From contig LJSV01000009.1 in assembly GCA_001314715.1 (NCBI GenBank), positions 1-64,000 of the forward strand: a stretch of 64,000 nt of DNA, written 5' to 3'. This document shows positions 1-64,000 of this stretch, one piece after another. Made by a program: the position numbers and the translations under genes. Source of the stretch: Rhodobacteraceae bacterium HLUCCA12 (GTDB lineage: Bacteria > Pseudomonadota > Alphaproteobacteria > Rhodobacterales > Rhodobacteraceae). A model generated the notes under the pieces. It searched no databases. It saw nothing but the letters and a program-made list of their open reading frames with translations, and was not told the origin of the DNA. Numbering within the stretch: the stretch's first letter is position 1; each line of letters opens with the position of its first letter.

Positions 1-23
1 CCGACCGTGATAATCTCCGACAT
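1..23 (-). CDS. 5' tip of an unidentified gene (cut by window edge)
   Basis: An ATG on the minus strand at 23..21 is preceded by a strong AAAGGAGG ribosome-binding site at about 31-38, with seven bases between. The first codons read MSEIITV, then the window ends. It runs in the same direction as the frameshifted gene and the aminotransferase upstream, so it may be the last member of that operon. Too little is visible to name a product. Confidence 0.5.
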
Positions 24-86
24 GACCGTCCTCCTTTGTGGATCATCGCAGACCCACCTTGGCACATTGATGCCGTCGGGGGGCGG

Positions 87-912
87 TCACATCATCAGAA
101 CCAGCGCATCGCCGGTCGAGGTGTTGCGCGCGACCGTGCCGACGTTCTGTGCCACCCGCCCCAGATCGGACAGGCGCGCCGTGTCGGTTACTGCCGACAG
201 CGGCGCGCGGCCCAGCGCGAAATCGGGCATGCGGTTCCATGCGACCGGAAGGTTGCTGGCTGTGCGCAGACTGCGCAGCAGGCCCGGCGTAAGCGTTCCC
301 AGACGTCGCGCCAGCCGCAGCACCGTCGCGCCGGCCTTGATCGTCAACCGTGCTGCCGCCGCTGACGACCACCAACCCCGTGGCGCCCAGTCCGACCAGA
401 GCGAGCGCCACTTCCAGCTGGTCGACATCCTGACTGCTGATCGCCGCCATCGCCGCGCGGCGCAGGGCGTTGATGTCGCCCAGCGGGGTCAGTTCGACCG
501 GGATGCCGCATCCCATGAGATGTGTCAGGGACGGACAGGCGAGAATGTCATAGGCGCAGACCGCGCATTCCGCAGCGTATTGCACCATGCCCCCGTAGGA
601 GGTTTCGAAAGCCGCGAGTTGATCCGGGGTGGGGTCGGGCAGGATCAAGCCGCAGTCCTGCGCGAGGGACTTGAGCATTTCGACTCGGTCGCGGTCGGGC
701 TCATCTCTTGCCAACTCCGCTGCCATCTCGCGCGCAAGCCATTGCGGGGTCACGGCGCGGGCCATCGCCCGCTCCAGCGCCAACTGCACTTCGCTGGTGC
801 TGCGCGCGACCAGAGGCGCGGTAAAGGGCGACTGCGAAAGCACTGCACCGGTTCCCAGCGCGGTGCCGCCAATACAGGCGGCTGTCACCACGCGATGCAG
901 GGCCCGCCGCAT
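87..912 (-). pseudogene. Frameshifted hypothetical membrane protein
   Basis: The frame starting at ATG 912 codes for an N-terminal hydrophobic segment (about residues 5-25), a cysteine-containing middle and a second hydrophobic stretch ending near LVVVSGGSTV. It then degrades into arginine- and glycine-rich sequence characteristic of an out-of-frame read. The neighbouring frame continues sensibly (TIKAGATVLRLARRLG...) to a stop at 87. Removing one base close to 343-350 joins the two parts into one protein of about 274 residues. The start overlaps the aminotransferase stop by one base (TGATG), so it should be translationally coupled. The function is unknown. Either the gene is genuinely broken or the sequence carries a one-base insertion error. 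Confidence 0.6.
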
Positions 913-1769
913 CAGCGGTTGCTGGCGGCCCAGTCCCAGTAGAGTTCGCGCGCGCGTCTGGCGATCGGGCCGATGGGATAGGCCGTTTCGTCAAAGGCGG
1001 TCACGGGCGTGACCTTGGCCAGGTTTCCGGTCAGGAACACCTCGTCGGCGCGGCGGAAATCGTCGAGGGTCAGGACCGCCTCGTGCACGGTTACGCCATC
1101 GGCGCGCAGGTTGGCGATGTGGCGCGCGCGCGTGATCCCGGCCAGAAAGGTGCCGTTCGGGATCGGGGTGAACACGTCGCCGTCGCGCACCATGAACACG
1201 TTTGCGGTCGCGCTTTCGGCGACATTGCCCTGGCTGTCGCACACCAGCGCGTTGCCGAAGCCCTTGGCATTGGCCTCGGCAAGCATGCGGGCGTTGTTGG
1301 GATACAGGCACCCGGCCTTAGCATTGACCACGGCATTGTCCAGCGTCGGACGGCGAAAGCGCGTGGTGGTCAGCGTGGTCGCGGCATCCTCGGCGGGCAT
1401 GGGAATTTCTTCCAGGCAGATGCAGAAGCCCGTTGTGTCGGGCTTGGGAATGATCCCCAGCGCGCCGCCGTCGATGCCCCAGTACATCGGCCGGATATAG
1501 GTGGGCGCGCTTGCACCCTTGAGCCCGTCCAGGATGATCGCGACCATGTCGTCGGTGGACACGGTCGGGGTCAGCATTAGCGCCTCGGCCGAGCGGTTGA
1601 CGCGCGCGCAATGCGCATCCAGGTCCGGGGTCATGCCATCGAAAAAGCGTGCACCGTCAAACACGGTCGAACCCAGCCAGGCGCCGTGGTCGGCCGCACG
1701 CATCACCGGCACGTCGCCGTCGTGCCATTTGCCGTTGAAATAGGTGCGGATATTGCGTCCGGTGGCCAT
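912..1769 (-). CDS. Branched-chain-type (class IV) aminotransferase, IlvE-like
   Basis: This is a PLP-dependent fold-type IV aminotransferase of 285 residues, slightly shorter than E. coli IlvE. The Schiff-base lysine is K151 in NAKAGCLYPNNARM. The phosphate and cofactor regions appear as ESATANVFMV, LAGITRARHI and DEVFLTGNLAKVTPV, which align with the EGAGENLF, PGITR and DEVFMSGTAAEITPV stretches of IlvE. The likely reaction is transamination of leucine, isoleucine or valine with 2-oxoglutarate in the cytoplasm. The substrate cannot be fixed from sequence alone, since D-amino acid aminotransferases and 4-amino-4-deoxychorismate lyase share the fold. An AAGGGA site precedes the ATG. The stop overlaps the next gene's start by one base. 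Confidence 0.85.
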   Translation of the reverse strand: MATGRNIRTYFNGKWHDGDVPVMRAADHGAWLGSTVFDGARFFDGMTPDLDAHCARVNRSAEALMLTPTVSTDDMVAIILDGLKGASAPTYIRPMYWGIDGGALGIIPKPDTTGFCICLEEIPMPAEDAATTLTTTRFRRPTLDNAVVNAKAGCLYPNNARMLAEANAKGFGNALVCDSQGNVAESATANVFMVRDGDVFTPIPNGTFLAGITRARHIANLRADGVTVHEAVLTLDDFRRADEVFLTGNLAKVTPVTAFDETAYPIGPIARRARELYWDWAASNR

Positions 1770-1850
1770 GTCGTCGTCCCTTGCTGCGGTCTCGGCGCGA
1801 CTAAAGCACCCCCGGTGCCGGGCGTCCAGAGGCCGCTGCCGCCGATGTCG

Positions 1851-2756
1851 TCACAGGTTGAATACCCGGCTGGGATGCAACTCGCCGCCGATATAGGTGC
1901 CAACCGCGACCGGCTGGCCCTGAAAGCTGGCCCAGGCAAGGTCGCCGGGCCGGGCCTGCGATGACAGGACCGGGCCGGGATTGCCGTTGCGCACCCTGAC
2001 CGCACCCTCGGCGGTCAACGGAAGTTGCGGCAGATCGGCCAGCGCGATTTCAAGCGGTAACAACCGGCCTTCCAGCATGCCGTCGGCGGCCAGCGTGTCG
2101 ATCTGGTCCAGGCTCAAACCTTCGTCGGCGCGAAAGGGGCCCGACCATTCGCGCCGCAGCCAGGCGACATGGCCGTGGCAGCCCAGCGCGCGACCCAGAT
2201 CGCGCGCGATAGCCCGCACATAGCCGCCCTTGCCGCAGGCCATGACGAACTCGGCATGGTCGGCGTCAGGCCGTGCCACCATTTGCAGCTGGGCGACATG
2301 CAGGGGGCGGGCGGCCAGGTCCATGGCCTCGCCCTCGCGTGCGATGTCATAGGCGCGCTCGCCCTCGACCTTGACGGCCGAATACTGCGGCGGCACCTGC
2401 AAGATGTCGCCGCGAAAGGCGGGCAGGGCGTCCTCGATCTGCCGATCCGAGGGGCGCAACCCCGAGCTTGCGATCACCGTGCCCTCGGCATCGTCGGTGT
2501 CGGTGGCCTGACCGAAGCGCACCACGAACCGATAGCCCTTCATGGCGTCGGTGACGAAGGGCACGGTCTTGGTCGCCTCGCCCATGGCCACGGCCAGAAC
2601 GCCGGTCGCCGCCGGGTCCAATGTGCCGGCATGTCCGGCCTTGGCGGCGTCAAGGGCGCGACGGACCCGTGCGACAACCGTGGTCGAGGTGACGCCCGCA
2701 GGCTTGTCCACCACCAGCCATCCGTTGATCGCGCGGCCCTTGCGTTTACGTCCCAT
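1851..2756 (-). CDS. truB: tRNA pseudouridine(55) synthase TruB
   Basis: TruB converts U55 of the tRNA T-loop to pseudouridine. The N-terminus has the family signature [14 protein letters not shown] followed by [15 protein letters not shown], where D47 is the catalytic aspartate. The basic N-terminal tail (GRKRKGR) and the length of 301 residues suit the proteobacterial family. Usually truB neighbours rbfA or rpsO. Here it stands between xerD and the aminotransferase, all on the minus strand, with gaps of 81-85 bases, so it could be transcribed alone or with them. Confidence 0.95.
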
Positions 2757-2841
2757 GGTCCATGGCTCTCCGTTTCTTTCAGGGCGCGCGGCCTATCGCG
2801 ATGCACCGCCGCGGGCAAGCCCCGAAGCCGGAAAACCCGTG

Positions 2842-3828
2842 TCAGGCGTCGGTTGCGTCGCCTCTGTCCGCGCGCGCCAGCGGGTGATGGGTCAGCACCA
2901 GATCGCGCAGACGTTCGTCGAGCACATGGGTATAGATCTCGGTCGAGGACAGGTCGGCATGACCCAGCAAGATCTGGATCACGCGCAAATCCGCGCCACC
3001 GGCCAGAAGATGGGTGGCAAAGGCATGGCGCAGCACATGCGGGCTGACGCGCGCGGGGTCGATCCCGGCACGCGCCGCGACCTCTTTGACCAGGCCGTGA
3101 AAGCGCATCCGCGTCATGTGCCCCGCCGCGCCGCGCGCCGGAAACAGGAATTTCGACACCGGCCTGCCGGCGGCGCGTGCAGCGTCTTCGGCGCGGTCGC
3201 GGTGCGCCAGCCAGACCGCCACCGCCGCGCGCGCGGGGTCCGACAGCGGCACCAGCCGGTCCTTGCCGCCCTTGCCGCGCACCATCATCATCTCGGGCGC
3301 GCCGCGCAGGGCGGCGTGGGGCAGGCTGACCAGCTCGCTTACCCGCAGGCCGGTGGCATAGAGCAACTCGAACAGGCAGGCATTGCGCGCTTGCGTCGCC
3401 GCGTCAGGTCCATGTGCGCGGGCGGCATCCAGAAGGCGACGAACCTCGTCGTGCGACAGCGTTCCGGGCAGGCGCGCGGCCCGGCCCGGCCCCTCGATGC
3501 GCAGCACGGGGTTGTCGCTGCGCCAACCCTCGTCATGGGCAAAGCGGTAGAACTGCTTGAGCGTGGAAAGTCTGCGCGCGCGCGTCGCCTGTGCCAGCCC
3601 CTGCGACTCGAGGTCGATGAGATAGGATTCCAGCACCGGCCGCGTCGCCGTCAGAAGCCCTTCGCCCCGTTCGGCCAGCCAGGTGGCCGCGTCGCGCAGG
3701 TCGCGGCCATAGGCCAGAAGCGTGTTGCGCGCGGCCCCGCCCTCGGCGGCGATGGCGTCGAGGAAGGTGGCGATGCGTTGCAGGGCCTCGCGTCCATGCG
3801 ATTGGGGCTGGCCAGTGACGCCGGCCAT
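2842..3828 (-). CDS. xerD: Tyrosine recombinase XerD
   Basis: This is a site-specific recombinase that resolves chromosome dimers at dif together with XerC. With the chosen start the protein has 328 residues: an N-terminal SAM-like core-binding domain (about 15-105) and a C-terminal catalytic domain. Visible catalytic residues are R162 (ATGLRVSEL), lysines near 186-189 (GKGGKDRLVP), H264 and R267 (SPHVLRHAFATHLL), H290 (LLGHADLSS) and the nucleophile Y299 (EIYTHV). A longer in-frame start at 3897 would overlap the upstream gene. ATG 3828 follows the upstream stop by one base and is preferred. XerC is a possible alternative, but the C-terminal IQILLGHADLSSTEIYTHV form is XerD-like. It is not next to any mobile-element cargo. 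Confidence 0.9.
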   Translation of the reverse strand: MAGVTGQPQSHGREALQRIATFLDAIAAEGGAARNTLLAYGRDLRDAATWLAERGEGLLTATRPVLESYLIDLESQGLAQATRARRLSTLKQFYRFAHDEGWRSDNPVLRIEGPGRAARLPGTLSHDEVRRLLDAARAHGPDAATQARNACLFELLYATGLRVSELVSLPHAALRGAPEMMMVRGKGGKDRLVPLSDPARAAVAVWLAHRDRAEDAARAAGRPVSKFLFPARGAAGHMTRMRFHGLVKEVAARAGIDPARVSPHVLRHAFATHLLAGGADLRVIQILLGHADLSSTEIYTHVLDERLRDLVLTHHPLARADRGDATDA

Positions 3829-3829
3829 G

Positions 3830-5491
3830 TCAGCCCCGACGCTCCAGCAGCAGGCTTTGCAACGCGGCGCGGCGTGCGATGTCTTCAAGCCCGACATGGC
3901 GCAGCACTGCCAGCCCCTCGGCCAGCACCCGCGGATCGTTGGCAGACTCGAGGCTGATCAGCGTACGCAGGATCACTTCGCCCAGGCGATCGTCGGACAA
4001 TCCGCGCCGCGTTTCTTCGGGGATGGGGGCGGGGTTGGCAAAGGCTTCGGCGACCGCGGCCCAGCGCGAATCGCGGATCGGGTCGTCGTCGGCGCCGGTC
4101 TCGCGCGGGGGCAGGCCACGCGCGATGGCGGACAGAAACCGGCCCCGCGCGTCGGTGCCCGGTTGGTCCAGCGCCACCTGCTCGTAATCATCCGACAAAA
4201 GCCCCACGGTGATGGCGATCTCGGCGGCCTCGCCGTCAAGATCGGCCTCCATCAGATCCGGGGCGAACAGGTCCGCGAACGCGGTTTCCAGCTCGTCCGC
4301 CGTGACTTGCGGCCATGCCTCGCGCAATGCCCGACCGATTTCCGAGCTTTCGCCCTCGGACAGGGCGGTGTCCAGCCGCTGGATTGCGCGCACGCGCTCC
4401 CATATTCCGCCCGATGCCGCCGCGCCGCGCTCGGTGTAAAGGCCCAAAAGCCGGTTGGGGGGCAATGCGCCCGACCGCACCAACCGCTCGGCCGCTTCCA
4501 GTTGCGCACGCCAGCCGATTGTGCCGCGCAGATCGGCATGGGCAAAGGCCACCGGCAGGCCATGCGTCGCGACCGGCTCGCCCGTGGCCTCAAGCAGGCG
4601 CCAGGCCAGTGGCGACAGTTCCGAAGGGCGGATCGTCACCGCGTCGCCGGGCAGCGATATGCTGTGCGTGTGATCGTCGACATCCAAGAAATCCACCAGA
4701 AGCTGGTCATAAGGCTCAGGCATTGTGCCCGCGTCCATCGCCTGCTCAAGCCGTTCGGCGGCACGGGACCAATCGCCTTGCCGTGCCAGGCAGAACACCG
4801 CCGCGGGTTCAAAGGGCAGGGGGGCGTCGGCATCAAGCACCGACTGGCAGGCGCGTTGTTCCTGTTCCAGCAGCAACGCCATCTCGAAGCGGCGCATGCG
4901 CAGGTCGGGATCGGCCGGATTCAGCGTGTCCAGCAGTGCGGCGGCCTGGTCGATCGCGCCGAAATCCATCAGCTTGTCGATACGCGCGGCAAGAAAGTCA
5001 TGGGCCCGGCGCTGGTCCTCGGCTGCGTTGCTTGCGTCCCGGTCTGCGTCGCGGTCTGTGGTCCGGTCGGCGGGCGGGCTGTAGGGGGCATCGAATTCGG
5101 CCAGCAGCAGCCGAAAGCTCAGATCGCGCAAGGCCGGCAGCGTATCGACGGGCAGATTCGCGATCAGGGCCGTAAGCTCGTCCTCGGGGGTCGAGCCCCA
5201 GAAGTCGGCCGGCAGCCCGGCGCGGGCCGCCGGAAACAGGCCAACCGATTCGGGCCGCAGTGCGTCGATCCGTCGGGTGGTGATCATCCCTTCAAGCCAG
5301 GCATCCCCCGTCGGCGGCGTGACCGGATAGCCACCGGGCCGCGTGCGCGAAAGATCCTCGCGCAGCCAGTCGATGGCTGAAAGCGGGGCCTGGGCCAAGG
5401 CAAACCCTGGCAGGGCCGACACCATGGCAATCGCGATTGTCCGGGCGGCCCATGCCCGTGCGCGTTGCACTGTCAACCGGACCAGGGGCAT
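3830..5491 (-). CDS. Exported protein of unknown function (553 aa)
   Basis: The start at 5491 gives an N-terminal signal peptide: basic residues, a hydrophobic stretch AIAMVSALPGFALA, then a probable cleavage after AQA near residue 35. The rest is alanine-, leucine- and acid-rich and looks mostly helical, in the manner of TPR or HEAT-like repeat proteins, but no named domain is recognised. Only a few cysteines are present. It begins eight bases after the small membrane-protein gene and ends one base before xerD, so these three are probably co-transcribed. A longer in-frame start at 5773 would swallow the small gene and is rejected. Periplasmic or membrane-facing location is inferred. Confidence 0.7.
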   Translation of the reverse strand: MPLVRLTVQRARAWAARTIAIAMVSALPGFALAQAPLSAIDWLREDLSRTRPGGYPVTPPTGDAWLEGMITTRRIDALRPESVGLFPAARAGLPADFWGSTPEDELTALIANLPVDTLPALRDLSFRLLLAEFDAPYSPPADRTTDRDADRDASNAAEDQRRAHDFLAARIDKLMDFGAIDQAAALLDTLNPADPDLRMRRFEMALLLEQEQRACQSVLDADAPLPFEPAAVFCLARQGDWSRAAERLEQAMDAGTMPEPYDQLLVDFLDVDDHTHSISLPGDAVTIRPSELSPLAWRLLEATGEPVATHGLPVAFAHADLRGTIGWRAQLEAAERLVRSGALPPNRLLGLYTERGAAASGGIWERVRAIQRLDTALSEGESSEIGRALREAWPQVTADELETAFADLFAPDLMEADLDGEAAEIAITVGLLSDDYEQVALDQPGTDARGRFLSAIARGLPPRETGADDDPIRDSRWAAVAEAFANPAPIPEETRRGLSDDRLGEVILRTLISLESANDPRVLAEGLAVLRHVGLEDIARRAALQSLLLERRG

Positions 5492-5499
5492 CGTGACCT

Positions 5500-5667
5500 C
5501 TAGTCGTCCGTGCCCAGATCGACCGGCACGTCTTGCGTCGTCATCGGGACGGACAGGTCGCCGATATAGGCGAAGGCCAGAAAGCCCAGCCCGCCCAGGA
5601 TGATCAGGATCAGGATCAGACGGAATAGATAGCCCAGGAAACCGGGCCGATCGTCTCTGCGTGCCAT
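5500..5667 (-). CDS. Small single-pass membrane protein (55 aa)
   Basis: A 55-residue frame reads MARRDDRPGFLGYLFR, then a long hydrophobic helix (about residues 14-36) and a polar acidic tail ending DLGTDD. The basic N-terminus and acidic C-terminus predict an N-in, C-out topology in the inner membrane. It ends eight bases before the 553-residue exported protein and is the first gene of that minus-strand unit, divergent from aroK. The function is unknown. A product this short may be missed by automatic callers, but codon usage and tight spacing support it. Confidence 0.65.
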   Translation of the reverse strand: MARRDDRPGFLGYLFRLILILIILGGLGFLAFAYIGDLSVPMTTQDVPVDLGTDD

Positions 5668-5756
5668 GGTGTTTCGCCGAATCCCTTGTTGACGTCATTC
5701 CCGCAAATCCCTGACCGGGGCCGGGCCGTGCGATCATGCCGCCTGCCCGTGCCGGA

Positions 5757-5785
5757 TTGGCCCGGTTCAGCATGATGTATATAGG
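5757..5785 (+). promoter_or_regulatory. Possible sigma70-type promoter for aroK-aroB
   Basis: TTGGCC at 5757-5762 and TATAGG at 5780-5785 are separated by 17 bases, in the divergent gap between the small membrane-protein gene and aroK. Transcription would begin about 75 bases before the aroK start. The match is moderate and is based only on hexamers and spacing. Confidence 0.35.
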
Positions 5786-5865
5786 GAACGGGTCGCAAGA
5801 TCACGCCATTCGGCACCTGGACCGGAAAAAATCCGCTTCTCGATGGCGCGGGAGGGCGGCGCGGC

Positions 5866-6432
5866 GTGGGGCAAAGCGGGACGGCGATGGATTCGAAGCT
5901 CAAGAAAACCGTGGTCATGGTGGGGATGATGGGGGCGGGCAAGACCGCCATCGGAACCGAACTGGCGCGGATGCTGGGGGTACCCTTCCTCGATTCGGAT
6001 GCCGAGATCGAGCGCGCGGCCAACTGCACCGTGGCCGAAATCTTTGCCCGCGACGGCGAGGCCTTCTTTCGCCAGAAGGAGGCGCAGGTCATCGCGCGGC
6101 TGCTTTCGGGACCGCCGGGCGTGTTGTCGGTCGGGGGCGGCGCCTATCTGAACCCGGCGACCCGCGCGCTGATCAGCGAAAAGGGGGTCGCGGTCTGGCT
6201 CAAGGCCGATCTGGACCTGCTGTGGTCGCGGGTGCGCCGCAAGGATACCCGCCCGCTTTTGCGCACCGAAGATCCGTTCGGCACATTGGCCGCGCTTGCG
6301 GCGGCGCGTGAGCCGGATTATGCCAAGGCCGACCTCGTGGTCGAGGCGCGACCGGACACCAGCATCGAAAGCACCGCTGCCGCCGTTCGCCGGGCACTGG
6401 CCGCGCGGCGGGATGTTCTGGGCCCGGCCTGA
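5866..6432 (+). CDS. aroK: Shikimate kinase AroK
   Basis: AroK phosphorylates shikimate at the 3-hydroxyl using ATP, the fifth step of the shikimate pathway. The Walker A motif GMMGAGKT is at residues 20-27. The shikimate-binding FLDSDAEIE, FFRQKE and the glycine-rich VGGGAY follow. The lid region is around RKDTRPLL. The start is GTG at 5866 with GGAGGG nine bases upstream, giving 188 residues. An ATG at 5887 is a plausible shorter start. aroB follows after 29 bases, the classic aroKB arrangement. Confidence 0.93.
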   Translation: MGQSGTAMDSKLKKTVVMVGMMGAGKTAIGTELARMLGVPFLDSDAEIERAANCTVAEIFARDGEAFFRQKEAQVIARLLSGPPGVLSVGGGAYLNPATRALISEKGVAVWLKADLDLLWSRVRRKDTRPLLRTEDPFGTLAALAAAREPDYAKADLVVEARPDTSIESTAAAVRRALAARRDVLGPA

Positions 6433-6461
6433 TCGGCCCGCGAGACCTGACAGGAGGATCC

Positions 6462-7589
6462 GTGGAACACGATGCGTGCGATATCGTCGCGGTGGAACTG
6501 GGCGCGCGCCGCTACGAGGTGCGCGTGGGTGCCGGGCTTGTCGCCCGCGCGGGCGCGCAGATTGCGCCCCTGCTCGGGCGCCGGCGCGTGGCGGTCCTGA
6601 CCGAAGAGACCGTGGCCGAATTGCACCTGCCCGCCCTGCAAGACGGCCTTGCCGCGGCAGGGATCGACATGCAGGCGCTGACCCTGCCCGCGGGCGAGGG
6701 GACCAAGAGCTGGCGCCACCTGGCGCAGGCCGTCGAATGGTTGCTTGACGCCCAGGTCGAGCGCAACGACGTGATCATTGCGCTGGGCGGAGGCGTCATC
6801 GGCGATCTGGCCGGGTTCGCCGCGGCGATCCTGCGCCGGGGCGTGCGTTTCGTGCAGATCCCCACCAGCCTTCTGGCGCAGGTCGACAGCTCGGTCGGCG
6901 GCAAGACCGGGATCAACACCGCCCAGGGCAAGAACCTGGTCGGCGCGTTCCACCAGCCCAGCCTTGTTCTGGCCGATATCGGCCTGCTCGATACCCTGCC
7001 GCCGCGCGACCTGCTGGCGGGCTATGGCGAGGTCGTCAAATACGGGCTCTTGGGGGACGCCGATTTCTTTGGCTGGCTGGAACGCAACGGCCCGGCCCTG
7101 GCCGCGGGCGACCGCGCCCTGCGCCAGGAGGCCGTGCGCCGTTCGGTGGCGATGAAGGCGGCGATCGTCGCGCGCGACGAGACCGAACAGGGCGAGCGCG
7201 CGCTCTTGAACCTGGGCCACACCTTTTGTCACGCGCTGGAGGCCGTCACCGGCTATGGCCCGCGCCTGTTGCATGGCGAGGGCGTCGCGATCGGTTGCGT
7301 TCTGGCGTTTGATCTGTCGGCGCGGCTGGGCCTGTGTCCGCAGGAAGAGCCGGGGCGCGTGGCCGCGCATATGGCGGCAATGGGCATGAAGCACCGTCTG
7401 GCGGATATCGAGGGCGATCTGCCCGACGCGGATACGCTGATCGCGCGCATGGCCCAGGACAAGAAGGTTGTGGACGGGCGGATGCGTTTCGTTCTGGCGC
7501 ATGGGATTGGTGATGCCTTCGTCACCGATGCGGTTCCACCCGACGCCCTGCGCGATCTGTTGCAAGAATCGCTTGCCGCGCGCCGCTAG
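6462..7589 (+). CDS. aroB: 3-dehydroquinate synthase AroB
   Basis: AroB converts DAHP to 3-dehydroquinate using NAD+ and a divalent metal. Family motifs are clear: LGGGVIGDLAGFAAA (NAD binding), PTSLLAQVDSSVGGKTGIN, KNLVGAFHQP, GYGEVVKYG and the metal-ligand histidines in NLGHTFCHALE and LLHGEGVAIG. The start is GTG at 6462, preceded by AGGAGG at 6452-6457. The length of 375 residues is typical. It is co-oriented with aroK and presumably in the same transcript, so two steps of aromatic amino acid synthesis are coupled. Confidence 0.96.
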   Translation: MEHDACDIVAVELGARRYEVRVGAGLVARAGAQIAPLLGRRRVAVLTEETVAELHLPALQDGLAAAGIDMQALTLPAGEGTKSWRHLAQAVEWLLDAQVERNDVIIALGGGVIGDLAGFAAAILRRGVRFVQIPTSLLAQVDSSVGGKTGINTAQGKNLVGAFHQPSLVLADIGLLDTLPPRDLLAGYGEVVKYGLLGDADFFGWLERNGPALAAGDRALRQEAVRRSVAMKAAIVARDETEQGERALLNLGHTFCHALEAVTGYGPRLLHGEGVAIGCVLAFDLSARLGLCPQEEPGRVAAHMAAMGMKHRLADIEGDLPDADTLIARMAQDKKVVDGRMRFVLAHGIGDAFVTDAVPPDALRDLLQESLAARR

Positions 7590-7606
7590 GCGCGGCCGCC
7601 TGTCGA

Positions 7607-8503
7607 TCAGGGCTTTTGCCTGCGGTTGATCAGGATCAGCCCGCCCACCAGAAGCGCCAGCGCGATCGGCGTCAGCGCAGAGACCGCTTCGTTCAGGACC
7701 AGCCAGCCCAGAAGCGCGCTCAGAACCGGGGTGACAAAGCTGAAACTGGCCACGGTTGAGGCCGGATAGCGCAAGAGCAGCCAGAACCAGAGCACGAATC
7801 CCGCCGTAACCGCGCCCAGCGTGTGAAACAGAAAGATCCCCAGCTGGAACAGGTCGAAATCCCGCACCAGCTCGCCGCCATAGCTGGGCGCCAGGATCAG
7901 CAGGATCGGAGCCGAGATCAGAAGCTGCCAGAAAAGCTGGGTCTCGGGCGGGCTGTACTGAAGCCGGGTCAGGCGCGCGATGACGATGATCGAGGCCCAG
8001 CACATGCCCGCAAACAGCGCGGCCAGATCGCCCAGCAGGCTGCCGCCCGCCGCGCTGCCGCCCATCTGGCCCAGCATGACCAGCGCGACGGCCGCGAAAC
8101 CCAGCAGGAAGCCCAGGGCGCGTTTTGGCGTCAGCCGTTCGCCCTCGAACAGGAAGTGCGCGGCCGCCGCCAGCCAGAGCGGCATCGCGTAGAAGATGAT
8201 CGAGGCACGCACCACCGTCGTGTGATCAAGCGCGATGAACAGAAAGTAGAACTCGGTCGCAAAGGCGGCGCCGATCAGAAGCCCCGGTTTCCAAAGCTCA
8301 GGGCGAAACGGGATTCGACGCCAGAACATCCAGCCCGCCAGCGCCGCCGCTGCCACGCAGGAACGCATGGCCGCAAAGAACACGGGTTGCAGCCCGTCAT
8401 TGCCCATCTTGATCAGAAGGTTGTTGGCGCCGAACAGAAACGACAGGCCCAACAGCAGCCAGAAGCCGGTCAGATCAAGCGGGCGGCGCAGGGGCTGTGA
8501 CAT
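7607..8503 (-). CDS. EamA/DMT-family transporter
   Basis: This 298-residue protein has ten predicted membrane helices in two five-helix repeats, as in the drug/metabolite transporter superfamily (EamA). The first repeat begins WLLLGLSFLFGANNLLIKMG, and the second is around LLGDLAALFAGMCWASIIVIA. The C-terminal helix LALLVGGLILINRR ends in positive charge. It probably exports amino acids or other small metabolites across the inner membrane; the substrate is unknown. It is convergent with aroB and divergent from the Fur-family gene. Confidence 0.8.
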   Translation of the reverse strand: MSQPLRRPLDLTGFWLLLGLSFLFGANNLLIKMGNDGLQPVFFAAMRSCVAAAALAGWMFWRRIPFRPELWKPGLLIGAAFATEFYFLFIALDHTTVVRASIIFYAMPLWLAAAAHFLFEGERLTPKRALGFLLGFAAVALVMLGQMGGSAAGGSLLGDLAALFAGMCWASIIVIARLTRLQYSPPETQLFWQLLISAPILLILAPSYGGELVRDFDLFQLGIFLFHTLGAVTAGFVLWFWLLLRYPASTVASFSFVTPVLSALLGWLVLNEAVSALTPIALALLVGGLILINRRQKP

Positions 8504-8646
8504 GGCGGGGCTTTCCTTGTTCGTATGCCGACAATCAACGCCGCCACAACCGGAAGGTCAATGCCGCGCGCCGACGGCGTCTGTGACTTTTCCACGCCCG
8601 GCAAATCGCTTATGGTCGGGCGCAACCTGCCACGAACGGACGCGCG

Positions 8647-9072
8647 ATGCCTCATAGCCCCCAAAAGGCGACCCTTCTTGATCGCTGCGAAGCGCATGGG
8701 CTGCGTTTGACCGATCAGCGCCGCGTCATCGCGCAGGTGATCGAGGCGGCGCGCGATCACCCCGATGTCGAAGCCTTGCACGCCCGTGCCAACGCCGTCG
8801 ATCCGCGTATCTCGATCGCCACGGTCTATCGGACGGTCAAGCTGTTCGAAGAGGCCGGTCTGCTGGAGCGTCTGGAATTCGGTGACGGGCGCGCCCGCTA
8901 CGAGGATGCCGAGCGCGACCACCATGACCACCTGATCGACATGGCCACGGGCGAGGTGATCGAATTCTGCGATCCCGAGATCGAGCGCCTGAAAGAGGCC
9001 ATCGCCCGCCGGCTGGGCTATCGGCTCAAGGGGCACCGGCTGGAACTGTTCGGGATCAAGCTCAAGCGGTAG
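8647..9072 (+). CDS. Fur-family metalloregulator (Fur/Mur type)
   Basis: This 141-residue repressor has an N-terminal winged helix (RLTDQRRVIAQVI to ISIATVYRTVKLFEE) and a C-terminal dimerisation domain with the metal motif ERDHHDHLID. Only two cysteines are present, at about 13 and 107, and the paired CxxC motifs that bind structural zinc in many Fur and Zur proteins are missing. This matches the alphaproteobacterial Fur/Mur group, which responds to manganese or iron. Which metal it senses is an inference. A TTTTCC / TATGGT pair about 30-60 bases upstream may be its promoter. Confidence 0.85.
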   Translation: MPHSPQKATLLDRCEAHGLRLTDQRRVIAQVIEAARDHPDVEALHARANAVDPRISIATVYRTVKLFEEAGLLERLEFGDGRARYEDAERDHHDHLIDMATGEVIEFCDPEIERLKEAIARRLGYRLKGHRLELFGIKLKR

Positions 9073-9108
9073 GGTCGCCTCCGGGCCGTCCCGCGGTGAC
9101 GGGCAGGG

Positions 9109-10356
9109 TCATTCGGCCGCGCTGCGCGGCTGGCGCTCGACGGCGTCCTGCATTTGCGCGTCGGTATAGAGGTAGTCGCGCGTCAGCGGAGCCGCGGCGA
9201 CGTGATGCGCCAGCTGGAACTGGAACACGCAATGCCCGGCATGGCGAAAGCTCTCCTCGGACGCGGCAAGATAATAGCGCCACATCCGGCAGAAGCGGTC
9301 GTCATAGAGCGCGCGCGCCTTGTCGATATTGGCCAGGAAGCGGTCGTGCCAATGGCGCAGGGTCTGGGCATAGTGCAGGCGCAAGACCTCGATATCGCAG
9401 GAGACCAGGTTTTCCCGTTCCACCGCTGCCATGACCTCGGACATGGCAGGAATGTAACCGCCGGGAAAGATGTATTTGGTCATCCAACGGCTGGTTGCGC
9501 CGGGCGGCGCATTGCGCCCGATCGTATGGATCAGGGCCAGACCGTCGGGCGACAAAAGCTCGCGCACGGTTCGGAAATAGGTGCGGAACTGGGGCGCGCC
9601 GACATGTTCGAACATCCCCACCGACACGATCCTGTCGAACTGCCCGGTGACGGCGCGGTAGTCCATCAGCTTGAAGCTGACGCGGTCGTCCAGCCCGGCC
9701 CGTTTCGCACGCTCGGTCGCGACCTTGAGCTGTTCTTCCGACAGCGTCACGCCCAGCACGCGGGCGCCGTGATCACGTGCCAGGGTCAGCGCCATGCCGC
9801 CCCAGCCGCAGCCGATATCCAGAACCGACATTCCCGGTTCGATCCCCAACTTGGCGGCGATATGGGCCTTTTTCTGGGCCTGCGCCTGTTCCAGCGAATC
9901 CTCGGGCGTGCGGAAATAGGCGCAGGAATACTGCCGGTCACTGTCAAGGAGCAGATCGTATAATTCGCCCGAGAGGTCATAGTGATGCGCCACGTTGCGC
10001 CGTGAACGGGCGGCGGGGTTGTATTGCTCGACGCTGCGCAGCCAGTCGCGCAGCCGGTGAATGAAGCCTTGCCAGCCGCCGACATGGCCGGCGCGCAGGT
10101 TCGACAGCGCCAGCGCCAGCAGGCCGTTGACATCGTCGCCATCGATGGTCAGGCGCGCGTCCATATACGCCTCGCCCATGGCGACATCGGGGTCCAGCAC
10201 CAGTTTGCGCGCCAGATCGGGGTCGTGCAGCGTGACCGAAACAGCGGGCGCGCCACCGTCGCCATAGCGCCGGGTCGATCCATCGGCGAGGGTGACATCC
10301 AGGCATCCCGTGCGCACGGTGCGTTGCAGGAAGCGGTCCAACAATCGGTTCCACAT
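9109..10356 (-). CDS. cfa: Cyclopropane-fatty-acyl-phospholipid synthase
   Basis: This SAM-dependent enzyme adds a methylene bridge to unsaturated acyl chains in membrane phospholipids. The 415-residue protein shows the SAM-binding VLDIGCGWGGMAL (about residue 190), HYDLSGELYDLLLD, and the downstream QRGKHD-like region seen here as YIFPGGYIPAMSEV. A longer open frame to 11049 runs antisense through the neighbouring transporter and is rejected; ATG 10356 begins a normal CFA N-terminus (MWNRLLDRF). It is convergent with the Fur-family gene and divergent from the second EamA transporter. Confidence 0.92.
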   Translation of the reverse strand: MWNRLLDRFLQRTVRTGCLDVTLADGSTRRYGDGGAPAVSVTLHDPDLARKLVLDPDVAMGEAYMDARLTIDGDDVNGLLALALSNLRAGHVGGWQGFIHRLRDWLRSVEQYNPAARSRRNVAHHYDLSGELYDLLLDSDRQYSCAYFRTPEDSLEQAQAQKKAHIAAKLGIEPGMSVLDIGCGWGGMALTLARDHGARVLGVTLSEEQLKVATERAKRAGLDDRVSFKLMDYRAVTGQFDRIVSVGMFEHVGAPQFRTYFRTVRELLSPDGLALIHTIGRNAPPGATSRWMTKYIFPGGYIPAMSEVMAAVERENLVSCDIEVLRLHYAQTLRHWHDRFLANIDKARALYDDRFCRMWRYYLAASEESFRHAGHCVFQFQLAHHVAAAPLTRDYLYTDAQMQDAVERQPRSAAE

Positions 10357-10521
10357 CGCAGGCCTCCGGTTGCCCTGATGTTTCGCTTTTCGTGATGTGA
10401 CAGGGCAATTTAGACGATCTGTTCCCCTCGCGCAATCGTGACTGTCAACGCGGCGCGCCGACAGGGCTTTCCCCCGCCGATGCGCCGCGCTAGGAAGGGG
10501 TCGAACCTCCCGGAGACTGTG

Positions 10522-11403
10522 ATGCACAACCTGCGCGGAAGCCTGATGATGGTCGCCGCAATGGCGGGCTTTGCCATCGAGGATGCGGTGATCAAGCATC
10601 TGGCCCTCACCTTGCCGGTGGGGCAGGTCATGGTGCTGATCGGTCTGGGTGGCGCGCTGGTCTATGGCGCGCTGGCCGCGCGGCGCGGGTACAGCCTGAT
10701 CGTGCCGGAATTCGCCCGCGGCGCGGTTCTGATGCGCAACCTGTGCGAGATGCTGGGCGCGGCCTCGTTCGTCATGGCCATCGTGCTTGCACCGCTGGCG
10801 GCGGTGACCGCGATCCTTCAGGCGATGCCGCTTGTGGTGACACTGGGCGCGGCGCTCTTTTTGGGTGAGCCGGTCGGCTGGCGGCGCTGGAGCGCGATCC
10901 TGATCGGTTTTGCGGGTGTGCTGCTGATCCTGCGGCCGGGGTCGGCGGCGTTCGAGCCTGCCGCGCTTTTGGCCGTGATCGCGGTTCTGGGGCTTTCGGC
11001 GCGCGATCTGGCCACGCGCCGCGTGCCCGCCCATATCCACAGTCTGCAACTGTCGGGCTGGGGGTTCGCGATGATCGTTCCGGCCGGTCTGCTGCTGCTG
11101 GCGCTGACCGCCACCGCCCCGGTCATGCCCGCGGCCGCTGACTGGGGCTGGCTTGTGGCCGGGCTGTCGGCGGGCATCCTGGCCTATGCGGCTCTGGTCA
11201 GCGCCACCCGGCTGGGCGATATCGCCGTGACCACGCCGTTTCGCTATTCACGGCTTGTCTTTGCGATGCTGATCGGATTTGCGGTCTTTGGCGAGCGCCC
11301 GGATGCCATGACGCTGGCGGGCTCGGCGCTGGTCGTCGGGGCGGGGCTGTTCACGGTATGGCGCCAGATCCGGCTGCAACGGCGGGCCTTGCGGGGCTGT
11401 TAG
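10522..11403 (+). CDS. EamA/DMT-family transporter
   Basis: This 293-residue polytopic inner-membrane protein has about ten helices in two EamA repeats. It begins MHNLRGSLMMVAAMAGFAI, a start chosen because GGAGA lies six bases upstream; an in-frame extension to 10438 has no such site. The conserved repeat ends are LQAMPLVVTLGAALFLGEPV in the first half and FAVFGERPDAMTLAGSALVV in the second. It resembles the S-adenosylmethionine/riboflavin/amino-acid exporter branches of the superfamily without a decisive match. It stands alone, upstream of eno. Confidence 0.78.
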   Translation: MHNLRGSLMMVAAMAGFAIEDAVIKHLALTLPVGQVMVLIGLGGALVYGALAARRGYSLIVPEFARGAVLMRNLCEMLGAASFVMAIVLAPLAAVTAILQAMPLVVTLGAALFLGEPVGWRRWSAILIGFAGVLLILRPGSAAFEPAALLAVIAVLGLSARDLATRRVPAHIHSLQLSGWGFAMIVPAGLLLLALTATAPVMPAAADWGWLVAGLSAGILAYAALVSATRLGDIAVTTPFRYSRLVFAMLIGFAVFGERPDAMTLAGSALVVGAGLFTVWRQIRLQRRALRGC

Positions 11404-11446
11404 CGTTATTTGCCGGGCACGGGCGCGCGGCGGGGTTTCCCGATGA

Positions 11447-12772
<1,326 letters not shown>

Positions 12773-12797
12773 CCCGACACGCCGGGCGGATCTTGCG

Positions 12798-12824
12798 GGG
12801 GGCTTCGGCCCCCCGTTCGCGTTT
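12798..12824 (+). terminator. Rho-independent terminator of eno
   Basis: A seven-base GC stem (GGGGGGC / GCCCCCC) with a TTCG tetraloop occupies 12798-12815 and is followed by a short T-run at 12821-12824. It lies 26 bases after the enolase stop. Confidence 0.75.
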
Positions 12825-12925
12825 TGCCGCCGCGATTTGCGCATTCGACACGCTTTCGCCCGCCGGTCCTGCCCGAATTGGCGGCAGAACCGGCGTCCGG
12901 AGGGGGAATTGCCGCATTCAATAAT

Positions 12926-12941
12926 TTTACCAGTTGATAAA
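12926..12941 (+). promoter_or_regulatory. Possible RutR/PydR-type operator upstream of preT-preA
   Basis: The imperfect palindrome TTTACCAGTTGATAAA agrees with the E. coli RutR consensus TTGACCANNTGGTCAA at 11 of 14 defined positions. It sits in an AT-rich patch 64 bases upstream of the preT start. A closer match lies upstream of the second pyrimidine operon at 52535. The link is an inference from pattern and gene function. Confidence 0.4.
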
Positions 12942-13004
12942 AATTCAGGATGTGGCAAGCTGACGGAAAAAGAACACAAGCAACCCAACACCCGGAGGTA
13001 GCCC

Positions 13005-14339
13005 GTGACCAACAGCCCGCAGACCGACGGCATCGTGCCCGCGCGTCTCGATCCCGACGACCTGGCCCGGAATTTCGACGATCTCTACCCGTGCTTCGAC
13101 GACCACGAAGCCCGAGTCGCCGCCGATCGGTGCTATTTCTGCCACGATGCACCCTGCATCACGGCCTGCCCGACCGAGATCGATATTCCTCTGTTCATCC
13201 GCCAGATTCAGGCAGGCCAGCCCGAGGCCGCAGCGCGCACGATTTTCGACCAGAACATCATGGGCGCGATGTGCGCGCGTGTCTGCCCCACCGAAACCCT
13301 GTGCGAAGGCTCATGCGTGCGCCAAACCGCCGAGGGCCAGCCGGTCGAGATCGGTCGATTGCAGCGCTATGCGACCGATACCTTGCTGGAGCGGAACGAA
13401 CATCCCTATTCCCGGGCCGAACCGACCGGAAAGCGTGTCGCGGTGATCGGGGCCGGGCCGGCCGGCCTGGCCTGCGCGCACCGTCTGGCGATGAAGGGCC
13501 ATGACGTGGTGATCCATGACGCCCGCCCCAAACCCGGCGGGCTGAACGAATACGGCATTGCCGCCTACAAGGCCGCCGGCGGCATCGCCCAGGCCGAGGT
13601 TGACTGGCTCATGGGCATCGGCGGTATCCGGATCGAGACCAACAAGGTGCTGGGGCGCGACATCACCCTTGAAGGGCTGCGCAAGGTCTTCGACGCGGTG
13701 TTCCTGGGCATGGGGCTGGCCGGAGTGAACGCCCTGCGCGCGCCGGGCGAGGACAAGGACGGCGTGCGCGACGCGGTCGATTTCATCGCCGAGCTTCGCC
13801 AGTGCGACGATCTGTCGGGCCTGCCGATCGGGCGCCATGTGGTCGTCATCGGCGGTGGCATGACCGCGGTCGACGCTGCGGTGCAATCGCGGCTTTTGGG
13901 GGCCGAGCGGGTCAGCATGGTCTATCGGCGTGATCGTTCAGCGATGGGCGCGTCGGATTACGAGCTTGATCACGCGCAGACCGAAGGCGTGACGATCATC
14001 ACCAACGCGATGCCGGTGGCCGTGCACGGCAACGGCGCCGCGCGCGAGGTCGAATTCGCCTATACCTGGCAAGGCGCCGATGGCCTGGAACCGACCGGCG
14101 AGACATTCCGGCTGCGTGCCGACCAGGTGTTCAAGGCCATCGGCCAGCGGCTTGAGGGTTCGCCGGACGCGCTGGCCATCGAAGGCGGCAAGATCGTCGT
14201 CGACGCGCAGGGGCGCACCAGCCTGCCCGGCGTCTGGGCCGGGGGCGATTGTGCGGCGGGCGGCGAGGATCTGACCGTCACCGCCACCGCCCAGGGCCGC
14301 GACGCGGCCGAAGACATCCACGCCAGCATCATGGCCTGA
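13005..14339 (+). CDS. preT: Dihydropyrimidine dehydrogenase, NAD(P)H subunit PreT
   Basis: PreT is the flavin and Fe-S subunit that passes electrons from NAD(P)H to PreA for reduction of uracil and thymine. The N-terminus carries a double Fe-S cysteine set: C43, C46, C51 and C55 (CYFCHDAPC...C) and C90, C94, C100 and C104. A first Rossmann motif GKRVAVIGAGPAGLA (142-156) binds FAD, and a second, HVVVIGGGMTAVDAA (about 278), binds NAD(P)H. The C-terminal WAGGDCAAGGEDLTVTAT is the FAD-closing motif of the glutamate synthase small-subunit family. preA follows after 15 bases. Translation starts with ATG or GTG near an AGGAG-like GGAGGTAGCCC site. Confidence 0.93.
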   Translation: MTNSPQTDGIVPARLDPDDLARNFDDLYPCFDDHEARVAADRCYFCHDAPCITACPTEIDIPLFIRQIQAGQPEAAARTIFDQNIMGAMCARVCPTETLCEGSCVRQTAEGQPVEIGRLQRYATDTLLERNEHPYSRAEPTGKRVAVIGAGPAGLACAHRLAMKGHDVVIHDARPKPGGLNEYGIAAYKAAGGIAQAEVDWLMGIGGIRIETNKVLGRDITLEGLRKVFDAVFLGMGLAGVNALRAPGEDKDGVRDAVDFIAELRQCDDLSGLPIGRHVVVIGGGMTAVDAAVQSRLLGAERVSMVYRRDRSAMGASDYELDHAQTEGVTIITNAMPVAVHGNGAAREVEFAYTWQGADGLEPTGETFRLRADQVFKAIGQRLEGSPDALAIEGGKIVVDAQGRTSLPGVWAGGDCAAGGEDLTVTATAQGRDAAEDIHASIMA

Positions 14340-14354
14340 GGGAGGGCATCAACC

Positions 14355-15659
14355 ATGGCCAATCTTGCAAGCAATTTCATCGGCATCAAGTCGCCCAACC
14401 CGTTCTGGCTGGCCTCGGCCCCGCCGACCGACAAGGCCTATAACGTCGAACGTGCCTTCAAGGCGGGTTGGGGCGGTGTCGTCTGGAAGACACTGGGCTC
14501 CGAAGGGCCGCCCATCGTCAATGTCAACGGCCCGCGCTATGGCGCGATCTGGGGCGCGGACCGGCGGCTTCTGGGTTTGAACAACATCGAACTGATCACC
14601 GACCGTCCGCTTGAGGTCAATCTGCGCGAGATCAAGGAGGTCAAGCGCAAGTGGAAGGACCGCGCGCTGATCATCAGCCTGATGGTGCCCTGCGACGAGG
14701 AAAGCTGGAAGGCGATCCTGAAAGCCATCGAGGACACCGAGGCCGACGGGGTCGAGCTGAATTTCGGATGCCCGCATGGCATGGCCGAACGCGGCATGGG
14801 GTCGGCGGTGGGGCAGGTGCCCGAGTATATCGAGATGGTCACGCGCTGGGTGAAACAGCACTCGCGCATGCCCTGTATCGTCAAGCTGACGCCGAATGTC
14901 GCCGACATCCGCCGCCCGGCCGAAGCCGCGCACAAGGGCGGGGCCGACGCGGTGTCGCTGATCAACACGGTGAATTCCATCACCTCGGTCAACCTGGATA
15001 CCTTCAGCCCCGAGCCGATGATCGACGGCAAGGGCACCCATGGCGGTTATTGCGGCCCGGCGGTGAAACCCATCGCGCTGAACATGGTCGCCGAGATCGC
15101 GCGCAGCCCGGAAACCGCCGGTCTGCCCATTTCGGGCATCGGCGGCGTGACCACATGGCGCGACGCGGCCGAGTTCATGACGCTGGGGGCGGGCAATGTG
15201 CAGGTCTGCACCGCGGCCATGACCTATGGCTTCGGAATCATCAAGGAACTGACCGCCGGCCTGTCGTTGTGGATGGATCAGAAGGGGTTCAGCGAAACCG
15301 ACCAGATCGTGGGCAAGGCCGTTCCCAATGTCACCGACTGGCAGTATCTGAACCTGAACTACGTCACCAAGGCCCGGATCGACCAGGATCTGTGCATCAG
15401 TTGCGGGCGGTGCTACGCAGCCTGCGAGGATACCTCGCACCAGGCCATCGACATGTCGCCCGAGCGGGTCTTTACCGTCAAGGATGACGAATGCGTTGCC
15501 TGCAACCTGTGCGTCAATGTCTGCCCGGTTGAAGACTGCATCACCATGGAACGGGTCGAACCCGGCAAACTGGATGAACGCACCGGCGAGGTCGTGCCGG
15601 ACGAATACGGAAACTGGACGACCCATCCCAACAACCCGATGGCCAAGGCCGCCGAGTGA
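14355..15659 (+). CDS. preA: Dihydropyrimidine dehydrogenase catalytic subunit PreA
   Basis: PreA reduces uracil and thymine to the 5,6-dihydro forms, the first step of reductive pyrimidine catabolism. A dihydroorotate dehydrogenase-like FMN barrel (about 1-310) contains NFGCPHGMAERGMGSAVG, with the catalytic cysteine loop, and GGADAVSLINTVNS. Two 4Fe-4S clusters follow at C347, C350, C353, C357 and C380, C383, C386, C390. The 434-residue length matches bacterial PydA/PreA. The next enzymes, dihydropyrimidinase and beta-ureidopropionase, are not adjacent; they lie at 52.8-55.9 kb. Confidence 0.95.
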   Translation: MANLASNFIGIKSPNPFWLASAPPTDKAYNVERAFKAGWGGVVWKTLGSEGPPIVNVNGPRYGAIWGADRRLLGLNNIELITDRPLEVNLREIKEVKRKWKDRALIISLMVPCDEESWKAILKAIEDTEADGVELNFGCPHGMAERGMGSAVGQVPEYIEMVTRWVKQHSRMPCIVKLTPNVADIRRPAEAAHKGGADAVSLINTVNSITSVNLDTFSPEPMIDGKGTHGGYCGPAVKPIALNMVAEIARSPETAGLPISGIGGVTTWRDAAEFMTLGAGNVQVCTAAMTYGFGIIKELTAGLSLWMDQKGFSETDQIVGKAVPNVTDWQYLNLNYVTKARIDQDLCISCGRCYAACEDTSHQAIDMSPERVFTVKDDECVACNLCVNVCPVEDCITMERVEPGKLDERTGEVVPDEYGNWTTHPNNPMAKAAE

Positions 15660-15663
15660 TTGT

Positions 15664-15704
15664 CAGACACGCCCGGCCCGGTCTCATCGGGCCGGGCGCG
15701 TCTG
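15664..15704. terminator. Hairpin between convergent preA and nucleoside hydrolase
   Basis: A long inverted repeat pairs CAGAC at 15664-15668 with GTCTG at 15700-15704, and CGCCCGGCCCG at 15670-15680 with CGGGCCGGGCG at 15688-15698, with a seven-base loop. There is no T-run on either side. Its position between two convergent genes suggests a bidirectional terminator. Confidence 0.6.
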
Positions 15705-15768
15705 CCGCTGATCCTTTGTCAGGCAATCGGCTGCCACGGCGACGCGGGCAGGGGGCGATCCTGTCGCT

Positions 15769-16707
15769 CTAAAGCCGCGCAAGCCGGTCGTGCAGAAGCG
15801 CAAAGAACCCGTCGGCATCCATATCGCGCAGGAAGGTCGCATTCGGTGCCCGGTCGGTCACCCGCCACCAATCGGCAACAGTCATGCCCGCAGTGAACCG
15901 GCCTTCGGTCTCGATCTCGACGTTGATGAAACGCCCGTCGAACAGACCCGGCTCGATCAGCCAGGCAATCGTGCAGGGATCGTGCAGCGGCGCCCCCTCC
16001 GAGCCGTATTTCTGCTTGTCAAACCGCTCGAAGAAATCGGTCCAGCTGGCGACCGCCGGGCCGATCTTGCCCGGCATGGCGCTAAAGGCCTCGACACGCT
16101 GGCGCGTGGTCAGGGCCTTGTGCGTCACATCGAGCGGGACCACCGTCAGCTCCACGCCCGACGCGAAAACCCGCGCCGCGGCCTCGGGGTCGACATGGAT
16201 GTTGAACTCGGCCGCGGGGGTGATGTTGCCGACCTCGAAATAGGCGCCGCCCATCAAGACGATCCGCCCGATCCGCGGCACGATATCGGGCGCACGCTCC
16301 ATCGCGGTGGCGATGTTGGTCAGCGGGCCGATCGGCACCAGCGTCACGCTGCCCGCCGGTTCACGGCGCAGCGTCTCGATCAGGAAATCCACGGCGTGGC
16401 GATCTTGCAGCGGCATGCGCGGCTCGGGCAGGTCGATCCCATCGAGCCCGGTCTTGCCATGGACATGCTCGGCCGTCACCAGCGGGCGCTGCAACGGCCG
16501 GTCGCAGCCGGCGAACACCGCGATATCGGGCCGCCCGGCAAGCTCGCAGACCATACGCGCATTGCGCGCGGTCAGCGGCAGCGGGACGTTTCCCGCAACG
16601 CAGGTGATGCCCAGCACCTCCACCGCGTCGGGGCTGGCCAGGGCCAGCAGGATCGCAACCGCATCATCCTGCCCCGGATCGGTGTCTATGATGATCTTCT
16701 GCGCCAT
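15769..16707 (-). CDS. Inosine-uridine preferring nucleoside hydrolase
   Basis: The enzyme cleaves the N-glycosidic bond of ribonucleosides to free base and ribose. The N-terminal calcium-binding motif IIIDTDPGQDDAVAI (D8, D10, D14, D15) is diagnostic of the IunH/RihA family. The second metal aspartate lies in LHDPCTIAWLI near the C-terminus. GPLTNIA and NIHVDPEAA match the substrate pocket, and the length of 312 residues is normal. Its position next to preT-preA suggests it supplies uracil from uridine. The base preference cannot be read directly. It is transcribed toward preA, so it is a separate unit; a GGGGACAGG site precedes the ATG. Confidence 0.9.
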   Translation of the reverse strand: MAQKIIIDTDPGQDDAVAILLALASPDAVEVLGITCVAGNVPLPLTARNARMVCELAGRPDIAVFAGCDRPLQRPLVTAEHVHGKTGLDGIDLPEPRMPLQDRHAVDFLIETLRREPAGSVTLVPIGPLTNIATAMERAPDIVPRIGRIVLMGGAYFEVGNITPAAEFNIHVDPEAAARVFASGVELTVVPLDVTHKALTTRQRVEAFSAMPGKIGPAVASWTDFFERFDKQKYGSEGAPLHDPCTIAWLIEPGLFDGRFINVEIETEGRFTAGMTVADWWRVTDRAPNATFLRDMDADGFFALLHDRLARL

Positions 16708-16779
16708 CCTGTCCCCTTGTTTCGGCCGCGGCAGGCTAGGCGCTGGCCCTGATATTGTCGAGGGCCACGCGCCCAGCCC

Positions 16780-17697
16780 TCAGCCCTGTGCCGCCCAAAG
16801 ATAGAGCGCATAGGCTATCAGAAGGGCCAGCCCGGCCACGCGCCCGATCTGTGCGCCTTTCCAGAGAAAGACGCTCAGCGCCAGTGATGCCGCCAGTACC
16901 ACCGGCAGATCGAAGCTCAGGAACCGCGCGGTGATCGGAACCGGCGCGATCACCGCCGTCAGCCCCAGAATCCCCAGTACGTTAAAGATGTTGGAGCCGA
17001 CGATATTGCCGATCGCGATGGCCGATTGGCGCCGCATCGCCGCCACCAGCGAGGTTGCCAGTTCCGGCAGCGAGGTGCCGACCGCGACGATGCTCAGGCC
17101 GATGAAGGCCTCGGACAGGCCGAAATCGCGCGCAAGACTGACCGCGCCATCCACCAGAAAGCGCGCGCCCACCATCAAGGCCACAAGACCGCCCACCAGC
17201 CACAGCCCGGACACCCAGGGCCGGGGCATGGGTGTTGCGTCATTCTCCGCGCCGGTGTCGGCGGATTTCAGGAAGGCCAGTACCAGATAGAGCGCAAGCC
17301 CGGCCAACAGCGCCAGCCCTGACAGCCGCCCCAGCGTTCCGGTCATGAATATCGGCACCAGGATCAGCGCGGCGGCGATCATCACCACCGAATCGCGACG
17401 CAGCGCGCGGCCCTGGGGCTGCATCGGCGAAACCAGCGCTGCCAGACCCAGGATCAGCAGGATGTTTCCGATGTTCGATCCCAGCACGTTGCCGATGGCG
17501 ATGTCGGGCACACCGCGCAGCGCGGCATCGGCCGACACCAGAAGCTCCGGTGTCGATGTGCCGAATCCCACCACTGTCAAACCGATCACCAGCGGCGTGA
17601 CGGCGAACCAGCGGGCAATGCCCACCGCGCCGCGCACCAGCGCCTCACCACCCAGAAACAGCGCCACGAGGCCGCCGACCAGATAAAGCCAATCCAT
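16780..17697 (-). CDS. Calcium/sodium antiporter (CaCA family, YrbG-like)
   Basis: This 305-residue inner-membrane exchanger has two inverted five-helix repeats. Each alpha-repeat is visible: GFGTSTPELLVSADAALRG followed by GNVLGSNIGNILLILG, and VGTSLPELATSLVAAMRR followed by GNIVGSNIFNVLGILG. The glutamates in TPEL and LPEL and the asparagines in GSN bind cations. It belongs to the K+-independent YrbG branch of CaCA. Upstream on the same strand is a small membrane protein, 15 bases away, so the two may form a unit. Confidence 0.9.
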   Translation of the reverse strand: MDWLYLVGGLVALFLGGEALVRGAVGIARWFAVTPLVIGLTVVGFGTSTPELLVSADAALRGVPDIAIGNVLGSNIGNILLILGLAALVSPMQPQGRALRRDSVVMIAAALILVPIFMTGTLGRLSGLALLAGLALYLVLAFLKSADTGAENDATPMPRPWVSGLWLVGGLVALMVGARFLVDGAVSLARDFGLSEAFIGLSIVAVGTSLPELATSLVAAMRRQSAIAIGNIVGSNIFNVLGILGLTAVIAPVPITARFLSFDLPVVLAASLALSVFLWKGAQIGRVAGLALLIAYALYLWAAQG

Positions 17698-17712
17698 GTC
17701 CTTGAAACTTTC

Positions 17713-18036
17713 CTATTGACCGTTGCCGTTATTGCGCCGGCGATGATGTCGTCGTGTTTTCCAGCGGCGCCGGATCCTTATGATCGCGGCAGAAACCACC
17801 GGTCTGAGGGCGGGCATGTCGATGGCCAGGATCAAGAGACCGAGCGGGATCATCCAGAACCCGAGGATCGGCAGGAATCCCAGCAGCCCCCCGACCAGCA
17901 GCAGAAAGGCGACGGGAAGGCGCACCATCATGCCCGGCCGGCCATGCAGCGCCGCGATCAGCGGCGCCATGGCCGGAAAGCTCCGGGCCATCGCGCGCAG
18001 TTGTCGGTCCAGGCGTCGCTTGTGGCGGTCAGCCAT
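17713..18036 (-). CDS. Small membrane protein of unknown function (107 aa)
   Basis: The protein has a basic N-terminal helix (DRHKRRLDRQLRAMARSF), two adjacent hydrophobic segments (about 38-58 and 60-75) containing GLLGFLPILGFWMIPLG, and a very basic C-terminus with a KTRRHHRRR run. The short turn between the helices resembles the PGPGW-type transmembrane family found in roseobacters, but that is only a likeness. It ends 15 bases before the Ca/Na exchanger gene. A much longer open frame extends to 19053 in this frame but runs antisense to glpR and is rejected; ATG 18036 starts the credible part. Confidence 0.6.
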   Translation of the reverse strand: MADRHKRRLDRQLRAMARSFPAMAPLIAALHGRPGMMVRLPVAFLLLVGGLLGFLPILGFWMIPLGLLILAIDMPALRPVVSAAIIRIRRRWKTRRHHRRRNNGNGQ

Positions 18037-18194
18037 GTGTGCGCCGTCCTCGGTGGTCGTCGTGTAGGCCTCGGCCCGCCGATCGGGCATGGTGCGGGCG
18101 CATCTCTCGGGTCCGTCGTGTTCGGTGCCAAGGCGGCAACGGCAATGCAGATGCGCTGGGCGCGCCGATGATTCAACCCCGTGCGACGAAAATA

Positions 18195-18971
18195 TCAGGC
18201 GGCCTGGGCCGGGCGCGCAACGATCACACGCGTGGACCAGGCCGCACAGGCGGCCGCCAGCGGATCGCCCAGCGGGCGGTCGGTGAAGAAGCTGTCGATA
18301 TGCTCCAGCGAACCGATCCGCGCCGGGGCGGTGCGCTGGAACTTCGAGTGGTCGGCGACCAGCCAGGCCTTGCGCGCCTGGCCAAGGATGGTCCGGCTCA
18401 CGCCAACCTCCTCGATGTCGTAATCCAGAATGTCGCCGTCGCCATCCAGGGCCGAACAGCCGATCACGGCGAGGTCGAACTTGAACCGGCGAATCACGGC
18501 ATCGGTCAGATTGCCGGTCAACCCGCCGTCCGAACGCCGCAAGGTGCCGCCGGTGACGATGACCTGGCAATCCGGGTTCTCGGCCAGGATGTTGGCGACA
18601 TTCATGTTGTTGGTGACCACCATCAGCCCGGAATGGCGCAGCAATTCGCGCGCCACGGCCTCGGTCGAGGTGCCGATGTTGAGAAAGATCGACGCCCCTT
18701 CCGGGATTTCCGCCGCACAGGCGCGCGCGATCGCGCGCTTTTCCTCGGCCAGCAGGGCGCGGCGCTCCTGGTACCCGATATTGACGGTGCCCGATCGCAG
18801 GATCGCACCGCCGTGAACCCGCTCCAGCTTGCCGGCCTCGTCCAGTTCGGCCAGGTCGCGGCGGATCGTCTGAACCGTCACGCCGAACCGTTCGGCCAAT
18901 CCCTCGACCGTGACCTTGCCCTCGATCCGCGCGATCTCCAGGATCTGCGGAAGGCGAAAACCCTGCGACAT
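18195..18971 (-). CDS. glpR: DeoR-family repressor GlpR
   Basis: This is a glycerol-3-phosphate-responsive repressor by family and neighbourhood. The N-terminal DeoR helix-turn-helix reads GKVTVEGLAERFGVTVQTIRRDL, followed by ERVHGGAIL. The sugar-phosphate sensing domain shows NIGTSTEAVAREL, TNNMNVANIL, VTGGTLRRSDGGLTG and the C-terminal VADHSKF, as in GlpR. The start at 18971 is chosen for an AAAGGAAA site; an extension to 18995 adds eight residues without support. It lies directly downstream of glpD on the same strand, separated by about 290 bases that hold a structured repeat. TTCG-rich sequence just upstream of its start may be an autoregulatory site. Confidence 0.88.
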   Translation of the reverse strand: MSQGFRLPQILEIARIEGKVTVEGLAERFGVTVQTIRRDLAELDEAGKLERVHGGAILRSGTVNIGYQERRALLAEEKRAIARACAAEIPEGASIFLNIGTSTEAVARELLRHSGLMVVTNNMNVANILAENPDCQVIVTGGTLRRSDGGLTGNLTDAVIRRFKFDLAVIGCSALDGDGDILDYDIEEVGVSRTILGQARKAWLVADHSKFQRTAPARIGSLEHIDSFFTDRPLGDPLAAACAAWSTRVIVARPAQAA

Positions 18972-19087
18972 GATTCGTTTCCTTTCGGGCGGCAACTATG
19001 TTCGCCCCGTTTCGCCAAGGCAATGGTCCCGGGCCGAATACGCCGATCCCCATCGTGACGCTCTTGCCGGGCGCGCGCGCGGCGCCC

Positions 19088-19150
19088 CTTCATCTTGCCG
19101 GTCAATACGCCGGGGGTGAATGGCCGCAGGCCAGAGGGGGCAGCGCCCCC
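19088..19150 (+). repeat. Structured intergenic repeat, copy 1
   Basis: The head CTTCATCTTGCC...AATACGCCGGGGG (19088-19116) is followed by a small hairpin TGGCC-GCA-GGCCA and a GGGGGC-AGC-GCCCCC hairpin at 19136-19150. The same head and GC-hairpin layout recurs at 43.7, 43.9 and 56.9 kb. It lies between glpD and glpR. Confidence 0.75.
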
Positions 19151-19154
19151 TGAC

Positions 19155-19226
19155 GCCGCGCGCGTGAAACGCGCGCGGCCCGGCCCAACGCGCGGCGTGG
19201 CCCGGCAAGGCCGGGATGCGCCGCGC
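19155..19226. repeat. Tandem perfect hairpins next to repeat copy 1
   Basis: A 10-base perfect stem (GCCGCGCGCG / CGCGCGCGGC, loop TGAAA) occupies 19155-19179. It is followed by a nested hairpin at 19190-19226 with an outer arm GCGCGGCG / CGCCGCGC and an inner arm CCCGGC / GCCGGG. These could stabilise or terminate the glpD transcript. Confidence 0.6.
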
Positions 19227-19262
19227 GGCGGGAGCCGCTGCCCGGTCCGGGGCACGGGGCGC

Positions 19263-20858
19263 TCAATCCGGGGCGTTGTCGTTCATCCAGCGCCGCAGCG
19301 TGGCGATCTCGGCGTCGTTCAGGCGCAATCCCAACTTCGAGCGCCGCCACAGCACATCCTCGGCGCGGCGCGCGAACTCGTGTTTCATCAGCCAGCGCAG
19401 CTCGGCCTCGGTCAGCGTGGCGCCGAAGTCCTGGCCAAGGTCCGCCGCCGATTCCGCGGCGCCCAATATGTCGGTCGCTTGCGTGCCATAGGCGCGCACC
19501 AGCCGGCGGGCCCAGGCCTGGTCCAAAAACGCATAGCGCTGGCGCAGATCGGCGATCAGCGCCGCCACGCCATCGACGGGAAAATCGCCACCGGGCAGGG
19601 CCACGGCTGCGGTCCAGTCGCGGCCGTGCCCGGGCAAGACGCTGCCGATCCGTGCCAGCGCCGATTCGGCCAGCCGCCGATAGGTGGTGATCTTGCCGCC
19701 AAAGACATGCAGCACCGGTGCACCCGCGGATCGGTCGGTTTTCAGCACATAATCGCGGGTCGCGGCGGTGGCCGAACGGGCGCCGTCGTCGAACAGCGGG
19801 CGCACACCGGAATAGCGCCAGACCACGTCATCGGCCGTCAGCGGCCGGGCAAAGTATTGTGAGGCAAAGGCCAGCAGATAGTCGCGCTCGGCATCGGTGC
19901 ATTCGGGCGGCGTGTCGGGGTCGGGGTGGTCGGCGTCGGTCGTGCCGATCAGCGTGAAATCCTGTTCATAGGGGATGGCAAAGATGATGCGCCCATCGGT
20001 GCCCTGGAAAAAGTAGCACTTGTCGTGATCATAGAGCCGGCGGGTGACGATATGCGAGCCCCGCACCAGCCGCACGCGGTCGCTGCTGTTCAGCCCCAGC
20101 GTGCCGTGGATCACCGATCCCACCCAGGGGCCGGCGGCATTGACCAGCATCCGGGCGCGGATCATGCGCGGACCCTGTGGCGTATCCAGCGACACCTCCC
20201 AAAGGCCGTTCGCCGCGCGCGCGCCGGTGACCGGGCTCTGCGTCAGGATCGTGGCGCCCCGGTCCCGCGCGTCGCGCGCGTTCAGGACCACCAGGCGCGA
20301 ATCCTCGACCCAGCAATCCGAATATTCATAGGCTTTCTCGAACCGGTCCTGAAGCGGCGCACCTTCGGGCGTGCCGCGCAGGCGCAGCGTCGTCGTCCCC
20401 GGCAGGATTTGGCGCCCGCCCAGCCGATCATACAGGAAAAGGCCCAGCCGGATCAGCCAGGCCGGGCGGCGGCCGCGCATCCAGGGCATGAACAGCCCCA
20501 GCAGGCGCGAGGTCGGTGTCGCGCCTTCAAAGCGTATGTCCTTGTGATACGGCAGCACGAACCGCATCGGCCAGGCGATATGCGGCATGGCGCGCAAGAG
20601 AACCTCGCGCTCGATCAGGGCCTCGCGTACCAGCCGGAATTCGAAATACTCCAGATAGCGCAAACCACCGTGAAACAGCTTGGTCGAGGCTGACGAGGTC
20701 GCGCTGGCCAGGTCATCCTTTTCGGCCAGAACGACCGAATAGCCCCGCCCGGCCGCGTCGCGGGCGATGCCGCATCCGTTGATCCCACCACCGATGATCA
20801 GAAGATCGACAGGCTGGTTTTCGTTCGTTGCATCAGGGGCATGGGGGGGCGTGGTCAT
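19263..20858 (-). CDS. glpD: Aerobic glycerol-3-phosphate dehydrogenase GlpD
   Basis: This FAD flavoprotein of the inner membrane face oxidises sn-glycerol 3-phosphate to dihydroxyacetone phosphate and feeds the quinone pool. The N-terminal FAD motif LLIIGGGINGCGIARDAAGRG is at about 19-40, followed by DLASATSSASTKLFHGGLRYLE, typical of GlpD. Conserved later segments include LVNAAGPWVGSV and FGGKITTYRRLAE. The length of 531 residues fits. The promoter region contains TTTCG palindromes suited to GlpR, whose gene follows. No glycerol kinase or facilitator gene is in the window. Confidence 0.95.
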   Translation of the reverse strand: MTTPPHAPDATNENQPVDLLIIGGGINGCGIARDAAGRGYSVVLAEKDDLASATSSASTKLFHGGLRYLEYFEFRLVREALIEREVLLRAMPHIAWPMRFVLPYHKDIRFEGATPTSRLLGLFMPWMRGRRPAWLIRLGLFLYDRLGGRQILPGTTTLRLRGTPEGAPLQDRFEKAYEYSDCWVEDSRLVVLNARDARDRGATILTQSPVTGARAANGLWEVSLDTPQGPRMIRARMLVNAAGPWVGSVIHGTLGLNSSDRVRLVRGSHIVTRRLYDHDKCYFFQGTDGRIIFAIPYEQDFTLIGTTDADHPDPDTPPECTDAERDYLLAFASQYFARPLTADDVVWRYSGVRPLFDDGARSATAATRDYVLKTDRSAGAPVLHVFGGKITTYRRLAESALARIGSVLPGHGRDWTAAVALPGGDFPVDGVAALIADLRQRYAFLDQAWARRLVRAYGTQATDILGAAESAADLGQDFGATLTEAELRWLMKHEFARRAEDVLWRRSKLGLRLNDAEIATLRRWMNDNAPD

Positions 20859-20901
20859 GGCGGTCTGGCTTTTCGACTATGATCGAAACAGAACCATGCT
20901 G

Positions 20902-20940
20902 CTTTCGTTTTTTCAACATTACTTTCGCTTTTTTGCGAAA
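20902..20940 (-). promoter_or_regulatory. Probable GlpR operator in the glpD promoter region
   Basis: On the plus strand CTTTCGTTTTTT (20902-20913) is followed by TTTCGC-TTTTTT-GCGAAA (20923-20940), a perfect six-base inverted repeat. Another CGAAA lies at about 20884-20888. DeoR-type GlpR proteins bind TTTCG/CGAAA repeats, and the site lies about 45-80 bases upstream of the glpD start. The patch is unusually AT-rich for this genome. Confidence 0.6.
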
Positions 20941-21026
20941 ATCTTGTGACATCGCTCGGATACGGTCGTGGACCTCGACCGCTGCCGCGCCTGCTTGCCG
21001 GCGCATCGGCCCTTTCGGCGGTCGTG

Positions 21027-22748
<1,722 letters not shown>

Positions 22749-22855
22749 TCATCTTTGCGGATACCCGCAGAAATGGTGTATTGTTTCCCGATCACCCCCA
22801 AAGTGTTGCGCAGCCCCGGCCGGATTACAACGTCAAAAACGGCCTGCGCATGCGG

Positions 22856-24652
22856 TCAGATCGGGGCACAGGCACGCGCCAGCCATTGCCCGGCCGAGGT
22901 CGAGACCAGCGGGCCGATCTCGGCCAGGACGCGGGCGTGATAGGCATTGAGCCAGTCGATGTCCGCCGCACAAAGCATCGCGCGCTGGATCAGGCGGGTG
23001 TCAATCGGCACAAGGGTCAGCGTCTCGAATTCCAGCATCGCGCGGCCCTCGCCAAGGTCCGGTGCCTGGTGCAGTGCGACCAGGTTCTCGATCCTGATGC
23101 CAAAAGCCCCCTCGCGGTAATATCCCGGCTCGTTCGACAGGATCATCCCGGCCTCCAGCGGCAGGGTCGAGGCGCGCGACAACCGCACCGGCCCCTCGTG
23201 CACCGAGAGCGCGGCGCCGACGCCATGGCCGGTGCCGTGGTCATAGTCCTGGCCCGCCAGCCACAAGGGATAGCGCGCAAGCGCATCGAGATGCGCACCA
23301 GCGACCCCGCGCGGAAACCGGGCACGCGACATGGCGATCATCCCTTGCAGGACGCGGGTATAGGCCGTGCGGCGGTCCGGCGCGACATCGCCGACCGGCA
23401 GGGTGCGGGTGATGTCGGTGGTTCCGTCGGCATATTGCCCGCCGGAATCGACCAGATACAGATCCCCATCGGCCAGCCGCCGGTTGGTCTGGTCGGTGAC
23501 GCGGTAATGGTTGATCGCGGCATTCGGCCCGGTCGACGAGATGGTTTCAAAGCTCAGATCCAGCAGCGCGCCGGTGGCGTGCCGGCAGGATTCCAGCTTT
23601 TTCGCCAGGTCGATCTCGGTCAGGTCGGTCAACCGGGCGCTGTCATACCAGGCCAGGAACTCGACCATCGCGGCGCCGTCGCGCCGGTGCGCGGCGCGCA
23701 TGCCGGCCAGTTCGGCCTCGGTCTTGCGCGCCTTGGCCATCAGGCAGGGATCGGCGCCCGGAACCCCTTTTGCCAGCGCGTCGGCCACGGCCAGGGGCGC
23801 GGTGGCCGGGTCGTATTGCACGGCTCGTTGCAGTTGACCGAGCGCGGGCGCGAAATCCGCCGGCGGGTGCTGCGTTACGTCGCTGTCAAGCGTGACCCCG
23901 GCCATCTTGGCTGCGTCGATATAGAGATCGAGGCGCGCATCGTCATGCAGCACGGCAAAGGCCTGCACCACCGGATTGCGCGCGATGTCGCTGCCGCGGA
24001 TATTCAGAAGCCATGAAATGCTGTCGGGCAGGGTCAGAACCAGCGCCGACGCACCCCGCTGGCCAAGCTCATCGGCAATGGCGCGGCGCTTCTGTGCGGA
24101 TGTGCGCCCCGCCAGTTCCAGGGGATGGGCGCGCACCGCGCCTTGGGGCGGGGCGGGCTGATCGGGCCAGATCGCATCGATGAGGTTGTCCGCGACAGGG
24201 CGCAGGGCGATCGTACTGCCCTCAAGCCCCTTGCGCAGGCGCGCGATCTCGTCGGGCGTATGCAGCCAGGGGTCAAAGCCGATCACCGCGTCGTCTGATG
24301 CCTGGGCGCGCAGCCAGTCGGCGGGCTGGGTGTCTGGCCAGTCCACGGGGCTGAAGGCCGCCAGATCGACCTGAGCGCGTACCTGCAAGCGGTAGCGTCC
24401 GTCGATGAACACACCCGCCACCTGCGGCAGCACGATGCAGAACCCGGCCGATCCCGTGAAACCCGTCAGCCAGGACAACCGCTCGTCGCGCGGCGCGACA
24501 TATTCGCCCTGATGCGCATCGGCGCGCGGCACGATGAAGCCCTGCAACCCGCGCGCCGCCAGTTCCTTGCGCAGCGCCGCCAGCCGGGGCGGGCCCTGAT
24601 CGGGGCGGGTTGCGGCACTGAAGGATTGCAGCGGCGGAAAATCGTTCGGCAT
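22856..24652 (-). CDS. Xaa-Pro aminopeptidase (M24B, aminopeptidase P family)
   Basis: This dinuclear metallopeptidase removes N-terminal residues preceding proline. At 598 residues it has the three-domain architecture of the eukaryote-like long APP: two creatinase-type N-terminal domains and a C-terminal pita-bread domain. Metal ligands are visible as the aspartates in LVDSGGQY and GTTDITRT, the histidine in HGTGHGVG, and the glutamates in SNEPGYY and FETLTLVP. It is cytoplasmic, with no signal peptide. It is transcribed in the same direction as pgm but 200 bases apart. Confidence 0.92.
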   Translation of the reverse strand: MPNDFPPLQSFSAATRPDQGPPRLAALRKELAARGLQGFIVPRADAHQGEYVAPRDERLSWLTGFTGSAGFCIVLPQVAGVFIDGRYRLQVRAQVDLAAFSPVDWPDTQPADWLRAQASDDAVIGFDPWLHTPDEIARLRKGLEGSTIALRPVADNLIDAIWPDQPAPPQGAVRAHPLELAGRTSAQKRRAIADELGQRGASALVLTLPDSISWLLNIRGSDIARNPVVQAFAVLHDDARLDLYIDAAKMAGVTLDSDVTQHPPADFAPALGQLQRAVQYDPATAPLAVADALAKGVPGADPCLMAKARKTEAELAGMRAAHRRDGAAMVEFLAWYDSARLTDLTEIDLAKKLESCRHATGALLDLSFETISSTGPNAAINHYRVTDQTNRRLADGDLYLVDSGGQYADGTTDITRTLPVGDVAPDRRTAYTRVLQGMIAMSRARFPRGVAGAHLDALARYPLWLAGQDYDHGTGHGVGAALSVHEGPVRLSRASTLPLEAGMILSNEPGYYREGAFGIRIENLVALHQAPDLGEGRAMLEFETLTLVPIDTRLIQRAMLCAADIDWLNAYHARVLAEIGPLVSTSAGQWLARACAPI

Positions 24653-24738
24653 CGGTCCCTCGGACAGAGTCTGATCGGCAAAGCTGTGCGGCGGATTGAC
24701 CGCAGGGTCAAGGGCGGGGCAGGGCGCAACAACGCATA

Positions 24739-24768
24739 CGGGCCCGCCAGCCGGTGCTGACGGGCCCG
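24739..24768 (-). terminator. Hairpin downstream of the fasciclin lipoprotein gene
   Basis: CGGGCCCG at 24739-24746 pairs with CGGGCCCG at 24761-24768, continued inward by CAGC / GCTG around a CGGT loop with one mismatch. There is no T-run. It lies just after the stop at 24790 and before the aminopeptidase start. Confidence 0.5.
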
Positions 24769-24789
24769 CGCCAAGGAACGTGTGCCGCG

Positions 24790-25281
24790 TTATTCGGGCA
24801 GAAGAACCGTGTCGATGCGGTGAATCACGCCGTTCGAGGCCATGATGTCAGCCTGCGTCACCGTTGCATCGTTGACCATGACGCCGTCGCGGCCATCGAT
24901 ATGAACGGTGTCGCCCTGAACCGTCTCGGCATCCGTGCGCTCGCCGATCAACTGGTCCGACGTCACCGCACCGGGGACGACGTGATAGGTCAGCACCTCG
25001 ACCAGCTGGTCGCGATTCTCGGGTTCGAGCAGCGATTCGACCGTGCCTTCGGGAAGGGCGTCAAAGGCAGCATCGGTCGGCGCAAAGACGGTGAACGGGC
25101 CGTCGCCTTTCAGCGTATCCACCAGCTCGGCTTCCGTGAAGGCGGCGACGAGGGTGGAAAACTGGTCGTTCGACGAGGCGATATCGACGATGTCGGGCTC
25201 GCTGGCCATCGGCGCGCATCCGGCGACCACGGCGGCAAGGCCGGTTGCTGCAACAGTGGTCATGAGAGTTCTGCGGTTCAT
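24790..25281 (-). CDS. Fasciclin (FAS1) domain lipoprotein
   Basis: The signal peptide ends in a lipobox AVVAGC with the lipidated cysteine at C22, preceded by a twin-arginine-like MNRRTLMTT start. One FAS1 domain follows (about 32-162), with the H1 box GPFTVFAPTDAAFDALP and the H2-like NGVIHRIDTVLLP, and the YHVVPG motif between. FAS1 proteins mediate adhesion at cell surfaces; in roseobacters single-domain forms are common but functionally obscure. The length of 163 residues is typical. It appears monocistronic. Confidence 0.88.
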   Translation of the reverse strand: MNRRTLMTTVAATGLAAVVAGCAPMASEPDIVDIASSNDQFSTLVAAFTEAELVDTLKGDGPFTVFAPTDAAFDALPEGTVESLLEPENRDQLVEVLTYHVVPGAVTSDQLIGERTDAETVQGDTVHIDGRDGVMVNDATVTQADIMASNGVIHRIDTVLLPE

Positions 25282-25424
25282 GTCATTTCCCTTCTTCGGT
25301 GTTTGACCATGCGCGATCGCGCATCCATCGAAACGCTGCGCATATGGGTAATTCGTACCATAGCCGGGAATGGATCACAAAAAGCTGCGCCGGGCGTGAG
25401 GTCAAAGGCCACACTCGCGCGCCG

Positions 25425-27299
25425 TTACCGCCCCATCGCCGTTGCGATCCCCATCACCCGCGCCCGCGCACGGGGGTCGGTATCGAAGAGCGCGGCCAGT
25501 TGTTCGGTCATGGCACCGGCAAGCTGTTCGACATCGGTGATGGTCACCGCCCGGTCGTAATAGCGCGTGACGTCATGGCCGATACCGATGGCCAGCAGTT
25601 CCACCGCGCGGCGTTTCTCGATCATGCCGATCACGTCGCGCAGATGCTTTTCCAGATAGTTCGCGGCATTGACCGAAAGCGTCGAATCGTCCACCGGCGC
25701 GCCATCCGAAATCACCATCAGGATCTTGCGCACCTCGCGCCGGCCCAGCATCCGGCGGTGCGCCCATTCCAAGGCCTCGCCGTCGATATTTTCCTTCAAC
25801 AGGCCTTCTTTCATCATCAGGCCCAGGTTGTCGCGCACGCGTCGCCAGGGCGCATCGGCGGACTTGTAGATGATATGGCGCAGATCGTTGAGGCGGCCGG
25901 GGCCCTGCTGGCGCCCATCGGCCAGCCAGCGTTCGCGCGATTGCCCGCCTTTCCAGGCGCGGGTGGTAAAGCCCAGGATCTCGACCTTGACCTGGCACCG
26001 CTCAAGCGTGCGGGCCAGCACATCGGCGCAGATCGCGGCGATGCTGATCGGCCGGCCCCGCATGGAGCCCGAGTTGTCCAACAGCAGCGTGACCACCGTG
26101 TCGCGAAACTCGGTGTCCTTTTCGACCTTGAACGACAGGGGCGTGGTCGGATTCGCAACCACGCGCGCCAGTCGCGCGACATCCAGGATGCCCTCTTCGC
26201 GGTCGAATTCCCAACTGCGGCTCTGCTGCGCCTGAAGGCGGCGTTGCAGCTTGTTGGCCAGTCGGCTGACCGCCCCCTTGAGCGGTTCAAGCTGCTGGTC
26301 CAGATAGGCGCGCAACCGCTCCAGCTCGGCCGGGTCGGCCAGTTCCTCGGCCGTGATCTCTTCGTCGAAATCGGTTGAAAAGACCGTATAGTTCGGATCG
26401 GCGTCGGAATGGGGGCTGGGGGCCGGCGGCTCGGGCGGGGCCTCGGCCTGTGGCAGCTCGGTCTCCTCGGACATTTCGTCCTCGGCGTCCTCGTCCATCA
26501 CGACCTGGGTTTCCGCGGTTTCCTGGCGCGGGCCATCCTCGGCGGCCTCGGTGTCGTCCTCTTGCTGGTTGTCGTCGCCCTGGCTGTCGGGATTGTCGGG
26601 CGCGTCGGTGCTGTCTTCCTCGCTGCCTTCTTCCTCGTCGCCGGTGTCGTCGGGGTCGTCACCAAGCTGATCGCCATAGCCCAGATCGTCGATCAGCTTG
26701 CGCGCGAAACGCGCAAAAGCGACCTGATCGCCCAGCACATCCTGCAACCCGTCCAGCGTCGCGCCGCCTTGTTCCTCGATGAAGGGGCGCCACAGGTCGG
26801 CCACGGCACCGGCCCCGCGCGGCAGCTCGCGCCCGGTCGCCAGTTGCCGGATCACGTAACCCGCCGCCACCGGCAACGGCGCTTCGGACTGGCTGCGGAT
26901 CTGGGCATAGCCCTTGCGCTCGGCTTCATGGGCGATGCGCGCGTCGATGTTCGAGGCCGTTCCCGGCATGTGCCGCGCGCCCACCGCCTCGCAACGGGCG
27001 GTTTCCATCGCCTCGTAGAGATCGCGTGCCATCTCGCCTTGCGGCATGTAGCGTGCATGCGTCGCGTCATTGTGAAACCGTTTGCGCAGCGCGAAACCAT
27101 CGGCGGTACCGCGTGCCAGCAACACCTCGTCGCGGGTCATGCGCCGTGTGACCTGCGGCAGCCGCATGTTGTCGCCCGACATGCCCGGCGGGTCGACCGA
27201 AAAGCTGACGGCCATATCGGGATCGTCGGCCAGCGTGCGCGTGGCCTCGGTCAGGGCTTTCTTGAACGGATCGGCGGGATTGTCAGAGGCGCGGGTCAT
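25425..27299 (-). CDS. cobT: Cobaltochelatase subunit CobT
   Basis: CobT works with CobS as the AAA+/VWA chaperone pair of the aerobic CobNST cobaltochelatase, which inserts cobalt into hydrogenobyrinic acid a,c-diamide in B12 synthesis. The 624-residue protein has an N-terminal CobT domain, a long acidic linker (about residues 212-290, rich in D and E), and a C-terminal VWA domain with the MIDAS motif [11 protein letters not shown] and the later [13 protein letters not shown]. The length and layout match Rhodobacter and Brucella CobT. cobS lies 2 kb upstream on the same strand rather than adjacent; cobN is not in the window. Confidence 0.95.
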
Positions 27300-27466
27300 G
27301 GCTCAGATAAAGCACCAGTGCCCTGCCGGGGCAAGAGGGGACAGGGGTTCACGACGCCTTGCGCATCTTCGCACGGGGCATGTGCGGTGCTGCGGGGCTG
27401 ACAAAAGCCGGCCCGAGGACGATGTCATGTCTATCGAAAAGCAAATCACCCTCATGGAGGATCGAC

Positions 27467-28075
27467 ATGACCACCAAACCTCGGATCGCCGTCATCATCG
27501 GCTCGACCCGCGACGCCCGCTTTGGCGCCAAGCCTGCCGAATGGATCACCAAGAAGGCCCACGACCGTGGCGACTGGGATGTCGAACTGGTGGACCTGAA
27601 GGACTATGACGTGCCGCTGTTCAACGAGGCGGCATCGAATGCCTGGGTACCGAGCGAAGACCCGAATGCCATCGCCTGGCAGAAGAAGATCGCCGAATTC
27701 GACGGCTATATCTTCGTCACCGCCGAATACAACCGCTCGATAACCGGCGCGCTCAAGAACGCGCTTGACCAGGCCTATGTCGAATGGAACCGCAAGCCCT
27801 TCGGTATCGTCAGCTACGGCTCGGTCGGTGGCACCCGTGCGGCTGAACATCTGCGCACCATCGGTGTCGAGTTGCAGATGGTTTCGACCCGTTCGGCGGT
27901 TCACATCGGTGGCGCGGACTTCTTTGCCGTGCATCCGCTGGGTGGCCAGAACAAGGAAATCAGCGAGATCGAAGGCTCGATCGGCGACTCGGCCACGAGC
28001 ATGCTGGACGATCTGGACTGGTGGACCCGCGCAACCATGAAGGCGCGCGCGGAAGACCTGAAGAAGGCGGCCTGA
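27467..28075 (+). CDS. NADPH-dependent FMN reductase (flavodoxin-fold)
   Basis: This 202-residue protein has the flavodoxin-like NADPH:FMN oxidoreductase signature: RIAVIIGSTRDARFG at the phosphate loop, then FVTAEYNRSITGALKNALD and FGIVSYGSVGGTRAAEHLR. It reduces FMN or quinone-like acceptors in the cytoplasm. The start at 27467 is chosen because GGAGG lies six bases upstream; the open frame extends to 27359 without a ribosome-binding site. It stands alone, divergent from cobT, between the two cobaltochelatase genes, and ends in a strong terminator. Roles such as FMN supply to monooxygenases or azoreduction cannot be told apart here. Confidence 0.88.
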   Translation: MTTKPRIAVIIGSTRDARFGAKPAEWITKKAHDRGDWDVELVDLKDYDVPLFNEAASNAWVPSEDPNAIAWQKKIAEFDGYIFVTAEYNRSITGALKNALDQAYVEWNRKPFGIVSYGSVGGTRAAEHLRTIGVELQMVSTRSAVHIGGADFFAVHPLGGQNKEISEIEGSIGDSATSMLDDLDWWTRATMKARAEDLKKAA

Positions 28076-28098
28076 CGCCGCATGATATTGACGGATCG

Positions 28099-28129
28099 GG
28101 GGGTGCCTGCGGGTGCCCCCTTTCTTTTT
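28099..28129 (+). terminator. Rho-independent terminator of the FMN reductase gene
   Basis: A nine-pair stem (28099-28107 with 28112-28120, two G-T wobbles, TGCG loop) is directly followed by TTTCTTTTT. It also separates this gene from the convergent small exported protein. Confidence 0.9.
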
Positions 28130-28135
28130 GACAGG

Positions 28136-28510
28136 TCAGCGCCCCGGCAGATCGACGCTCAAGCTTTCGCCGCTGAACCCGTCGACCGAGTCGTGCGCAC
28201 GGATTGTCACCGACTCGATATCCGCGGGAATTTCGACATCTGAAAGCGAACGGGTAAAGGGTTGTTCATCAACATGCGGATGATGCAACTCGCGCGTTCC
28301 GAGAACGCTGCCCTGCGGATCAAGAATTTCCCAGCGGTCGGCATATCTATCCCAGCCGGTGTCATCGGATTCGACGGTCACAGCAAAGCTGAAACGTCCG
28401 TCCCCCTCGGGCGTGATGCTGACGTCTGTCACATCGGCCGCGTCTGCGGCGCCCACCAGAAGAAGGCTGATGGCAGCGGGTATGAAAAGGGCGAAATGAA
28501 AGGATGCCAT
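28136..28510 (-). CDS. Small exported protein of unknown function (124 aa)
   Basis: A clear signal peptide (LFIPAAISLLLVGAADA, cleavage near residue 25) is followed by about 100 residues that read as a beta-rich domain (VTDVSITPEGDGRFSFAVTV and later VTIRAHDSVDGFSG). No cysteines or metal motifs stand out apart from a histidine pair RELHHPHVDE. It is predicted periplasmic. It lies 36 bases downstream of the racemase-like gene on the same strand and may belong to the cobS transcript. The function is not recognised. Confidence 0.7.
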   Translation of the reverse strand: MASFHFALFIPAAISLLLVGAADAADVTDVSITPEGDGRFSFAVTVESDDTGWDRYADRWEILDPQGSVLGTRELHHPHVDEQPFTRSLSDVEIPADIESVTIRAHDSVDGFSGESLSVDLPGR

Positions 28511-28546
28511 GGCACCAGCCTGGCACCGCGATGCGCAAAGGCGAAG

Positions 28547-29287
28547 TCAAAGCTGCGTGAGTGCCGCGGCGCCTGACAGCCCTCGGCTTGGCAGGCGCAG
28601 CGCCCCCGTGGCCAGGTCTGCCAGCAGCGCGACATGCACATCCAGCGCGTCGATGACCGGATATCCGGGGTCGCGGCCGTCAAAGGCCAGGTTGAGATCG
28701 GTTCCGGCAAGAACGATGGCCTCGGCCCCCGCGTCCATCATCTGGCGCCCGGCGTCAAGAAAGGTCGCACGTGCCGCGTCCGGGCAGGCCCCGGCAACCG
28801 CGATTTCCTGATAGAGCTGGCCAATCGCGTCGATCCGGTCGTCGGGCGCCAGCGCGCGGGTCTGCGCAAGCTGTCCGTAAAGGCGTGTGCGCATCACCAC
28901 GCGGGTTCCCAAGAGGCCCACGCAACCGATGCCCTGGGCCGCGAAATGGGCATCCAGCGGTTCGACCGCCGATATCAGGGGCAGGGCTGATCGTGCTTCG
29001 GTCTCGGCAAAGCAGAAATGCCCGCCCAGCGAGGTGATGGCCGCGCACTCGGCCCCTGCGGCGGCCAGACGGTCGATCAGGCGCGCATAGATCGCGGCCT
29101 GTTCGCCGCGCCGGTCCGCCAGATTGTTGCGGATCAGTTCCTGAATGTCGGCCTGCACGATGGTCAGTTCAAGCGGCCGGCCACGCGCTGCGACTGCGGC
29201 GCACAGGCGCTGATAATATACGACGGTTGCCGCCGGCCCGATTCCGCCGATCAGCCCGATATGCAGGCCGTCGCCGGGGTGTTTCAT
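28547..29287 (-). CDS. Asp/Glu racemase-superfamily protein lacking both catalytic cysteines
   Basis: The fold is that of aspartate/glutamate racemases: GLIGGIGPAATVVYYQRL at the N-terminus, VGLLGTRVVM in the middle, and AEAIVLAGTDLNLAF near the C-terminus, 246 residues in all. In active racemases the two catalytic cysteines lie in CNTxH and GCTE motifs. Here these positions read ITSLGGHFC (S86 with H90) and LAGTDL (G195), so the usual two-base mechanism is not available. A hydrolase, lyase or binding role is possible. Its ATG overlaps the cobS stop by one base, which implies translational coupling to cobS. A longer frame to 29383 lies inside cobS and is rejected. Confidence 0.8.
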   Translation of the reverse strand: MKHPGDGLHIGLIGGIGPAATVVYYQRLCAAVAARGRPLELTIVQADIQELIRNNLADRRGEQAAIYARLIDRLAAAGAECAAITSLGGHFCFAETEARSALPLISAVEPLDAHFAAQGIGCVGLLGTRVVMRTRLYGQLAQTRALAPDDRIDAIGQLYQEIAVAGACPDAARATFLDAGRQMMDAGAEAIVLAGTDLNLAFDGRDPGYPVIDALDVHVALLADLATGALRLPSRGLSGAAALTQL

Positions 29288-30261
29288 CAGCCCAGGCTCA
29301 TGCTCGCCGCCGATTCCGGCAATTCCTCGCCAAAGCAGCGCTGATAGAACTCGGCCACGGTCTGGCGCTCCAGCTCGTCGCACTTGTTGAGGAAGGTCAG
29401 CCGGAAGGCATAGCCGATGTCGCGGAAGATGCGCGCGTTCTCGGCCCAGGTGATGACCGTGCGCGGCGACATCACGGTCGAAAGCTGGCCCTTGACGAAG
29501 GCGGTGCGCGTCAGGTCGGCGACTGTGACCATCTGGCTGACTTCCTGGCGGCCCTTGGCGGTGTTGTAGGCCGGGTTCTTTGCCAGCACGATCGCGGCTT
29601 CGGCATCGTGCGACAGGTAGTTGAGTGTCGCCACCAGCGACCAGCGGTCCATCTGTGCCTGGTTGATCTGCTGCACACCGTGATAAAGCCCGGTGGTATC
29701 GCCCAGCCCCACGGTGTTGGCGGTGGCGAACAACCGGAAGGACGGATGCGGGGTGATGATCTCGTTCTGGTCCAGCAGCGTCAGCTTGCCGTCATGTTCC
29801 AGCACGCGCTGGATGACGAACATCACATCCGGGCGCCCGGCATCGTATTCGTCGAAGACGATGGCGACAGGGTTGCGCAGTGCCCAAGGCAGGATCCCCT
29901 CGTGGAATTCGGTCACCTGCTTGCCGTCGCGCAGCTTGATCGCGTCCTTGCCGATCAAATCGATCCGGCTGATATGGCTGTCCAGGTTCACGCGGACGGC
30001 CGGCCAGTTCAGCCGCGCGGCCACCTGTTCGATATGGGTGGATTTGCCGGTGCCGTGATAGCCCTGGATCATGACGCGGCGGTTGTACTGGAAACCGGCC
30101 AGAATCGCGAGCGTGGTATCGGGGTCGAACTTGTAGGTCGGATCAATATCAGGGACTCGGTCGCCGCGTTCGGCAAAGCCCTTGATGACCATGTCCGAGT
30201 CGATTCCGAAAATGTCGCGCACCGAGATTTCTTCGGTGGGTTTTTTCATCTTTTCCGCCAT
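29287..30261 (-). CDS. cobS: Cobaltochelatase subunit CobS (AAA+ ATPase)
   Basis: CobS is the ATPase partner of CobT in the CobNST complex for aerobic cobalt insertion. The 324-residue protein has an N-terminal region ([16 protein letters not shown]), Walker [19 protein letters not shown], Walker [11 protein letters not shown] and a sensor 1 asparagine in [11 protein letters not shown], as in MoxR-type AAA+ proteins. A GGAG site precedes the ATG. Downstream it overlaps the racemase-like gene by one base (TGATG). cobT follows about 2 kb later on the same strand, after an oppositely oriented FMN reductase gene. Confidence 0.95.
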
Positions 30262-30634
30262 GGGACTCCGCCGTTCGTGCCAGTGTCAGCCGGGGCCTGC
30301 CGCAGGCCCGCCCCGCGTTTCATGGATCATAATGCCGAGGGGTGCAAGGGCAAGGCGCCCGCGCCCCCGCGGCGGTCCGCGCGCGTCGTGCAGGCGCTGT
30401 CTTGCCGCAACGCGTTGCGCTGATTAATCTGTCGGCACGGCTGCCTTCAAGACACGCCACCGGCAGGCAATCGGCGAACATGGCTTGCCCGAAGCGAGGG
30501 GGTTCGAAAACGGGCTTGAGTTTTTGATCAAATTTCAGCAACCTGCAAACAAGCGCACGGCCAAGGTGCGCAGGACGTCAAGACCAGACCGCCCCGCCCC
30601 GACGGCCGGGGCAACCAACAGAGAGAGTGTGCAG
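30262..30634. other. Intergenic region between cobS and potF
   Basis: This 373-base gap separates divergent cobS and potF. No credible gene was seen. The potF-proximal part contains the perfect palindrome TTTGATCAAA at 30523-30532 inside an AT-rich patch, about 100 bases before the potF start; it is a candidate regulator site. No convincing -35/-10 pair was identified. Confidence 0.5.
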
Positions 30635-31723
30635 ATGCAAAACCGTTTCGTGACTGCCGCAGTCGCCGCCATCGTGGCCTCTGCCGGTGCTGCCCAGGCG
30701 CAGACCATCAACGTCTACAACTGGTCCGACTACATCGCTCCTGACACGATCGAACGCTTTACCGAGGAAACCGGTATCGAGGTCAATTATGACGTGTTCG
30801 ATTCGAACGATACGCTGGAAGCGCGGATGCTTGCCGGTTCTTCAGGCTTCGATGTCGTGGTTCCGACCGCAGATTTCCTTCAGCGCCAGATCGCGGCCGG
30901 GGTTTACCAGCCTCTGAACAAGGATCTGTTGCCCAACCTTGAGCACATGGATCCCCAGCTGATGGAGCTGGCGGCGAATTTCGACCCCGGCAACGAGCAT
31001 TCGGTGATCTATCTGTGGGGCACCACGGGGATCGGCTATAATGTGGATGCGGTGGCCGAGCGCATGGGCGATGACTATGAGGTCAACACCTGGGACATCA
31101 TCTTCGATCCCGAGGTCGCAGCGCAGTTCGAGGATTGCGGCATCGCCTGGCTGGATGCGCCGACCGAATTGTTGCCGCCGGCGCTGAACTATCTTGGGCT
31201 CGATCCCAACTCGACCGATCCCGACGATTTCGAAGCCGCGGGCGAGCTTTTGAACGGCGTGCGCGATACCGTGCGGTATTTCCATTCCTCGCAATACATC
31301 TCGGACCTGGCGAATGGCGAGATCTGCCTGGCCGTCGGCTGGTCGGGCGATGTGTTGCAGGCCGCCGACCGCGCCGCCGAGGCCGATGCCGGTGTCGAGG
31401 TGGGATATTCCATTCCCAACGAAGGCGCGCATCTGTGGTTCGACATGCTGGCGATCCCGGCCGATGCGCCGAACCCCGAAGCCGCGCACGAGTTCATCAA
31501 CTTCCTGATGGAACCGGAGATCGCGGCGGATATCGTCAACTACGTGATGTTCCCCAACGCCAATGCCTCGTCGACCGAGTTCATCGACGAAGAGGTGCTG
31601 AACGATCCCACGATCTACCCGACCGAAGAGGCCAAGGAAGGGTTCTGGACCTTGCGCCCCTATGACAGTCGCACCGACCGGGTGGTGACGCGTCTGTGGA
31701 CACGCGTGCGCACCGGCCAGTAA
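30635..31723 (+). CDS. potF: Polyamine ABC transporter substrate-binding protein (PotF-like)
   Basis: This periplasmic binding protein is for putrescine or spermidine by family. A signal peptide ends at AAQA near residue 22, followed by the diagnostic INVYNWSDYIAPDTIERF and later VDAVAERMGDDYEVNTWDIIF, VGWSGDVLQAADRA and AHEFINFLMEPEIAADIVNY, all typical of PotF/PotD. The mature protein is about 340 residues. The start at 30635 was chosen for the signal peptide and a GAGAGAG site. It heads a four-gene operon (potF-G-H-I), separated from potG by a terminator hairpin. Specificity between putrescine, spermidine or related amines is not fixed. Confidence 0.9.
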   Translation: MQNRFVTAAVAAIVASAGAAQAQTINVYNWSDYIAPDTIERFTEETGIEVNYDVFDSNDTLEARMLAGSSGFDVVVPTADFLQRQIAAGVYQPLNKDLLPNLEHMDPQLMELAANFDPGNEHSVIYLWGTTGIGYNVDAVAERMGDDYEVNTWDIIFDPEVAAQFEDCGIAWLDAPTELLPPALNYLGLDPNSTDPDDFEAAGELLNGVRDTVRYFHSSQYISDLANGEICLAVGWSGDVLQAADRAAEADAGVEVGYSIPNEGAHLWFDMLAIPADAPNPEAAHEFINFLMEPEIAADIVNYVMFPNANASSTEFIDEEVLNDPTIYPTEEAKEGFWTLRPYDSRTDRVVTRLWTRVRTGQ

Positions 31724-31734
31724 CGCATGGCATG

Positions 31735-31765
31735 CCCCGCCCGGACCAACCGGGCGGGGCTTTTT
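31735..31765 (+). terminator. Intra-operon terminator between potF and potG
   Basis: A perfect 10-base stem (CCCCGCCCGG / CCGGGCGGGG, loop ACCAA) at 31735-31759 is followed by CTTTTT. The potG start is only 15 bases beyond the T-run, so the hairpin probably attenuates the operon and leaves more message for the binding protein than for the membrane components. Confidence 0.85.
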
Positions 31766-31779
31766 CTGGCGGAGCCTAC

Positions 31780-32915
<1,136 letters not shown>

Positions 32916-32919
<4 letters not shown>

Positions 32920-33854
32920 GCGCGCTGACCCAAAACGTGCTTTGGCGCGGAACGGCGCGGGTGATGGGGCTCGTGGGCATCCGGGGCCGCACGCTGGTCA
33001 TCGCCGTGCCGATGCTGTGGCTGCTGTTGTTCTTTCTGGTGCCGTTCGTGGTTCTGGGGCGGATTTCACTGGCGGAACCCATGATCGCCCGCCCGCCCTA
33101 TTCGCCCTTGTGGGAACGCGGGCCCGATGGGTCGTTGCAGATCATCGCCTCGCTGGAGAACTATCGCTTTCTGCTGTCGGACGCGCTTTATCGCAACGCC
33201 TATCTGTCATCGATCCGCATTGCCGTGGTCTCGACGGTGTTCGCACTGTTGATCGGCTATCCGATCGCCTATTTCATCGCCCGCTCGCCCGAACCGCGGC
33301 GCTCGGTGCTGCTGCTGATGGTGATCTTGCCGTTCTGGACCAGTTTCCTGCTCAGGGTTTACGCCTGGATGGGGTTTCTGCGCCGCGAGGGGGTCATCAA
33401 CAACACGCTGGTCGGGCTGGGCGTGATCGACGAGCCGCTGGTGCTGATGCAGACCGATCTCGCGGTCTATATCGGCATCGTCTATACCTATCTGCCGTTC
33501 ATGATCCTGCCGCTTTATGCCAACCTGGTAAAGCTTGACAGTGCCCTGCTTGAGGCCGCGGGCGATCTGGGGGCCTCGCCCATGGTCACGTTCTTCACCG
33601 TCACCTTGCCCCTGTCGTTGCCGGGGATCGTGGCGGGGTCGATGCTGGTGTTCATCCCGGCGATCGGCGAATATGTCATCCCCGCCCTGCTGGGCGGGCC
33701 GGATACCCTGATGATCGGGCGCGTCCTGTGGGATGAGTTCTTTTCCAGCCGCGACTGGCCGGTGGCCTCGGCGGTGGCGATCGTGATGCTGTTTCTGGTG
33801 GTTGCGCCGATCATGTGGCTGCAATCGGTGCAAAACCGCAGGGCGCTGGACTGA
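32916..33854 (+). CDS. potH: Polyamine ABC transporter permease (PotH-like)
   Basis: This 312-residue permease has six membrane helices. The first is LVIAVPMLWLLLFFLVPFVVL, after a short cytoplasmic N-terminus. A large periplasmic loop carries the usual PPYSPLWERGPDG segment. The EAA loop that docks with the ATPase reads LEAAGDLGASPMVTFFTVTLPLS. The start overlaps potG by four bases and the stop overlaps potI by one base, so translation of all three is coupled. Confidence 0.92.
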
Positions 33855-34681
33855 TGGCGCGCGGATGGTTCCTGCCCTTGGCGGTGACGCTGGGTCTGGC
33901 GTTTCTATATGCGCCGATCCTGTCGCTGGTGGTGTTTTCCTTCAATGAAAGCCGGCTGGTCACGGTCTGGGGCGGGTTTTCGACGCGCTGGTATGGCGAA
34001 TTGCTGGAGGATGCGCAGATCCTGGGGTCGGCCTGGATCAGCCTCAAGGTCGCCTTTTTCAGCGCCTGCCTGGCCACGATCATCGGAACGCTGGGTGCCT
34101 TCGTTCTGGTGCGGTTCCACCGCTTCTGGGGGCGGATGCTGCTGGTTGCGATGCTGACCGCGCCATTGGTCATGCCCGAGGTCATCACCGGGCTGTCGCT
34201 GCTGCTGATGTTCGTGGCCAGCGAGACCTTTCTCAACAGCCACCCATTGACCAGCGGGCTTTTCCCCGGTCGCGGGGTGGTGACGATTGTCATCGCCCAT
34301 ACGACCTTTTGCGCGGCCTTCGTGGCGGTGATCGCCCAGTCGCGCCTGCGCGACATGGACCAGAGCCTTGAGGAAGCCGCGCGCGATCTGGGCGCGGGGC
34401 CGGTCCGGGTGTTTTTCGACATCACCCTGCCGGTGATCGCGCCGGCGCTGGTGTCGGGCTGGCTTCTGGCGTTTACGCTGTCGCTGGATGATCTGGTGAT
34501 TGCCAGTTTCGTCTCGGGGCCGGGGGCCTCGACCCTGCCGATGGTGATCTTTTCCAAGGTTCGGCTGGGCGTCAGCCCCGATGTCAACGCGCTGGCCACG
34601 ATCATGATCGCAATCGTTGCCGTCGCGGTGATCGCGGCGGGTCTGCTGATGCGCCGGTCGGCCCGCCAGCGCACGTCATGA
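33854..34681 (+). CDS. potI: Polyamine ABC transporter permease (PotI-like)
   Basis: This second permease subunit has 275 residues and six helices. It begins MARGWFLPLAVTLGLAFLYAPI and contains the PotI/PotC-type VVFSFNESRLVTVWGGFSTRWY. The EAA loop is LEEAARDLGAGPVRVFFDITLP. The ATG at 33854 overlaps the potH stop by one base (TGATG). A longer frame from 33815 would overlap potH and is not used. It ends the operon and is convergent with an Lrp-family regulator that might respond to the same nitrogen sources. Confidence 0.92.
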   Translation: MARGWFLPLAVTLGLAFLYAPILSLVVFSFNESRLVTVWGGFSTRWYGELLEDAQILGSAWISLKVAFFSACLATIIGTLGAFVLVRFHRFWGRMLLVAMLTAPLVMPEVITGLSLLLMFVASETFLNSHPLTSGLFPGRGVVTIVIAHTTFCAAFVAVIAQSRLRDMDQSLEEAARDLGAGPVRVFFDITLPVIAPALVSGWLLAFTLSLDDLVIASFVSGPGASTLPMVIFSKVRLGVSPDVNALATIMIAIVAVAVIAAGLLMRRSARQRTS

Positions 34682-34708
34682 CCGGGCGGTTTCGCGGCTG
34701 GCGTGGTC

Positions 34709-35173
34709 TCACACGGGCAGGATCGTCGTGTTCTTGATCTCTTCCATCGACAAAAGCGCGGTCACGTTATGGATGCGGACATCGCGGATCAGCGCCTGGT
34801 AGAAGCGATCATAGGCGCGCGCGTTCTCGACCCGAACCTTGAGGATATAGTCGATATCGCCCGCCAGCCGATGCGCCTCAAGCACTTCGGGGCGCGAACG
34901 GACCGAGTGCAGAAACCGGTCCTGCCAATCGGGTTCATGCTCGGCCGTGCGGATAAGGACGAAAAAGCAGGCCTCCAGGCCCAGGGACTCGGCGTCCAGA
35001 AGCACCGTCTGCCGCCCGATCACGCCAGCCTCGCGCAGCTTGCGGATGCGGTTCCAGACCGGCGTCTTGGAACTGCCGACCTTGCGCGCGATATCGTCCA
35101 GCGACTGGCTGGCGTCGTTTTGCAGCTCGGCAAGGATCTTGCGATCGAGCGGGTCGAGGTCTGGGGCGGGCAT
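34709..35173 (-). CDS. Lrp/AsnC-family transcriptional regulator
   Basis: This 154-residue regulator has an N-terminal winged helix (LDRKILAELQNDASQSLDDIARKVGSS with recognition helix KTPVWNRIRKLREAGVI) and a C-terminal RAM/AsnC ligand domain (RPEVLEAHRLAGDIDYILKVRV). It resembles the Lrp-type regulators that sense amino acids. The gene is convergent with potFGHI. A functional tie to that operon is possible but not shown. Which amino acid it binds is unknown. Confidence 0.88.
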   Translation of the reverse strand: MPAPDLDPLDRKILAELQNDASQSLDDIARKVGSSKTPVWNRIRKLREAGVIGRQTVLLDAESLGLEACFFVLIRTAEHEPDWQDRFLHSVRSRPEVLEAHRLAGDIDYILKVRVENARAYDRFYQALIRDVRIHNVTALLSMEEIKNTTILPV

Positions 35174-35327
35174 GGGTGTCGGGCCGGGATCAAGCGCAAT
35201 GCCTTTGTCTAGCGCGGGGCACGGCGGCGGGCAAGGCGAATGCCGATTTGATCCGAGTCATGGTCGCGGCCCTGAGCGGCGGGCATTCTGGCGGCGCAAG
35301 GCAGCATCGAAACGACCTGCGGGGTGC

Positions 35328-35807
35328 ATGACCATGACCATACTGGTGACCGATACCGGCTTTCAGGCCGATGACTGGATTCACGGATTCGTTCCGCTGG
35401 CGGCGGCATCGCCGCATTCAGGGTGCGCCGGCACGCCCTTGGCCATTGATCTGGGCAATCCCGCCTGCACGCCCGAAGACTGGGCGCGACTCAAGCGGTT
35501 CTTGCCGCGCACCGCACTGGTGCGCATCCGGCTGCGCCATATCGGCGACACCGCCGGCTTTGATCTGGCGACATCCATGCGCCGGGCGGGTTTTGACGGG
35601 CGTATCAGGGCGCATGGCGCCGTGCTGGCGGCCCATTATACGCTGGCCCGGCGCGCGGGTTTCACCGAGATCGAGCTTCAGCCGCACCAGGCCCAGCGTC
35701 AACCCTGCGAGCACTGGCACAACGATACCGGCTGGTCTCCGGCGCGCAGGACGCCCCTGTCGGGCCCGCGCGGCGACGGGGCGAGCAGGGGCCGCGGCAC
35801 GCCCTGA
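35328..35807 (+). CDS. DUF934-like protein
   Basis: This 159-residue protein contains PEDWARLKRFLPRTALVRIRLRH and then DLATSMRRAGFDGRIRAHG, followed by LARRAGFTEIEL. These line up with the DUF934 pattern (an LRR-x-GY/F-x-G-E/R-IRA-x-G core and a downstream GF), a family that in alphaproteobacteria usually lies between cysH and a ferredoxin-NADP reductase gene in sulfite-reductase operons. Here only fpr follows, 98 bases away, and the usual DGR signature is absent. The C-terminal 35 residues are basic and glycine-arginine rich, probably disordered. The start codon choice (35328 or 35334) is uncertain. The assignment to DUF934 is by eye. Confidence 0.5.
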   Translation: MTMTILVTDTGFQADDWIHGFVPLAAASPHSGCAGTPLAIDLGNPACTPEDWARLKRFLPRTALVRIRLRHIGDTAGFDLATSMRRAGFDGRIRAHGAVLAAHYTLARRAGFTEIELQPHQAQRQPCEHWHNDTGWSPARRTPLSGPRGDGASRGRGTP

Positions 35808-35905
35808 ACCGCAACCGGCCCTGTAACGCATAGGGCGGGGTTTCGTTTTCCCATGGCGCGCGCTAAACAGCGCAACGATATCACTCAGCGAAAGCGAACC
35901 GATCC

Positions 35906-36721
35906 ATGACCGAGGCCCGACCCAAGCCTGCCGCGCGAACCCTGCCCGATGCCCAGACCGTGACCGCGGTGCGTCACTGGACCGACACGCTGTTCTCGTT
36001 TCGCTGCACCCGGCCAAAGAGCCTGCGCTTCCGCTCGGGCGAATTCGTGATGATCGGGCTTCTGGATGATCGGGGCAAGCCGCTGTTGCGAGCCTATTCG
36101 ATTGCCTCGCCCAGTTGGGATGACGAGCTGGAATTCTATTCGATCAAGGTTGCCGATGGCGCGCTGACCTCGCGCCTGCAACATATCCAGCCGGGCGAGG
36201 AGATCATCCTGCGTCCAAAGCCCGTGGGCACGCTGGTTCTGGATGCTTTGTTGCCGGGCAAGCGTTTGTGGATGCTGGCGACGGGCACGGGGATTGCGCC
36301 TTTTGCCTCGCTGGTGCGTGACCCCGAGACCTATGAGAAGTTCGAACAGGTGATCTTGATGCATACCTGCCGCGAGTCCGCCGAGCTGGATTATGGGCGC
36401 GAGCTTGTCGGTGCGCTGCAAGACGATCCGCTGATCGGCGAGATAGTAGCGGGCAAGCTGCACTACTATCCGACCACGACCCGCGAGCCGTCCGAGCGCA
36501 TGGGACGCGTGACCGACAACCTGTCGTCGCGCAAGGTGTTCGAGGATCTGGGCATCGCCGGACCGTTGGACCCCGTGCGCGACCGGGCCATGGTTTGCGG
36601 CTCGCTGGCCTTCAATGCCGATGTCAAGACGATCCTGGAGGGGTGGGGGCTGCGCGAAGGCGCGAATTCCGAGCCGGCTGAATACGTGGTCGAAAAGGCC
36701 TTTGTCGGCGAGGGTATCTGA
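35906..36721 (+). CDS. fpr: Ferredoxin--NADP+ reductase
   Basis: This 271-residue FAD enzyme of the bacterial subclass I type exchanges electrons between NADPH and ferredoxin or flavodoxin. The FAD-binding motif RAYSIASPSWDDELEFYSIKV is at about 66-86, the pyrophosphate/NADP loop is LWMLATGTGIAPFASLVRDP, and the C-terminal region includes VCGSLAFNADVKTILEGWGL. Similar Rhodobacter Fpr proteins serve in oxidative-stress defence and in supplying electrons to sulfite reductase or biosynthetic enzymes. A DUF934-like gene lies just upstream on the same strand. A strong hairpin follows the stop. Confidence 0.93.
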   Translation: MTEARPKPAARTLPDAQTVTAVRHWTDTLFSFRCTRPKSLRFRSGEFVMIGLLDDRGKPLLRAYSIASPSWDDELEFYSIKVADGALTSRLQHIQPGEEIILRPKPVGTLVLDALLPGKRLWMLATGTGIAPFASLVRDPETYEKFEQVILMHTCRESAELDYGRELVGALQDDPLIGEIVAGKLHYYPTTTREPSERMGRVTDNLSSRKVFEDLGIAGPLDPVRDRAMVCGSLAFNADVKTILEGWGLREGANSEPAEYVVEKAFVGEGI

Positions 36722-36752
36722 CCACGCAAAACCGCGCCCGATGAACAAGGAA

Positions 36753-36775
36753 CGCCCCCGCGATCCGCGGGGGCG
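36753..36775. terminator. Bidirectional terminator between fpr and the acidic protein gene
   Basis: A perfect nine-base stem CGCCCCCGC / GCGGGGGCG with loop GATCC lies between two convergent genes. The flanks are TTGTC on the plus side and TTCCTTGTT on the minus side, short but T-rich. Confidence 0.75.
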
Positions 36776-36810
36776 TTGTCATGTCAGGCGGCGGCAGCCG
36801 CTGACCCGGA

Positions 36811-37692
36811 TCAGAGGCCGAGCAGCTCGCGCAACTGCGGCAGCGCGGCTTCCAGCGTATCGGGATCAGCCCGCACCGCGTTCAGGATCGCCACGGCGGC
36901 GGCGCGATCGCCGTTGCCGATGTCGGCCTCCTCGACGGCGGCGACCGCCGCATCATGGTCGAACCCGTCGACGGTGAACAGCGTCTCCAGATCGCTTTCC
37001 TCGGTCGGTCCGGCCTCGTCGTCACCGTTGGCGTCACCCCCGTTTTGCGCATCAGACTCGGTTTCGTCGGTCTCCTGCGCCGCGTCCTCGGTCTCGTCGC
37101 GATCGGATTCGCCGGCGTCTTCGCTGCCATCGGCCTGGGTATCCTCGCCCTCGCCCTCATTGGCAGCGTCATCCTCGTCCCGTCCGGATTCGGGGGCGAT
37201 GTCGTCGGTGACATTGTCGACCTCGGCAGGTTCAGAGGTGGTGTCGGTATCGGGGGCGACGGGTTCGGCCTGCTCCATGCCACCGGGCACAAGCTCTTCG
37301 GCCGCTTCGCGCGCGGAATCCTGGATATTGGCGACAGACTCGGAAATCCGGTCCTCGACTTCCGCCGCCGCCTCTTCGGAATTTTCCATGATATCGTCAA
37401 CGAGGTCTTCGGCCGATCTCTGGGCGTCCTCGGCCGCCTCGTCACCGGATTCGATCACATCGCCGACGATGTCATCGGCAACCTCTTCCGCCGGCTGGTC
37501 GTCTTCGGACTCCGCTTCCGGGGCAGTTTCCTCATCTTCCGTCGGGCTTTCGGGCTCTTGTTCTTGCGGCTCCGGTTCATCGACGGGGGGTGCGGTTACC
37601 GGCGCGGGGTCGGGGGCGGGTTCGTTGCTTGCCAGCCACATGCCGATACCGGCGGCCAGTATGATCACCGCGATGATCAGGGTCTTCTTCAT
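36811..37692 (-). CDS. Membrane-anchored, highly acidic protein (293 aa)
   Basis: The N-terminus is a single membrane helix (MKKTLIIAVIILAAGIGMWLA). It is followed by about 220 residues of low-complexity sequence in which well over a third are D or E, interspersed with A, P, S and T, and no basic clusters. The last 50 residues (from LFTVDGFDHDAAVAAVEE to LPQLRELLGL) form a plausible small helical domain. A periplasmic acidic tether is likely. No known family is recognised. GAGG precedes the ATG. The frame is real rather than a shadow, since the opposite-strand frames give unnatural SSS- or GGG-rich products. Confidence 0.75.
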   Translation of the reverse strand: MKKTLIIAVIILAAGIGMWLASNEPAPDPAPVTAPPVDEPEPQEQEPESPTEDEETAPEAESEDDQPAEEVADDIVGDVIESGDEAAEDAQRSAEDLVDDIMENSEEAAAEVEDRISESVANIQDSAREAAEELVPGGMEQAEPVAPDTDTTSEPAEVDNVTDDIAPESGRDEDDAANEGEGEDTQADGSEDAGESDRDETEDAAQETDETESDAQNGGDANGDDEAGPTEESDLETLFTVDGFDHDAAVAAVEEADIGNGDRAAAVAILNAVRADPDTLEAALPQLRELLGL

Positions 37693-37912
37693 GGATGGAC
37701 CTCGGTTTGGGTCAATGACGCTGTTGCAGGCGGTTTACACGTGAAGTCAGGGGACGTGCAATCATTCTCGGTGCAACCGGCACAAACCTGCGCATCGCGG
37801 GAAGTTGCGGTGTCAGGTATGTTTCTGTCGGTCTCCGGGGGGCCTGCCCCTTGCCACGCGCGCGGCGCACGGCTATTTTCCGCCGCGTCGTATCAAAAGA
37901 AGGAACGCCACC

Positions 37913-38452
37913 ATAGCCCGCAGACCCCACAACGCCCCGCCCAGCCGCGATACCGGACCCCGCACAAATGACCGGATTCGCGCACCCGAAATTCGACTGA
38001 TCGGCGCGGATGGCGAAAACCTAGGCGTGGTCACGCCGTCGAGGGCGCTGGAACTGGCCCAGGACGCAGGTCTGGACCTGGTCGAGATTTCCCCGAACGC
38101 GACGCCGCCGGTCTGCAAGATCATGGATTACGGCAAGTTCAAGTACGAACAGCAAAAACGCGAGGCCGAGGCGCGCAAGAAACAGCACGTCATCGAGATC
38201 AAGGAAGTCAAGTTCCGCCCCGGCACCGACACGCACGACTATGACGTGAAGATGCGCAACGTGACGCGTTTTCTGGAAGCGGGTGACAAGGTCAAGGTCA
38301 CGCTGCGCTTTCGCGGGCGCGAGATGGCGCACCAGCAACTGGGGCTGGAGCTGCTTCAGCGTGTTGCCACCGATGTTTCGGAATTGGGCAAGGTCGAGAA
38401 CATGCCCAAGCTGGAAGGTCGGCAGATGGTGATGATGATCGCCCCGCGATGA
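37913..38452 (+). CDS. infC: Translation initiation factor IF-3 (probable AUA start)
   Basis: IF-3 binds the 30S subunit and rejects non-canonical start codons. The protein shows the N-domain [22 protein letters not shown], the linker [14 protein letters not shown] and the C-domain [22 protein letters not shown], 179 residues in all. No ATG, GTG or TTG gives a sensible N-terminus. The family start ([16 protein letters not shown]) is preceded by an ATA codon at 37913 with AAGGA nine bases upstream. IF-3 genes commonly use rare starts (AUU in E. coli) for autoregulation, so AUA fits. A TTG at 37805 would add 36 unrelated residues. Confidence 0.9.
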
Positions 38453-38508
38453 TGCGGTTCGAAGACGGTTCGGGCCCTGGCCGCGAGAGACATCACAAGA
38501 CAAGAGGC

Positions 38509-38537
38509 GGGGGTCGGCAGGTGCCGGCCCCCGTTTC
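38509..38537 (+). terminator. Terminator downstream of infC
   Basis: A ten-pair stem (38509-38518 with 38523-38532, one T-G wobble, AGGT loop) is followed by GTTTC. It lies between convergent infC and the diheme cytochrome gene. Confidence 0.75.
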
Positions 38538-38543
38538 TGACTC

Positions 38544-39446
38544 TCAGTCCGCTTCGTCCAGGGTCAGCAGATAGGCGGCGATGGCTTCGACATCCTCGTC
38601 GGGCAATTGCGCCAGTTGCACGACGACATCGGCCATGGATTTGCCGACCACGTCGAATTCGGGCGTGAACCCGCTGGACAGATAGGCGGCGATGTCCTCT
38701 TGCGACCAGTCCTCGGGCGGGATCGCGGGGATGCGCCCGTCGCCGGACGGATTGGGCGCACCTGCCATCCCGCGCTGCCGATCCAGGCGGCCCAGCGCAT
38801 CGCGCGGGCTGTGGCATTCGGCGCAATGGCCCAGCGTTTCGACCAGGTAATGGCCGCGCGCCAGATTCGGATCGTCAGGCACCGGGGGTGGCGTGGCATC
38901 GCCCGCCGCCAGTTTCCAGAGCCCGACACCCCGCCGCAGCGTCAACAGGACCGGCAGCTCATGCGGTTGCGACGGCGTCGCGTCCGATGGAAGGGTCTGC
39001 CAGAATGCCCAGAGATCGGCAACGTCCTCAGGTGTCGCGGCGGAATAGGTCGTGTAGGGAAAGGCCGGGTAGTAATGCGTGCCGCCGGGCGTCACTCCCA
39101 GCACCATCGCGCGTGCGAAATCATCCCGGCCCCATTCGCCGATCCCGGCTTCGGGATCGGGCGAGATGTTGGGGGCAGTGAAGGTTCCGAACCCGGTTTC
39201 GAACTGGCGCCCGCCGCTGAGGACCAGCCGTTCGTCCAGATCTGCATCGAACTCGATGCCCGGCGCGATGTGACAGCCCGAACATCCCGCAGCCCAAAAG
39301 ACCTCTTCGCCGCGCGCAGCGTCGGCGTCGTGACTGTCCATCGCCTGAACAAAACTGTCCGGCAAGTCAGCCGGGCGGGTGATCACCCAGAAGGCCGCAA
39401 AACCGGCCAGAATCACCAGCCCCAGCAGCCACAGCGCGCGCCGCAT
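38544..39446 (-). CDS. Membrane-anchored diheme cytochrome c
   Basis: An uncleaved N-terminal helix (ALWLLGLVILAGFAAFWVI) anchors a periplasmic protein with two c-type heme sites: CSGCH (C55, C58, H59) and CAECH (C208, C211, H212). Each lies in a roughly 100-residue cytochrome domain, resembling the cytochrome subunits of membrane alcohol or aldehyde dehydrogenases. Possible axial methionines follow each site (SMADVV in the second). The ATG overlaps the stop of the upstream cytochrome c' gene by one base (TGATG), so the two are co-translated. The electron donor is unknown; no dehydrogenase gene is adjacent. Confidence 0.87.
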   Translation of the reverse strand: MRRALWLLGLVILAGFAAFWVITRPADLPDSFVQAMDSHDADAARGEEVFWAAGCSGCHIAPGIEFDADLDERLVLSGGRQFETGFGTFTAPNISPDPEAGIGEWGRDDFARAMVLGVTPGGTHYYPAFPYTTYSAATPEDVADLWAFWQTLPSDATPSQPHELPVLLTLRRGVGLWKLAAGDATPPPVPDDPNLARGHYLVETLGHCAECHSPRDALGRLDRQRGMAGAPNPSGDGRIPAIPPEDWSQEDIAAYLSSGFTPEFDVVGKSMADVVVQLAQLPDEDVEAIAAYLLTLDEAD

Positions 39447-39904
39447 CACTCGGCGCGGAAATCGTCATGGCAGGCGGAACAGGCACCGCCCAAACCGCCG
39501 ATCGCGCCCTGAAGTGCGGCAAGGTCCGTACCTGCGGCCTCCTGCATGGTTTCGGCCTGGGCCTGGAGATCCTCATACCGACCGGCAAATTCCTCCAGAT
39601 CGTCCCAGATCACCGGCAGGGCGTCCGTGTCTTCCATGCTGGCGTTGTCGGACCCCTCGGGCCAGAGGGCGGGGTTAAACTGGCGCGTCAGGTGATAAAG
39701 ATGATCCGCCGCCGTCTGTGCCGCCTCGGCGTCATAGGGCATGCGGCCCTGTGCCATTCTGCCCAGAACGCCAAGGTTGAAGGCGAACAACTGGAACTGG
39801 GCCTTGCGCGCCCCGATCGCGGCCTCGGCGGCCTCATCGGCCAGCGCGGCATGGGGCAGGGCGAGACCCGCGGCAAGGACGAGCGCGGTCAGACGGTGAA
39901 ACAT
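39446..39904 (-). CDS. Cytochrome c' (c-556 type)
   Basis: This periplasmic protein has a signal peptide (LTALVLAAGLALPHAALA) and a four-helix-bundle region. The single heme site CSACH (C142, C145, H146) sits at the extreme C-terminus, the hallmark of cytochrome c'. Mature length is about 130 residues. The ATG at 39904 has GGAGG close upstream and is preferred over an in-frame start four codons earlier. It is coupled to the downstream diheme cytochrome by a TGATG overlap, which suggests that the two exchange electrons. Cytochromes c' bind NO and CO in related bacteria. Confidence 0.87.
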   Translation of the reverse strand: MFHRLTALVLAAGLALPHAALADEAAEAAIGARKAQFQLFAFNLGVLGRMAQGRMPYDAEAAQTAADHLYHLTRQFNPALWPEGSDNASMEDTDALPVIWDDLEEFAGRYEDLQAQAETMQEAAGTDLAALQGAIGGLGGACSACHDDFRAE

Positions 39905-40076
39905 GTTGGCCTCCACAGCTGGTTATGAGCCAAGCTTAGAGCAAGTCTTGCGGCAAGAAAGCCTGCCTGCGCGCTGGTTCCCGGTTCTCGCGGATTCGTG
40001 ATCGTCGATGCCGTTTTGCGCGCCGGCCGGCCATGCGGCGATTGACCTGGCGGCGGTTTGGTGGAATCTGGTTGTC

Positions 40077-40835
40077 ATGCAACTGTCACAATCCGCCACC
40101 GATCTGCCCGCCGTGGACTTGCGTGCGCTGCTGCGCCGGGCCGAGGCCGCGGGCCAGCCCCGGATCGAGCCAGTGGATCTGGGTGGTCGCCGATACTGGA
40201 TCAAGCGCCCCGAGGTGCTGTCTTTGCGCTGGCGCCTGCAAAAGGGCGATCCCCGGCGCGCGTTTGCCCGCGAACGGCGCGTCCATCGCACCATGGCCGA
40301 ACACGGCGCGCCGGTACCGCCGATCCTGGCGGAAGGTGAGAGCTTTCTTGTGCTGCCCGATTGCGGCCCCTCGCTGGAAACCGTGCTGAAAACCGCCCCG
40401 CAAGCCGAACGTCTGCGCGCCTTTCAGGCGGCCGGGGCGACGCTGGCGGCCCTTCACGCCAAGGGGCTGGTGCATGGCCGCCCCTTGCCGCGTGATTTGT
40501 GCTGGGATGGCCGCGAGATCGTGTTGCTGGATTTCGAAGGCGCATCGCGCACGCAGGCCAAGCCGCGCCGCATGGTGCTGGACCTGGTGCAGGCCATTCA
40601 CGGCATTCACGCCCTGACTGCCTGCCATGCCGCCGAGGCGGACGCATTTTGCCAAGGCTATCGCGCGGGTGATGACGCCCGGCTGTGGCAGGCCGCGCAG
40701 GACTGGGCCCGCCGCTGGCGATGGCTGGACCCGGTGACGCGGCCCCTGCAACGCTACGAAGCCCGTTTCAAGCCTGAACGCCGCTACAAGGAAGTGCTGG
40801 CAATTCCGCTGACGCTGAAACAACTGGGCGCCTGA
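40077..40835 (+). CDS. LPS-kinase/InaA-like small kinase
   Basis: The 252-residue protein has features of the Kdo/WaaP (InaA-type) lipopolysaccharide kinase fold. A beta-3 lysine is in RRYWIKRPEVLSL. A catalytic-loop segment is HAKGLVHGRPLPRDLCWDG, and a metal motif equivalent to DFG is in IVLLDFEGAS. The tail is basic (RYEARFKPERRYKE). The catalytic aspartate would be the D of PRDLCW. Substrate is unknown; heptose or Kdo phosphorylation of LPS is the family role. The start is uncertain: ATG 40077 gives the core protein, while the open frame extends to 40008. Confidence 0.65.
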   Translation: MQLSQSATDLPAVDLRALLRRAEAAGQPRIEPVDLGGRRYWIKRPEVLSLRWRLQKGDPRRAFARERRVHRTMAEHGAPVPPILAEGESFLVLPDCGPSLETVLKTAPQAERLRAFQAAGATLAALHAKGLVHGRPLPRDLCWDGREIVLLDFEGASRTQAKPRRMVLDLVQAIHGIHALTACHAAEADAFCQGYRAGDDARLWQAAQDWARRWRWLDPVTRPLQRYEARFKPERRYKEVLAIPLTLKQLGA

Positions 40836-40841
40836 ACGCGC

Positions 40842-41639
40842 TCAGCGTCCCTTCCAGACGGGATCGCGCTTTTCGGCAAAGGCGCGGGCGCCCTCACGCT
40901 GATCCTCGCTGGCATAAAGTCGGTCGACGGTCGCGAACTGGCGCCGCGTGACGCGGTTCAGCGCGTCCTGAAAGCGCATGTCCTCGGCTTCGCGCACGAT
41001 CTCCTTGATCGCGGCATAGACCAGGGGCGGGCCGCTTTCCAGCAGGCGCGCCAGCTCCCAGGTCTTGGGCAGCAGATCCTGCGGGCTGGTGATCTGTTTC
41101 AACAGTCCCCAGTGCAGGGCCTCTTCAGCGTCGAACCAGCGCCCCGTCAACAACAGATCCATCGCGACGTGATAGGGGATGCGCTTGGGCAGCTTGATGC
41201 TGGCGGCATCGGCGACGGTGCCCGATCGGATTTCCGGCAGTGCGAAGCTGGCGTTGTCCGAGGCCAGGATCAGGTCGCAACTCAGCGCCAGTTCCAGCCC
41301 GCCGCCGCAGCAGATGCCGTTGACCGCGGCAATGACCGGCTTGTTGAGGCCCGGCAATTCCTGCAACCCGCCAAAGCCGCCGACACCGTAGTCGCCGTCG
41401 ACGGCATCGCCCTCGGCGGCGGCCTTCAGATCCCAGCCGGGGCAAAAGAATTTCTCGCCCTCGGCGCGCAGGATCGCCACGCGCAAGGTGTCGTCATCTC
41501 GAAAGTCTCGAAACACCTCGCCCATGATCCGGCTGGTCGTCAGGTCGATCGCATTGGCCTTGGGGCGGTCCAATGTGACCTCGACGATACCGCTCTCGCG
41601 GCGGGTTCTTACCGGTCCTTCGGTTCGCATCTGCATCAT
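40842..41639 (-). CDS. caiD: Enoyl-CoA hydratase family, probable crotonobetainyl-CoA hydratase
   Basis: This 265-residue crotonase-fold enzyme has the oxyanion-hole segments GEKFFCPGWDLKAAAEGD and AVNGICCGGGLELALSCDLI, and the catalytic glutamate region FALPEIRSGTVADA. The C-terminus ends RDPVWKGR, as in CaiD-like hydratases. In this setting it most likely interconverts crotonobetainyl-CoA and L-carnitinyl-CoA. The ATG overlaps the CoA-ligase stop by four bases (ATGA). A frame extending to 41825 lies inside the ligase gene and is rejected. Assignment to CaiD rests on operon context as much as on sequence. Confidence 0.8.
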   Translation of the reverse strand: MMQMRTEGPVRTRRESGIVEVTLDRPKANAIDLTTSRIMGEVFRDFRDDDTLRVAILRAEGEKFFCPGWDLKAAAEGDAVDGDYGVGGFGGLQELPGLNKPVIAAVNGICCGGGLELALSCDLILASDNASFALPEIRSGTVADAASIKLPKRIPYHVAMDLLLTGRWFDAEEALHWGLLKQITSPQDLLPKTWELARLLESGPPLVYAAIKEIVREAEDMRFQDALNRVTRRQFATVDRLYASEDQREGARAFAEKRDPVWKGR

Positions 41640-43636
41640 GGCTCTTCCTTCCAGATTACTGCGTCCACTGCCACGGCGCCGCTTTCGCGCACCATCAGGG
41701 GATTGATTTCGATCTCTTCCAGCATGCAATCGTCTTGCAGCATCGCCTGCAAGCCCATCGCGACCTGCACGGCCGCGGCCGCATCCGCCCGCGCCCGGCC
41801 CCGGTAGCCATCCAGCAGCGGCCAAAGCCGCAGGCCCCGCAAGGCCTGCATCACCTCTTGCGCCGTGACCGGCAGAACCAGCGTGGCGGTATCGTTCAGC
41901 AACTCGGCCGTCACGCCGCCGAACCCCAGCGTCAGCGTGGCGCCGTAGACCGGGTCACGCCGCGCACCGACCAAAAGCTCGGCCACCGCGCCGGTGACCA
42001 TTTCCTCGGCCAGGTAGCCGGTTGCGCCGGGTATCTCGTCCTGGCCCTCCAGTGACGACAGGTTCAGCCGTACCGCGCCGGCCTCGGTTTTGTGGGCAAA
42101 GCCCAGACCCTTGAGGGCAAGGGGCGGCGTCAAAACGCCCACCATGGGTCGCAAGGCGCCCAGCGTGGCGGCATGAACGCCCCGCGGCACCGCGATGCCG
42201 GCCTTTGCCAAACGCGCCTTTGCTTCTGGCTCGGCCAACAGGCGGAGCGCGTGATGCGGGGCGGTCGGTGACCAGGGACGCCAGCCGGCCCGGCCCGGCG
42301 CGGCCTGCGCCGCCCGGATCGCGCCCAGGGCGGTTTCAAGCCCCATCAAGGGCGCGATACCGCGATCCATCAGGGCGATGGCGCGATCCTCGCCGAAATT
42401 CTCAGGCATCGAAGCCACCGGAAACGCCGGTATTCCCGTGTCCCGGGCCGCGGCCTCGATCGCATCAAGAGCGGGTTCGAAACTGGAGGGATCGCAACGA
42501 TCCGGGCGCGGCGGATCGATGAGAAAGATACCCGCGTCATAGCCACGCAACATGGTGGCAAAGACCGATGCGGTGCGGGGGCCATCGCCCCAGATGAAGG
42601 TGTGATAATCCAGCGGATTGGCGATGCTGACCAGCGGGCCCAGCAGGTCGGACAGACCGGCGCGCTGGGCGTCGTCGGGTGCCGGCAAGGACAGGCCGAA
42701 GGGCGCGGCCAGATCGGCGACCAACCCCGCCTCGCCCCCCGAACACGACAGTGAACACAGGCGCTGGCCCAGACCCGGCCCGTGCTGATGCACGATCTTG
42801 AGCGTCTCCAGCAGTTCGGCCGGCGTGTCCACCTCCGCCACGCCGGCCTGTCGCAGATAGGCCGAACTTGCCGCCCGGCCGCCCGCCAGCGACGCGGTAT
42901 GCGAGGCGGCGGCACCGCGCGACGCCTCGGTCTTGCCGGACTTGAGGGCGACAATGCCCTTGCCGGCGGCGCGTGCCGCTTCCGCCAATGTCGCGAACTC
43001 GGCCGCGTCGGTCAGGCCCTCGATGTAAAGCCCCAGTGCGGTGACGCGCGCATCCGCCAAAAGCGCCGCGCAAAGATCGGTCAATCCGATCTGTGCGGCG
43101 TTGCCCAGGCAGGCGACATAGGCCACCGGCAGGCCCCGCGCCTGCATCGTCAGGTTGATGACGATGTTCGAGGACTGGCTGATCAGCGCGACCCCGCGCT
43201 CAACCCGGCGCCCGCCATGCTGATCGGGCCACAACAGCGCGCCGTCCAGATAGTTGATCACGCCATAGCAATTTGGCCCAAGGATCGGCATCGCCCCGGC
43301 CGCGGCAACCAGACGGTCTTGCAATCTGTCGTCGCCGGTCTCGCGCCAGCCCGATGCAAAACAGACCGCCCCCCCCGCGCCCATCGCCGCCAGTTCGGCG
43401 ACGACGTCGATGGTGGCATGGCGGTTGACACCGATGAAGGTGGCATCGGGCGGCGCAGGCAGTTCGGCGAGCGCGCGAAAGCACGGTAGTCCCGCAATTT
43501 CGGATCGCGTCGGATGGACTGGATAGACCCGCCCGCCATACCCCATCCTTTGGCATTGCTCGACGACATTCGCCGCCCAGCCAGAGCCCAGCACGGCCAC
43601 CGAACGCGGGCGCAACAGGCGTGAGAGATCCCTCAT
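41636..43636 (-). CDS. NDP-forming acyl-CoA synthetase family (carnitine/betaine CoA ligase candidate)
   Basis: This 666-residue protein combines a CoA-binding domain (about 5-130, SVAVLGSGWAANVVEQCQRMGYGG), a succinyl-CoA-ligase-like domain with ASHTASLAGG (conserved family histidine motif) and a C-terminal ATP-grasp domain (LLAEPEAKARLAKAGIAVPRG to LEEIEINPLMV). The family makes CoA thioesters with release of ADP and phosphate. Position beside caiD-like and acyl-CoA dehydrogenase genes suggests that it activates carnitine, crotonobetaine or gamma-butyrobetaine, a step more often done by an AMP-forming CaiC. The start at 43636 (MRDLSRLLRP) replaces a TTG two codons earlier. Confidence 0.82.
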   Translation of the reverse strand: MRDLSRLLRPRSVAVLGSGWAANVVEQCQRMGYGGRVYPVHPTRSEIAGLPCFRALAELPAPPDATFIGVNRHATIDVVAELAAMGAGGAVCFASGWRETGDDRLQDRLVAAAGAMPILGPNCYGVINYLDGALLWPDQHGGRRVERGVALISQSSNIVINLTMQARGLPVAYVACLGNAAQIGLTDLCAALLADARVTALGLYIEGLTDAAEFATLAEAARAAGKGIVALKSGKTEASRGAAASHTASLAGGRAASSAYLRQAGVAEVDTPAELLETLKIVHQHGPGLGQRLCSLSCSGGEAGLVADLAAPFGLSLPAPDDAQRAGLSDLLGPLVSIANPLDYHTFIWGDGPRTASVFATMLRGYDAGIFLIDPPRPDRCDPSSFEPALDAIEAAARDTGIPAFPVASMPENFGEDRAIALMDRGIAPLMGLETALGAIRAAQAAPGRAGWRPWSPTAPHHALRLLAEPEAKARLAKAGIAVPRGVHAATLGALRPMVGVLTPPLALKGLGFAHKTEAGAVRLNLSSLEGQDEIPGATGYLAEEMVTGAVAELLVGARRDPVYGATLTLGFGGVTAELLNDTATLVLPVTAQEVMQALRGLRLWPLLDGYRGRARADAAAAVQVAMGLQAMLQDDCMLEEIEINPLMVRESGAVAVDAVIWKEEP

Positions 43637-43668
43637 GGCCAAGCCCTGCGCAAGGGGGTGGCGGGGCA

Positions 43669-43742
43669 GGGGGGCTGTCTGCCCCCCTCTTGCGCTGCGC
43701 GCAATTCACCCCCCGAGGATATTTTCAGACAGAAAATGAAAG
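43669..43742 (-). repeat. Structured intergenic repeat, copy 2 (reverse orientation)
   Basis: Read on the minus strand, the head TTTCATTTTCTGTCTGAAAA...CCTCGGGG (43741-43711) is followed by the hairpin TTGCGC / GCGCAA and the GGGGGGC / GCCCCCC hairpin at 43669-43687. Its 31-base head is the exact reverse complement of copy 3. Confidence 0.85.
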
Positions 43743-43862
43743 CACCCCGCCCCATGAAGGACGAGGTGCCATTTCCTGTCACGGTCATTGGCATCCCTGC
43801 CTGTACCGTGCTGACAGAATTACCGATTCGTGTTGACGATTGGTTAATGAGGGAGGTCATTT

Positions 43863-43954
43863 TTTCATTTTCTGTCTGAAAATATCCTCGGGGTTTCCAA
43901 AGGGGCCAGATGGCCCCTTTGGCGAGGGGGTTCGGGGGGCGAGGAGCCCCCCGA
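43863..43954 (+). repeat. Structured intergenic repeat, copy 3
   Basis: The 31-base head at 43863-43893 matches copy 2 exactly in reverse. It is followed by a perfect 11-base hairpin CCAAAGGGGCC / GGCCCCTTTGG (43897-43922) and a nine-base TCGGGGGGC / GCCCCCCGA hairpin (43932-43954), ending four bases before the acyl-CoA dehydrogenase stop codon. Confidence 0.85.
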
Positions 43955-43957
43955 GAC

Positions 43958-45121
43958 CTATCCGCCCAGGGGTCTGAGCAGGGCGCGCGATATGATGTGG
44001 CGCTGAATCTCGGACGTGCCTTCCCAGATTCGCTCGACCCGCGCGTCGCGCCAGATCCGTTCGAGGGGCAATTCGTCCATCAGCCCCATGCCGCCGTGGA
44101 TCTGGATCGCTTCGTCGGCGATCATGGCCAGCGCCTCGGTGGCCTTGAGCTTGGCCATCGCCATGTCGGAATCGCTGACGGTTCCCTGGTCGAATTTCCA
44201 GCCTGCTTCCCAGGTCAGAAGTTCAGCGGCCTTCAGCTCCGTCGCCATGTCGGCAAGCTTGAACCCGATCCCCTGGAATTTGCCGATCTGCTGTCCGAAC
44301 TGGCGGCGTTCGGCTGCGTGGATCAGGGCATGCCCCAAGGCGCGATCGGCGCGGCCCAGGCTGGTCGCGGCCACCTGCAGCCGGGTTGCGCCCAGCCATT
44401 CATTGGCGACATCGAACCCCTTGTGAACCGCGCCCAGGACATTCTCGGCAGGCACGCGGCAATCGTCGAACTCCAGGATCGCATTGGTGTATCCGCGATG
44501 GCTGACGTTGCGATAGCCCTCGCGCACGTGAAAGCCGGGCGTACCCTTGTCGACGAAGAAGGCGGTGATCTTTTTCTTCTTTCCGCGCGGTGTGTCCTCT
44601 TCGCCTGTTGCCATGAAGACGATGGCGAAGCCCGCGATATCGGCATGGCTGATGAAATGCTTGGTCCCGTTGAGCACCCAGTCGCCGCCGTCCTGGCGGG
44701 CGCTGGCCTGCATGCCGCGCAGATCGGATCCCGCCCCCGGTTCGGTCATGGCCAGGCAATCCCAGGTCTCGCCCCGAAGGCAGGGTTCGAGGTATTTCTG
44801 GCGCTGCTCGGCCGTTCCGGCCAGCAGGATGTTCGACGGGCGGGCGACGCAGGTCCAGTGTAACGCGTAATTCGCCCGGCCCAGTTCGCGCTCATAGAGG
44901 AGCCAGCTCAGCGTATCGAGGCCCGCACCCCCGACCTCTTCGGGCATGTTGGCGGCATAGAGGCCGGCCTCCATGGCCTTCTTTTGCAACTCGCGGACCA
45001 GCTCCATCGGCAGATGGCCCGTGCGCTCGACCAACGCCTCGTGCGGATAGAGCTCGGCCTCGACAAAGGCGCGGGTCGTGTCCACGATCATGCGTTGTTC
45101 ATCGGTCAGGGCGAAATGCAT
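43958..45121 (-). CDS. Acyl-CoA dehydrogenase (gamma-butyrobetainyl-CoA dehydrogenase candidate)
   Basis: This 387-residue FAD enzyme has MTEPGAGSDLRGMQASA (FAD/acyl contact), RRQFGQQIGKFQGIGFKLADM, AIQIHGGMGLMDELPLERI and the catalytic glutamate in RIWEGTSEIQRHI. The sequence is of the short/medium-chain CaiA/ACAD type, but the substrate cannot be read off. Lying between the L-carnitine dehydrogenase fusion and the CoA ligase, it plausibly oxidises gamma-butyrobetainyl-CoA to crotonobetainyl-CoA, passing electrons to ETF. The ATG overlaps the stop of the dehydrogenase-thioesterase gene by one base (TGATG). Confidence 0.88.
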   Translation of the reverse strand: MHFALTDEQRMIVDTTRAFVEAELYPHEALVERTGHLPMELVRELQKKAMEAGLYAANMPEEVGGAGLDTLSWLLYERELGRANYALHWTCVARPSNILLAGTAEQRQKYLEPCLRGETWDCLAMTEPGAGSDLRGMQASARQDGGDWVLNGTKHFISHADIAGFAIVFMATGEEDTPRGKKKKITAFFVDKGTPGFHVREGYRNVSHRGYTNAILEFDDCRVPAENVLGAVHKGFDVANEWLGATRLQVAATSLGRADRALGHALIHAAERRQFGQQIGKFQGIGFKLADMATELKAAELLTWEAGWKFDQGTVSDSDMAMAKLKATEALAMIADEAIQIHGGMGLMDELPLERIWRDARVERIWEGTSEIQRHIISRALLRPLGG

Positions 45122-46581
45122 CAGGCTCTCCCTTGTCCGACATGGCGGCCCGCCGCGGATGGGCGCGGCAGGGTGGCCTGCGCCTCGCGGATTGCGAACA
45201 GCCGCTCCTGGACCTCGGGCGCGGCGGGGCAGGCGCGCCCGGCTTTCATGTCAACATGCAGCAGCATCTGTTCCAGTGTGGCCACGGCTTCGCCCTCCGT
45301 GCCGATGCGGATGAAAAGGTGCAGGCGTTTTTCGTCGGCGGCCAGAACCTGAACAGAACCGGTCAACCGGTCGCCCAGCCGGGCCTCGCCCAGATGCATG
45401 ATATGCGTCTCGGCGGTGTAATAGCTGTGCCCGGCCGCGACATAGTCGAGGCCGGCGCCGATGTGACGCAAGAACGCATCCGTGGTTTCCGAGGCCGCGA
45501 ACAGATAGCGGCTTTCGGTCATGTGGCCGTTGTAGTCGATCCAGCCGGGCAGCACCTGCATCTGCGCCAGCGTCATCGGCGCCTGGGAAACCGCCGGCGG
45601 GGCCGACGCTGCGGCAGCCGTTGCGCGGGCGGCGTCATGGGCGTTGAGCACCCGGCCCGCCCCCCAGTTGCGCTCCTTGAGCGCGCGCAGGAATCCCACC
45701 AGGTTCGAATCGCGTATGCGTTCGAGGTCGCGAATGCTGTGCTGGCCGGATTGCGCGTCGGATTGTCCCGCGATCAGATCGACCAGCGCGTCGTTGAACT
45801 CGGGCACGTCTGTCAGCCGCGTCCAGGGCCAGCTCAGGCACGGGCCGAACTGGGCCATGAAGTGTTTCATGCCTGCCTCGCCCCCGGCGATCCGGTAGGT
45901 CTCGAACAATCCCATCTGCCCCCAGCGCAAGCCGAAGCCCATGCGAATGGCCTCGTCGATCTCTTCGGTGGTGGCGACCCCGTCCTTGACCAGCCAGAGC
46001 GCCTCGCGCCAGACGGCCTCTAGGAATCGGTCGGCGATATGGGCGTCGATTTCCTTGCGCACATGGAGCGGGAACATTCCAAGCTCGGTGAGGATTTCCT
46101 TTGCTCTGTCAATGATCTGCGGGTCGTTCCTGTGGCTTGGGACCACCTCGACCAGAGGCAGCAGATAGACCGGGTTGAACGGATGCGCGACGAAGATCGA
46201 CGCCGGGTTCACGGCGCCCTCCTGCAGTTGCGAGGGTTTGTAGCCCGAGGTGGACGAGCCGATCGGCACTTGTGGTGCGGCCTCCTGGATCGCGGCATAG
46301 ACGCGATGTTTCAGTGCCAGGTTCTCGGAGACAGATTCCTGCACATAATCAGCGTCTTGAGCGGATTCCTCAAGGGATTGAGAAAATGTCAGGCATCCAA
46401 TGTCTGGCATTGGGGTATCGGAAATCGCGGGCAAGGAGGCCTGGGCATTGGCCCGAACCTCGTTGATCTTGCGCGGTGTGTCGGGGTCGGGGTCGAAGAC
46501 CGCGACATCCCAGCCGTTGAGCAGAAAGCGCGCGGCCCAGCCGCCCCCGATGACGCCGCCGCCAATGATCGCGGCCTTCAT
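45121..46581 (-). CDS. L-carnitine dehydrogenase fused to a hotdog thioesterase
   Basis: The 486-residue protein has two parts. Residues 1 to about 315 are a 3-hydroxyacyl-CoA-dehydrogenase-type fold: the NAD motif AAIIGGGVIGGGWAARFLL, SSTSGYKPSQLQ (109-120) and AHPFNPVYLLPLVEV (132-146), as in L-carnitine dehydrogenase. An alanine-rich linker (318-335) leads to a hotdog thioesterase (from about 336) with GWIDYNGHMTESRYL. This fusion is known in alphaproteobacterial LcdH proteins, where the thioesterase part acts on betainyl-CoA. The joint product oxidises L-carnitine to 3-dehydrocarnitine and releases glycine betaine after BKACE cleavage. It overlaps BKACE by four bases and the acyl-CoA dehydrogenase by one. 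Confidence 0.9.
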   Translation of the reverse strand: MKAAIIGGGVIGGGWAARFLLNGWDVAVFDPDPDTPRKINEVRANAQASLPAISDTPMPDIGCLTFSQSLEESAQDADYVQESVSENLALKHRVYAAIQEAAPQVPIGSSTSGYKPSQLQEGAVNPASIFVAHPFNPVYLLPLVEVVPSHRNDPQIIDRAKEILTELGMFPLHVRKEIDAHIADRFLEAVWREALWLVKDGVATTEEIDEAIRMGFGLRWGQMGLFETYRIAGGEAGMKHFMAQFGPCLSWPWTRLTDVPEFNDALVDLIAGQSDAQSGQHSIRDLERIRDSNLVGFLRALKERNWGAGRVLNAHDAARATAAAASAPPAVSQAPMTLAQMQVLPGWIDYNGHMTESRYLFAASETTDAFLRHIGAGLDYVAAGHSYYTAETHIMHLGEARLGDRLTGSVQVLAADEKRLHLFIRIGTEGEAVATLEQMLLHVDMKAGRACPAAPEVQERLFAIREAQATLPRPSAAGRHVGQGRA

Positions 46582-47486
46582 TGCGGCGCCCTTTTTTGCA
46601 GGTGCAGGCGTTCGCGCACGGCATCGGGGCCGATGATGCGCGCGCCCATATTCTCGACGATGGTGGCCGCGCGTTCGACCAGCTGGGCATTCGTGGCGAG
46701 GACGCCTTTGTCCAGAAAGAGATTGTCTTCAAGCCCGACGCGGACATTGCCGCCGCCCAGAACCGACGCCGCCACATAGGGCATCTGGTTGCGGCCCAGG
46801 CTGAAGGCTGACCAGTGCCAGCCCTGAGGCACGTTTTTCACCATCGCCATGTAGGTGTTGAGATCGTCGGGCGCGCCCCAGGGCACGCCCATGCACAGCT
46901 GCACCAGCACCGGTTCGGGAATGATCCCTTCGCTGACCAGTTGCCGCGCGAACCACAGATGGCCGGTGTCGAAGGCCTCGATTTCAATTCGCACGCCGGC
47001 CTCGGTCATGCGTCCGGCCATGTCACGCAACATCCCCGGCGTATTGACCATGACGTAATCCGCCTCGGCGAAGTTCATCGTGCCGCAATCGAGGGTGCAG
47101 ATTTCGGGCCGGCATTCGACGATGTGGCGCACGCGCTCGGTCGCGCCGGCCATATCCGCTTGTTGCGACATGCGGTTCATCGCCTCGGTTCCGTCGAACA
47201 TCAGGTCGCCCCCCATGCCCGCGGTCAGGTTCAGAACGACATCGACATCGGCATCGCGAATGCGCTCGGTCACCTCACGATAAAGCGCCGGGTCGCGCGC
47301 CGGCACGCCGGTTTCGGGATCGCGGACATGGCAATGCACGACCGCAGCACCGGCCTTGGCGGCGTCGATGGCGGACTTGGCGATCGCTTCGGGCGAGCGG
47401 GGCACATGCGGGGACCGATCCTGCGTTCCGCCCGATCCGGTCACGGCACATGTGATGAAAACGTCGCGGTTCATGGTCAGTGGCAT
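46578..47486 (-). CDS. BKACE-family enzyme (3-dehydrocarnitine cleavage candidate)
   Basis: This is a 302-residue beta-keto acid cleavage enzyme (formerly DUF849). The zinc ligands are H51 and H53 in VVHCHVRDPETG, and the family segments LNLTAGMGGDLMFDG and GGNVRVGLEDNLFLDKGVLATN are present. The BKACE reaction on 3-dehydrocarnitine plus acetyl-CoA gives betainyl-CoA and acetoacetate. The start at 47486 follows GGGAG with good spacing; three consecutive ATGs make the exact start ambiguous. It is the first gene of the minus-strand operon, and its neighbours support the substrate choice. Confidence 0.88.
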   Translation of the reverse strand: MPLTMNRDVFITCAVTGSGGTQDRSPHVPRSPEAIAKSAIDAAKAGAAVVHCHVRDPETGVPARDPALYREVTERIRDADVDVVLNLTAGMGGDLMFDGTEAMNRMSQQADMAGATERVRHIVECRPEICTLDCGTMNFAEADYVMVNTPGMLRDMAGRMTEAGVRIEIEAFDTGHLWFARQLVSEGIIPEPVLVQLCMGVPWGAPDDLNTYMAMVKNVPQGWHWSAFSLGRNQMPYVAASVLGGGNVRVGLEDNLFLDKGVLATNAQLVERAATIVENMGARIIGPDAVRERLHLQKRAPQ

Positions 47487-47557
47487 CATCATCTCCCTTG
47501 GTTGCGCGCAGCCTAAGCCGACTTGCGCACCACTACTTGTCGATATACGCAATCATC

Positions 47558-48556
47558 ATGGCAAAAAGCGCAAACATCTTCGCGCCCTCGGCTGAACGGC
47601 TGGACATCGCCGTTCTGGTGCTGCCGCGCGCCTCGATCCTTGAGGTGGCCTCGGTGCTGGACCCGCTGCGCAATGCCAACCGGCATCTGGGCCGCGAGGG
47701 ATTTCGCTGGCGCGTGGTGTCGCCCGATGGTGCCGCCGTTCCCCTGACCTGCGGGATCGAACTGCCCTCGGTCGGGCCGCTGGCGGCGGCGGGGTCGGCG
47801 GATGTGCTGATCGTGATTGCCGGATACAACCAGTCCGAAATCGCCACCCGCCCGCTGATCGCGGAGCTGGCGCGATGCGCGGGGCGGTTTCAGGCCGTGG
47901 GGGCGGTCGATGCCGGACCTTGGGTGCTGGCGCGCGCCGGGTTGCTGGACGGGCATCGCGCCACCGTTCATTGGGAGGATCTGGAGGATTTCGCGCTCGC
48001 CCATCCGGCAATTGAGGTGGTGCCTGACAGGTTCGTCCTGTCGGGCAACCGCTTTACCGTTGGCGGCGCGGCGCCCGCGACCGAGTTGATGTTGCACCTG
48101 ATCGGTGCGCGGTGTGGCGCCGGTGTTGCCGGGCAGGTCGCGGCATCGTTTCTGTATGAGGCGCAGGCCGATGGGTCGCGCCCGCAGCGGCCCGGGATGC
48201 TGCCATCGGCCCGCGACCCCAGGTTGGCCGGGGCCTTGCGGACAATGAATGCGCATCTGGAAGATCCGCTGCCTCTGTCGGAAATCGCCCGCGACCAGGG
48301 CGTAAGCCTTCGGCGGCTGGAGCAGTTGTTTCACGCCGGAATGGGGGCCGGGCCCGGCGCCGCCTATCGGGAACTGCGCTTGCAGGCTGCCCAGCGGCTG
48401 ATCGTGGATACGCGCCACGGGCTGAGCGAGATCGCGCTGCGCTGCGGTTTCACCGATCCCACCAGCTTTGCCCGCGCATTTCGGCGCCGTTTCGGTGCGC
48501 CGCCCAGCCACCTGCGCAAGGAGGCACATGGCATGCATGAGGGCCGAGGTCTGTGA
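47558..48556 (+). CDS. GlxA/CdhR-type AraC-family regulator
   Basis: This 332-residue activator has an N-terminal DJ-1/PfpI-like domain (about 12-195, DIAVLVLPRASILEVASVLDP and VGAVDAGPWVLARAGLLDG) and two C-terminal helix-turn-helix motifs (PLPLSEIARDQGVSLRRLEQLF and GLSEIALRCGFTDPTSFARAF). CdhR of Pseudomonas, a regulator of carnitine dehydrogenase, and GbdR share this layout. It is divergent from the BKACE gene with only 71 bases between, so it probably controls the carnitine operon. The ligand is inferred. Confidence 0.82.
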   Translation: MAKSANIFAPSAERLDIAVLVLPRASILEVASVLDPLRNANRHLGREGFRWRVVSPDGAAVPLTCGIELPSVGPLAAAGSADVLIVIAGYNQSEIATRPLIAELARCAGRFQAVGAVDAGPWVLARAGLLDGHRATVHWEDLEDFALAHPAIEVVPDRFVLSGNRFTVGGAAPATELMLHLIGARCGAGVAGQVAASFLYEAQADGSRPQRPGMLPSARDPRLAGALRTMNAHLEDPLPLSEIARDQGVSLRRLEQLFHAGMGAGPGAAYRELRLQAAQRLIVDTRHGLSEIALRCGFTDPTSFARAFRRRFGAPPSHLRKEAHGMHEGRGL

Positions 48557-48696
48557 ATGTATGACATTATGCGAAGGCCGGATTGACGGCGCGTTCGAGC
48601 CATTCGGCGCGCGCTAGCAGGAATGTTGCCGATCCGTGAGCCCGTCAAAGCAACTGGCCGATGCCGGCCGGACGAACAGGCAAGTCGCTAGAAAAT

Positions 48697-48757
48697 CATT
48701 ATCTATCAAGAGCAAAGATAATGTTAATTGTCAGGCAATAAAATGACTGACAATTAA
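48697..48757. repeat. Two adjacent AT-rich inverted repeats between convergent genes
   Basis: CATTATCT at 48697-48704 pairs with AGATAATG at 48716-48723. Immediately after, TTAATTGTCAG at 48724-48734 pairs with CTGACAATTAA at 48747-48757. The second arm includes the tyrS stop codon. The patch is strikingly AT-rich for this genome. It may terminate transcription of both convergent genes, or be a protein-binding site. Confidence 0.65.
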
Positions 48758-50004
48758 TCCAGACTCACCAGTGCATGCCGCTTGCGCCCCGCCGTCAGTT
48801 TGAGCGGCGCGGTCAGATCCTGGGCCGTGATGACCAGACCGGCATCGTCGAGCGGCGCATCATTCAGGCGCGCGCCCCCTTCGGCGATCAGGCGCTTGGC
48901 CTCCTTGCCCGAGCGTGCCAGACCGGCGCGCACGAAAAGCTGCACGATGGAGACGCCCGCCGCAGCCTCGTCGCCTGTCAGCGCGACGCGCGGAAGATTT
49001 TCGCCCATGCCACCCTGTTCGAACACCGCGCGCGCGGTCTCTTCGGCGGCGGCGGCGGCCTCGGGGCCGTGGCACAGGGTCGTCACCGCATTGGCAAGCA
49101 CGATCTTTGCGGCGTTGATCTCGGCCCCGGAAAGCGCACCCAGCCGCTCGCATTCGGCAACCGGAATCTCGGTATAAAGCTTCAGGAACCGCCCGACATC
49201 GGCATCGGTCGTGTTGCGCCAGAATTGCCAGAACTCATAGGGGCTGAGCATGTCACCGTTGAGCCAGACCGCGCCGCCCTGGCTCTTGCCCATCTTGCGG
49301 CCGTCCGAGGTCGTCAGAAGCGGTGTCGTCAGGCCGAAGACATGACCATCGACGACCCGCCGCGTCAGATCGACCCCGTTGACGATGTTGCCCCACTGAT
49401 CCGACCCGCCCATTTGCAGCAGGCAGCCATAGCGGCGATGCAATTCCAGAAAGTCATAGGCTTGCAAGATCATGTAGTTGAATTCCAGAAACGACAGCGA
49501 TTGCTCACGGTCGAGCCGTGACTTGACGCTTTCGAACGACAGCATCCGGTTGACCGAGAAGTGCCGGCCGATATCGCGCAGGAATTCCAGATAGTTCAGC
49601 CCGTCCAGCCATTCGGCGTTGTTGAGCATGATCGCGTCGCCCGCCCCCTCGCCATAGTCGAGATACTTGGCAAAGACCTGTTTCATGCTGGCGATGTTGG
49701 CCTCGATCGCGTCGGGGGGCAGCAGCGGTCTTTCCTCGGACCGGAACGACGGATCGCCGACCTTGGTCGTGCCGCCGCCCATCAGGGTGATCGGCTTGTG
49801 CCCGGTCTTTTGCAGCCAGCGCAGCAGCATGATATTCAGAAGATGCCCGACATGCAGCGACTTCGCCGTGGCATCATAGCCGATATAGGCCGGAACAACC
49901 CCCTTGAGCAGCGCCGCGTCCAGCCCCTGCAGATCGGTGCAGTCGGCCAGAAAGCCGCGCTCGATCAGGATCTGCAGGAAATCCGATTTGGGTGTGTAGG
50001 TCAT
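48754..50004 (-). CDS. tyrS: Tyrosyl-tRNA synthetase
   Basis: This 416-residue class I synthetase charges tRNA(Tyr). The HIGH signature reads HVGH (51-54) after [11 protein letters not shown], and the KMSKS signature reads [14 protein letters not shown]. Conserved tyrosine-binding segments [13 protein letters not shown] and [12 protein letters not shown] are present. The C-terminal S4-like domain ([25 protein letters not shown]) binds tRNA. The start at 50004 ([10 protein letters not shown]) is preferred to an in-frame ATG 21 bases upstream. The stop codon lies inside an inverted repeat. The gene is divergent from anmK. Confidence 0.96.
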
Positions 50005-50069
50005 TTTGCAGTTGTCCTTGGCCAATGGCTGCGCTGTCTATAGACCGAAGGCCGGGGCGAGGAAAAGCC

Positions 50070-51164
50070 ATGTTCAAGCGCGAAACGATGCGGGTGTTGG
50101 GGGCGATGTCGGGCACATCGCTTGATGGCGTGGATGCGGCCGTGCTTGTGACCGACGGTGTCGAGATCGCGGGCTTTGGTGAAACCGCCTATCGCCCCTA
50201 TACCGAGGACGAGCGCGATATTCTGCGCGCGGCCCTCGGGGCGTGGCCGGGCGATCCGCATGCCGAGGCTGCGGCCGAGGTCGTGGAGACCGCGCATGCC
50301 GAGCTTCTGTCGCGCTTTGATCCGGTCGATCTGGTGGGGTTTCACGGCCAGACGCTTGCGCATGATCCGGGCGGGCGCGGCACGCATCAGGCCGGGTCGG
50401 GCGCGGTTCTGTCGCATGTGCTGGGCTGGCCGGTCGCCTGGGACTTTCGCTCGGCCGATGTGCGCCTTGGTGGTCAGGGCGCGCCGCTTGCGCCGTTCTA
50501 TCACCACGCCCTTGCCCGTCATATCGGCGCGGATGGCCCGGTTGCCTTTGTCAATATCGGCGGGGTTGCCAATGTCACCTGGGTCGATCCACGGATACCG
50601 GCCCCGGAACATGGCTGCCTTGCGTTTGACTGCGGCCCCGGCAATGCGGCGATGGACGACCTGATGCGGTCGCGCCGGGGGCTGGCGTTTGATGCGAATG
50701 GCGCGCTGGCGGCAACCGGCAGCGTCGACCACGCCCGGTTGCAAGCCTTCAGCGGGCATTCGTTCTTTCACCGGATGCCGCCCAAATCGCTGGATCGCGC
50801 GGCACCGGCGCCCGATGTCGCCGGGCTGGACGATGCCGATGCACTGGCAACACTGTCAGCGGGCGTGGCGGCGGGAATCGCCCTGGCGTTCGAGCATTTC
50901 CCCGAACCGCCCGCGCAGCTTTGGGTCTGCGGGGGCGGGCGACACAACCGCACGCTGATGGCCATGATCGCCGCCGGATGCGATTGCCCGGTCTCACCCG
51001 TTGAGGATGCGGGGCTGGAGGGCGACATGCTGGAGGCGCAGGCTTTCGCCTATCTGGCCGCGCGCGTCGTGCGGGGGCTGCCGACCTCGGGCCCGCGCAC
51101 CACCGGGGTCGCAGCACCGGTCGGCGGCGGCATCCTCAGCCGTCCCGGCGATATGGACGACTGA
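50070..51164 (+). CDS. anmK: Anhydro-N-acetylmuramic acid kinase
   Basis: AnmK opens and phosphorylates 1,6-anhydro-MurNAc to MurNAc 6-phosphate during cell-wall recycling. The ATP/phosphate loop GAMSGTSLDGVDAAVLV is at the N-terminus. HGQTLAHDPGG, FVNIGGVANVTWVD and FDCGPGNAAMDDL match the sugar and ATP sites of the family. WVCGGGRHNRTLM is the second phosphate loop. The length of 364 residues is normal. GAGGAAAAG precedes the ATG at 50070. No murQ is nearby. It shares a 65-base divergent gap with tyrS. Confidence 0.95.
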   Translation: MFKRETMRVLGAMSGTSLDGVDAAVLVTDGVEIAGFGETAYRPYTEDERDILRAALGAWPGDPHAEAAAEVVETAHAELLSRFDPVDLVGFHGQTLAHDPGGRGTHQAGSGAVLSHVLGWPVAWDFRSADVRLGGQGAPLAPFYHHALARHIGADGPVAFVNIGGVANVTWVDPRIPAPEHGCLAFDCGPGNAAMDDLMRSRRGLAFDANGALAATGSVDHARLQAFSGHSFFHRMPPKSLDRAAPAPDVAGLDDADALATLSAGVAAGIALAFEHFPEPPAQLWVCGGGRHNRTLMAMIAAGCDCPVSPVEDAGLEGDMLEAQAFAYLAARVVRGLPTSGPRTTGVAAPVGGGILSRPGDMDD

Positions 51165-51214
51165 CGCGCCGCCGCCGGTGCCAGTCGCGGTCATGCGACG
51201 GCCCCCCAGCCCGA

Positions 51215-51823
51215 TCAGGGCGCGCGCGGTTCGGGGGCGATCAGGCGTTCGAACAGGCGTTCCAGGAATGGTTCCGCGCCGTCAAGCGGGTCGGTGCCGT
51301 CGCGGATCAGCCGGATCTGGGCGTCGAAATCGGCATAATGCTGGGTCAGCGCCCAGATGGAAAAGATCAGGTGATACGGGTCCACCGGGGCCAGGCGCCC
51401 TTCGCGGCTCCATCGCGCGATAAGCGCCGCGCGGTCATCGACCAGCATCCTGAGGTCACGGGCAATGAAATCGCCCAGCCGCGGGGCGCCTTGCAGGATC
51501 TCGTTCGCGAACAGCCGGCTTTCGCGTGGAAATGCGCGCGACATCTGCAACTTGCGCCGCATGTAGCCCATGATCTCGTCGCGCGGCTCTCCCTGCGGAT
51601 TCATGGCGCGCAGGGGTTCCAGCCAGCTGGCCAGCAGGTCTTCCATCAACAGCCGGTGGATGGCCTCCTTGTTGTCGAAATAATAAAGCAGGTTCGGCTT
51701 GGACAGGCCCGCCTCCGCGGCGATCTGGTCCAGCGTCGCGCCGCGAAACCCCTGTGCCGAAAAAACCTCGAGCGCCGCATCGAGGATGCGCTTGCGATTG
51801 CGCTTCTGAATGCGGGTGGTCAT
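51215..51823 (-). CDS. RutR-like TetR-family regulator, copy 1
   Basis: This 202-residue repressor has an N-terminal HTH (ILDAALEVFSAQGFRGATLDQIAAEAGLSK with NLLYYFDNKEAIHRLL). The ligand domain closely follows E. coli RutR along its length: WLEPLRAM, RRKLQMSRAFPRESRLFANEIL, LAPVDPYHLIFSIWALTQHYADFDAQI. RutR senses uracil and thymine. Its ATG overlaps the stop of the second, paralogous TetR gene by four bases, so both are made from one message. It is convergent with anmK. Control of the pyrimidine operon next door is inferred. Confidence 0.85.
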   Translation of the reverse strand: MTTRIQKRNRKRILDAALEVFSAQGFRGATLDQIAAEAGLSKPNLLYYFDNKEAIHRLLMEDLLASWLEPLRAMNPQGEPRDEIMGYMRRKLQMSRAFPRESRLFANEILQGAPRLGDFIARDLRMLVDDRAALIARWSREGRLAPVDPYHLIFSIWALTQHYADFDAQIRLIRDGTDPLDGAEPFLERLFERLIAPEPRAP

Positions 51824-52482
51824 GCGGTGCCGGGCCCATGCCGGGGGTCAAGCCCGATCCCCCGCAGGATGATCTGGCAGACCGTTTCCGTGGCCTCGTC
51901 CCATTGCGCGTCGGACAAGGGTCCATGGTTGAGCGTTTCGACCTGATGGGCGAAATCGGCGTAATGCTGGGTCGTGGCCCAGATCATGTACAACAGCCAG
52001 CGCGGTTCGATCGGCTGGATCGCGCCGGACGCGATCCAGCGGCGGATCACCGCAACGCGCGACTCGGTCCATTCGCGCAAGGTCGATTCCAGATAGTCCT
52101 GGATGATCGGCGCGCCGTGCATCACCTCGTTGGCCCAGACCTTGGACCCATAGCGATGTTCGCGCGAGAGCTGCATCTTGCGGCTGATGTAACGGCGCAG
52201 CGCCACCTCGGGCGAGGCCGAGGTTTCAAAGGAATCGGCGGCTTCAAGCCAGACGGTAAAGATGCGCTCGACCACCCGGCGATAGAGGCGTTCCTTGGAC
52301 GAGAAGTAATAGTGCAGATTGGCCTTGGGCAGCCCGCAGGCATCGGCGATGGCCTGCATCGTCGCACCGCCGAACCCGGATTCGGCGAACACACGTTCCG
52401 CCGCGTCCAGGATGGATCGCTCGGTTTCTTCGCGCATCTCCGCGCGCGAGCCCGTTTTTTCGGCACCTTCACCGTGGCTCAT
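51820..52482 (-). CDS. RutR-like TetR-family regulator, copy 2
   Basis: This 220-residue paralogue of the neighbouring regulator has its HTH in ILDAAERVFAESGFGGATMQAIADACGLPK and NLHYYFSSKERLYRRV. The effector domain contains FETSASPEVALRRYISRKMQ, QPIEPRWLLYMIWATTQHYADFAHQVE and a C-terminal VCQIILRGIGL, again RutR-like. The start at 52482 is used; a frame extending to 52512 adds ten residues. A RutR-type palindrome lies 53 bases upstream, so autoregulation and control of the divergent pyrimidine operon are likely. Two tandem RutR-type genes are unusual and may form heteromers or read different ligands. Confidence 0.85.
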   Translation of the reverse strand: MSHGEGAEKTGSRAEMREETERSILDAAERVFAESGFGGATMQAIADACGLPKANLHYYFSSKERLYRRVVERIFTVWLEAADSFETSASPEVALRRYISRKMQLSREHRYGSKVWANEVMHGAPIIQDYLESTLREWTESRVAVIRRWIASGAIQPIEPRWLLYMIWATTQHYADFAHQVETLNHGPLSDAQWDEATETVCQIILRGIGLDPRHGPGTA

Positions 52483-52847
52483 CGGTGCGCCCCCCGGTCT
52501 TGCTGTCGGCACGCGAAACGGGCCGCGAAAAATCTTGACTGGTTGGTCAAGTCTGTTAGCGTTACATCAACCCGGACCGGGCGCGCAAGCGTCAGACACC
52601 GGGGGTCGTTGAAAAGATTATGCCCGGTCGTCAGTCCTGACAACCCAGCCAATAACGCGCCCGGGCTTGCGGAGTTGAGACCATGGCGCACCATTGCTGC
52701 CCAAAGTCCGACCGGCCGATCGCCCGCCGCATCGCGGGCGACAAGGGGGGCATCCGCACGCTTTGATCCCATGCCGCGCACCCTGATGGTGGCGCGTTTT
52801 CCATTCGAGGGCGGCGCCAGATCGCCCCGAACAACAGGAGAGAAAGA
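52483..52847. other. Divergent control region of the pyrimidine operon
   Basis: This 365-base gap separates the TetR genes from the beta-ureidopropionase gene. It holds the RutR-type operator at 52535-52550. TTGACT (52535-52540) and TAGCGT (52557-52562) 16 bases apart form a plausible promoter toward the operon. Transcription from there would give a leader of about 280 bases before the start at 52848. No gene was recognised in the leader. Confidence 0.5.
52535..52550 (+). promoter_or_regulatory. RutR/PydR-type operator
   Basis: TTGACTGGTTGGTCAA matches the RutR consensus TTGACCANNTGGTCAA at 12 of 14 defined positions. It overlaps the putative -35 hexamer of the pyrimidine operon and lies 53 bases before the second TetR gene. 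Repression by the adjacent regulators is inferred. Confidence 0.7.
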
Positions 52848-54098
52848 ATGAACGCACCCGCAGCGAACCTGCGTATCAACCCCGACCGGTTGTGGGACAG
52901 CATCATGGAAATGGCCCGGATCGGTCCGGGCGTGGCCGGCGGCAACAACCGCCAGACGCTGACCGACGAGGATGCCGAGGGCCGCGCCCTGTTCCAGAAG
53001 TGGTGCGAAGAGGCGGGGTGCACCATGGGTGTCGACGAGATGGGCACCATGTTCGCCATGCGCCCCGGTGAAGACCCCGATGCCCTGCCGGTCTATGTCG
53101 GCAGCCACCTGGATACGCAGCCCACCGGCGGCAAGTATGATGGCGTTCTGGGGGTCCTGGGCGGGCTTGAGGTCGTGCGCAGCCTCAATGATCTGGGCAT
53201 CAAGACCAGGCATCCGATCGTTGTGACCAACTGGACCAACGAAGAGGGTACACGTTTCGCCCCGGCCATGCTGGCATCAGGCGTCTTTGCCGGGGTTCTG
53301 GACCGCGACTGGGCCTATGACCGGGTGGATGCCAAGGGCAAGCGTTTCGGCGACGAGCTGGAGCGCATCGGCTGGAAAGGCGACGAGAAGGTCGGCACGC
53401 GCAAGATGCATGCCTTTTTCGAACTGCATATCGAACAGGGCCCGATCCTTGAGGCCGAGGGCAAGGATGTCGGCGTCGTCACACATGGCCAGGGCTTGCG
53501 CTGGGTGCAATGCACGGTCACGGGCAAGGGGCAGCATACCGGCTCCACGCCCATGTACATGCGCCGCAATGCCGGGCGCGGGCTGGCGCGCGTGACCGAG
53601 CTGGTGCACGAGATTGCGCTCAAGCACCAGCCCAACGCGGTCGGCGCGATCGGGCATATCGATGTCTATCCCAACAGCCGCAACATCATCCCGGAAAAGG
53701 TGGTCTTCACCGTCGATTTCCGGTCGCATGTGCTGGAAACCCTTGAGGCGATGGTGGATGAACTGAACACCCGCGCGCCCGGTCTTTGTGCCGATATCGG
53801 TCTCAAGTTCAGCGCCGAAGTGGTGGGATTCTTCGATCCGCCCGCATTCGACCCGACGCTGGTCGATCGCGTGCGCAACGCCGCCGATCGGTTGGGCTAC
53901 AGTCATATGGACCTGATCTCGGGCGCGGGGCATGATGCGTGCTGGATCAACCGGCTTTATCCCACGACCATGGTCATGTGCCCCTGCGTCGACGGCCTGT
54001 CGCACAATGAGGCCGAAGAGATTTCCAAGGACTGGGCGCAGGCCGGGGCGGATGTGCTGTTTCACGCCGTTCTGGAAACCGCCGAGATCGTGGGCTGA
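52848..54098 (+). CDS. pydC: Beta-ureidopropionase / N-carbamoyl-beta-alanine amidohydrolase
   Basis: This 416-residue zinc amidase of the M20/hydantoinase-carbamoylase family hydrolyses N-carbamoyl-beta-alanine to beta-alanine, CO2 and ammonia, the last step of reductive pyrimidine breakdown. Dinuclear metal ligands are visible in VGSHLDTQPTGGKYDG, WTNEEGTRFAPAM, FELHIEQGPILE and GLSHNEAEE. GQGLRWVQCTVTGKGQHTGSTPM is the dimerisation-domain hinge. AGGAGAGAAAG precedes the ATG. It heads an operon with dihydropyrimidinase and an ABC transporter. L-carbamoylase or allantoate amidohydrolase activity is possible, but context favours the pyrimidine role. Confidence 0.9.
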   Translation: MNAPAANLRINPDRLWDSIMEMARIGPGVAGGNNRQTLTDEDAEGRALFQKWCEEAGCTMGVDEMGTMFAMRPGEDPDALPVYVGSHLDTQPTGGKYDGVLGVLGGLEVVRSLNDLGIKTRHPIVVTNWTNEEGTRFAPAMLASGVFAGVLDRDWAYDRVDAKGKRFGDELERIGWKGDEKVGTRKMHAFFELHIEQGPILEAEGKDVGVVTHGQGLRWVQCTVTGKGQHTGSTPMYMRRNAGRGLARVTELVHEIALKHQPNAVGAIGHIDVYPNSRNIIPEKVVFTVDFRSHVLETLEAMVDELNTRAPGLCADIGLKFSAEVVGFFDPPAFDPTLVDRVRNAADRLGYSHMDLISGAGHDACWINRLYPTTMVMCPCVDGLSHNEAEEISKDWAQAGADVLFHAVLETAEIVG

Positions 54099-54127
54099 GC
54101 GTCGCATCCCGACCAGGAGGACAGGCA

Positions 54128-54418
54128 ATGCCACGCGAAAGGATCCTGCCCATGACCCTGGCCGCGCTTGCCGCGCCTGCCTGCGTCATGGGCCTGCCCG
54201 CGGCGGGGCAAGGGCTGCCCGAGGGGTTCGCGCCCGCCGAATACGTCCCACAAAACCCGGCCCCGCAACTGCCCCCCGGCACCGACCGCGATGACATCCT
54301 GTGGCGGGACGGGTGCTATTACATCCTGCAGGACGGTGCGCCGGTCCTGCTGCCCTTCACCGAAACGAACGCGACGACCGGCGAGGTGTCGCAATATGAC
54401 CGCTATTGCATCGGCTGA
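54128..54418 (+). CDS. Small exported protein within the pyrimidine operon (96 aa)
   Basis: A perfect AGGAGG lies six bases before the ATG. The N-terminal segment MTLAALAAPACVMGLPAAG is a signal-peptide-like stretch. The mature part of about 65 residues is proline-rich at first (PQNPAPQLPPGTDRD) and then has two cysteines (DGCYYILQDG and YDRYCIG) that could form a disulfide. It lies 29 bases after pydC and 35 before the dihydropyrimidinase gene. The function is unknown. Its position suggests a role tied to uptake or sensing in the periplasm. Confidence 0.72.
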   Translation: MPRERILPMTLAALAAPACVMGLPAAGQGLPEGFAPAEYVPQNPAPQLPPGTDRDDILWRDGCYYILQDGAPVLLPFTETNATTGEVSQYDRYCIG

Positions 54419-54453
54419 CCCCGGCCGTGCCGCACCAAACAGGGAGAAAGACC

Positions 54454-55908
54454 ATGCCCAGCACCGTGATCAGAAACGGCACGATCGTCACCCATGACCT
54501 GACCTATTCGGCCGACGTCAAGATCGAGAACGGCTCGATCATCGAGATCGGTCCCGATCTGAAGGGGGACGAGGAACTCGACGCGACCGGCTGCTATGTC
54601 ATGCCGGGCGGTATCGACCCGCATACCCACATGGAAATGCCCTTCATGGGCACCTATTCGGCCGACGATTTCGAATCCGGCACCCGCGCCGCGCTGGCCG
54701 GTGGCACGACGATGGTCGTCGATTTCGTGCTGCCGGGTCAGGGGCAGGGGCTGATGGACGCGGCCAAGATGTGGCACAACAAGTCCACGCGCGCGCATTG
54801 CGACTACAGCTATCACATGGCGATCACCTGGTGGGGCGAACAGGTCTGGGAAGGCATGGAAGATGCGGTCAAGGCCGGCATCACCAGCTTCAAGCATTTC
54901 CTGGCCTACAAGGGCGCCTTGATGGTCAACGATGACGAGCTGTTCGCCAGTTTCCGCCGCGTGGGCGATCTGGGCGGGCTGGCCATGGTGCATGCCGAAA
55001 ACGGCGATGTCGTCGCCGATCTGACCGCTCGGCTGCTGGCCGAGGGCAACAACGGCCCCGAAGGCCATGCCTATTCGCGCCCGCCCCAGGTCGAGGGCGA
55101 GGCCACCAACCGCGCGATCATGATTGCCGACATGGCGGGCACGCCGCTTTATGTCGTGCATGTCAGCTGCGAGGACAGCCACGAAGCCATTCGCCGGGCG
55201 CGCCAGCAGGGCAAGCGCGTCTTCGGCGAGCCGCTGATCCAGCATCTGACCCTTGATGAGAGCGAGTATTTCCACTCCGACTGGGATCATGCCGCGCGGC
55301 GCGTGATGTCGCCGCCGTTTCGCAACAAGGCGCATCAGGCCAGCCTCTGGGCCGGCTTGCAGGCCGGGTCATTGTCGGTCGTGGCCACCGATCATTGCGC
55401 CTTTACCACCGAACAGAAGCGGTTTGGCGTCGGCGACTTTTCCAAGATCCCCAATGGCACCGGCGGGCTGGAAGACCGGATGCCCATGCTCTGGACCCAT
55501 GGTGTCAACACCGGCCGGCTGACCCCGAACGAATTCGTGGCGCTGACCAGCACCAATGCCGCCAAGATCTTCAACATGTATCCCAAGAAGGGCGCGGTCG
55601 CGGTGGGCGCCGATGCCGATCTGGTGGTCTGGGATCCCGAGAAGGAAAAGACCATCAGCGCCCAAACCCAGCAATCGGCCATCGACTACAGCGTGTTCGA
55701 GGGCCAGAAGGTCAAGGGCCTGCCGCGCTTTACCCTGACGCGGGGGCGCGTGGCCTTCCATGACGGCGATATGCGCCCGAAAGAGGGTCATGGCCAGTTC
55801 GTCGGCCGCGAACCGCGCCCGGCCTACAACCGCGCCCTGACCCAATGGAAGGATCTGACCGCACCCCGGCCCGTCCAGCGTAGCGGCGTTCCGGCGACGG
55901 GGGTATGA
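54454..55908 (+). CDS. pydB: Dihydropyrimidinase (D-hydantoinase)
   Basis: This 484-residue amidohydrolase-superfamily zinc enzyme opens the dihydrouracil or dihydrothymine ring, the second step of reductive pyrimidine degradation. The metal site is visible: HxH in GGIDPHTHMEMPFMG, the carboxylated lysine in SFKHFLAYKGALM, histidines in MVHAENGDVV and LYVVHVSCEDSHEA, and the aspartate in VATDHCAFT. STNAAKIFNMYPKKGAVAVGADADLVVWDP is the family C-terminus. GGGAG precedes the ATG at 54454. Unusually, it is separated from preT-preA by 39 kb. Confidence 0.95.
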   Translation: MPSTVIRNGTIVTHDLTYSADVKIENGSIIEIGPDLKGDEELDATGCYVMPGGIDPHTHMEMPFMGTYSADDFESGTRAALAGGTTMVVDFVLPGQGQGLMDAAKMWHNKSTRAHCDYSYHMAITWWGEQVWEGMEDAVKAGITSFKHFLAYKGALMVNDDELFASFRRVGDLGGLAMVHAENGDVVADLTARLLAEGNNGPEGHAYSRPPQVEGEATNRAIMIADMAGTPLYVVHVSCEDSHEAIRRARQQGKRVFGEPLIQHLTLDESEYFHSDWDHAARRVMSPPFRNKAHQASLWAGLQAGSLSVVATDHCAFTTEQKRFGVGDFSKIPNGTGGLEDRMPMLWTHGVNTGRLTPNEFVALTSTNAAKIFNMYPKKGAVAVGADADLVVWDPEKEKTISAQTQQSAIDYSVFEGQKVKGLPRFTLTRGRVAFHDGDMRPKEGHGQFVGREPRPAYNRALTQWKDLTAPRPVQRSGVPATGV

Positions 55909-56108
55909 TGGCCGGCGCGCGCGTGCGGTCCCCGCTGTGCATGATCGGGCTGGCCACAGGCGCCGGTTCGGGCGATGCTCGGCTTCGCGCCGCCGCCGGC
56001 GGGTCCGACCGTCCGCTTCCATCGATGTAAGGCGCAGGCTGCAAGGAAACCGAAAGACATGGCAAAGCGAAACAACGCGCAATCAACGGGCAGGGGGCGG
56101 AAAGGTTC

Positions 56109-56888
56109 ATGAATCAGCCGGTCATCGAAGCCTCGGGCCTCTCGCTCACCTTCCAGACCAATGACGGCCCGGTTCACGCCCTCAAGGACGTGAACCTGAC
56201 CATCGGCAAGGGGGAATTCGTCAGCTTCATCGGCCCGTCGGGCTGCGGCAAGACGACATTCCTGCGCGTGATCGCCGATCTGGAACATCCCACCGCCGGC
56301 ACGATCACCGTCAACGGCATGTCGCCCGACGCCGCGCGCAAGGCGCGCGCCTATGGCTATGTGTTCCAGGCCGCGGGCCTCTATCCGTGGCGCACGATCG
56401 AGGGCAATGTCAGGCTTCCGCTGGAAATCATGGGCTATTCGCGCGCCGAACAGGCCGAACGCGCGCGCCGGGTGCTGGAACTGGTCGAACTTGACGGGTT
56501 CGAGAAGAAGTTTCCCTGGCAGTTGTCCGGCGGCATGCAGCAGCGCGCCTCGATCGCGCGCGCGCTGGCTTTCGATGCCGATATCCTGCTGATGGACGAA
56601 CCCTTTGGCGCCCTGGACGAGATCGTCCGCGACCGCCTGAACGAGGAATTGCTCAGCCTGTGGGCGCGCACCGAAAAGACCATCGGTTTCGTGACCCATT
56701 CCATCCCCGAGGCGGTCTATCTGTCCACACGGATCGTGGTCATGTCGCCGCGTCCGGGGCGAATCACCGATGTCATCGAAAGCACATTGCCGCGCGAACG
56801 CCCGCTGGATATCCGCGATTCGCGTGAATTCATCGAGATCGCACACCGTGTGCGCGAAGGATTGAGGGCGGGGCATGTCGATGACTGA
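56109..56888 (+). CDS. ABC transporter ATP-binding protein (nitrate/taurine/NMT1 type)
   Basis: This 259-residue ATPase has Walker A IGPSGCGKTTFLRVIADLE, Q-loop YVFQAAGLYPWRTI, signature LSGGMQQRASIARAL, Walker B ILLMDEPFGALDEIVRD and switch histidine FVTHSIPEA. The subfamily is the TauB/SsuB/NrtD-like group that serves NMT1/THI5-type uptake systems. GGAAAGG lies upstream of the ATG. Two permeases and the binding protein follow. The context predicts uptake of uracil, dihydropyrimidines or related compounds; the substrate is not demonstrated. Confidence 0.9.
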   Translation: MNQPVIEASGLSLTFQTNDGPVHALKDVNLTIGKGEFVSFIGPSGCGKTTFLRVIADLEHPTAGTITVNGMSPDAARKARAYGYVFQAAGLYPWRTIEGNVRLPLEIMGYSRAEQAERARRVLELVELDGFEKKFPWQLSGGMQQRASIARALAFDADILLMDEPFGALDEIVRDRLNEELLSLWARTEKTIGFVTHSIPEAVYLSTRIVVMSPRPGRITDVIESTLPRERPLDIRDSREFIEIAHRVREGLRAGHVDD

Positions 56889-56908
56889 CGCACGAGCGCA
56901 CGGCGCCT

Positions 56909-56971
56909 CTTCATCTTGCCCCCAATACGCCGGGGGGAGCCGGCGCCAGCCGGCGGGGGGCAGCGCCCCCC
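56909..56971 (+). repeat. Structured intergenic repeat, copy 4
   Basis: The head CTTCATCTTGCC...AATACGCCGGGGGG (56909-56936) is nearly identical to copy 1 and is followed by GCCGGC-rich pairing and a seven-base GGGGGGC / GCCCCCC hairpin at 56955-56971. It fills most of the 123-base gap between the ABC ATPase and first permease genes of one operon. Confidence 0.8.
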
Positions 56972-57011
56972 TCCCACCCGGGTCGCCGGCCCTGACGTCG
57001 GGGGCGCGCGC

Positions 57012-57905
57012 ATGAGGAATATCGTTCCGGTCCTTACCGTCACGCTGGCGCTGCTCATCGGCTGGTATCTGGCCGTGGTGCCGATGAACGCCCAATGGGA
57101 ACGCGATCAGGCCGCGCGCGCCGATACCGACCTGGGGTTCACCACGCTTGTGGCGCGCACCATGTCGCAAGATCGCCCGCGCCTGCCCGCGCCGCACCAG
57201 GTCGCGGTGGAACTGTGGGACTCGACCTGGGTCGAGGAGATGACCGGGCGGCGCGGCTGGTGGAACAGCGGCAGCCTGTCGAACCGCAGCCTGGTCTATC
57301 ACGGTTGGGTTACGTTCTCTGCCACGATCCTGGGTTTCGCGATCGGCACCGGGCTGGGCATCGTGCTGGCCGTGGGCATCGTCTACAACCGGGCGATGGA
57401 TGCCTCGGTCATGCCCTGGGCCATCGCCTCGCAGACGATCCCGATCATCGCGCTTGCGCCGATGATCATCGTGGTGCTGAACTCGATCGGGATATCGGGA
57501 TTGGTGCCCAAGTCCATCATCGCCGCGTATCTGAGCTTCTTTCCCGTGGTCGTCGGCATGGTCAAGGGGCTTCGCGCGCCTGACGCGATGCAACTGGACC
57601 TGATGAAGACCTGGTCCGCGGCCGGCCTGGCGGTGTTTCTCAAGCTGCGGTTGCCATCGTCGATGCCCTATCTCTTTGCCTCGCTCAAGGTCGGGATCGC
57701 GGCGTCGCTGGTGGGCACGATCGTCGGCGAGTTGCCGGTGCAGCAGGGTGGCCTGGGTGTGCGCCTGCTTTCGGGCAGTTATTACGGCCAGACCGTGCAG
57801 ATCTGGTCGGCGCTCTTTGCCGCCGCGATCCTGGCGGCGGTCATGGTCGGGGTGATCGGGCTGATCCAGCGCGTCACGCTCAAACGGATGGGGATGGCGC
57901 AATGA
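57012..57905 (+). CDS. ABC transporter permease, first
   Basis: This 297-residue inner-membrane permease begins MRNIVPVLTVTLALLIGWYLAVV. A periplasmic N-terminal loop of about 75 residues precedes the conserved six-helix core. The EAA loop is MKTWSAAGLAVFLKLRLPSSMPYLF, and AIASQTIPIIALAPMIIVVL is the characteristic SsuC/TauC-type segment. The start at 57012 lies after the repeat; a longer frame to 56916 covers the hairpin and is rejected. The stop overlaps the second permease gene by four bases (ATGA). Confidence 0.87.
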   Translation: MRNIVPVLTVTLALLIGWYLAVVPMNAQWERDQAARADTDLGFTTLVARTMSQDRPRLPAPHQVAVELWDSTWVEEMTGRRGWWNSGSLSNRSLVYHGWVTFSATILGFAIGTGLGIVLAVGIVYNRAMDASVMPWAIASQTIPIIALAPMIIVVLNSIGISGLVPKSIIAAYLSFFPVVVGMVKGLRAPDAMQLDLMKTWSAAGLAVFLKLRLPSSMPYLFASLKVGIAASLVGTIVGELPVQQGGLGVRLLSGSYYGQTVQIWSALFAAAILAAVMVGVIGLIQRVTLKRMGMAQ

Positions 57906-59038
57906 GCGGTCTGATGGGAATCGCCGGTGCCTGGCAACGGATCGGCCTTGGCCTGGCCTTCCTGGTCGCGGTCGGTCTGGGGATCACGGGGGAAGCCGCC
58001 CAACCCTCTTTGGTGGTCATGATCAGCCTGTTGGCAGCGGTCCTGCTGTCGCTGCTGGTCGAAAATGCCGGGGCGCGCGGGCGTCCGCGCTGGCTTGTGG
58101 CGCTGGTGCTGCTGGCAATCTGGAACGCGCTCTTCATTGCCGCGATTGGGCTGGCCTTTCGTCAGACCGGCGCCGAGGGTGCGGCCTTCTGGGCGGCGGT
58201 GATCGCCGTCTGGCTGGGCGGCTGGATGCTGGTCGCGGTTCTGGCCGACATGCGGCTGCGCCGTGGTCTGGCCGGGCGGTTGCAGGCCCTGCTTGCCCCC
58301 GTGGTGTTTGGCCTGACGCTGATCTGGTTCTGGGAGGCGCTGGTGCGCGCGCTGGACGTGCCGCGTGTGATCCTGCCGACGCCATCGCGGATCGCCGCGC
58401 GGATCGGGGCCGAAACCGGCCTTCTGTGGACCGATTTCGTGCAGACCTTCGTCAAGGGCGCACTGTCGGGCTTTGCGATCGGGGTCGGCGCCGCGGTGGT
58501 GTTCGCGCTGGTCGTGGACCGCTTCGATTTCCTGCGCCGCGGGCTCTTGCCGGTGGGCAATTTCCTGGCGGCTCTGCCGATCATCGGAACCGCGCCGATC
58601 TTCGTGATGTGGTTCGGGTTCGACTGGCCGTCCAAGGCTGCGGTGGTGGTGGCGATGGTGTTCTTTCCCATGCTGGTCAACACCGTGCAGGGGCTGGCCT
58701 CGACCGAGGCGATGCAGCGCGACCTGATGCATACCTGGTCCGCGAACTGGGTGCAGACCCTTTTGTCGCTGCGGCTTCCGGCGGCGATGCCCTTCATTTT
58801 CAACGGGTTGAAAATCTCGGCAACACTGGCGCTTATCGGGGCAATCGTGGCCGAGTTCTTCGGCTCGCCGACGCGCGGCATGGGGTTTCGGATATCGACC
58901 GAGGTCGGGCGCTTGCAGCTTGATATGGTCTGGGCGGAAATTGCCGTAGCGGCGCTGGTCGGGTCGGCGTTCTACGGGCTTTGGGCTCTGCTCGAACGGC
59001 GGGTGACCTTCTGGCATCCGTCGCAGCGCGGCAGATAA
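57902..59038 (+). CDS. ABC transporter permease, second
   Basis: This 378-residue permease is larger than usual because an N-terminal region of about 130 residues carries three or four extra hydrophobic segments (GLAFLVAVGLGITG, LVVMISLLAAVLLSLLV, LVALVLLAIWNALFIAAIGLA). The core holds LAALPIIGTAPIFVMWFGFDW and the EAA loop MHTWSANWVQTLLSLRLPAAMPFIF. It is translationally coupled to the first permease. The extra helices could serve a regulatory or assembly role. Confidence 0.87.
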   Translation: MSGLMGIAGAWQRIGLGLAFLVAVGLGITGEAAQPSLVVMISLLAAVLLSLLVENAGARGRPRWLVALVLLAIWNALFIAAIGLAFRQTGAEGAAFWAAVIAVWLGGWMLVAVLADMRLRRGLAGRLQALLAPVVFGLTLIWFWEALVRALDVPRVILPTPSRIAARIGAETGLLWTDFVQTFVKGALSGFAIGVGAAVVFALVVDRFDFLRRGLLPVGNFLAALPIIGTAPIFVMWFGFDWPSKAAVVVAMVFFPMLVNTVQGLASTEAMQRDLMHTWSANWVQTLLSLRLPAAMPFIFNGLKISATLALIGAIVAEFFGSPTRGMGFRISTEVGRLQLDMVWAEIAVAALVGSAFYGLWALLERRVTFWHPSQRGR

Positions 59039-59093
59039 ACGCCGGCCACGGGCGCGACACAGCGCCAGGCCGGGCAACATGGAGGTGAACGAT

Positions 59094-60083
59094 ATGACGA
59101 CACTGAAACTGACCGCTCTGACGGCGGCATTCGCGCTGACCGCGGGATCGGCGCTGGCCGATGACGAGGTGACGCTGCAGTTAAAATGGGTGACGCAGGG
59201 CCAGTTCGCCGGCTATTACGTCGCGCTTGAAAACGGCTATTACGAGGAAGAGGAACTGGATGTCACCATTCGTCCCGGCGGCCCGGATATTGCACCGCCG
59301 CAGGTGATCGCGGGCGGCGGTGCCGATGTCATCGTCGAATGGATGCCCGCGGCATTGGCCGCACGCGAGCAGGGCCTGCCGCTGGTCAACATCGCCCAGC
59401 CCTTCGTGCGCTCGGGCATGATGCTGACCTGCCTGGCCGATACTGGCATCACCGGCCCCGAGGACTTTCCGGGCCGCACGCTGGGGGTCTGGTTCTTTGG
59501 CAACGAATATCCGTTCCTGAGCTGGATGAGCACGCTGGATATTCCCACCGAAGGCGGCGACGACGGGGTCGAGGTCTTGCGCCAGGGCTTCAACGTCGAT
59601 CCGCTGTTGCAGCGCCAGGCCGATTGCATCAGCACGATGACCTATAACGAATACTGGCAGGTCATCGACGCGGGTATTTCCGAGGATGAACTCGTAACCT
59701 TCAAATACGAGGATCAGGGCGTCGCCACGCTGGAAGACGGCCTCTATGTGCTGGAAGAAAACCTCGAAGATCCCGAGTTCGTGGACCGTATGGCGCGCTT
59801 CGTGCGGGCCTCGATGCGCGGCTGGGAATGGGCCGCCGAAAACCCCGAAGAGGCGGCGATGATCGTTCTCGACTATGACGAGACCGGCGCCCAGACCGAA
59901 CAGCACCAGATCCGCATGGTCCGCGAAGTGGGCCTTCTGACCGAGGGTTCGGACGGTACGCTGGACGTCGACGCGTATGAGCGCACGGTCGAAACGCTTC
60001 TGGGCGGCGGGTCGGACCCGGTGATCACCGAAGAGCCCGAGGGCGCATGGACCCACGAGGTCACCGACCGGGCCTTTGACTGA
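59094..60083 (+). CDS. ABC transporter substrate-binding protein, NMT1/THI5-like
   Basis: This 329-residue periplasmic protein has a signal peptide (LTALTAAFALTAGSALA). The mature start VTLQLKWVTQGQFAGYYVALENGYYEEE is the classic NMT1/THI5 pyrimidine-precursor-binding motif. PPQVIAGGGADVIVEWMPAALAARE and MTYNEYWQVIDAGI follow. GGAGG lies eight bases before the ATG at 59094. Members bind HMP or other pyrimidines, riboflavin precursors or similar, so a pyrimidine ligand fits the operon. A strong terminator follows. Confidence 0.9.
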   Translation: MTTLKLTALTAAFALTAGSALADDEVTLQLKWVTQGQFAGYYVALENGYYEEEELDVTIRPGGPDIAPPQVIAGGGADVIVEWMPAALAAREQGLPLVNIAQPFVRSGMMLTCLADTGITGPEDFPGRTLGVWFFGNEYPFLSWMSTLDIPTEGGDDGVEVLRQGFNVDPLLQRQADCISTMTYNEYWQVIDAGISEDELVTFKYEDQGVATLEDGLYVLEENLEDPEFVDRMARFVRASMRGWEWAAENPEEAAMIVLDYDETGAQTEQHQIRMVREVGLLTEGSDGTLDVDAYERTVETLLGGGSDPVITEEPEGAWTHEVTDRAFD

Positions 60084-60106
60084 CACCACGGTCGAAATGC
60101 CATATC

Positions 60107-60135
60107 AGAGAGGGGGCCCATGCCCCCTCTCTTTT
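60107..60135 (+). terminator. Terminator of the pyrimidine operon
   Basis: A perfect 11-base stem AGAGAGGGGGC / GCCCCCTCTCT with a CCAT loop is followed by TTTT at 60132-60135, 23 bases after the binding-protein stop. Confidence 0.9.
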
Positions 60136-60156
60136 CGTTGGGACGGTAAGGACGGT

Positions 60157-62241
60157 CTAGCGCCAGAGCCAGGCATGGCCGGCCAGCGCGCCTTGCAGTT
60201 TCGCCAAAAGACGCAGCCCCGGCCGCACTGATCCACCCTGGCCCGCCGCCAGCCGTTCGACCAGCAATTCGGGCGGGCAGGGGCGGTTCGTCAGCGGATC
60301 CAGATACCGCGGATAGGCGATCAGCGTGGCATGGACAAGTGCCGCCAGCCGCGACGCGCCTCCGTTCTGCGCGGTCTCGGGCAGGTGGTGACGACGCGCG
60401 GGCACCGGGGCCAGATCGGTCGTCAGGCCCCAGCCGGCATAAAAGGGCGTGCCCAGGCAGGTGACGGACTTGCCGCGCATCAGGGCCTCGAACCCCAGCC
60501 CGGATGTGAGTGTCCAGACCGCATCGACCAGCCCCAGCATGCTACCGGCATCCACGCCGTTGACAACCAGATCGGCGAAGGAGGACGCATCGGCCACCGC
60601 GCCGGGGCGCAGGCCGGCTTCGACATCGGGGTGGGGTTTGTAGACGATCACGGCGCCGGGATTCGCAATGCGCGTCTGTTCCAGCAGCGCCCGGTTTGTG
60701 CGCACCGTTCCGGCCCCCAGCCGGATCGAGGCGTCATCCTCGACCTGGCCGGGCACCAGGATGATCGGCGCCTCGGGACGGTCGCGTCGCAAGGCGTCGA
60801 TCTCAGCGGTCAGAGCCGTGGCGTCCTGGCCGATGTTGTATTTCGTCAGGCCCGCGCGCGTCACCGCCTCAACCAGCGAAAGGGCGCGCGCCGCGCCGCC
60901 CGGTGGCAGCGGGCCGGCGATCAGGCGTTCCAGCCGACTTTCGCGCGACGGATCGTAATAGATGCCCAGATCGTCCACCACCAGGCTTTGCGCCGGGGTC
61001 AGCGCTGCGCCAAGGCCGCGCGAGCGCAGGAAGCCGTCCTCGATGCGCAGGCCGGGAAAGGTGGTGGGCATGACGCTGGCCCAACCAATCAGCCCGCGTC
61101 CGCCGGCACGGGCCTTTACGGCGGCGCGGGCAGGATCGTTCACGAAGATCAGCGCCTTCTCGCGGCCGAACATGGCCTGCATTTGCCGTCGTTTCCACAG
61201 CCGGACGGCGCAGGCGACGTGGCCCTGCCGGTCCTGCCGAAACGCCGTCAGCCGTGCCTCCATCTGGTCGATGACCTGTTCCAGCTGGCAAAGGCAGTCG
61301 CGCAAGGGGTCATACCAATGCGGGTAAAGCAGCATCGCGCCGGCGAACAGTTGCGCGCGCGTCAGTTTGCGCCCGCGACGGGGCTGGGGGTTGCGATCGG
61401 CGGTCAAGCCCCACCCGGCATAGAACGGATGGCCAAAGACATGCGGGCGATGACCGGCCAGAATGGCCTCGAACCCCAGTTGCGACGACACGGTATAGAC
61501 CGCGATCGCGCCTTCCAGCAGCGCCCAGGGCGATACCGCCCCGGTTTCCAGTGACACCTGGTGATCGGCATGGTCCGGCCCGAAATGGCCCCGCCGCGCC
61601 CGGCCGGCGGTTTCGGGATGGGTCTTGATGATGATCCGTGCGCCCGGGTTCTCGGCGCGGGCGGCGAACAGCATGTCTTGAAAGGCCGAAGCCGGCAGCG
61701 CGCCATCGGGCGCGCCGTGACGCAACGAAGCATCGTCGCGCACCTGATCCACCACCAGCACATAGCCGGGTTCCGGAAGTGGGAACGCAAGGTCATGTGC
61801 ATTGTATTTTGACAGATGCAGATGGCACATCCGCGCGATGCACAGTTTTGCCCGCGCAATCAGCGGCGCCTCGTCGAATGCATGGCTGGCCAGCAGGGTT
61901 TCCAGATCGGACGGCCCGGACGGGTCGTAGTGCACCCCGCTTCGGTCGATCAGAAGGCCCATCGGCGGTTCACCGCCCAGGCGTCCGGGCCGGATCGAGC
62001 GCACGAAGGCATCCTCGATCCGCCAGAGCGCGGCACCGGTCCGGGCCGCTGCCCTCTCGGCGCGCCAGGCGCGCGGGCTGTGGCCCCAGGCCGCAACAGC
62101 ATCGTCGGCGCCCGGCCAGCCGATGCGCGGGCGGTGACCGGCAAGGTCCAGGATTCGGCGCACCGTGCGGGCCTGCGCCGATGGGCCCAGAAAACCGCCG
62201 CTGAACGCGATCAGGCGGTTTGGGACCGGGGGCGAAGGCAT
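60157..62241 (-). CDS. kpsC: Capsule polysaccharide Kdo transferase KpsC-like
   Basis: This 694-residue protein is built from two homologous halves, as in KpsC, which extends the beta-Kdo linker that joins capsule to lipid. Paired segments are RIEDAFVRSI and RIEDGFLRSR; GVHYDPSGPSDLE and GIYYDPSRESRLE; VVDQVRDDASLRHG and VPGQVEDDASIRLG; IIKTHPETAG and VYKPHPDVEAG; and GHPFYAGWGLTADR and GTPFYAGWGLTTDL. It is a cytoplasmic, membrane-associated glycosyltransferase. An alternative start at 62292 overlaps the upstream gene by 17 bases. The upstream export lipoprotein and KpsS-like gene complete a typical capsule locus. Confidence 0.88.
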   Translation of the reverse strand: MPSPPVPNRLIAFSGGFLGPSAQARTVRRILDLAGHRPRIGWPGADDAVAAWGHSPRAWRAERAAARTGAALWRIEDAFVRSIRPGRLGGEPPMGLLIDRSGVHYDPSGPSDLETLLASHAFDEAPLIARAKLCIARMCHLHLSKYNAHDLAFPLPEPGYVLVVDQVRDDASLRHGAPDGALPASAFQDMLFAARAENPGARIIIKTHPETAGRARRGHFGPDHADHQVSLETGAVSPWALLEGAIAVYTVSSQLGFEAILAGHRPHVFGHPFYAGWGLTADRNPQPRRGRKLTRAQLFAGAMLLYPHWYDPLRDCLCQLEQVIDQMEARLTAFRQDRQGHVACAVRLWKRRQMQAMFGREKALIFVNDPARAAVKARAGGRGLIGWASVMPTTFPGLRIEDGFLRSRGLGAALTPAQSLVVDDLGIYYDPSRESRLERLIAGPLPPGGAARALSLVEAVTRAGLTKYNIGQDATALTAEIDALRRDRPEAPIILVPGQVEDDASIRLGAGTVRTNRALLEQTRIANPGAVIVYKPHPDVEAGLRPGAVADASSFADLVVNGVDAGSMLGLVDAVWTLTSGLGFEALMRGKSVTCLGTPFYAGWGLTTDLAPVPARRHHLPETAQNGGASRLAALVHATLIAYPRYLDPLTNRPCPPELLVERLAAGQGGSVRPGLRLLAKLQGALAGHAWLWR

Positions 62242-62275
62242 CGGCGGGGCGGCCGGATGGTCGCGCCCGCCGCCG

Positions 62276-63415
62276 TCAATCCGTCGCGCCATCCGCGATC
62301 GATACGGCCGAGCCTGTCGCGCCCAACGTGCCCGAAAGGGTCGAGATCAGGCGGTTCCAGGTGACGGCCGAGGCCTCGGTCACATAGACAGTGTCGCCGT
62401 CGCGGATCTGGAAGTCGCGCGCCAGGAACATGCCGTTGGGCGCGGTGAGATCGAGGACATAGATGATGCGCTGATCGCCCGCCACGTCGTCTTGCCCCAG
62501 GACTTCACTGGCGATTTCGGCCGGTTCGTCGCGAAAGACGAATACCCCGGTCGGGTCCGCGCGGGTCGGGTCCAGGCCGCCGACCTGGGCCAGCGCCTCG
62601 ATCGCGGTGATCGTCGGCGTCTCGAACGGGATCAGCGATTGCGTGCCGGTCGCGCCCAGCACCGTGAAGCGGCGCGGATCCTGATCGACCAGGATGCGGT
62701 CGCCGCCGCGCATGGCGATGTCCAGTTCGGGATGGTTGAACAGATCCTCCAGCCAGACCCGGTCGGTGACCGACCCGCGCGAGACCGTGACCTGCGCGTT
62801 CGAGACCGGAATGCTGGTGCCGCCGGCCTGCGCCAGCATCGCCGTCAGGCGCCGCGTGTTGCGCTGGATCGGGTAGACGCCCTGCGCGCTGACCGCGCCC
62901 ACGACCGAAACACTGGCGCCGTCGCCCGACTCGCGGCTGACATAGACCTGCGGATCGGGGGTCTGTTCGTCAAGCTGGCGCGCGATGGTCGAGCGCAGAC
63001 CCTCGGGCGACTGGCCGGCCGCGCGGATCCGCCCGGCAAAGGGCACATAGATGTAGCCGTCGTCATCGACCTGCAATTCCTGCAACACCGCGCCACGGGT
63101 CTCGAAGTTCGTCATCAGGCCTTCGGGCACGTTTTCATAGACGGTGACGGCCACGGTATCGCCAACGCGGATCGTATCGCCGCCCAGCAGGGCTGCGTCT
63201 CGCAGCGCATCGGAAAAGCCCAGGGCGCTGGTGACATTGGCGGCGCGGTTGACCCGGTCGCCGACCGCCACCACGAAGGCATCGCCTTCGCGCATGACCG
63301 ATCCTGCGAAGATTTCATTTATGCTGGGGCCGGGGCGCGGAGCCGTGCAGGCGCCGACGCCGGCAACGAAAACGGCCAGCGCCAGCCAGCTGGCGCGGCT
63401 TGGGGATCTGACAGG
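62276..63415 (-). CDS. Capsule polysaccharide export lipoprotein (Wza/KpsD-like)
   Basis: This is an outer-membrane polysaccharide export (OPX) protein of 379 residues. The GTG start at 63415 has AAAGGAG eight bases upstream. The N-terminal VPVRSPSRASWLALAVFVAGVGAC is a lipoprotein signal with C23 as the lipidated residue. Then come a Poly_export domain (GDTIRVGDTVAVTVYENVPEG, YIYVPFAGRIRAAGQSPEGLRS) and SLBB-type beta-grasp repeats (VSVVGAVSAQGVYPI, FTVLGATGTQSLIPF). A longer TTG frame to 63463 would contain the -10 promoter element and is rejected. It forms the export channel for the KpsC/KpsS capsule. Confidence 0.88.
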   Translation of the reverse strand, partial: PVRSPSRASWLALAVFVAGVGACTAPRPGPSINEIFAGSVMREGDAFVVAVGDRVNRAANVTSALGFSDALRDAALLGGDTIRVGDTVAVTVYENVPEGLMTNFETRGAVLQELQVDDDGYIYVPFAGRIRAAGQSPEGLRSTIARQLDEQTPDPQVYVSRESGDGASVSVVGAVSAQGVYPIQRNTRRLTAMLAQAGGTSIPVSNAQVTVSRGSVTDRVWLEDLFNHPELDIAMRGGDRILVDQDPRRFTVLGATGTQSLIPFETPTITAIEALAQVGGLDPTRADPTGVFVFRDEPAEIASEVLGQDDVAGDQRIIYVLDLTAPNGMFLARDFQIRDGDTVYVTEASAVTWNRLISTLSGTLGATGSAVSIADGATD

Positions 63416-63462
63416 CACTGCTCGGGCTCCTTTATGGATTTCTGCCTCGGTATTTTTTCCCA

Positions 63463-63491
63463 ACTATAGCCAGAACATGCCGATTTTCCAA
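63463..63491 (-). promoter_or_regulatory. Sigma70-type promoter of the Wza/KpsD-like gene
   Basis: On the minus strand TTGGAA (63491-63486) and TATAGT (63468-63463) are 17 bases apart, with the GTG start 48 bases beyond the -10 element. This is one of the best hexamer matches in the window. Confidence 0.55.
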
Positions 63492-63510
63492 GCGTCTTGT
63501 CCTGGATGAC

Positions 63511-64000
63511 TTATCGCACAAGGCGTAACTGTTGCCTTGGTGCCGCTTTTCCCGACATCAGGGCGTCATAGGGGTCATCGGGTGTCAGCACCAGATCGAC
63601 CACCTGGCGCATCAACTGGCGCCGGCCGGCGGCCGAATAGAAACCGCCTGGCAGTTGCGAGGTTTCCAGCAGGAACCGCCGATAGTCGCGGTAGGCGCGG
63701 TTGTCCGGCCGGGTCGGCGCGTTGAAGAATTCGGCCAGCGGCTGGGTCGAGACGAATTCGGCCTTGTCATAGACGGCATCGCCGAACACCTTCAGCGGCA
63801 TGCCACGCCACAAGGCCTGTTGCGCAGCCGTGGAGTTGACCGTGACCGCCGATCGCGCGTGGTTCAACAGCCCCGCCAGCTTGCCACCGCGCACGAAATG
63901 GACACGCTCGCGGATACCGTGTTCGTCGGCCAGGCGCAGGAGGTCGCGCTTGATCTGGGTGCGCCCGTCCTCCAGGGGATGGGCCTTGAACACCAGGTGG
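63511..64000 (-). CDS. kpsS: KpsS-like capsule polysaccharide protein (5' part missing)
   Basis: The coding frame is open at the window edge; 163 codons and the stop are visible. The visible part contains KAHPLEDGRTQIK, then AVTVNSTAAQQALWRGMPLKVFG, AVYDKAEF, FFNAPTRPDNRAY and LLETSQLPGGFYSAAGRRQLM, all features of KpsS C-termini. KpsS adds the first Kdo of the capsule linker to lyso-phosphatidylglycerol. It lies 95 bases upstream of the export lipoprotein gene on the same strand. The start and total length cannot be determined. Confidence 0.85.
   Translation of the reverse strand, partial: HLVFKAHPLEDGRTQIKRDLLRLADEHGIRERVHFVRGGKLAGLLNHARSAVTVNSTAAQQALWRGMPLKVFGDAVYDKAEFVSTQPLAEFFNAPTRPDNRAYRDYRRFLLETSQLPGGFYSAAGRRQLMRQVVDLVLTPDDPYDALMSGKAAPRQQLRLVR

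Follow-up and report, generated by a model that had tools for sequence, protein, structure and literature searches.

The window analysed here, which covers the initial 64 kb of contig C3 (genome of 3.7 Mb in 52 contigs), carries genes for pyrimidine breakdown in two places 39 kb apart. At the first of these, preT (13005..14339, plus strand) and preA (14355..15659, plus strand) are assigned to the electron-transfer subunit of dihydropyrimidine dehydrogenase and to the dehydrogenase, respectively. At the second, pydC (52848..54098, plus strand), coding for a carbamoylase or beta-ureidopropionase-like amidohydrolase, is followed by the dihydropyrimidinase gene pydB (54406..55908, plus strand; probable start at the ATG at 54454) and by an ABC transporter (56109..60083, plus strand) consisting of an ATPase (56109-56888), two permeases (56916-57905 and 57902-59038) and an NMT1/THI5-like binding protein (59079-60083), for which gene context suggests pyrimidine uptake. 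The claim of the first-pass annotation that both operons together encode the full reductive pyrimidine route is borne out by the profile scores, as PreA (712.5 bits on NF006183, cut-off 335) and PydB (597.8 bits on TIGR02033, cut-off 393) exceed NCBIfam equivalog cut-offs, PydC passes those of NF006769 (674.9 bits, cut-off 452) and TIGR01879 (366.4 bits, cut-off 204) at the level of the allantoate amidohydrolase or hydantoinase/carbamoylase subfamily, with its role as beta-ureidopropionase suggested by context, and PreT, which passes no NCBIfam cut-off, is named by its position beside preA and by orthology.

On the minus strand, upstream of pydC, lie tetR1 (51820..52512) and tetR2 (51215..51823), overlapping by 4 bp; the annotated start of tetR1 is a GTG, while the ATG at 52482 agrees better with alignments. 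Their products are the only two matches to PF08362 found by profile search in the whole genome. With 164.3 bits (TetR1) and 147.9 bits (TetR2) against a PF08362 (TetR_C_3) cut-off of 25, scores above the cut-off of TetR_N as well and RutR as the best match of both, their designation as RutR-like can be retained; a stricter assignment fails, since both remain below the RutR equivalog TIGR03613 (TetR2 205.4 and TetR1 190.3 bits, cut-off 368), in which they are unlike RutR itself, and below NF011584 (189.6 and 170.9 bits, respectively, cut-off 230). In a tree of 66 proteins, TetR1 and TetR2 form separate clades, with E. coli RutR placed beside TetR2 under midpoint rooting. TetR2, widespread in the family and its usual single copy, has a recognition helix nearly identical to that of E. 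coli RutR. The uracil contacts of the latter given in the available text of PMC10891134 (W77, Y97, W167, Q171 and Q179) are all retained in both proteins of the window and conserved in 92 of 92 TetR1 and in 117-120 of 120 TetR2 sequences. K52 and K62 are present in every TetR1 and TetR2 counted, and positions 51, 53 and 56 are occupied by S (120/120), P (103/120) and L (119/120) in TetR2 and by P (91/92), A (90/92) and H (89/92) in TetR1, where these counts omit the TetR1-like L169 of G021, L167 of G059 and the TetR2-like L163 of G056, and include some genomes twice (G222 = L235, G037 = L249).

Operators of the RutR type are 16-bp palindromes reading TTGACC-N4-GGTCAA or close to it, and the consensus in E. 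coli is TTGACCANNTGGTCAA. Two candidates were compared with it, site A (TTGACTGGTTGGTCAA, 52535..52550, plus strand), located between tetR1 (22 bp from the GTG start) and the pydC operon (297 bp from pydC), and site B (TTTACCAGTTGATAAA, 12926..12941, plus strand), 63 bp upstream of the preT start. Site A matches the consensus at 12 of 14 positions (9 of 10 in the core) and site B at 11 of 14, with 5/7 and 6/7 palindromic pairs, respectively. Site A had initially been described as a near-perfect RutR palindrome, which is correct for its position and its TetR/pydC setting but generous with regard to symmetry, as the box is asymmetric. In the window, TTGACYNNNYGGTCAA with at most one mismatch yields 4 matches versus 0.05 expected, both strands being counted at each of 2 sites, and TTTACCNNTTGATAAA with at most two gives 1 match versus 0.01 expected; however, these figures are descriptive, because both patterns were chosen after the sites were known, and the independent evidence is conservation. 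Throughout the 3.7-Mb genome, site B is the sole place with 0 or 1 mismatch, and TTGACCNNNYGGTCAA occurs with 0 or 1 mismatch at 11 places including site A. When two mismatches are allowed, TTGACCNNNYGGTCAA is no commoner (134 + 132) than its reversed control (150 + 166); hence, site A is unconvincing by itself.

For site B, the regions upstream of preT were compared in 52 genomes, one from each of 52 genera and the window among them. Within 150 bp upstream of preT, the highest score against TTTACCNNTTGATAAA is 14/14 in 41 genomes, 13 in three, 12 in two and at most 10 in six, and a control stretch from -350 to -200 never scores above 11. Aligning the 46 genomes with at least 12 matches, a choice by which the column values are partly selected, gives 1.65-2.0 bits in the fixed columns compared with at most 0.29 bits from 30 to 5 bp upstream. 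In the family, the exact site B pattern occurs in 185 of 295 genomes. Consequently, the earlier view of this palindrome as a weaker version of site A has to be revised while its position before preT stands: judged from the alignments, site B is a second predicted operator class, highly conserved, of the form TTTACC(A/G)NTTGATAAA. It might be argued that this conservation reflects a promoter core and no repressor site at all, since the right half, with TTGATA plus flanks, resembles a -35 hexamer and the 46-genome alignment has a second, moderately conserved block, TGTGGCAnnCT, at offsets of 25-36 bp (in the window tgtggcaagctg, 12951..12962, plus strand), which is perhaps the -10 region. Against this, however, the left half, TTTACC, is conserved equally to the right one, site B is palindromic at six of seven pairs and the box is degraded or absent in eight of ten well-completed genomes that keep preT without a PF08362 TetR, making a mere promoter core hardly credible.

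The latter observation derives from natural losses of the regulator. PF08362 is present in 248 of the 295 family genomes and absent from 47 (no match at E 0.001), 16 of which possess a preT orthologue (called at E 1e-80) and 15 a readable preT promoter, G157 being excluded due to a missing preT start. Among these 15, a box with at least 12/14 matches survives in six. When only genomes of at least 90% completeness are considered, it is found in 2 of 10, namely G063 (13/14) and G167 (14/14), the latter being 100% complete and having a perfect B box although no PF08362 TetR was found; in G286, G221 and G085, partial matches at the correct place may be remnants, and in the other five nothing exceeds background at preT. 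In genomes less than 90% complete, the box is kept in 4 of 5, perhaps because a TetR gene has been missed there. The TetR-bearing genomes, on the other hand, show a B-type box (at least 12/14) before preT in 45 of 47, and the remaining two (G013 and G039) have an A-type box instead. Fisher tests of TetR-bearing genomes from the 61-genome sample against TetR-less ones from the 295-genome sample, with G059 (a distant TetR only, 42%) excluded from both groups, result in p values of 1.1e-6 (45/47 vs 2/10) and 1.1e-5 (45/47 vs 6/15), which are only indicative because related genomes are not independent. A genome-wide comparison of the exact B pattern in well-completed genomes with and without TetR (167/227 vs 1/33, respectively) is confounded, as many TetR-less genomes are without preT, and was not used.

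Among 47 loci where pydC has a TetR gene as neighbour, 43 show a box on the pydC side, so that the conservation of palindromes before both preT and pydC orthologues, on which the first-pass annotation had made its regulon depend, is found at either promoter. Four genomes have no pydC-side box despite a TetR (G018, G054, G056 and G057); two (G012 and G039) have the TetR gene on another contig and keep the box. None of six TetR-less genomes has a pydC-side box, and the full A-type core is absent from seven TetR-less preT regions, three of which (G063, G286 and G125) include pydC. Moreover, G004, G032, G035, G047 and G052 have hybrid boxes on the pydC side, in which an A half is joined to a B half, and those of G041 and G055 are symmetric and B-like. 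This interchange of half-sites provides the strongest sequence-based argument for both promoters being read by a single kind of protein. Alternatively, two circuits may operate, the RutR-like pair acting at site A on pydC only and an unrelated regulator, lost together with it, owning site B. The differences between A and B at fixed positions and the B-type boxes of G167 and G063 would fit with two circuits, but the swapping of A- and B-type halves between promoters and the rarity of boxes at either promoter in TetR-less genomes do not, and such a division is considered very unlikely.

Whether site A serves the pydC operon has to be considered separately, as its distances to tetR1 and pydC could also mean that it mediates tetR1-tetR2 autoregulation only, the operon starting at another point of the 297-bp leader; G037 has a second box 44 bp upstream of pydC. 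However, TTGACT (52535-52540) within site A can be read as a -35 element followed, after a 16-bp spacer, by the candidate -10 element TAGCGT (52557..52562, plus strand), and this promoter-like stretch, reading toward pydC, is retained in both G222 and G037, which carry an aminotransferase gene between it and pydC. In addition, a second box before pydC was looked for in the window and not found. Autoregulation as the only function of site A thus appears unlikely, though less so than the two other alternatives.

Taken together, the two sites, their conservation, their rarity in genomes without TetR, the interchange of half-sites and the conserved ligand- and DNA-contacting residues support joint control of both operons, as had been proposed; very probably, one set of uracil-sensing repressors governs the two places. 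We assign a probability of roughly 0.85 to sites A and B being operators of one uracil-relieved repression circuit. From the behaviour of RutR as described in the accessible part of PMC10891134 and from the placement of the boxes, we infer TetR binding, dimer repression, release by uracil as inducer and the overlap with -35 elements. In the absence of uracil, RutR-like TetR dimers (TetR2, and TetR1 at least at site A) would bind; at site B, the dimer would cover the preT-preA promoter and, at site A, the promoter into pydC-pydB and the ABC transporter genes, shutting both. From site A, the repressors would also limit their own tetR1-tetR2 operon. Upon entry of uracil, perhaps also thymine, into the conserved pocket, the repressors would be released and the entire reductive route plus transporter switched on jointly despite the 39-kb gap.

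An association of this kind has a precedent in Pseudomonas putida, where Hidese et al. (2012) reportedly found the RutR-like PydR to repress the reductive-pathway gene for dihydropyrimidine dehydrogenase. The likeness lies in a RutR-like regulator tied to that gene. In the present system, the predicted preT operator is conserved and mostly absent without TetR, and a TetR pair, two classes of predicted operator and a split pathway were observed. With E. coli RutR (available text of PMC10891134; PDB 3loc, 4jyk and 6z1b), both regulators share the PF08362 C-terminal domain and all listed uracil contacts, and the systems have in common a 16-bp palindrome between a divergent regulator and a catabolic operon. 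In contrast, the targets of E. coli RutR are the oxidative rut operon and carAB, and the predicted ones of the present system belong to the reductive pathway. RutR-group regulons have been predicted in 68 genomes from 13 groups of Proteobacteria, with taxon-specific motif changes (PMC5343134); in the accessible text of that study, neither RutR targets nor motif letters are given for Rhodobacterales, and the present sites may already be listed elsewhere in it or in RegPrecise. Hence, the finding is best regarded as a well-supported predicted regulon of known type, to which the two-repressor variant would add a new twist; at the level of titles and beginnings of abstracts, no description of the TetR1/TetR2 pair or of the preT box was found. 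Its value lies in a strongly conserved, regulator-linked predicted operator for dihydropyrimidine dehydrogenase across one family, and the natural regulator losses serve as controls, making the regulon directly testable.

The two-repressor arrangement recurs in relatives. In the best 80 of 231 TetR1 loci, 74 include pydC and 70 a tandem downstream tetR2, a box lies upstream of tetR1 in 77, and 44 show a pair of boxes at a distance of 30-37 bp, in most cases 32-34 bp. In 38 of the 70 tandem pairs, a tetR2 start codon precedes the tetR1 stop by at most 20 bp, the overlap often being 4 bp as in the window. In the family sample, paired boxes are found at 5 of 12 TetR1 genes versus none of the 41 TetR2 genes whose genomes lack TetR1. 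The window and the nearest TetR1 relatives have one asymmetric box each, TTGACTG..TGGTCA. In the stretch fetched for locus L305, tetR1 is present but not tetR2, and preT has no B box; preT promoters could be read at 8 other loci, which have both TetR genes, and every one of them carries a B box of 13 or 14/14. Speculatively, TetR1 and TetR2 might be long-separated uracil sensors that jointly govern a single control region. They could do so as adjacent dimers, each on one of two operators spaced by about three helical turns, or as a heterodimer bound to an asymmetric box of the site A kind, with the distant preT box read by TetR2 only. Under this scheme, each half of the pathway, upper and lower, would respond to its own combination of two sensors that recognise one ligand. 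In any case, this layout of often overlapping genes and paired operators raises the question why two sensors with like uracil pockets are employed.

In most relatives, preT-preA, tetR and pydC-pydB belong to a single cluster; judging from gene order, the split is an exception in the family and a local state. In G222, of the same genus, and in G037, preT is likewise on a different contig from the tetR-pydC part, indicating that the separation is older than the window genome, and is directly preceded by a gene which we take to be aroB-like. Both also have an aminotransferase gene between the site A orthologue and pydC, presumably resembling beta-alanine:pyruvate aminotransferases; such a gene was also identified at other loci with a long gap, 7 of 13 when G037 is counted with them. 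The leader before pydC in the window (52563..52847, plus strand) is flanked by a promoter 93% identical to that of G222 over 29 bp, and it matches G222 at its 3' flank (52809-52827, 100% over 19 bp) and internally at 52691-52706, the inner match comprising 16 bp only (E 0.66) and being concordant in G222 and G037. A leader unrelated to the aminotransferase was weighed against the flank matches, and the reading kept as probable is that a pydD-like aminotransferase gene has been lost between site A and pydC, leaving the leader as a scar. Elsewhere in the genome, the nearest aminotransferase homologue is 38% identical.

Apart from site A, 10 A-type places have at most one mismatch; 8 of them are inside long open frames and 2, on contigs C30 and C49, outside. 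The C30 site precedes an unassigned ABC transporter, with a full core palindrome at about equal distance in G037, the only other one among 61 genomes to have the binding protein of this transporter at the threshold used. As the transporter has no clear link to pyrimidines, the site was not counted as a regulon member. The C49 site is located near a gene encoding a WYL-domain protein.

In relatives, the gap between the predicted operator upstream of the pydC operon (site A, 52535-52550) and the carbamoylase-like gene pydC is occupied by an aminotransferase (pydD-like) gene, and the stretch 52563-52847 in the window is probably the scar of such a gene that has been lost. At preT, the upstream regions of three family genomes (G001, G003 and G031; loci L092, L094 and L133) bear an extra RutR-like box, TTGACC...ATAAA, located 17 bp upstream of the box corresponding to the predicted preT operator, and this arrangement looks as if the two boxes formed a tandem operator.

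The window also contains a third RutR-like palindrome, TTGACCCTGCGGTCAA (24696-24711, minus strand), beginning 44 bp ahead of the start of a gene (22856-24652, minus strand) which we take to be aminopeptidase P-like.

Elsewhere in the same genome, TTGACCGTTTGGTCAG (contig C30, 30935-30950; locus L175) is found ahead of an ABC transporter operon. Among 61 genomes, the only other carrier of this operon is G037, where CTGACCGGACGGTCAA lies at about the same distance from it. A further intergenic palindrome of the site A design, TTGACCATTTGATCAA (contig C49, 7621-7636; locus L180), is situated near a WYL-domain gene.
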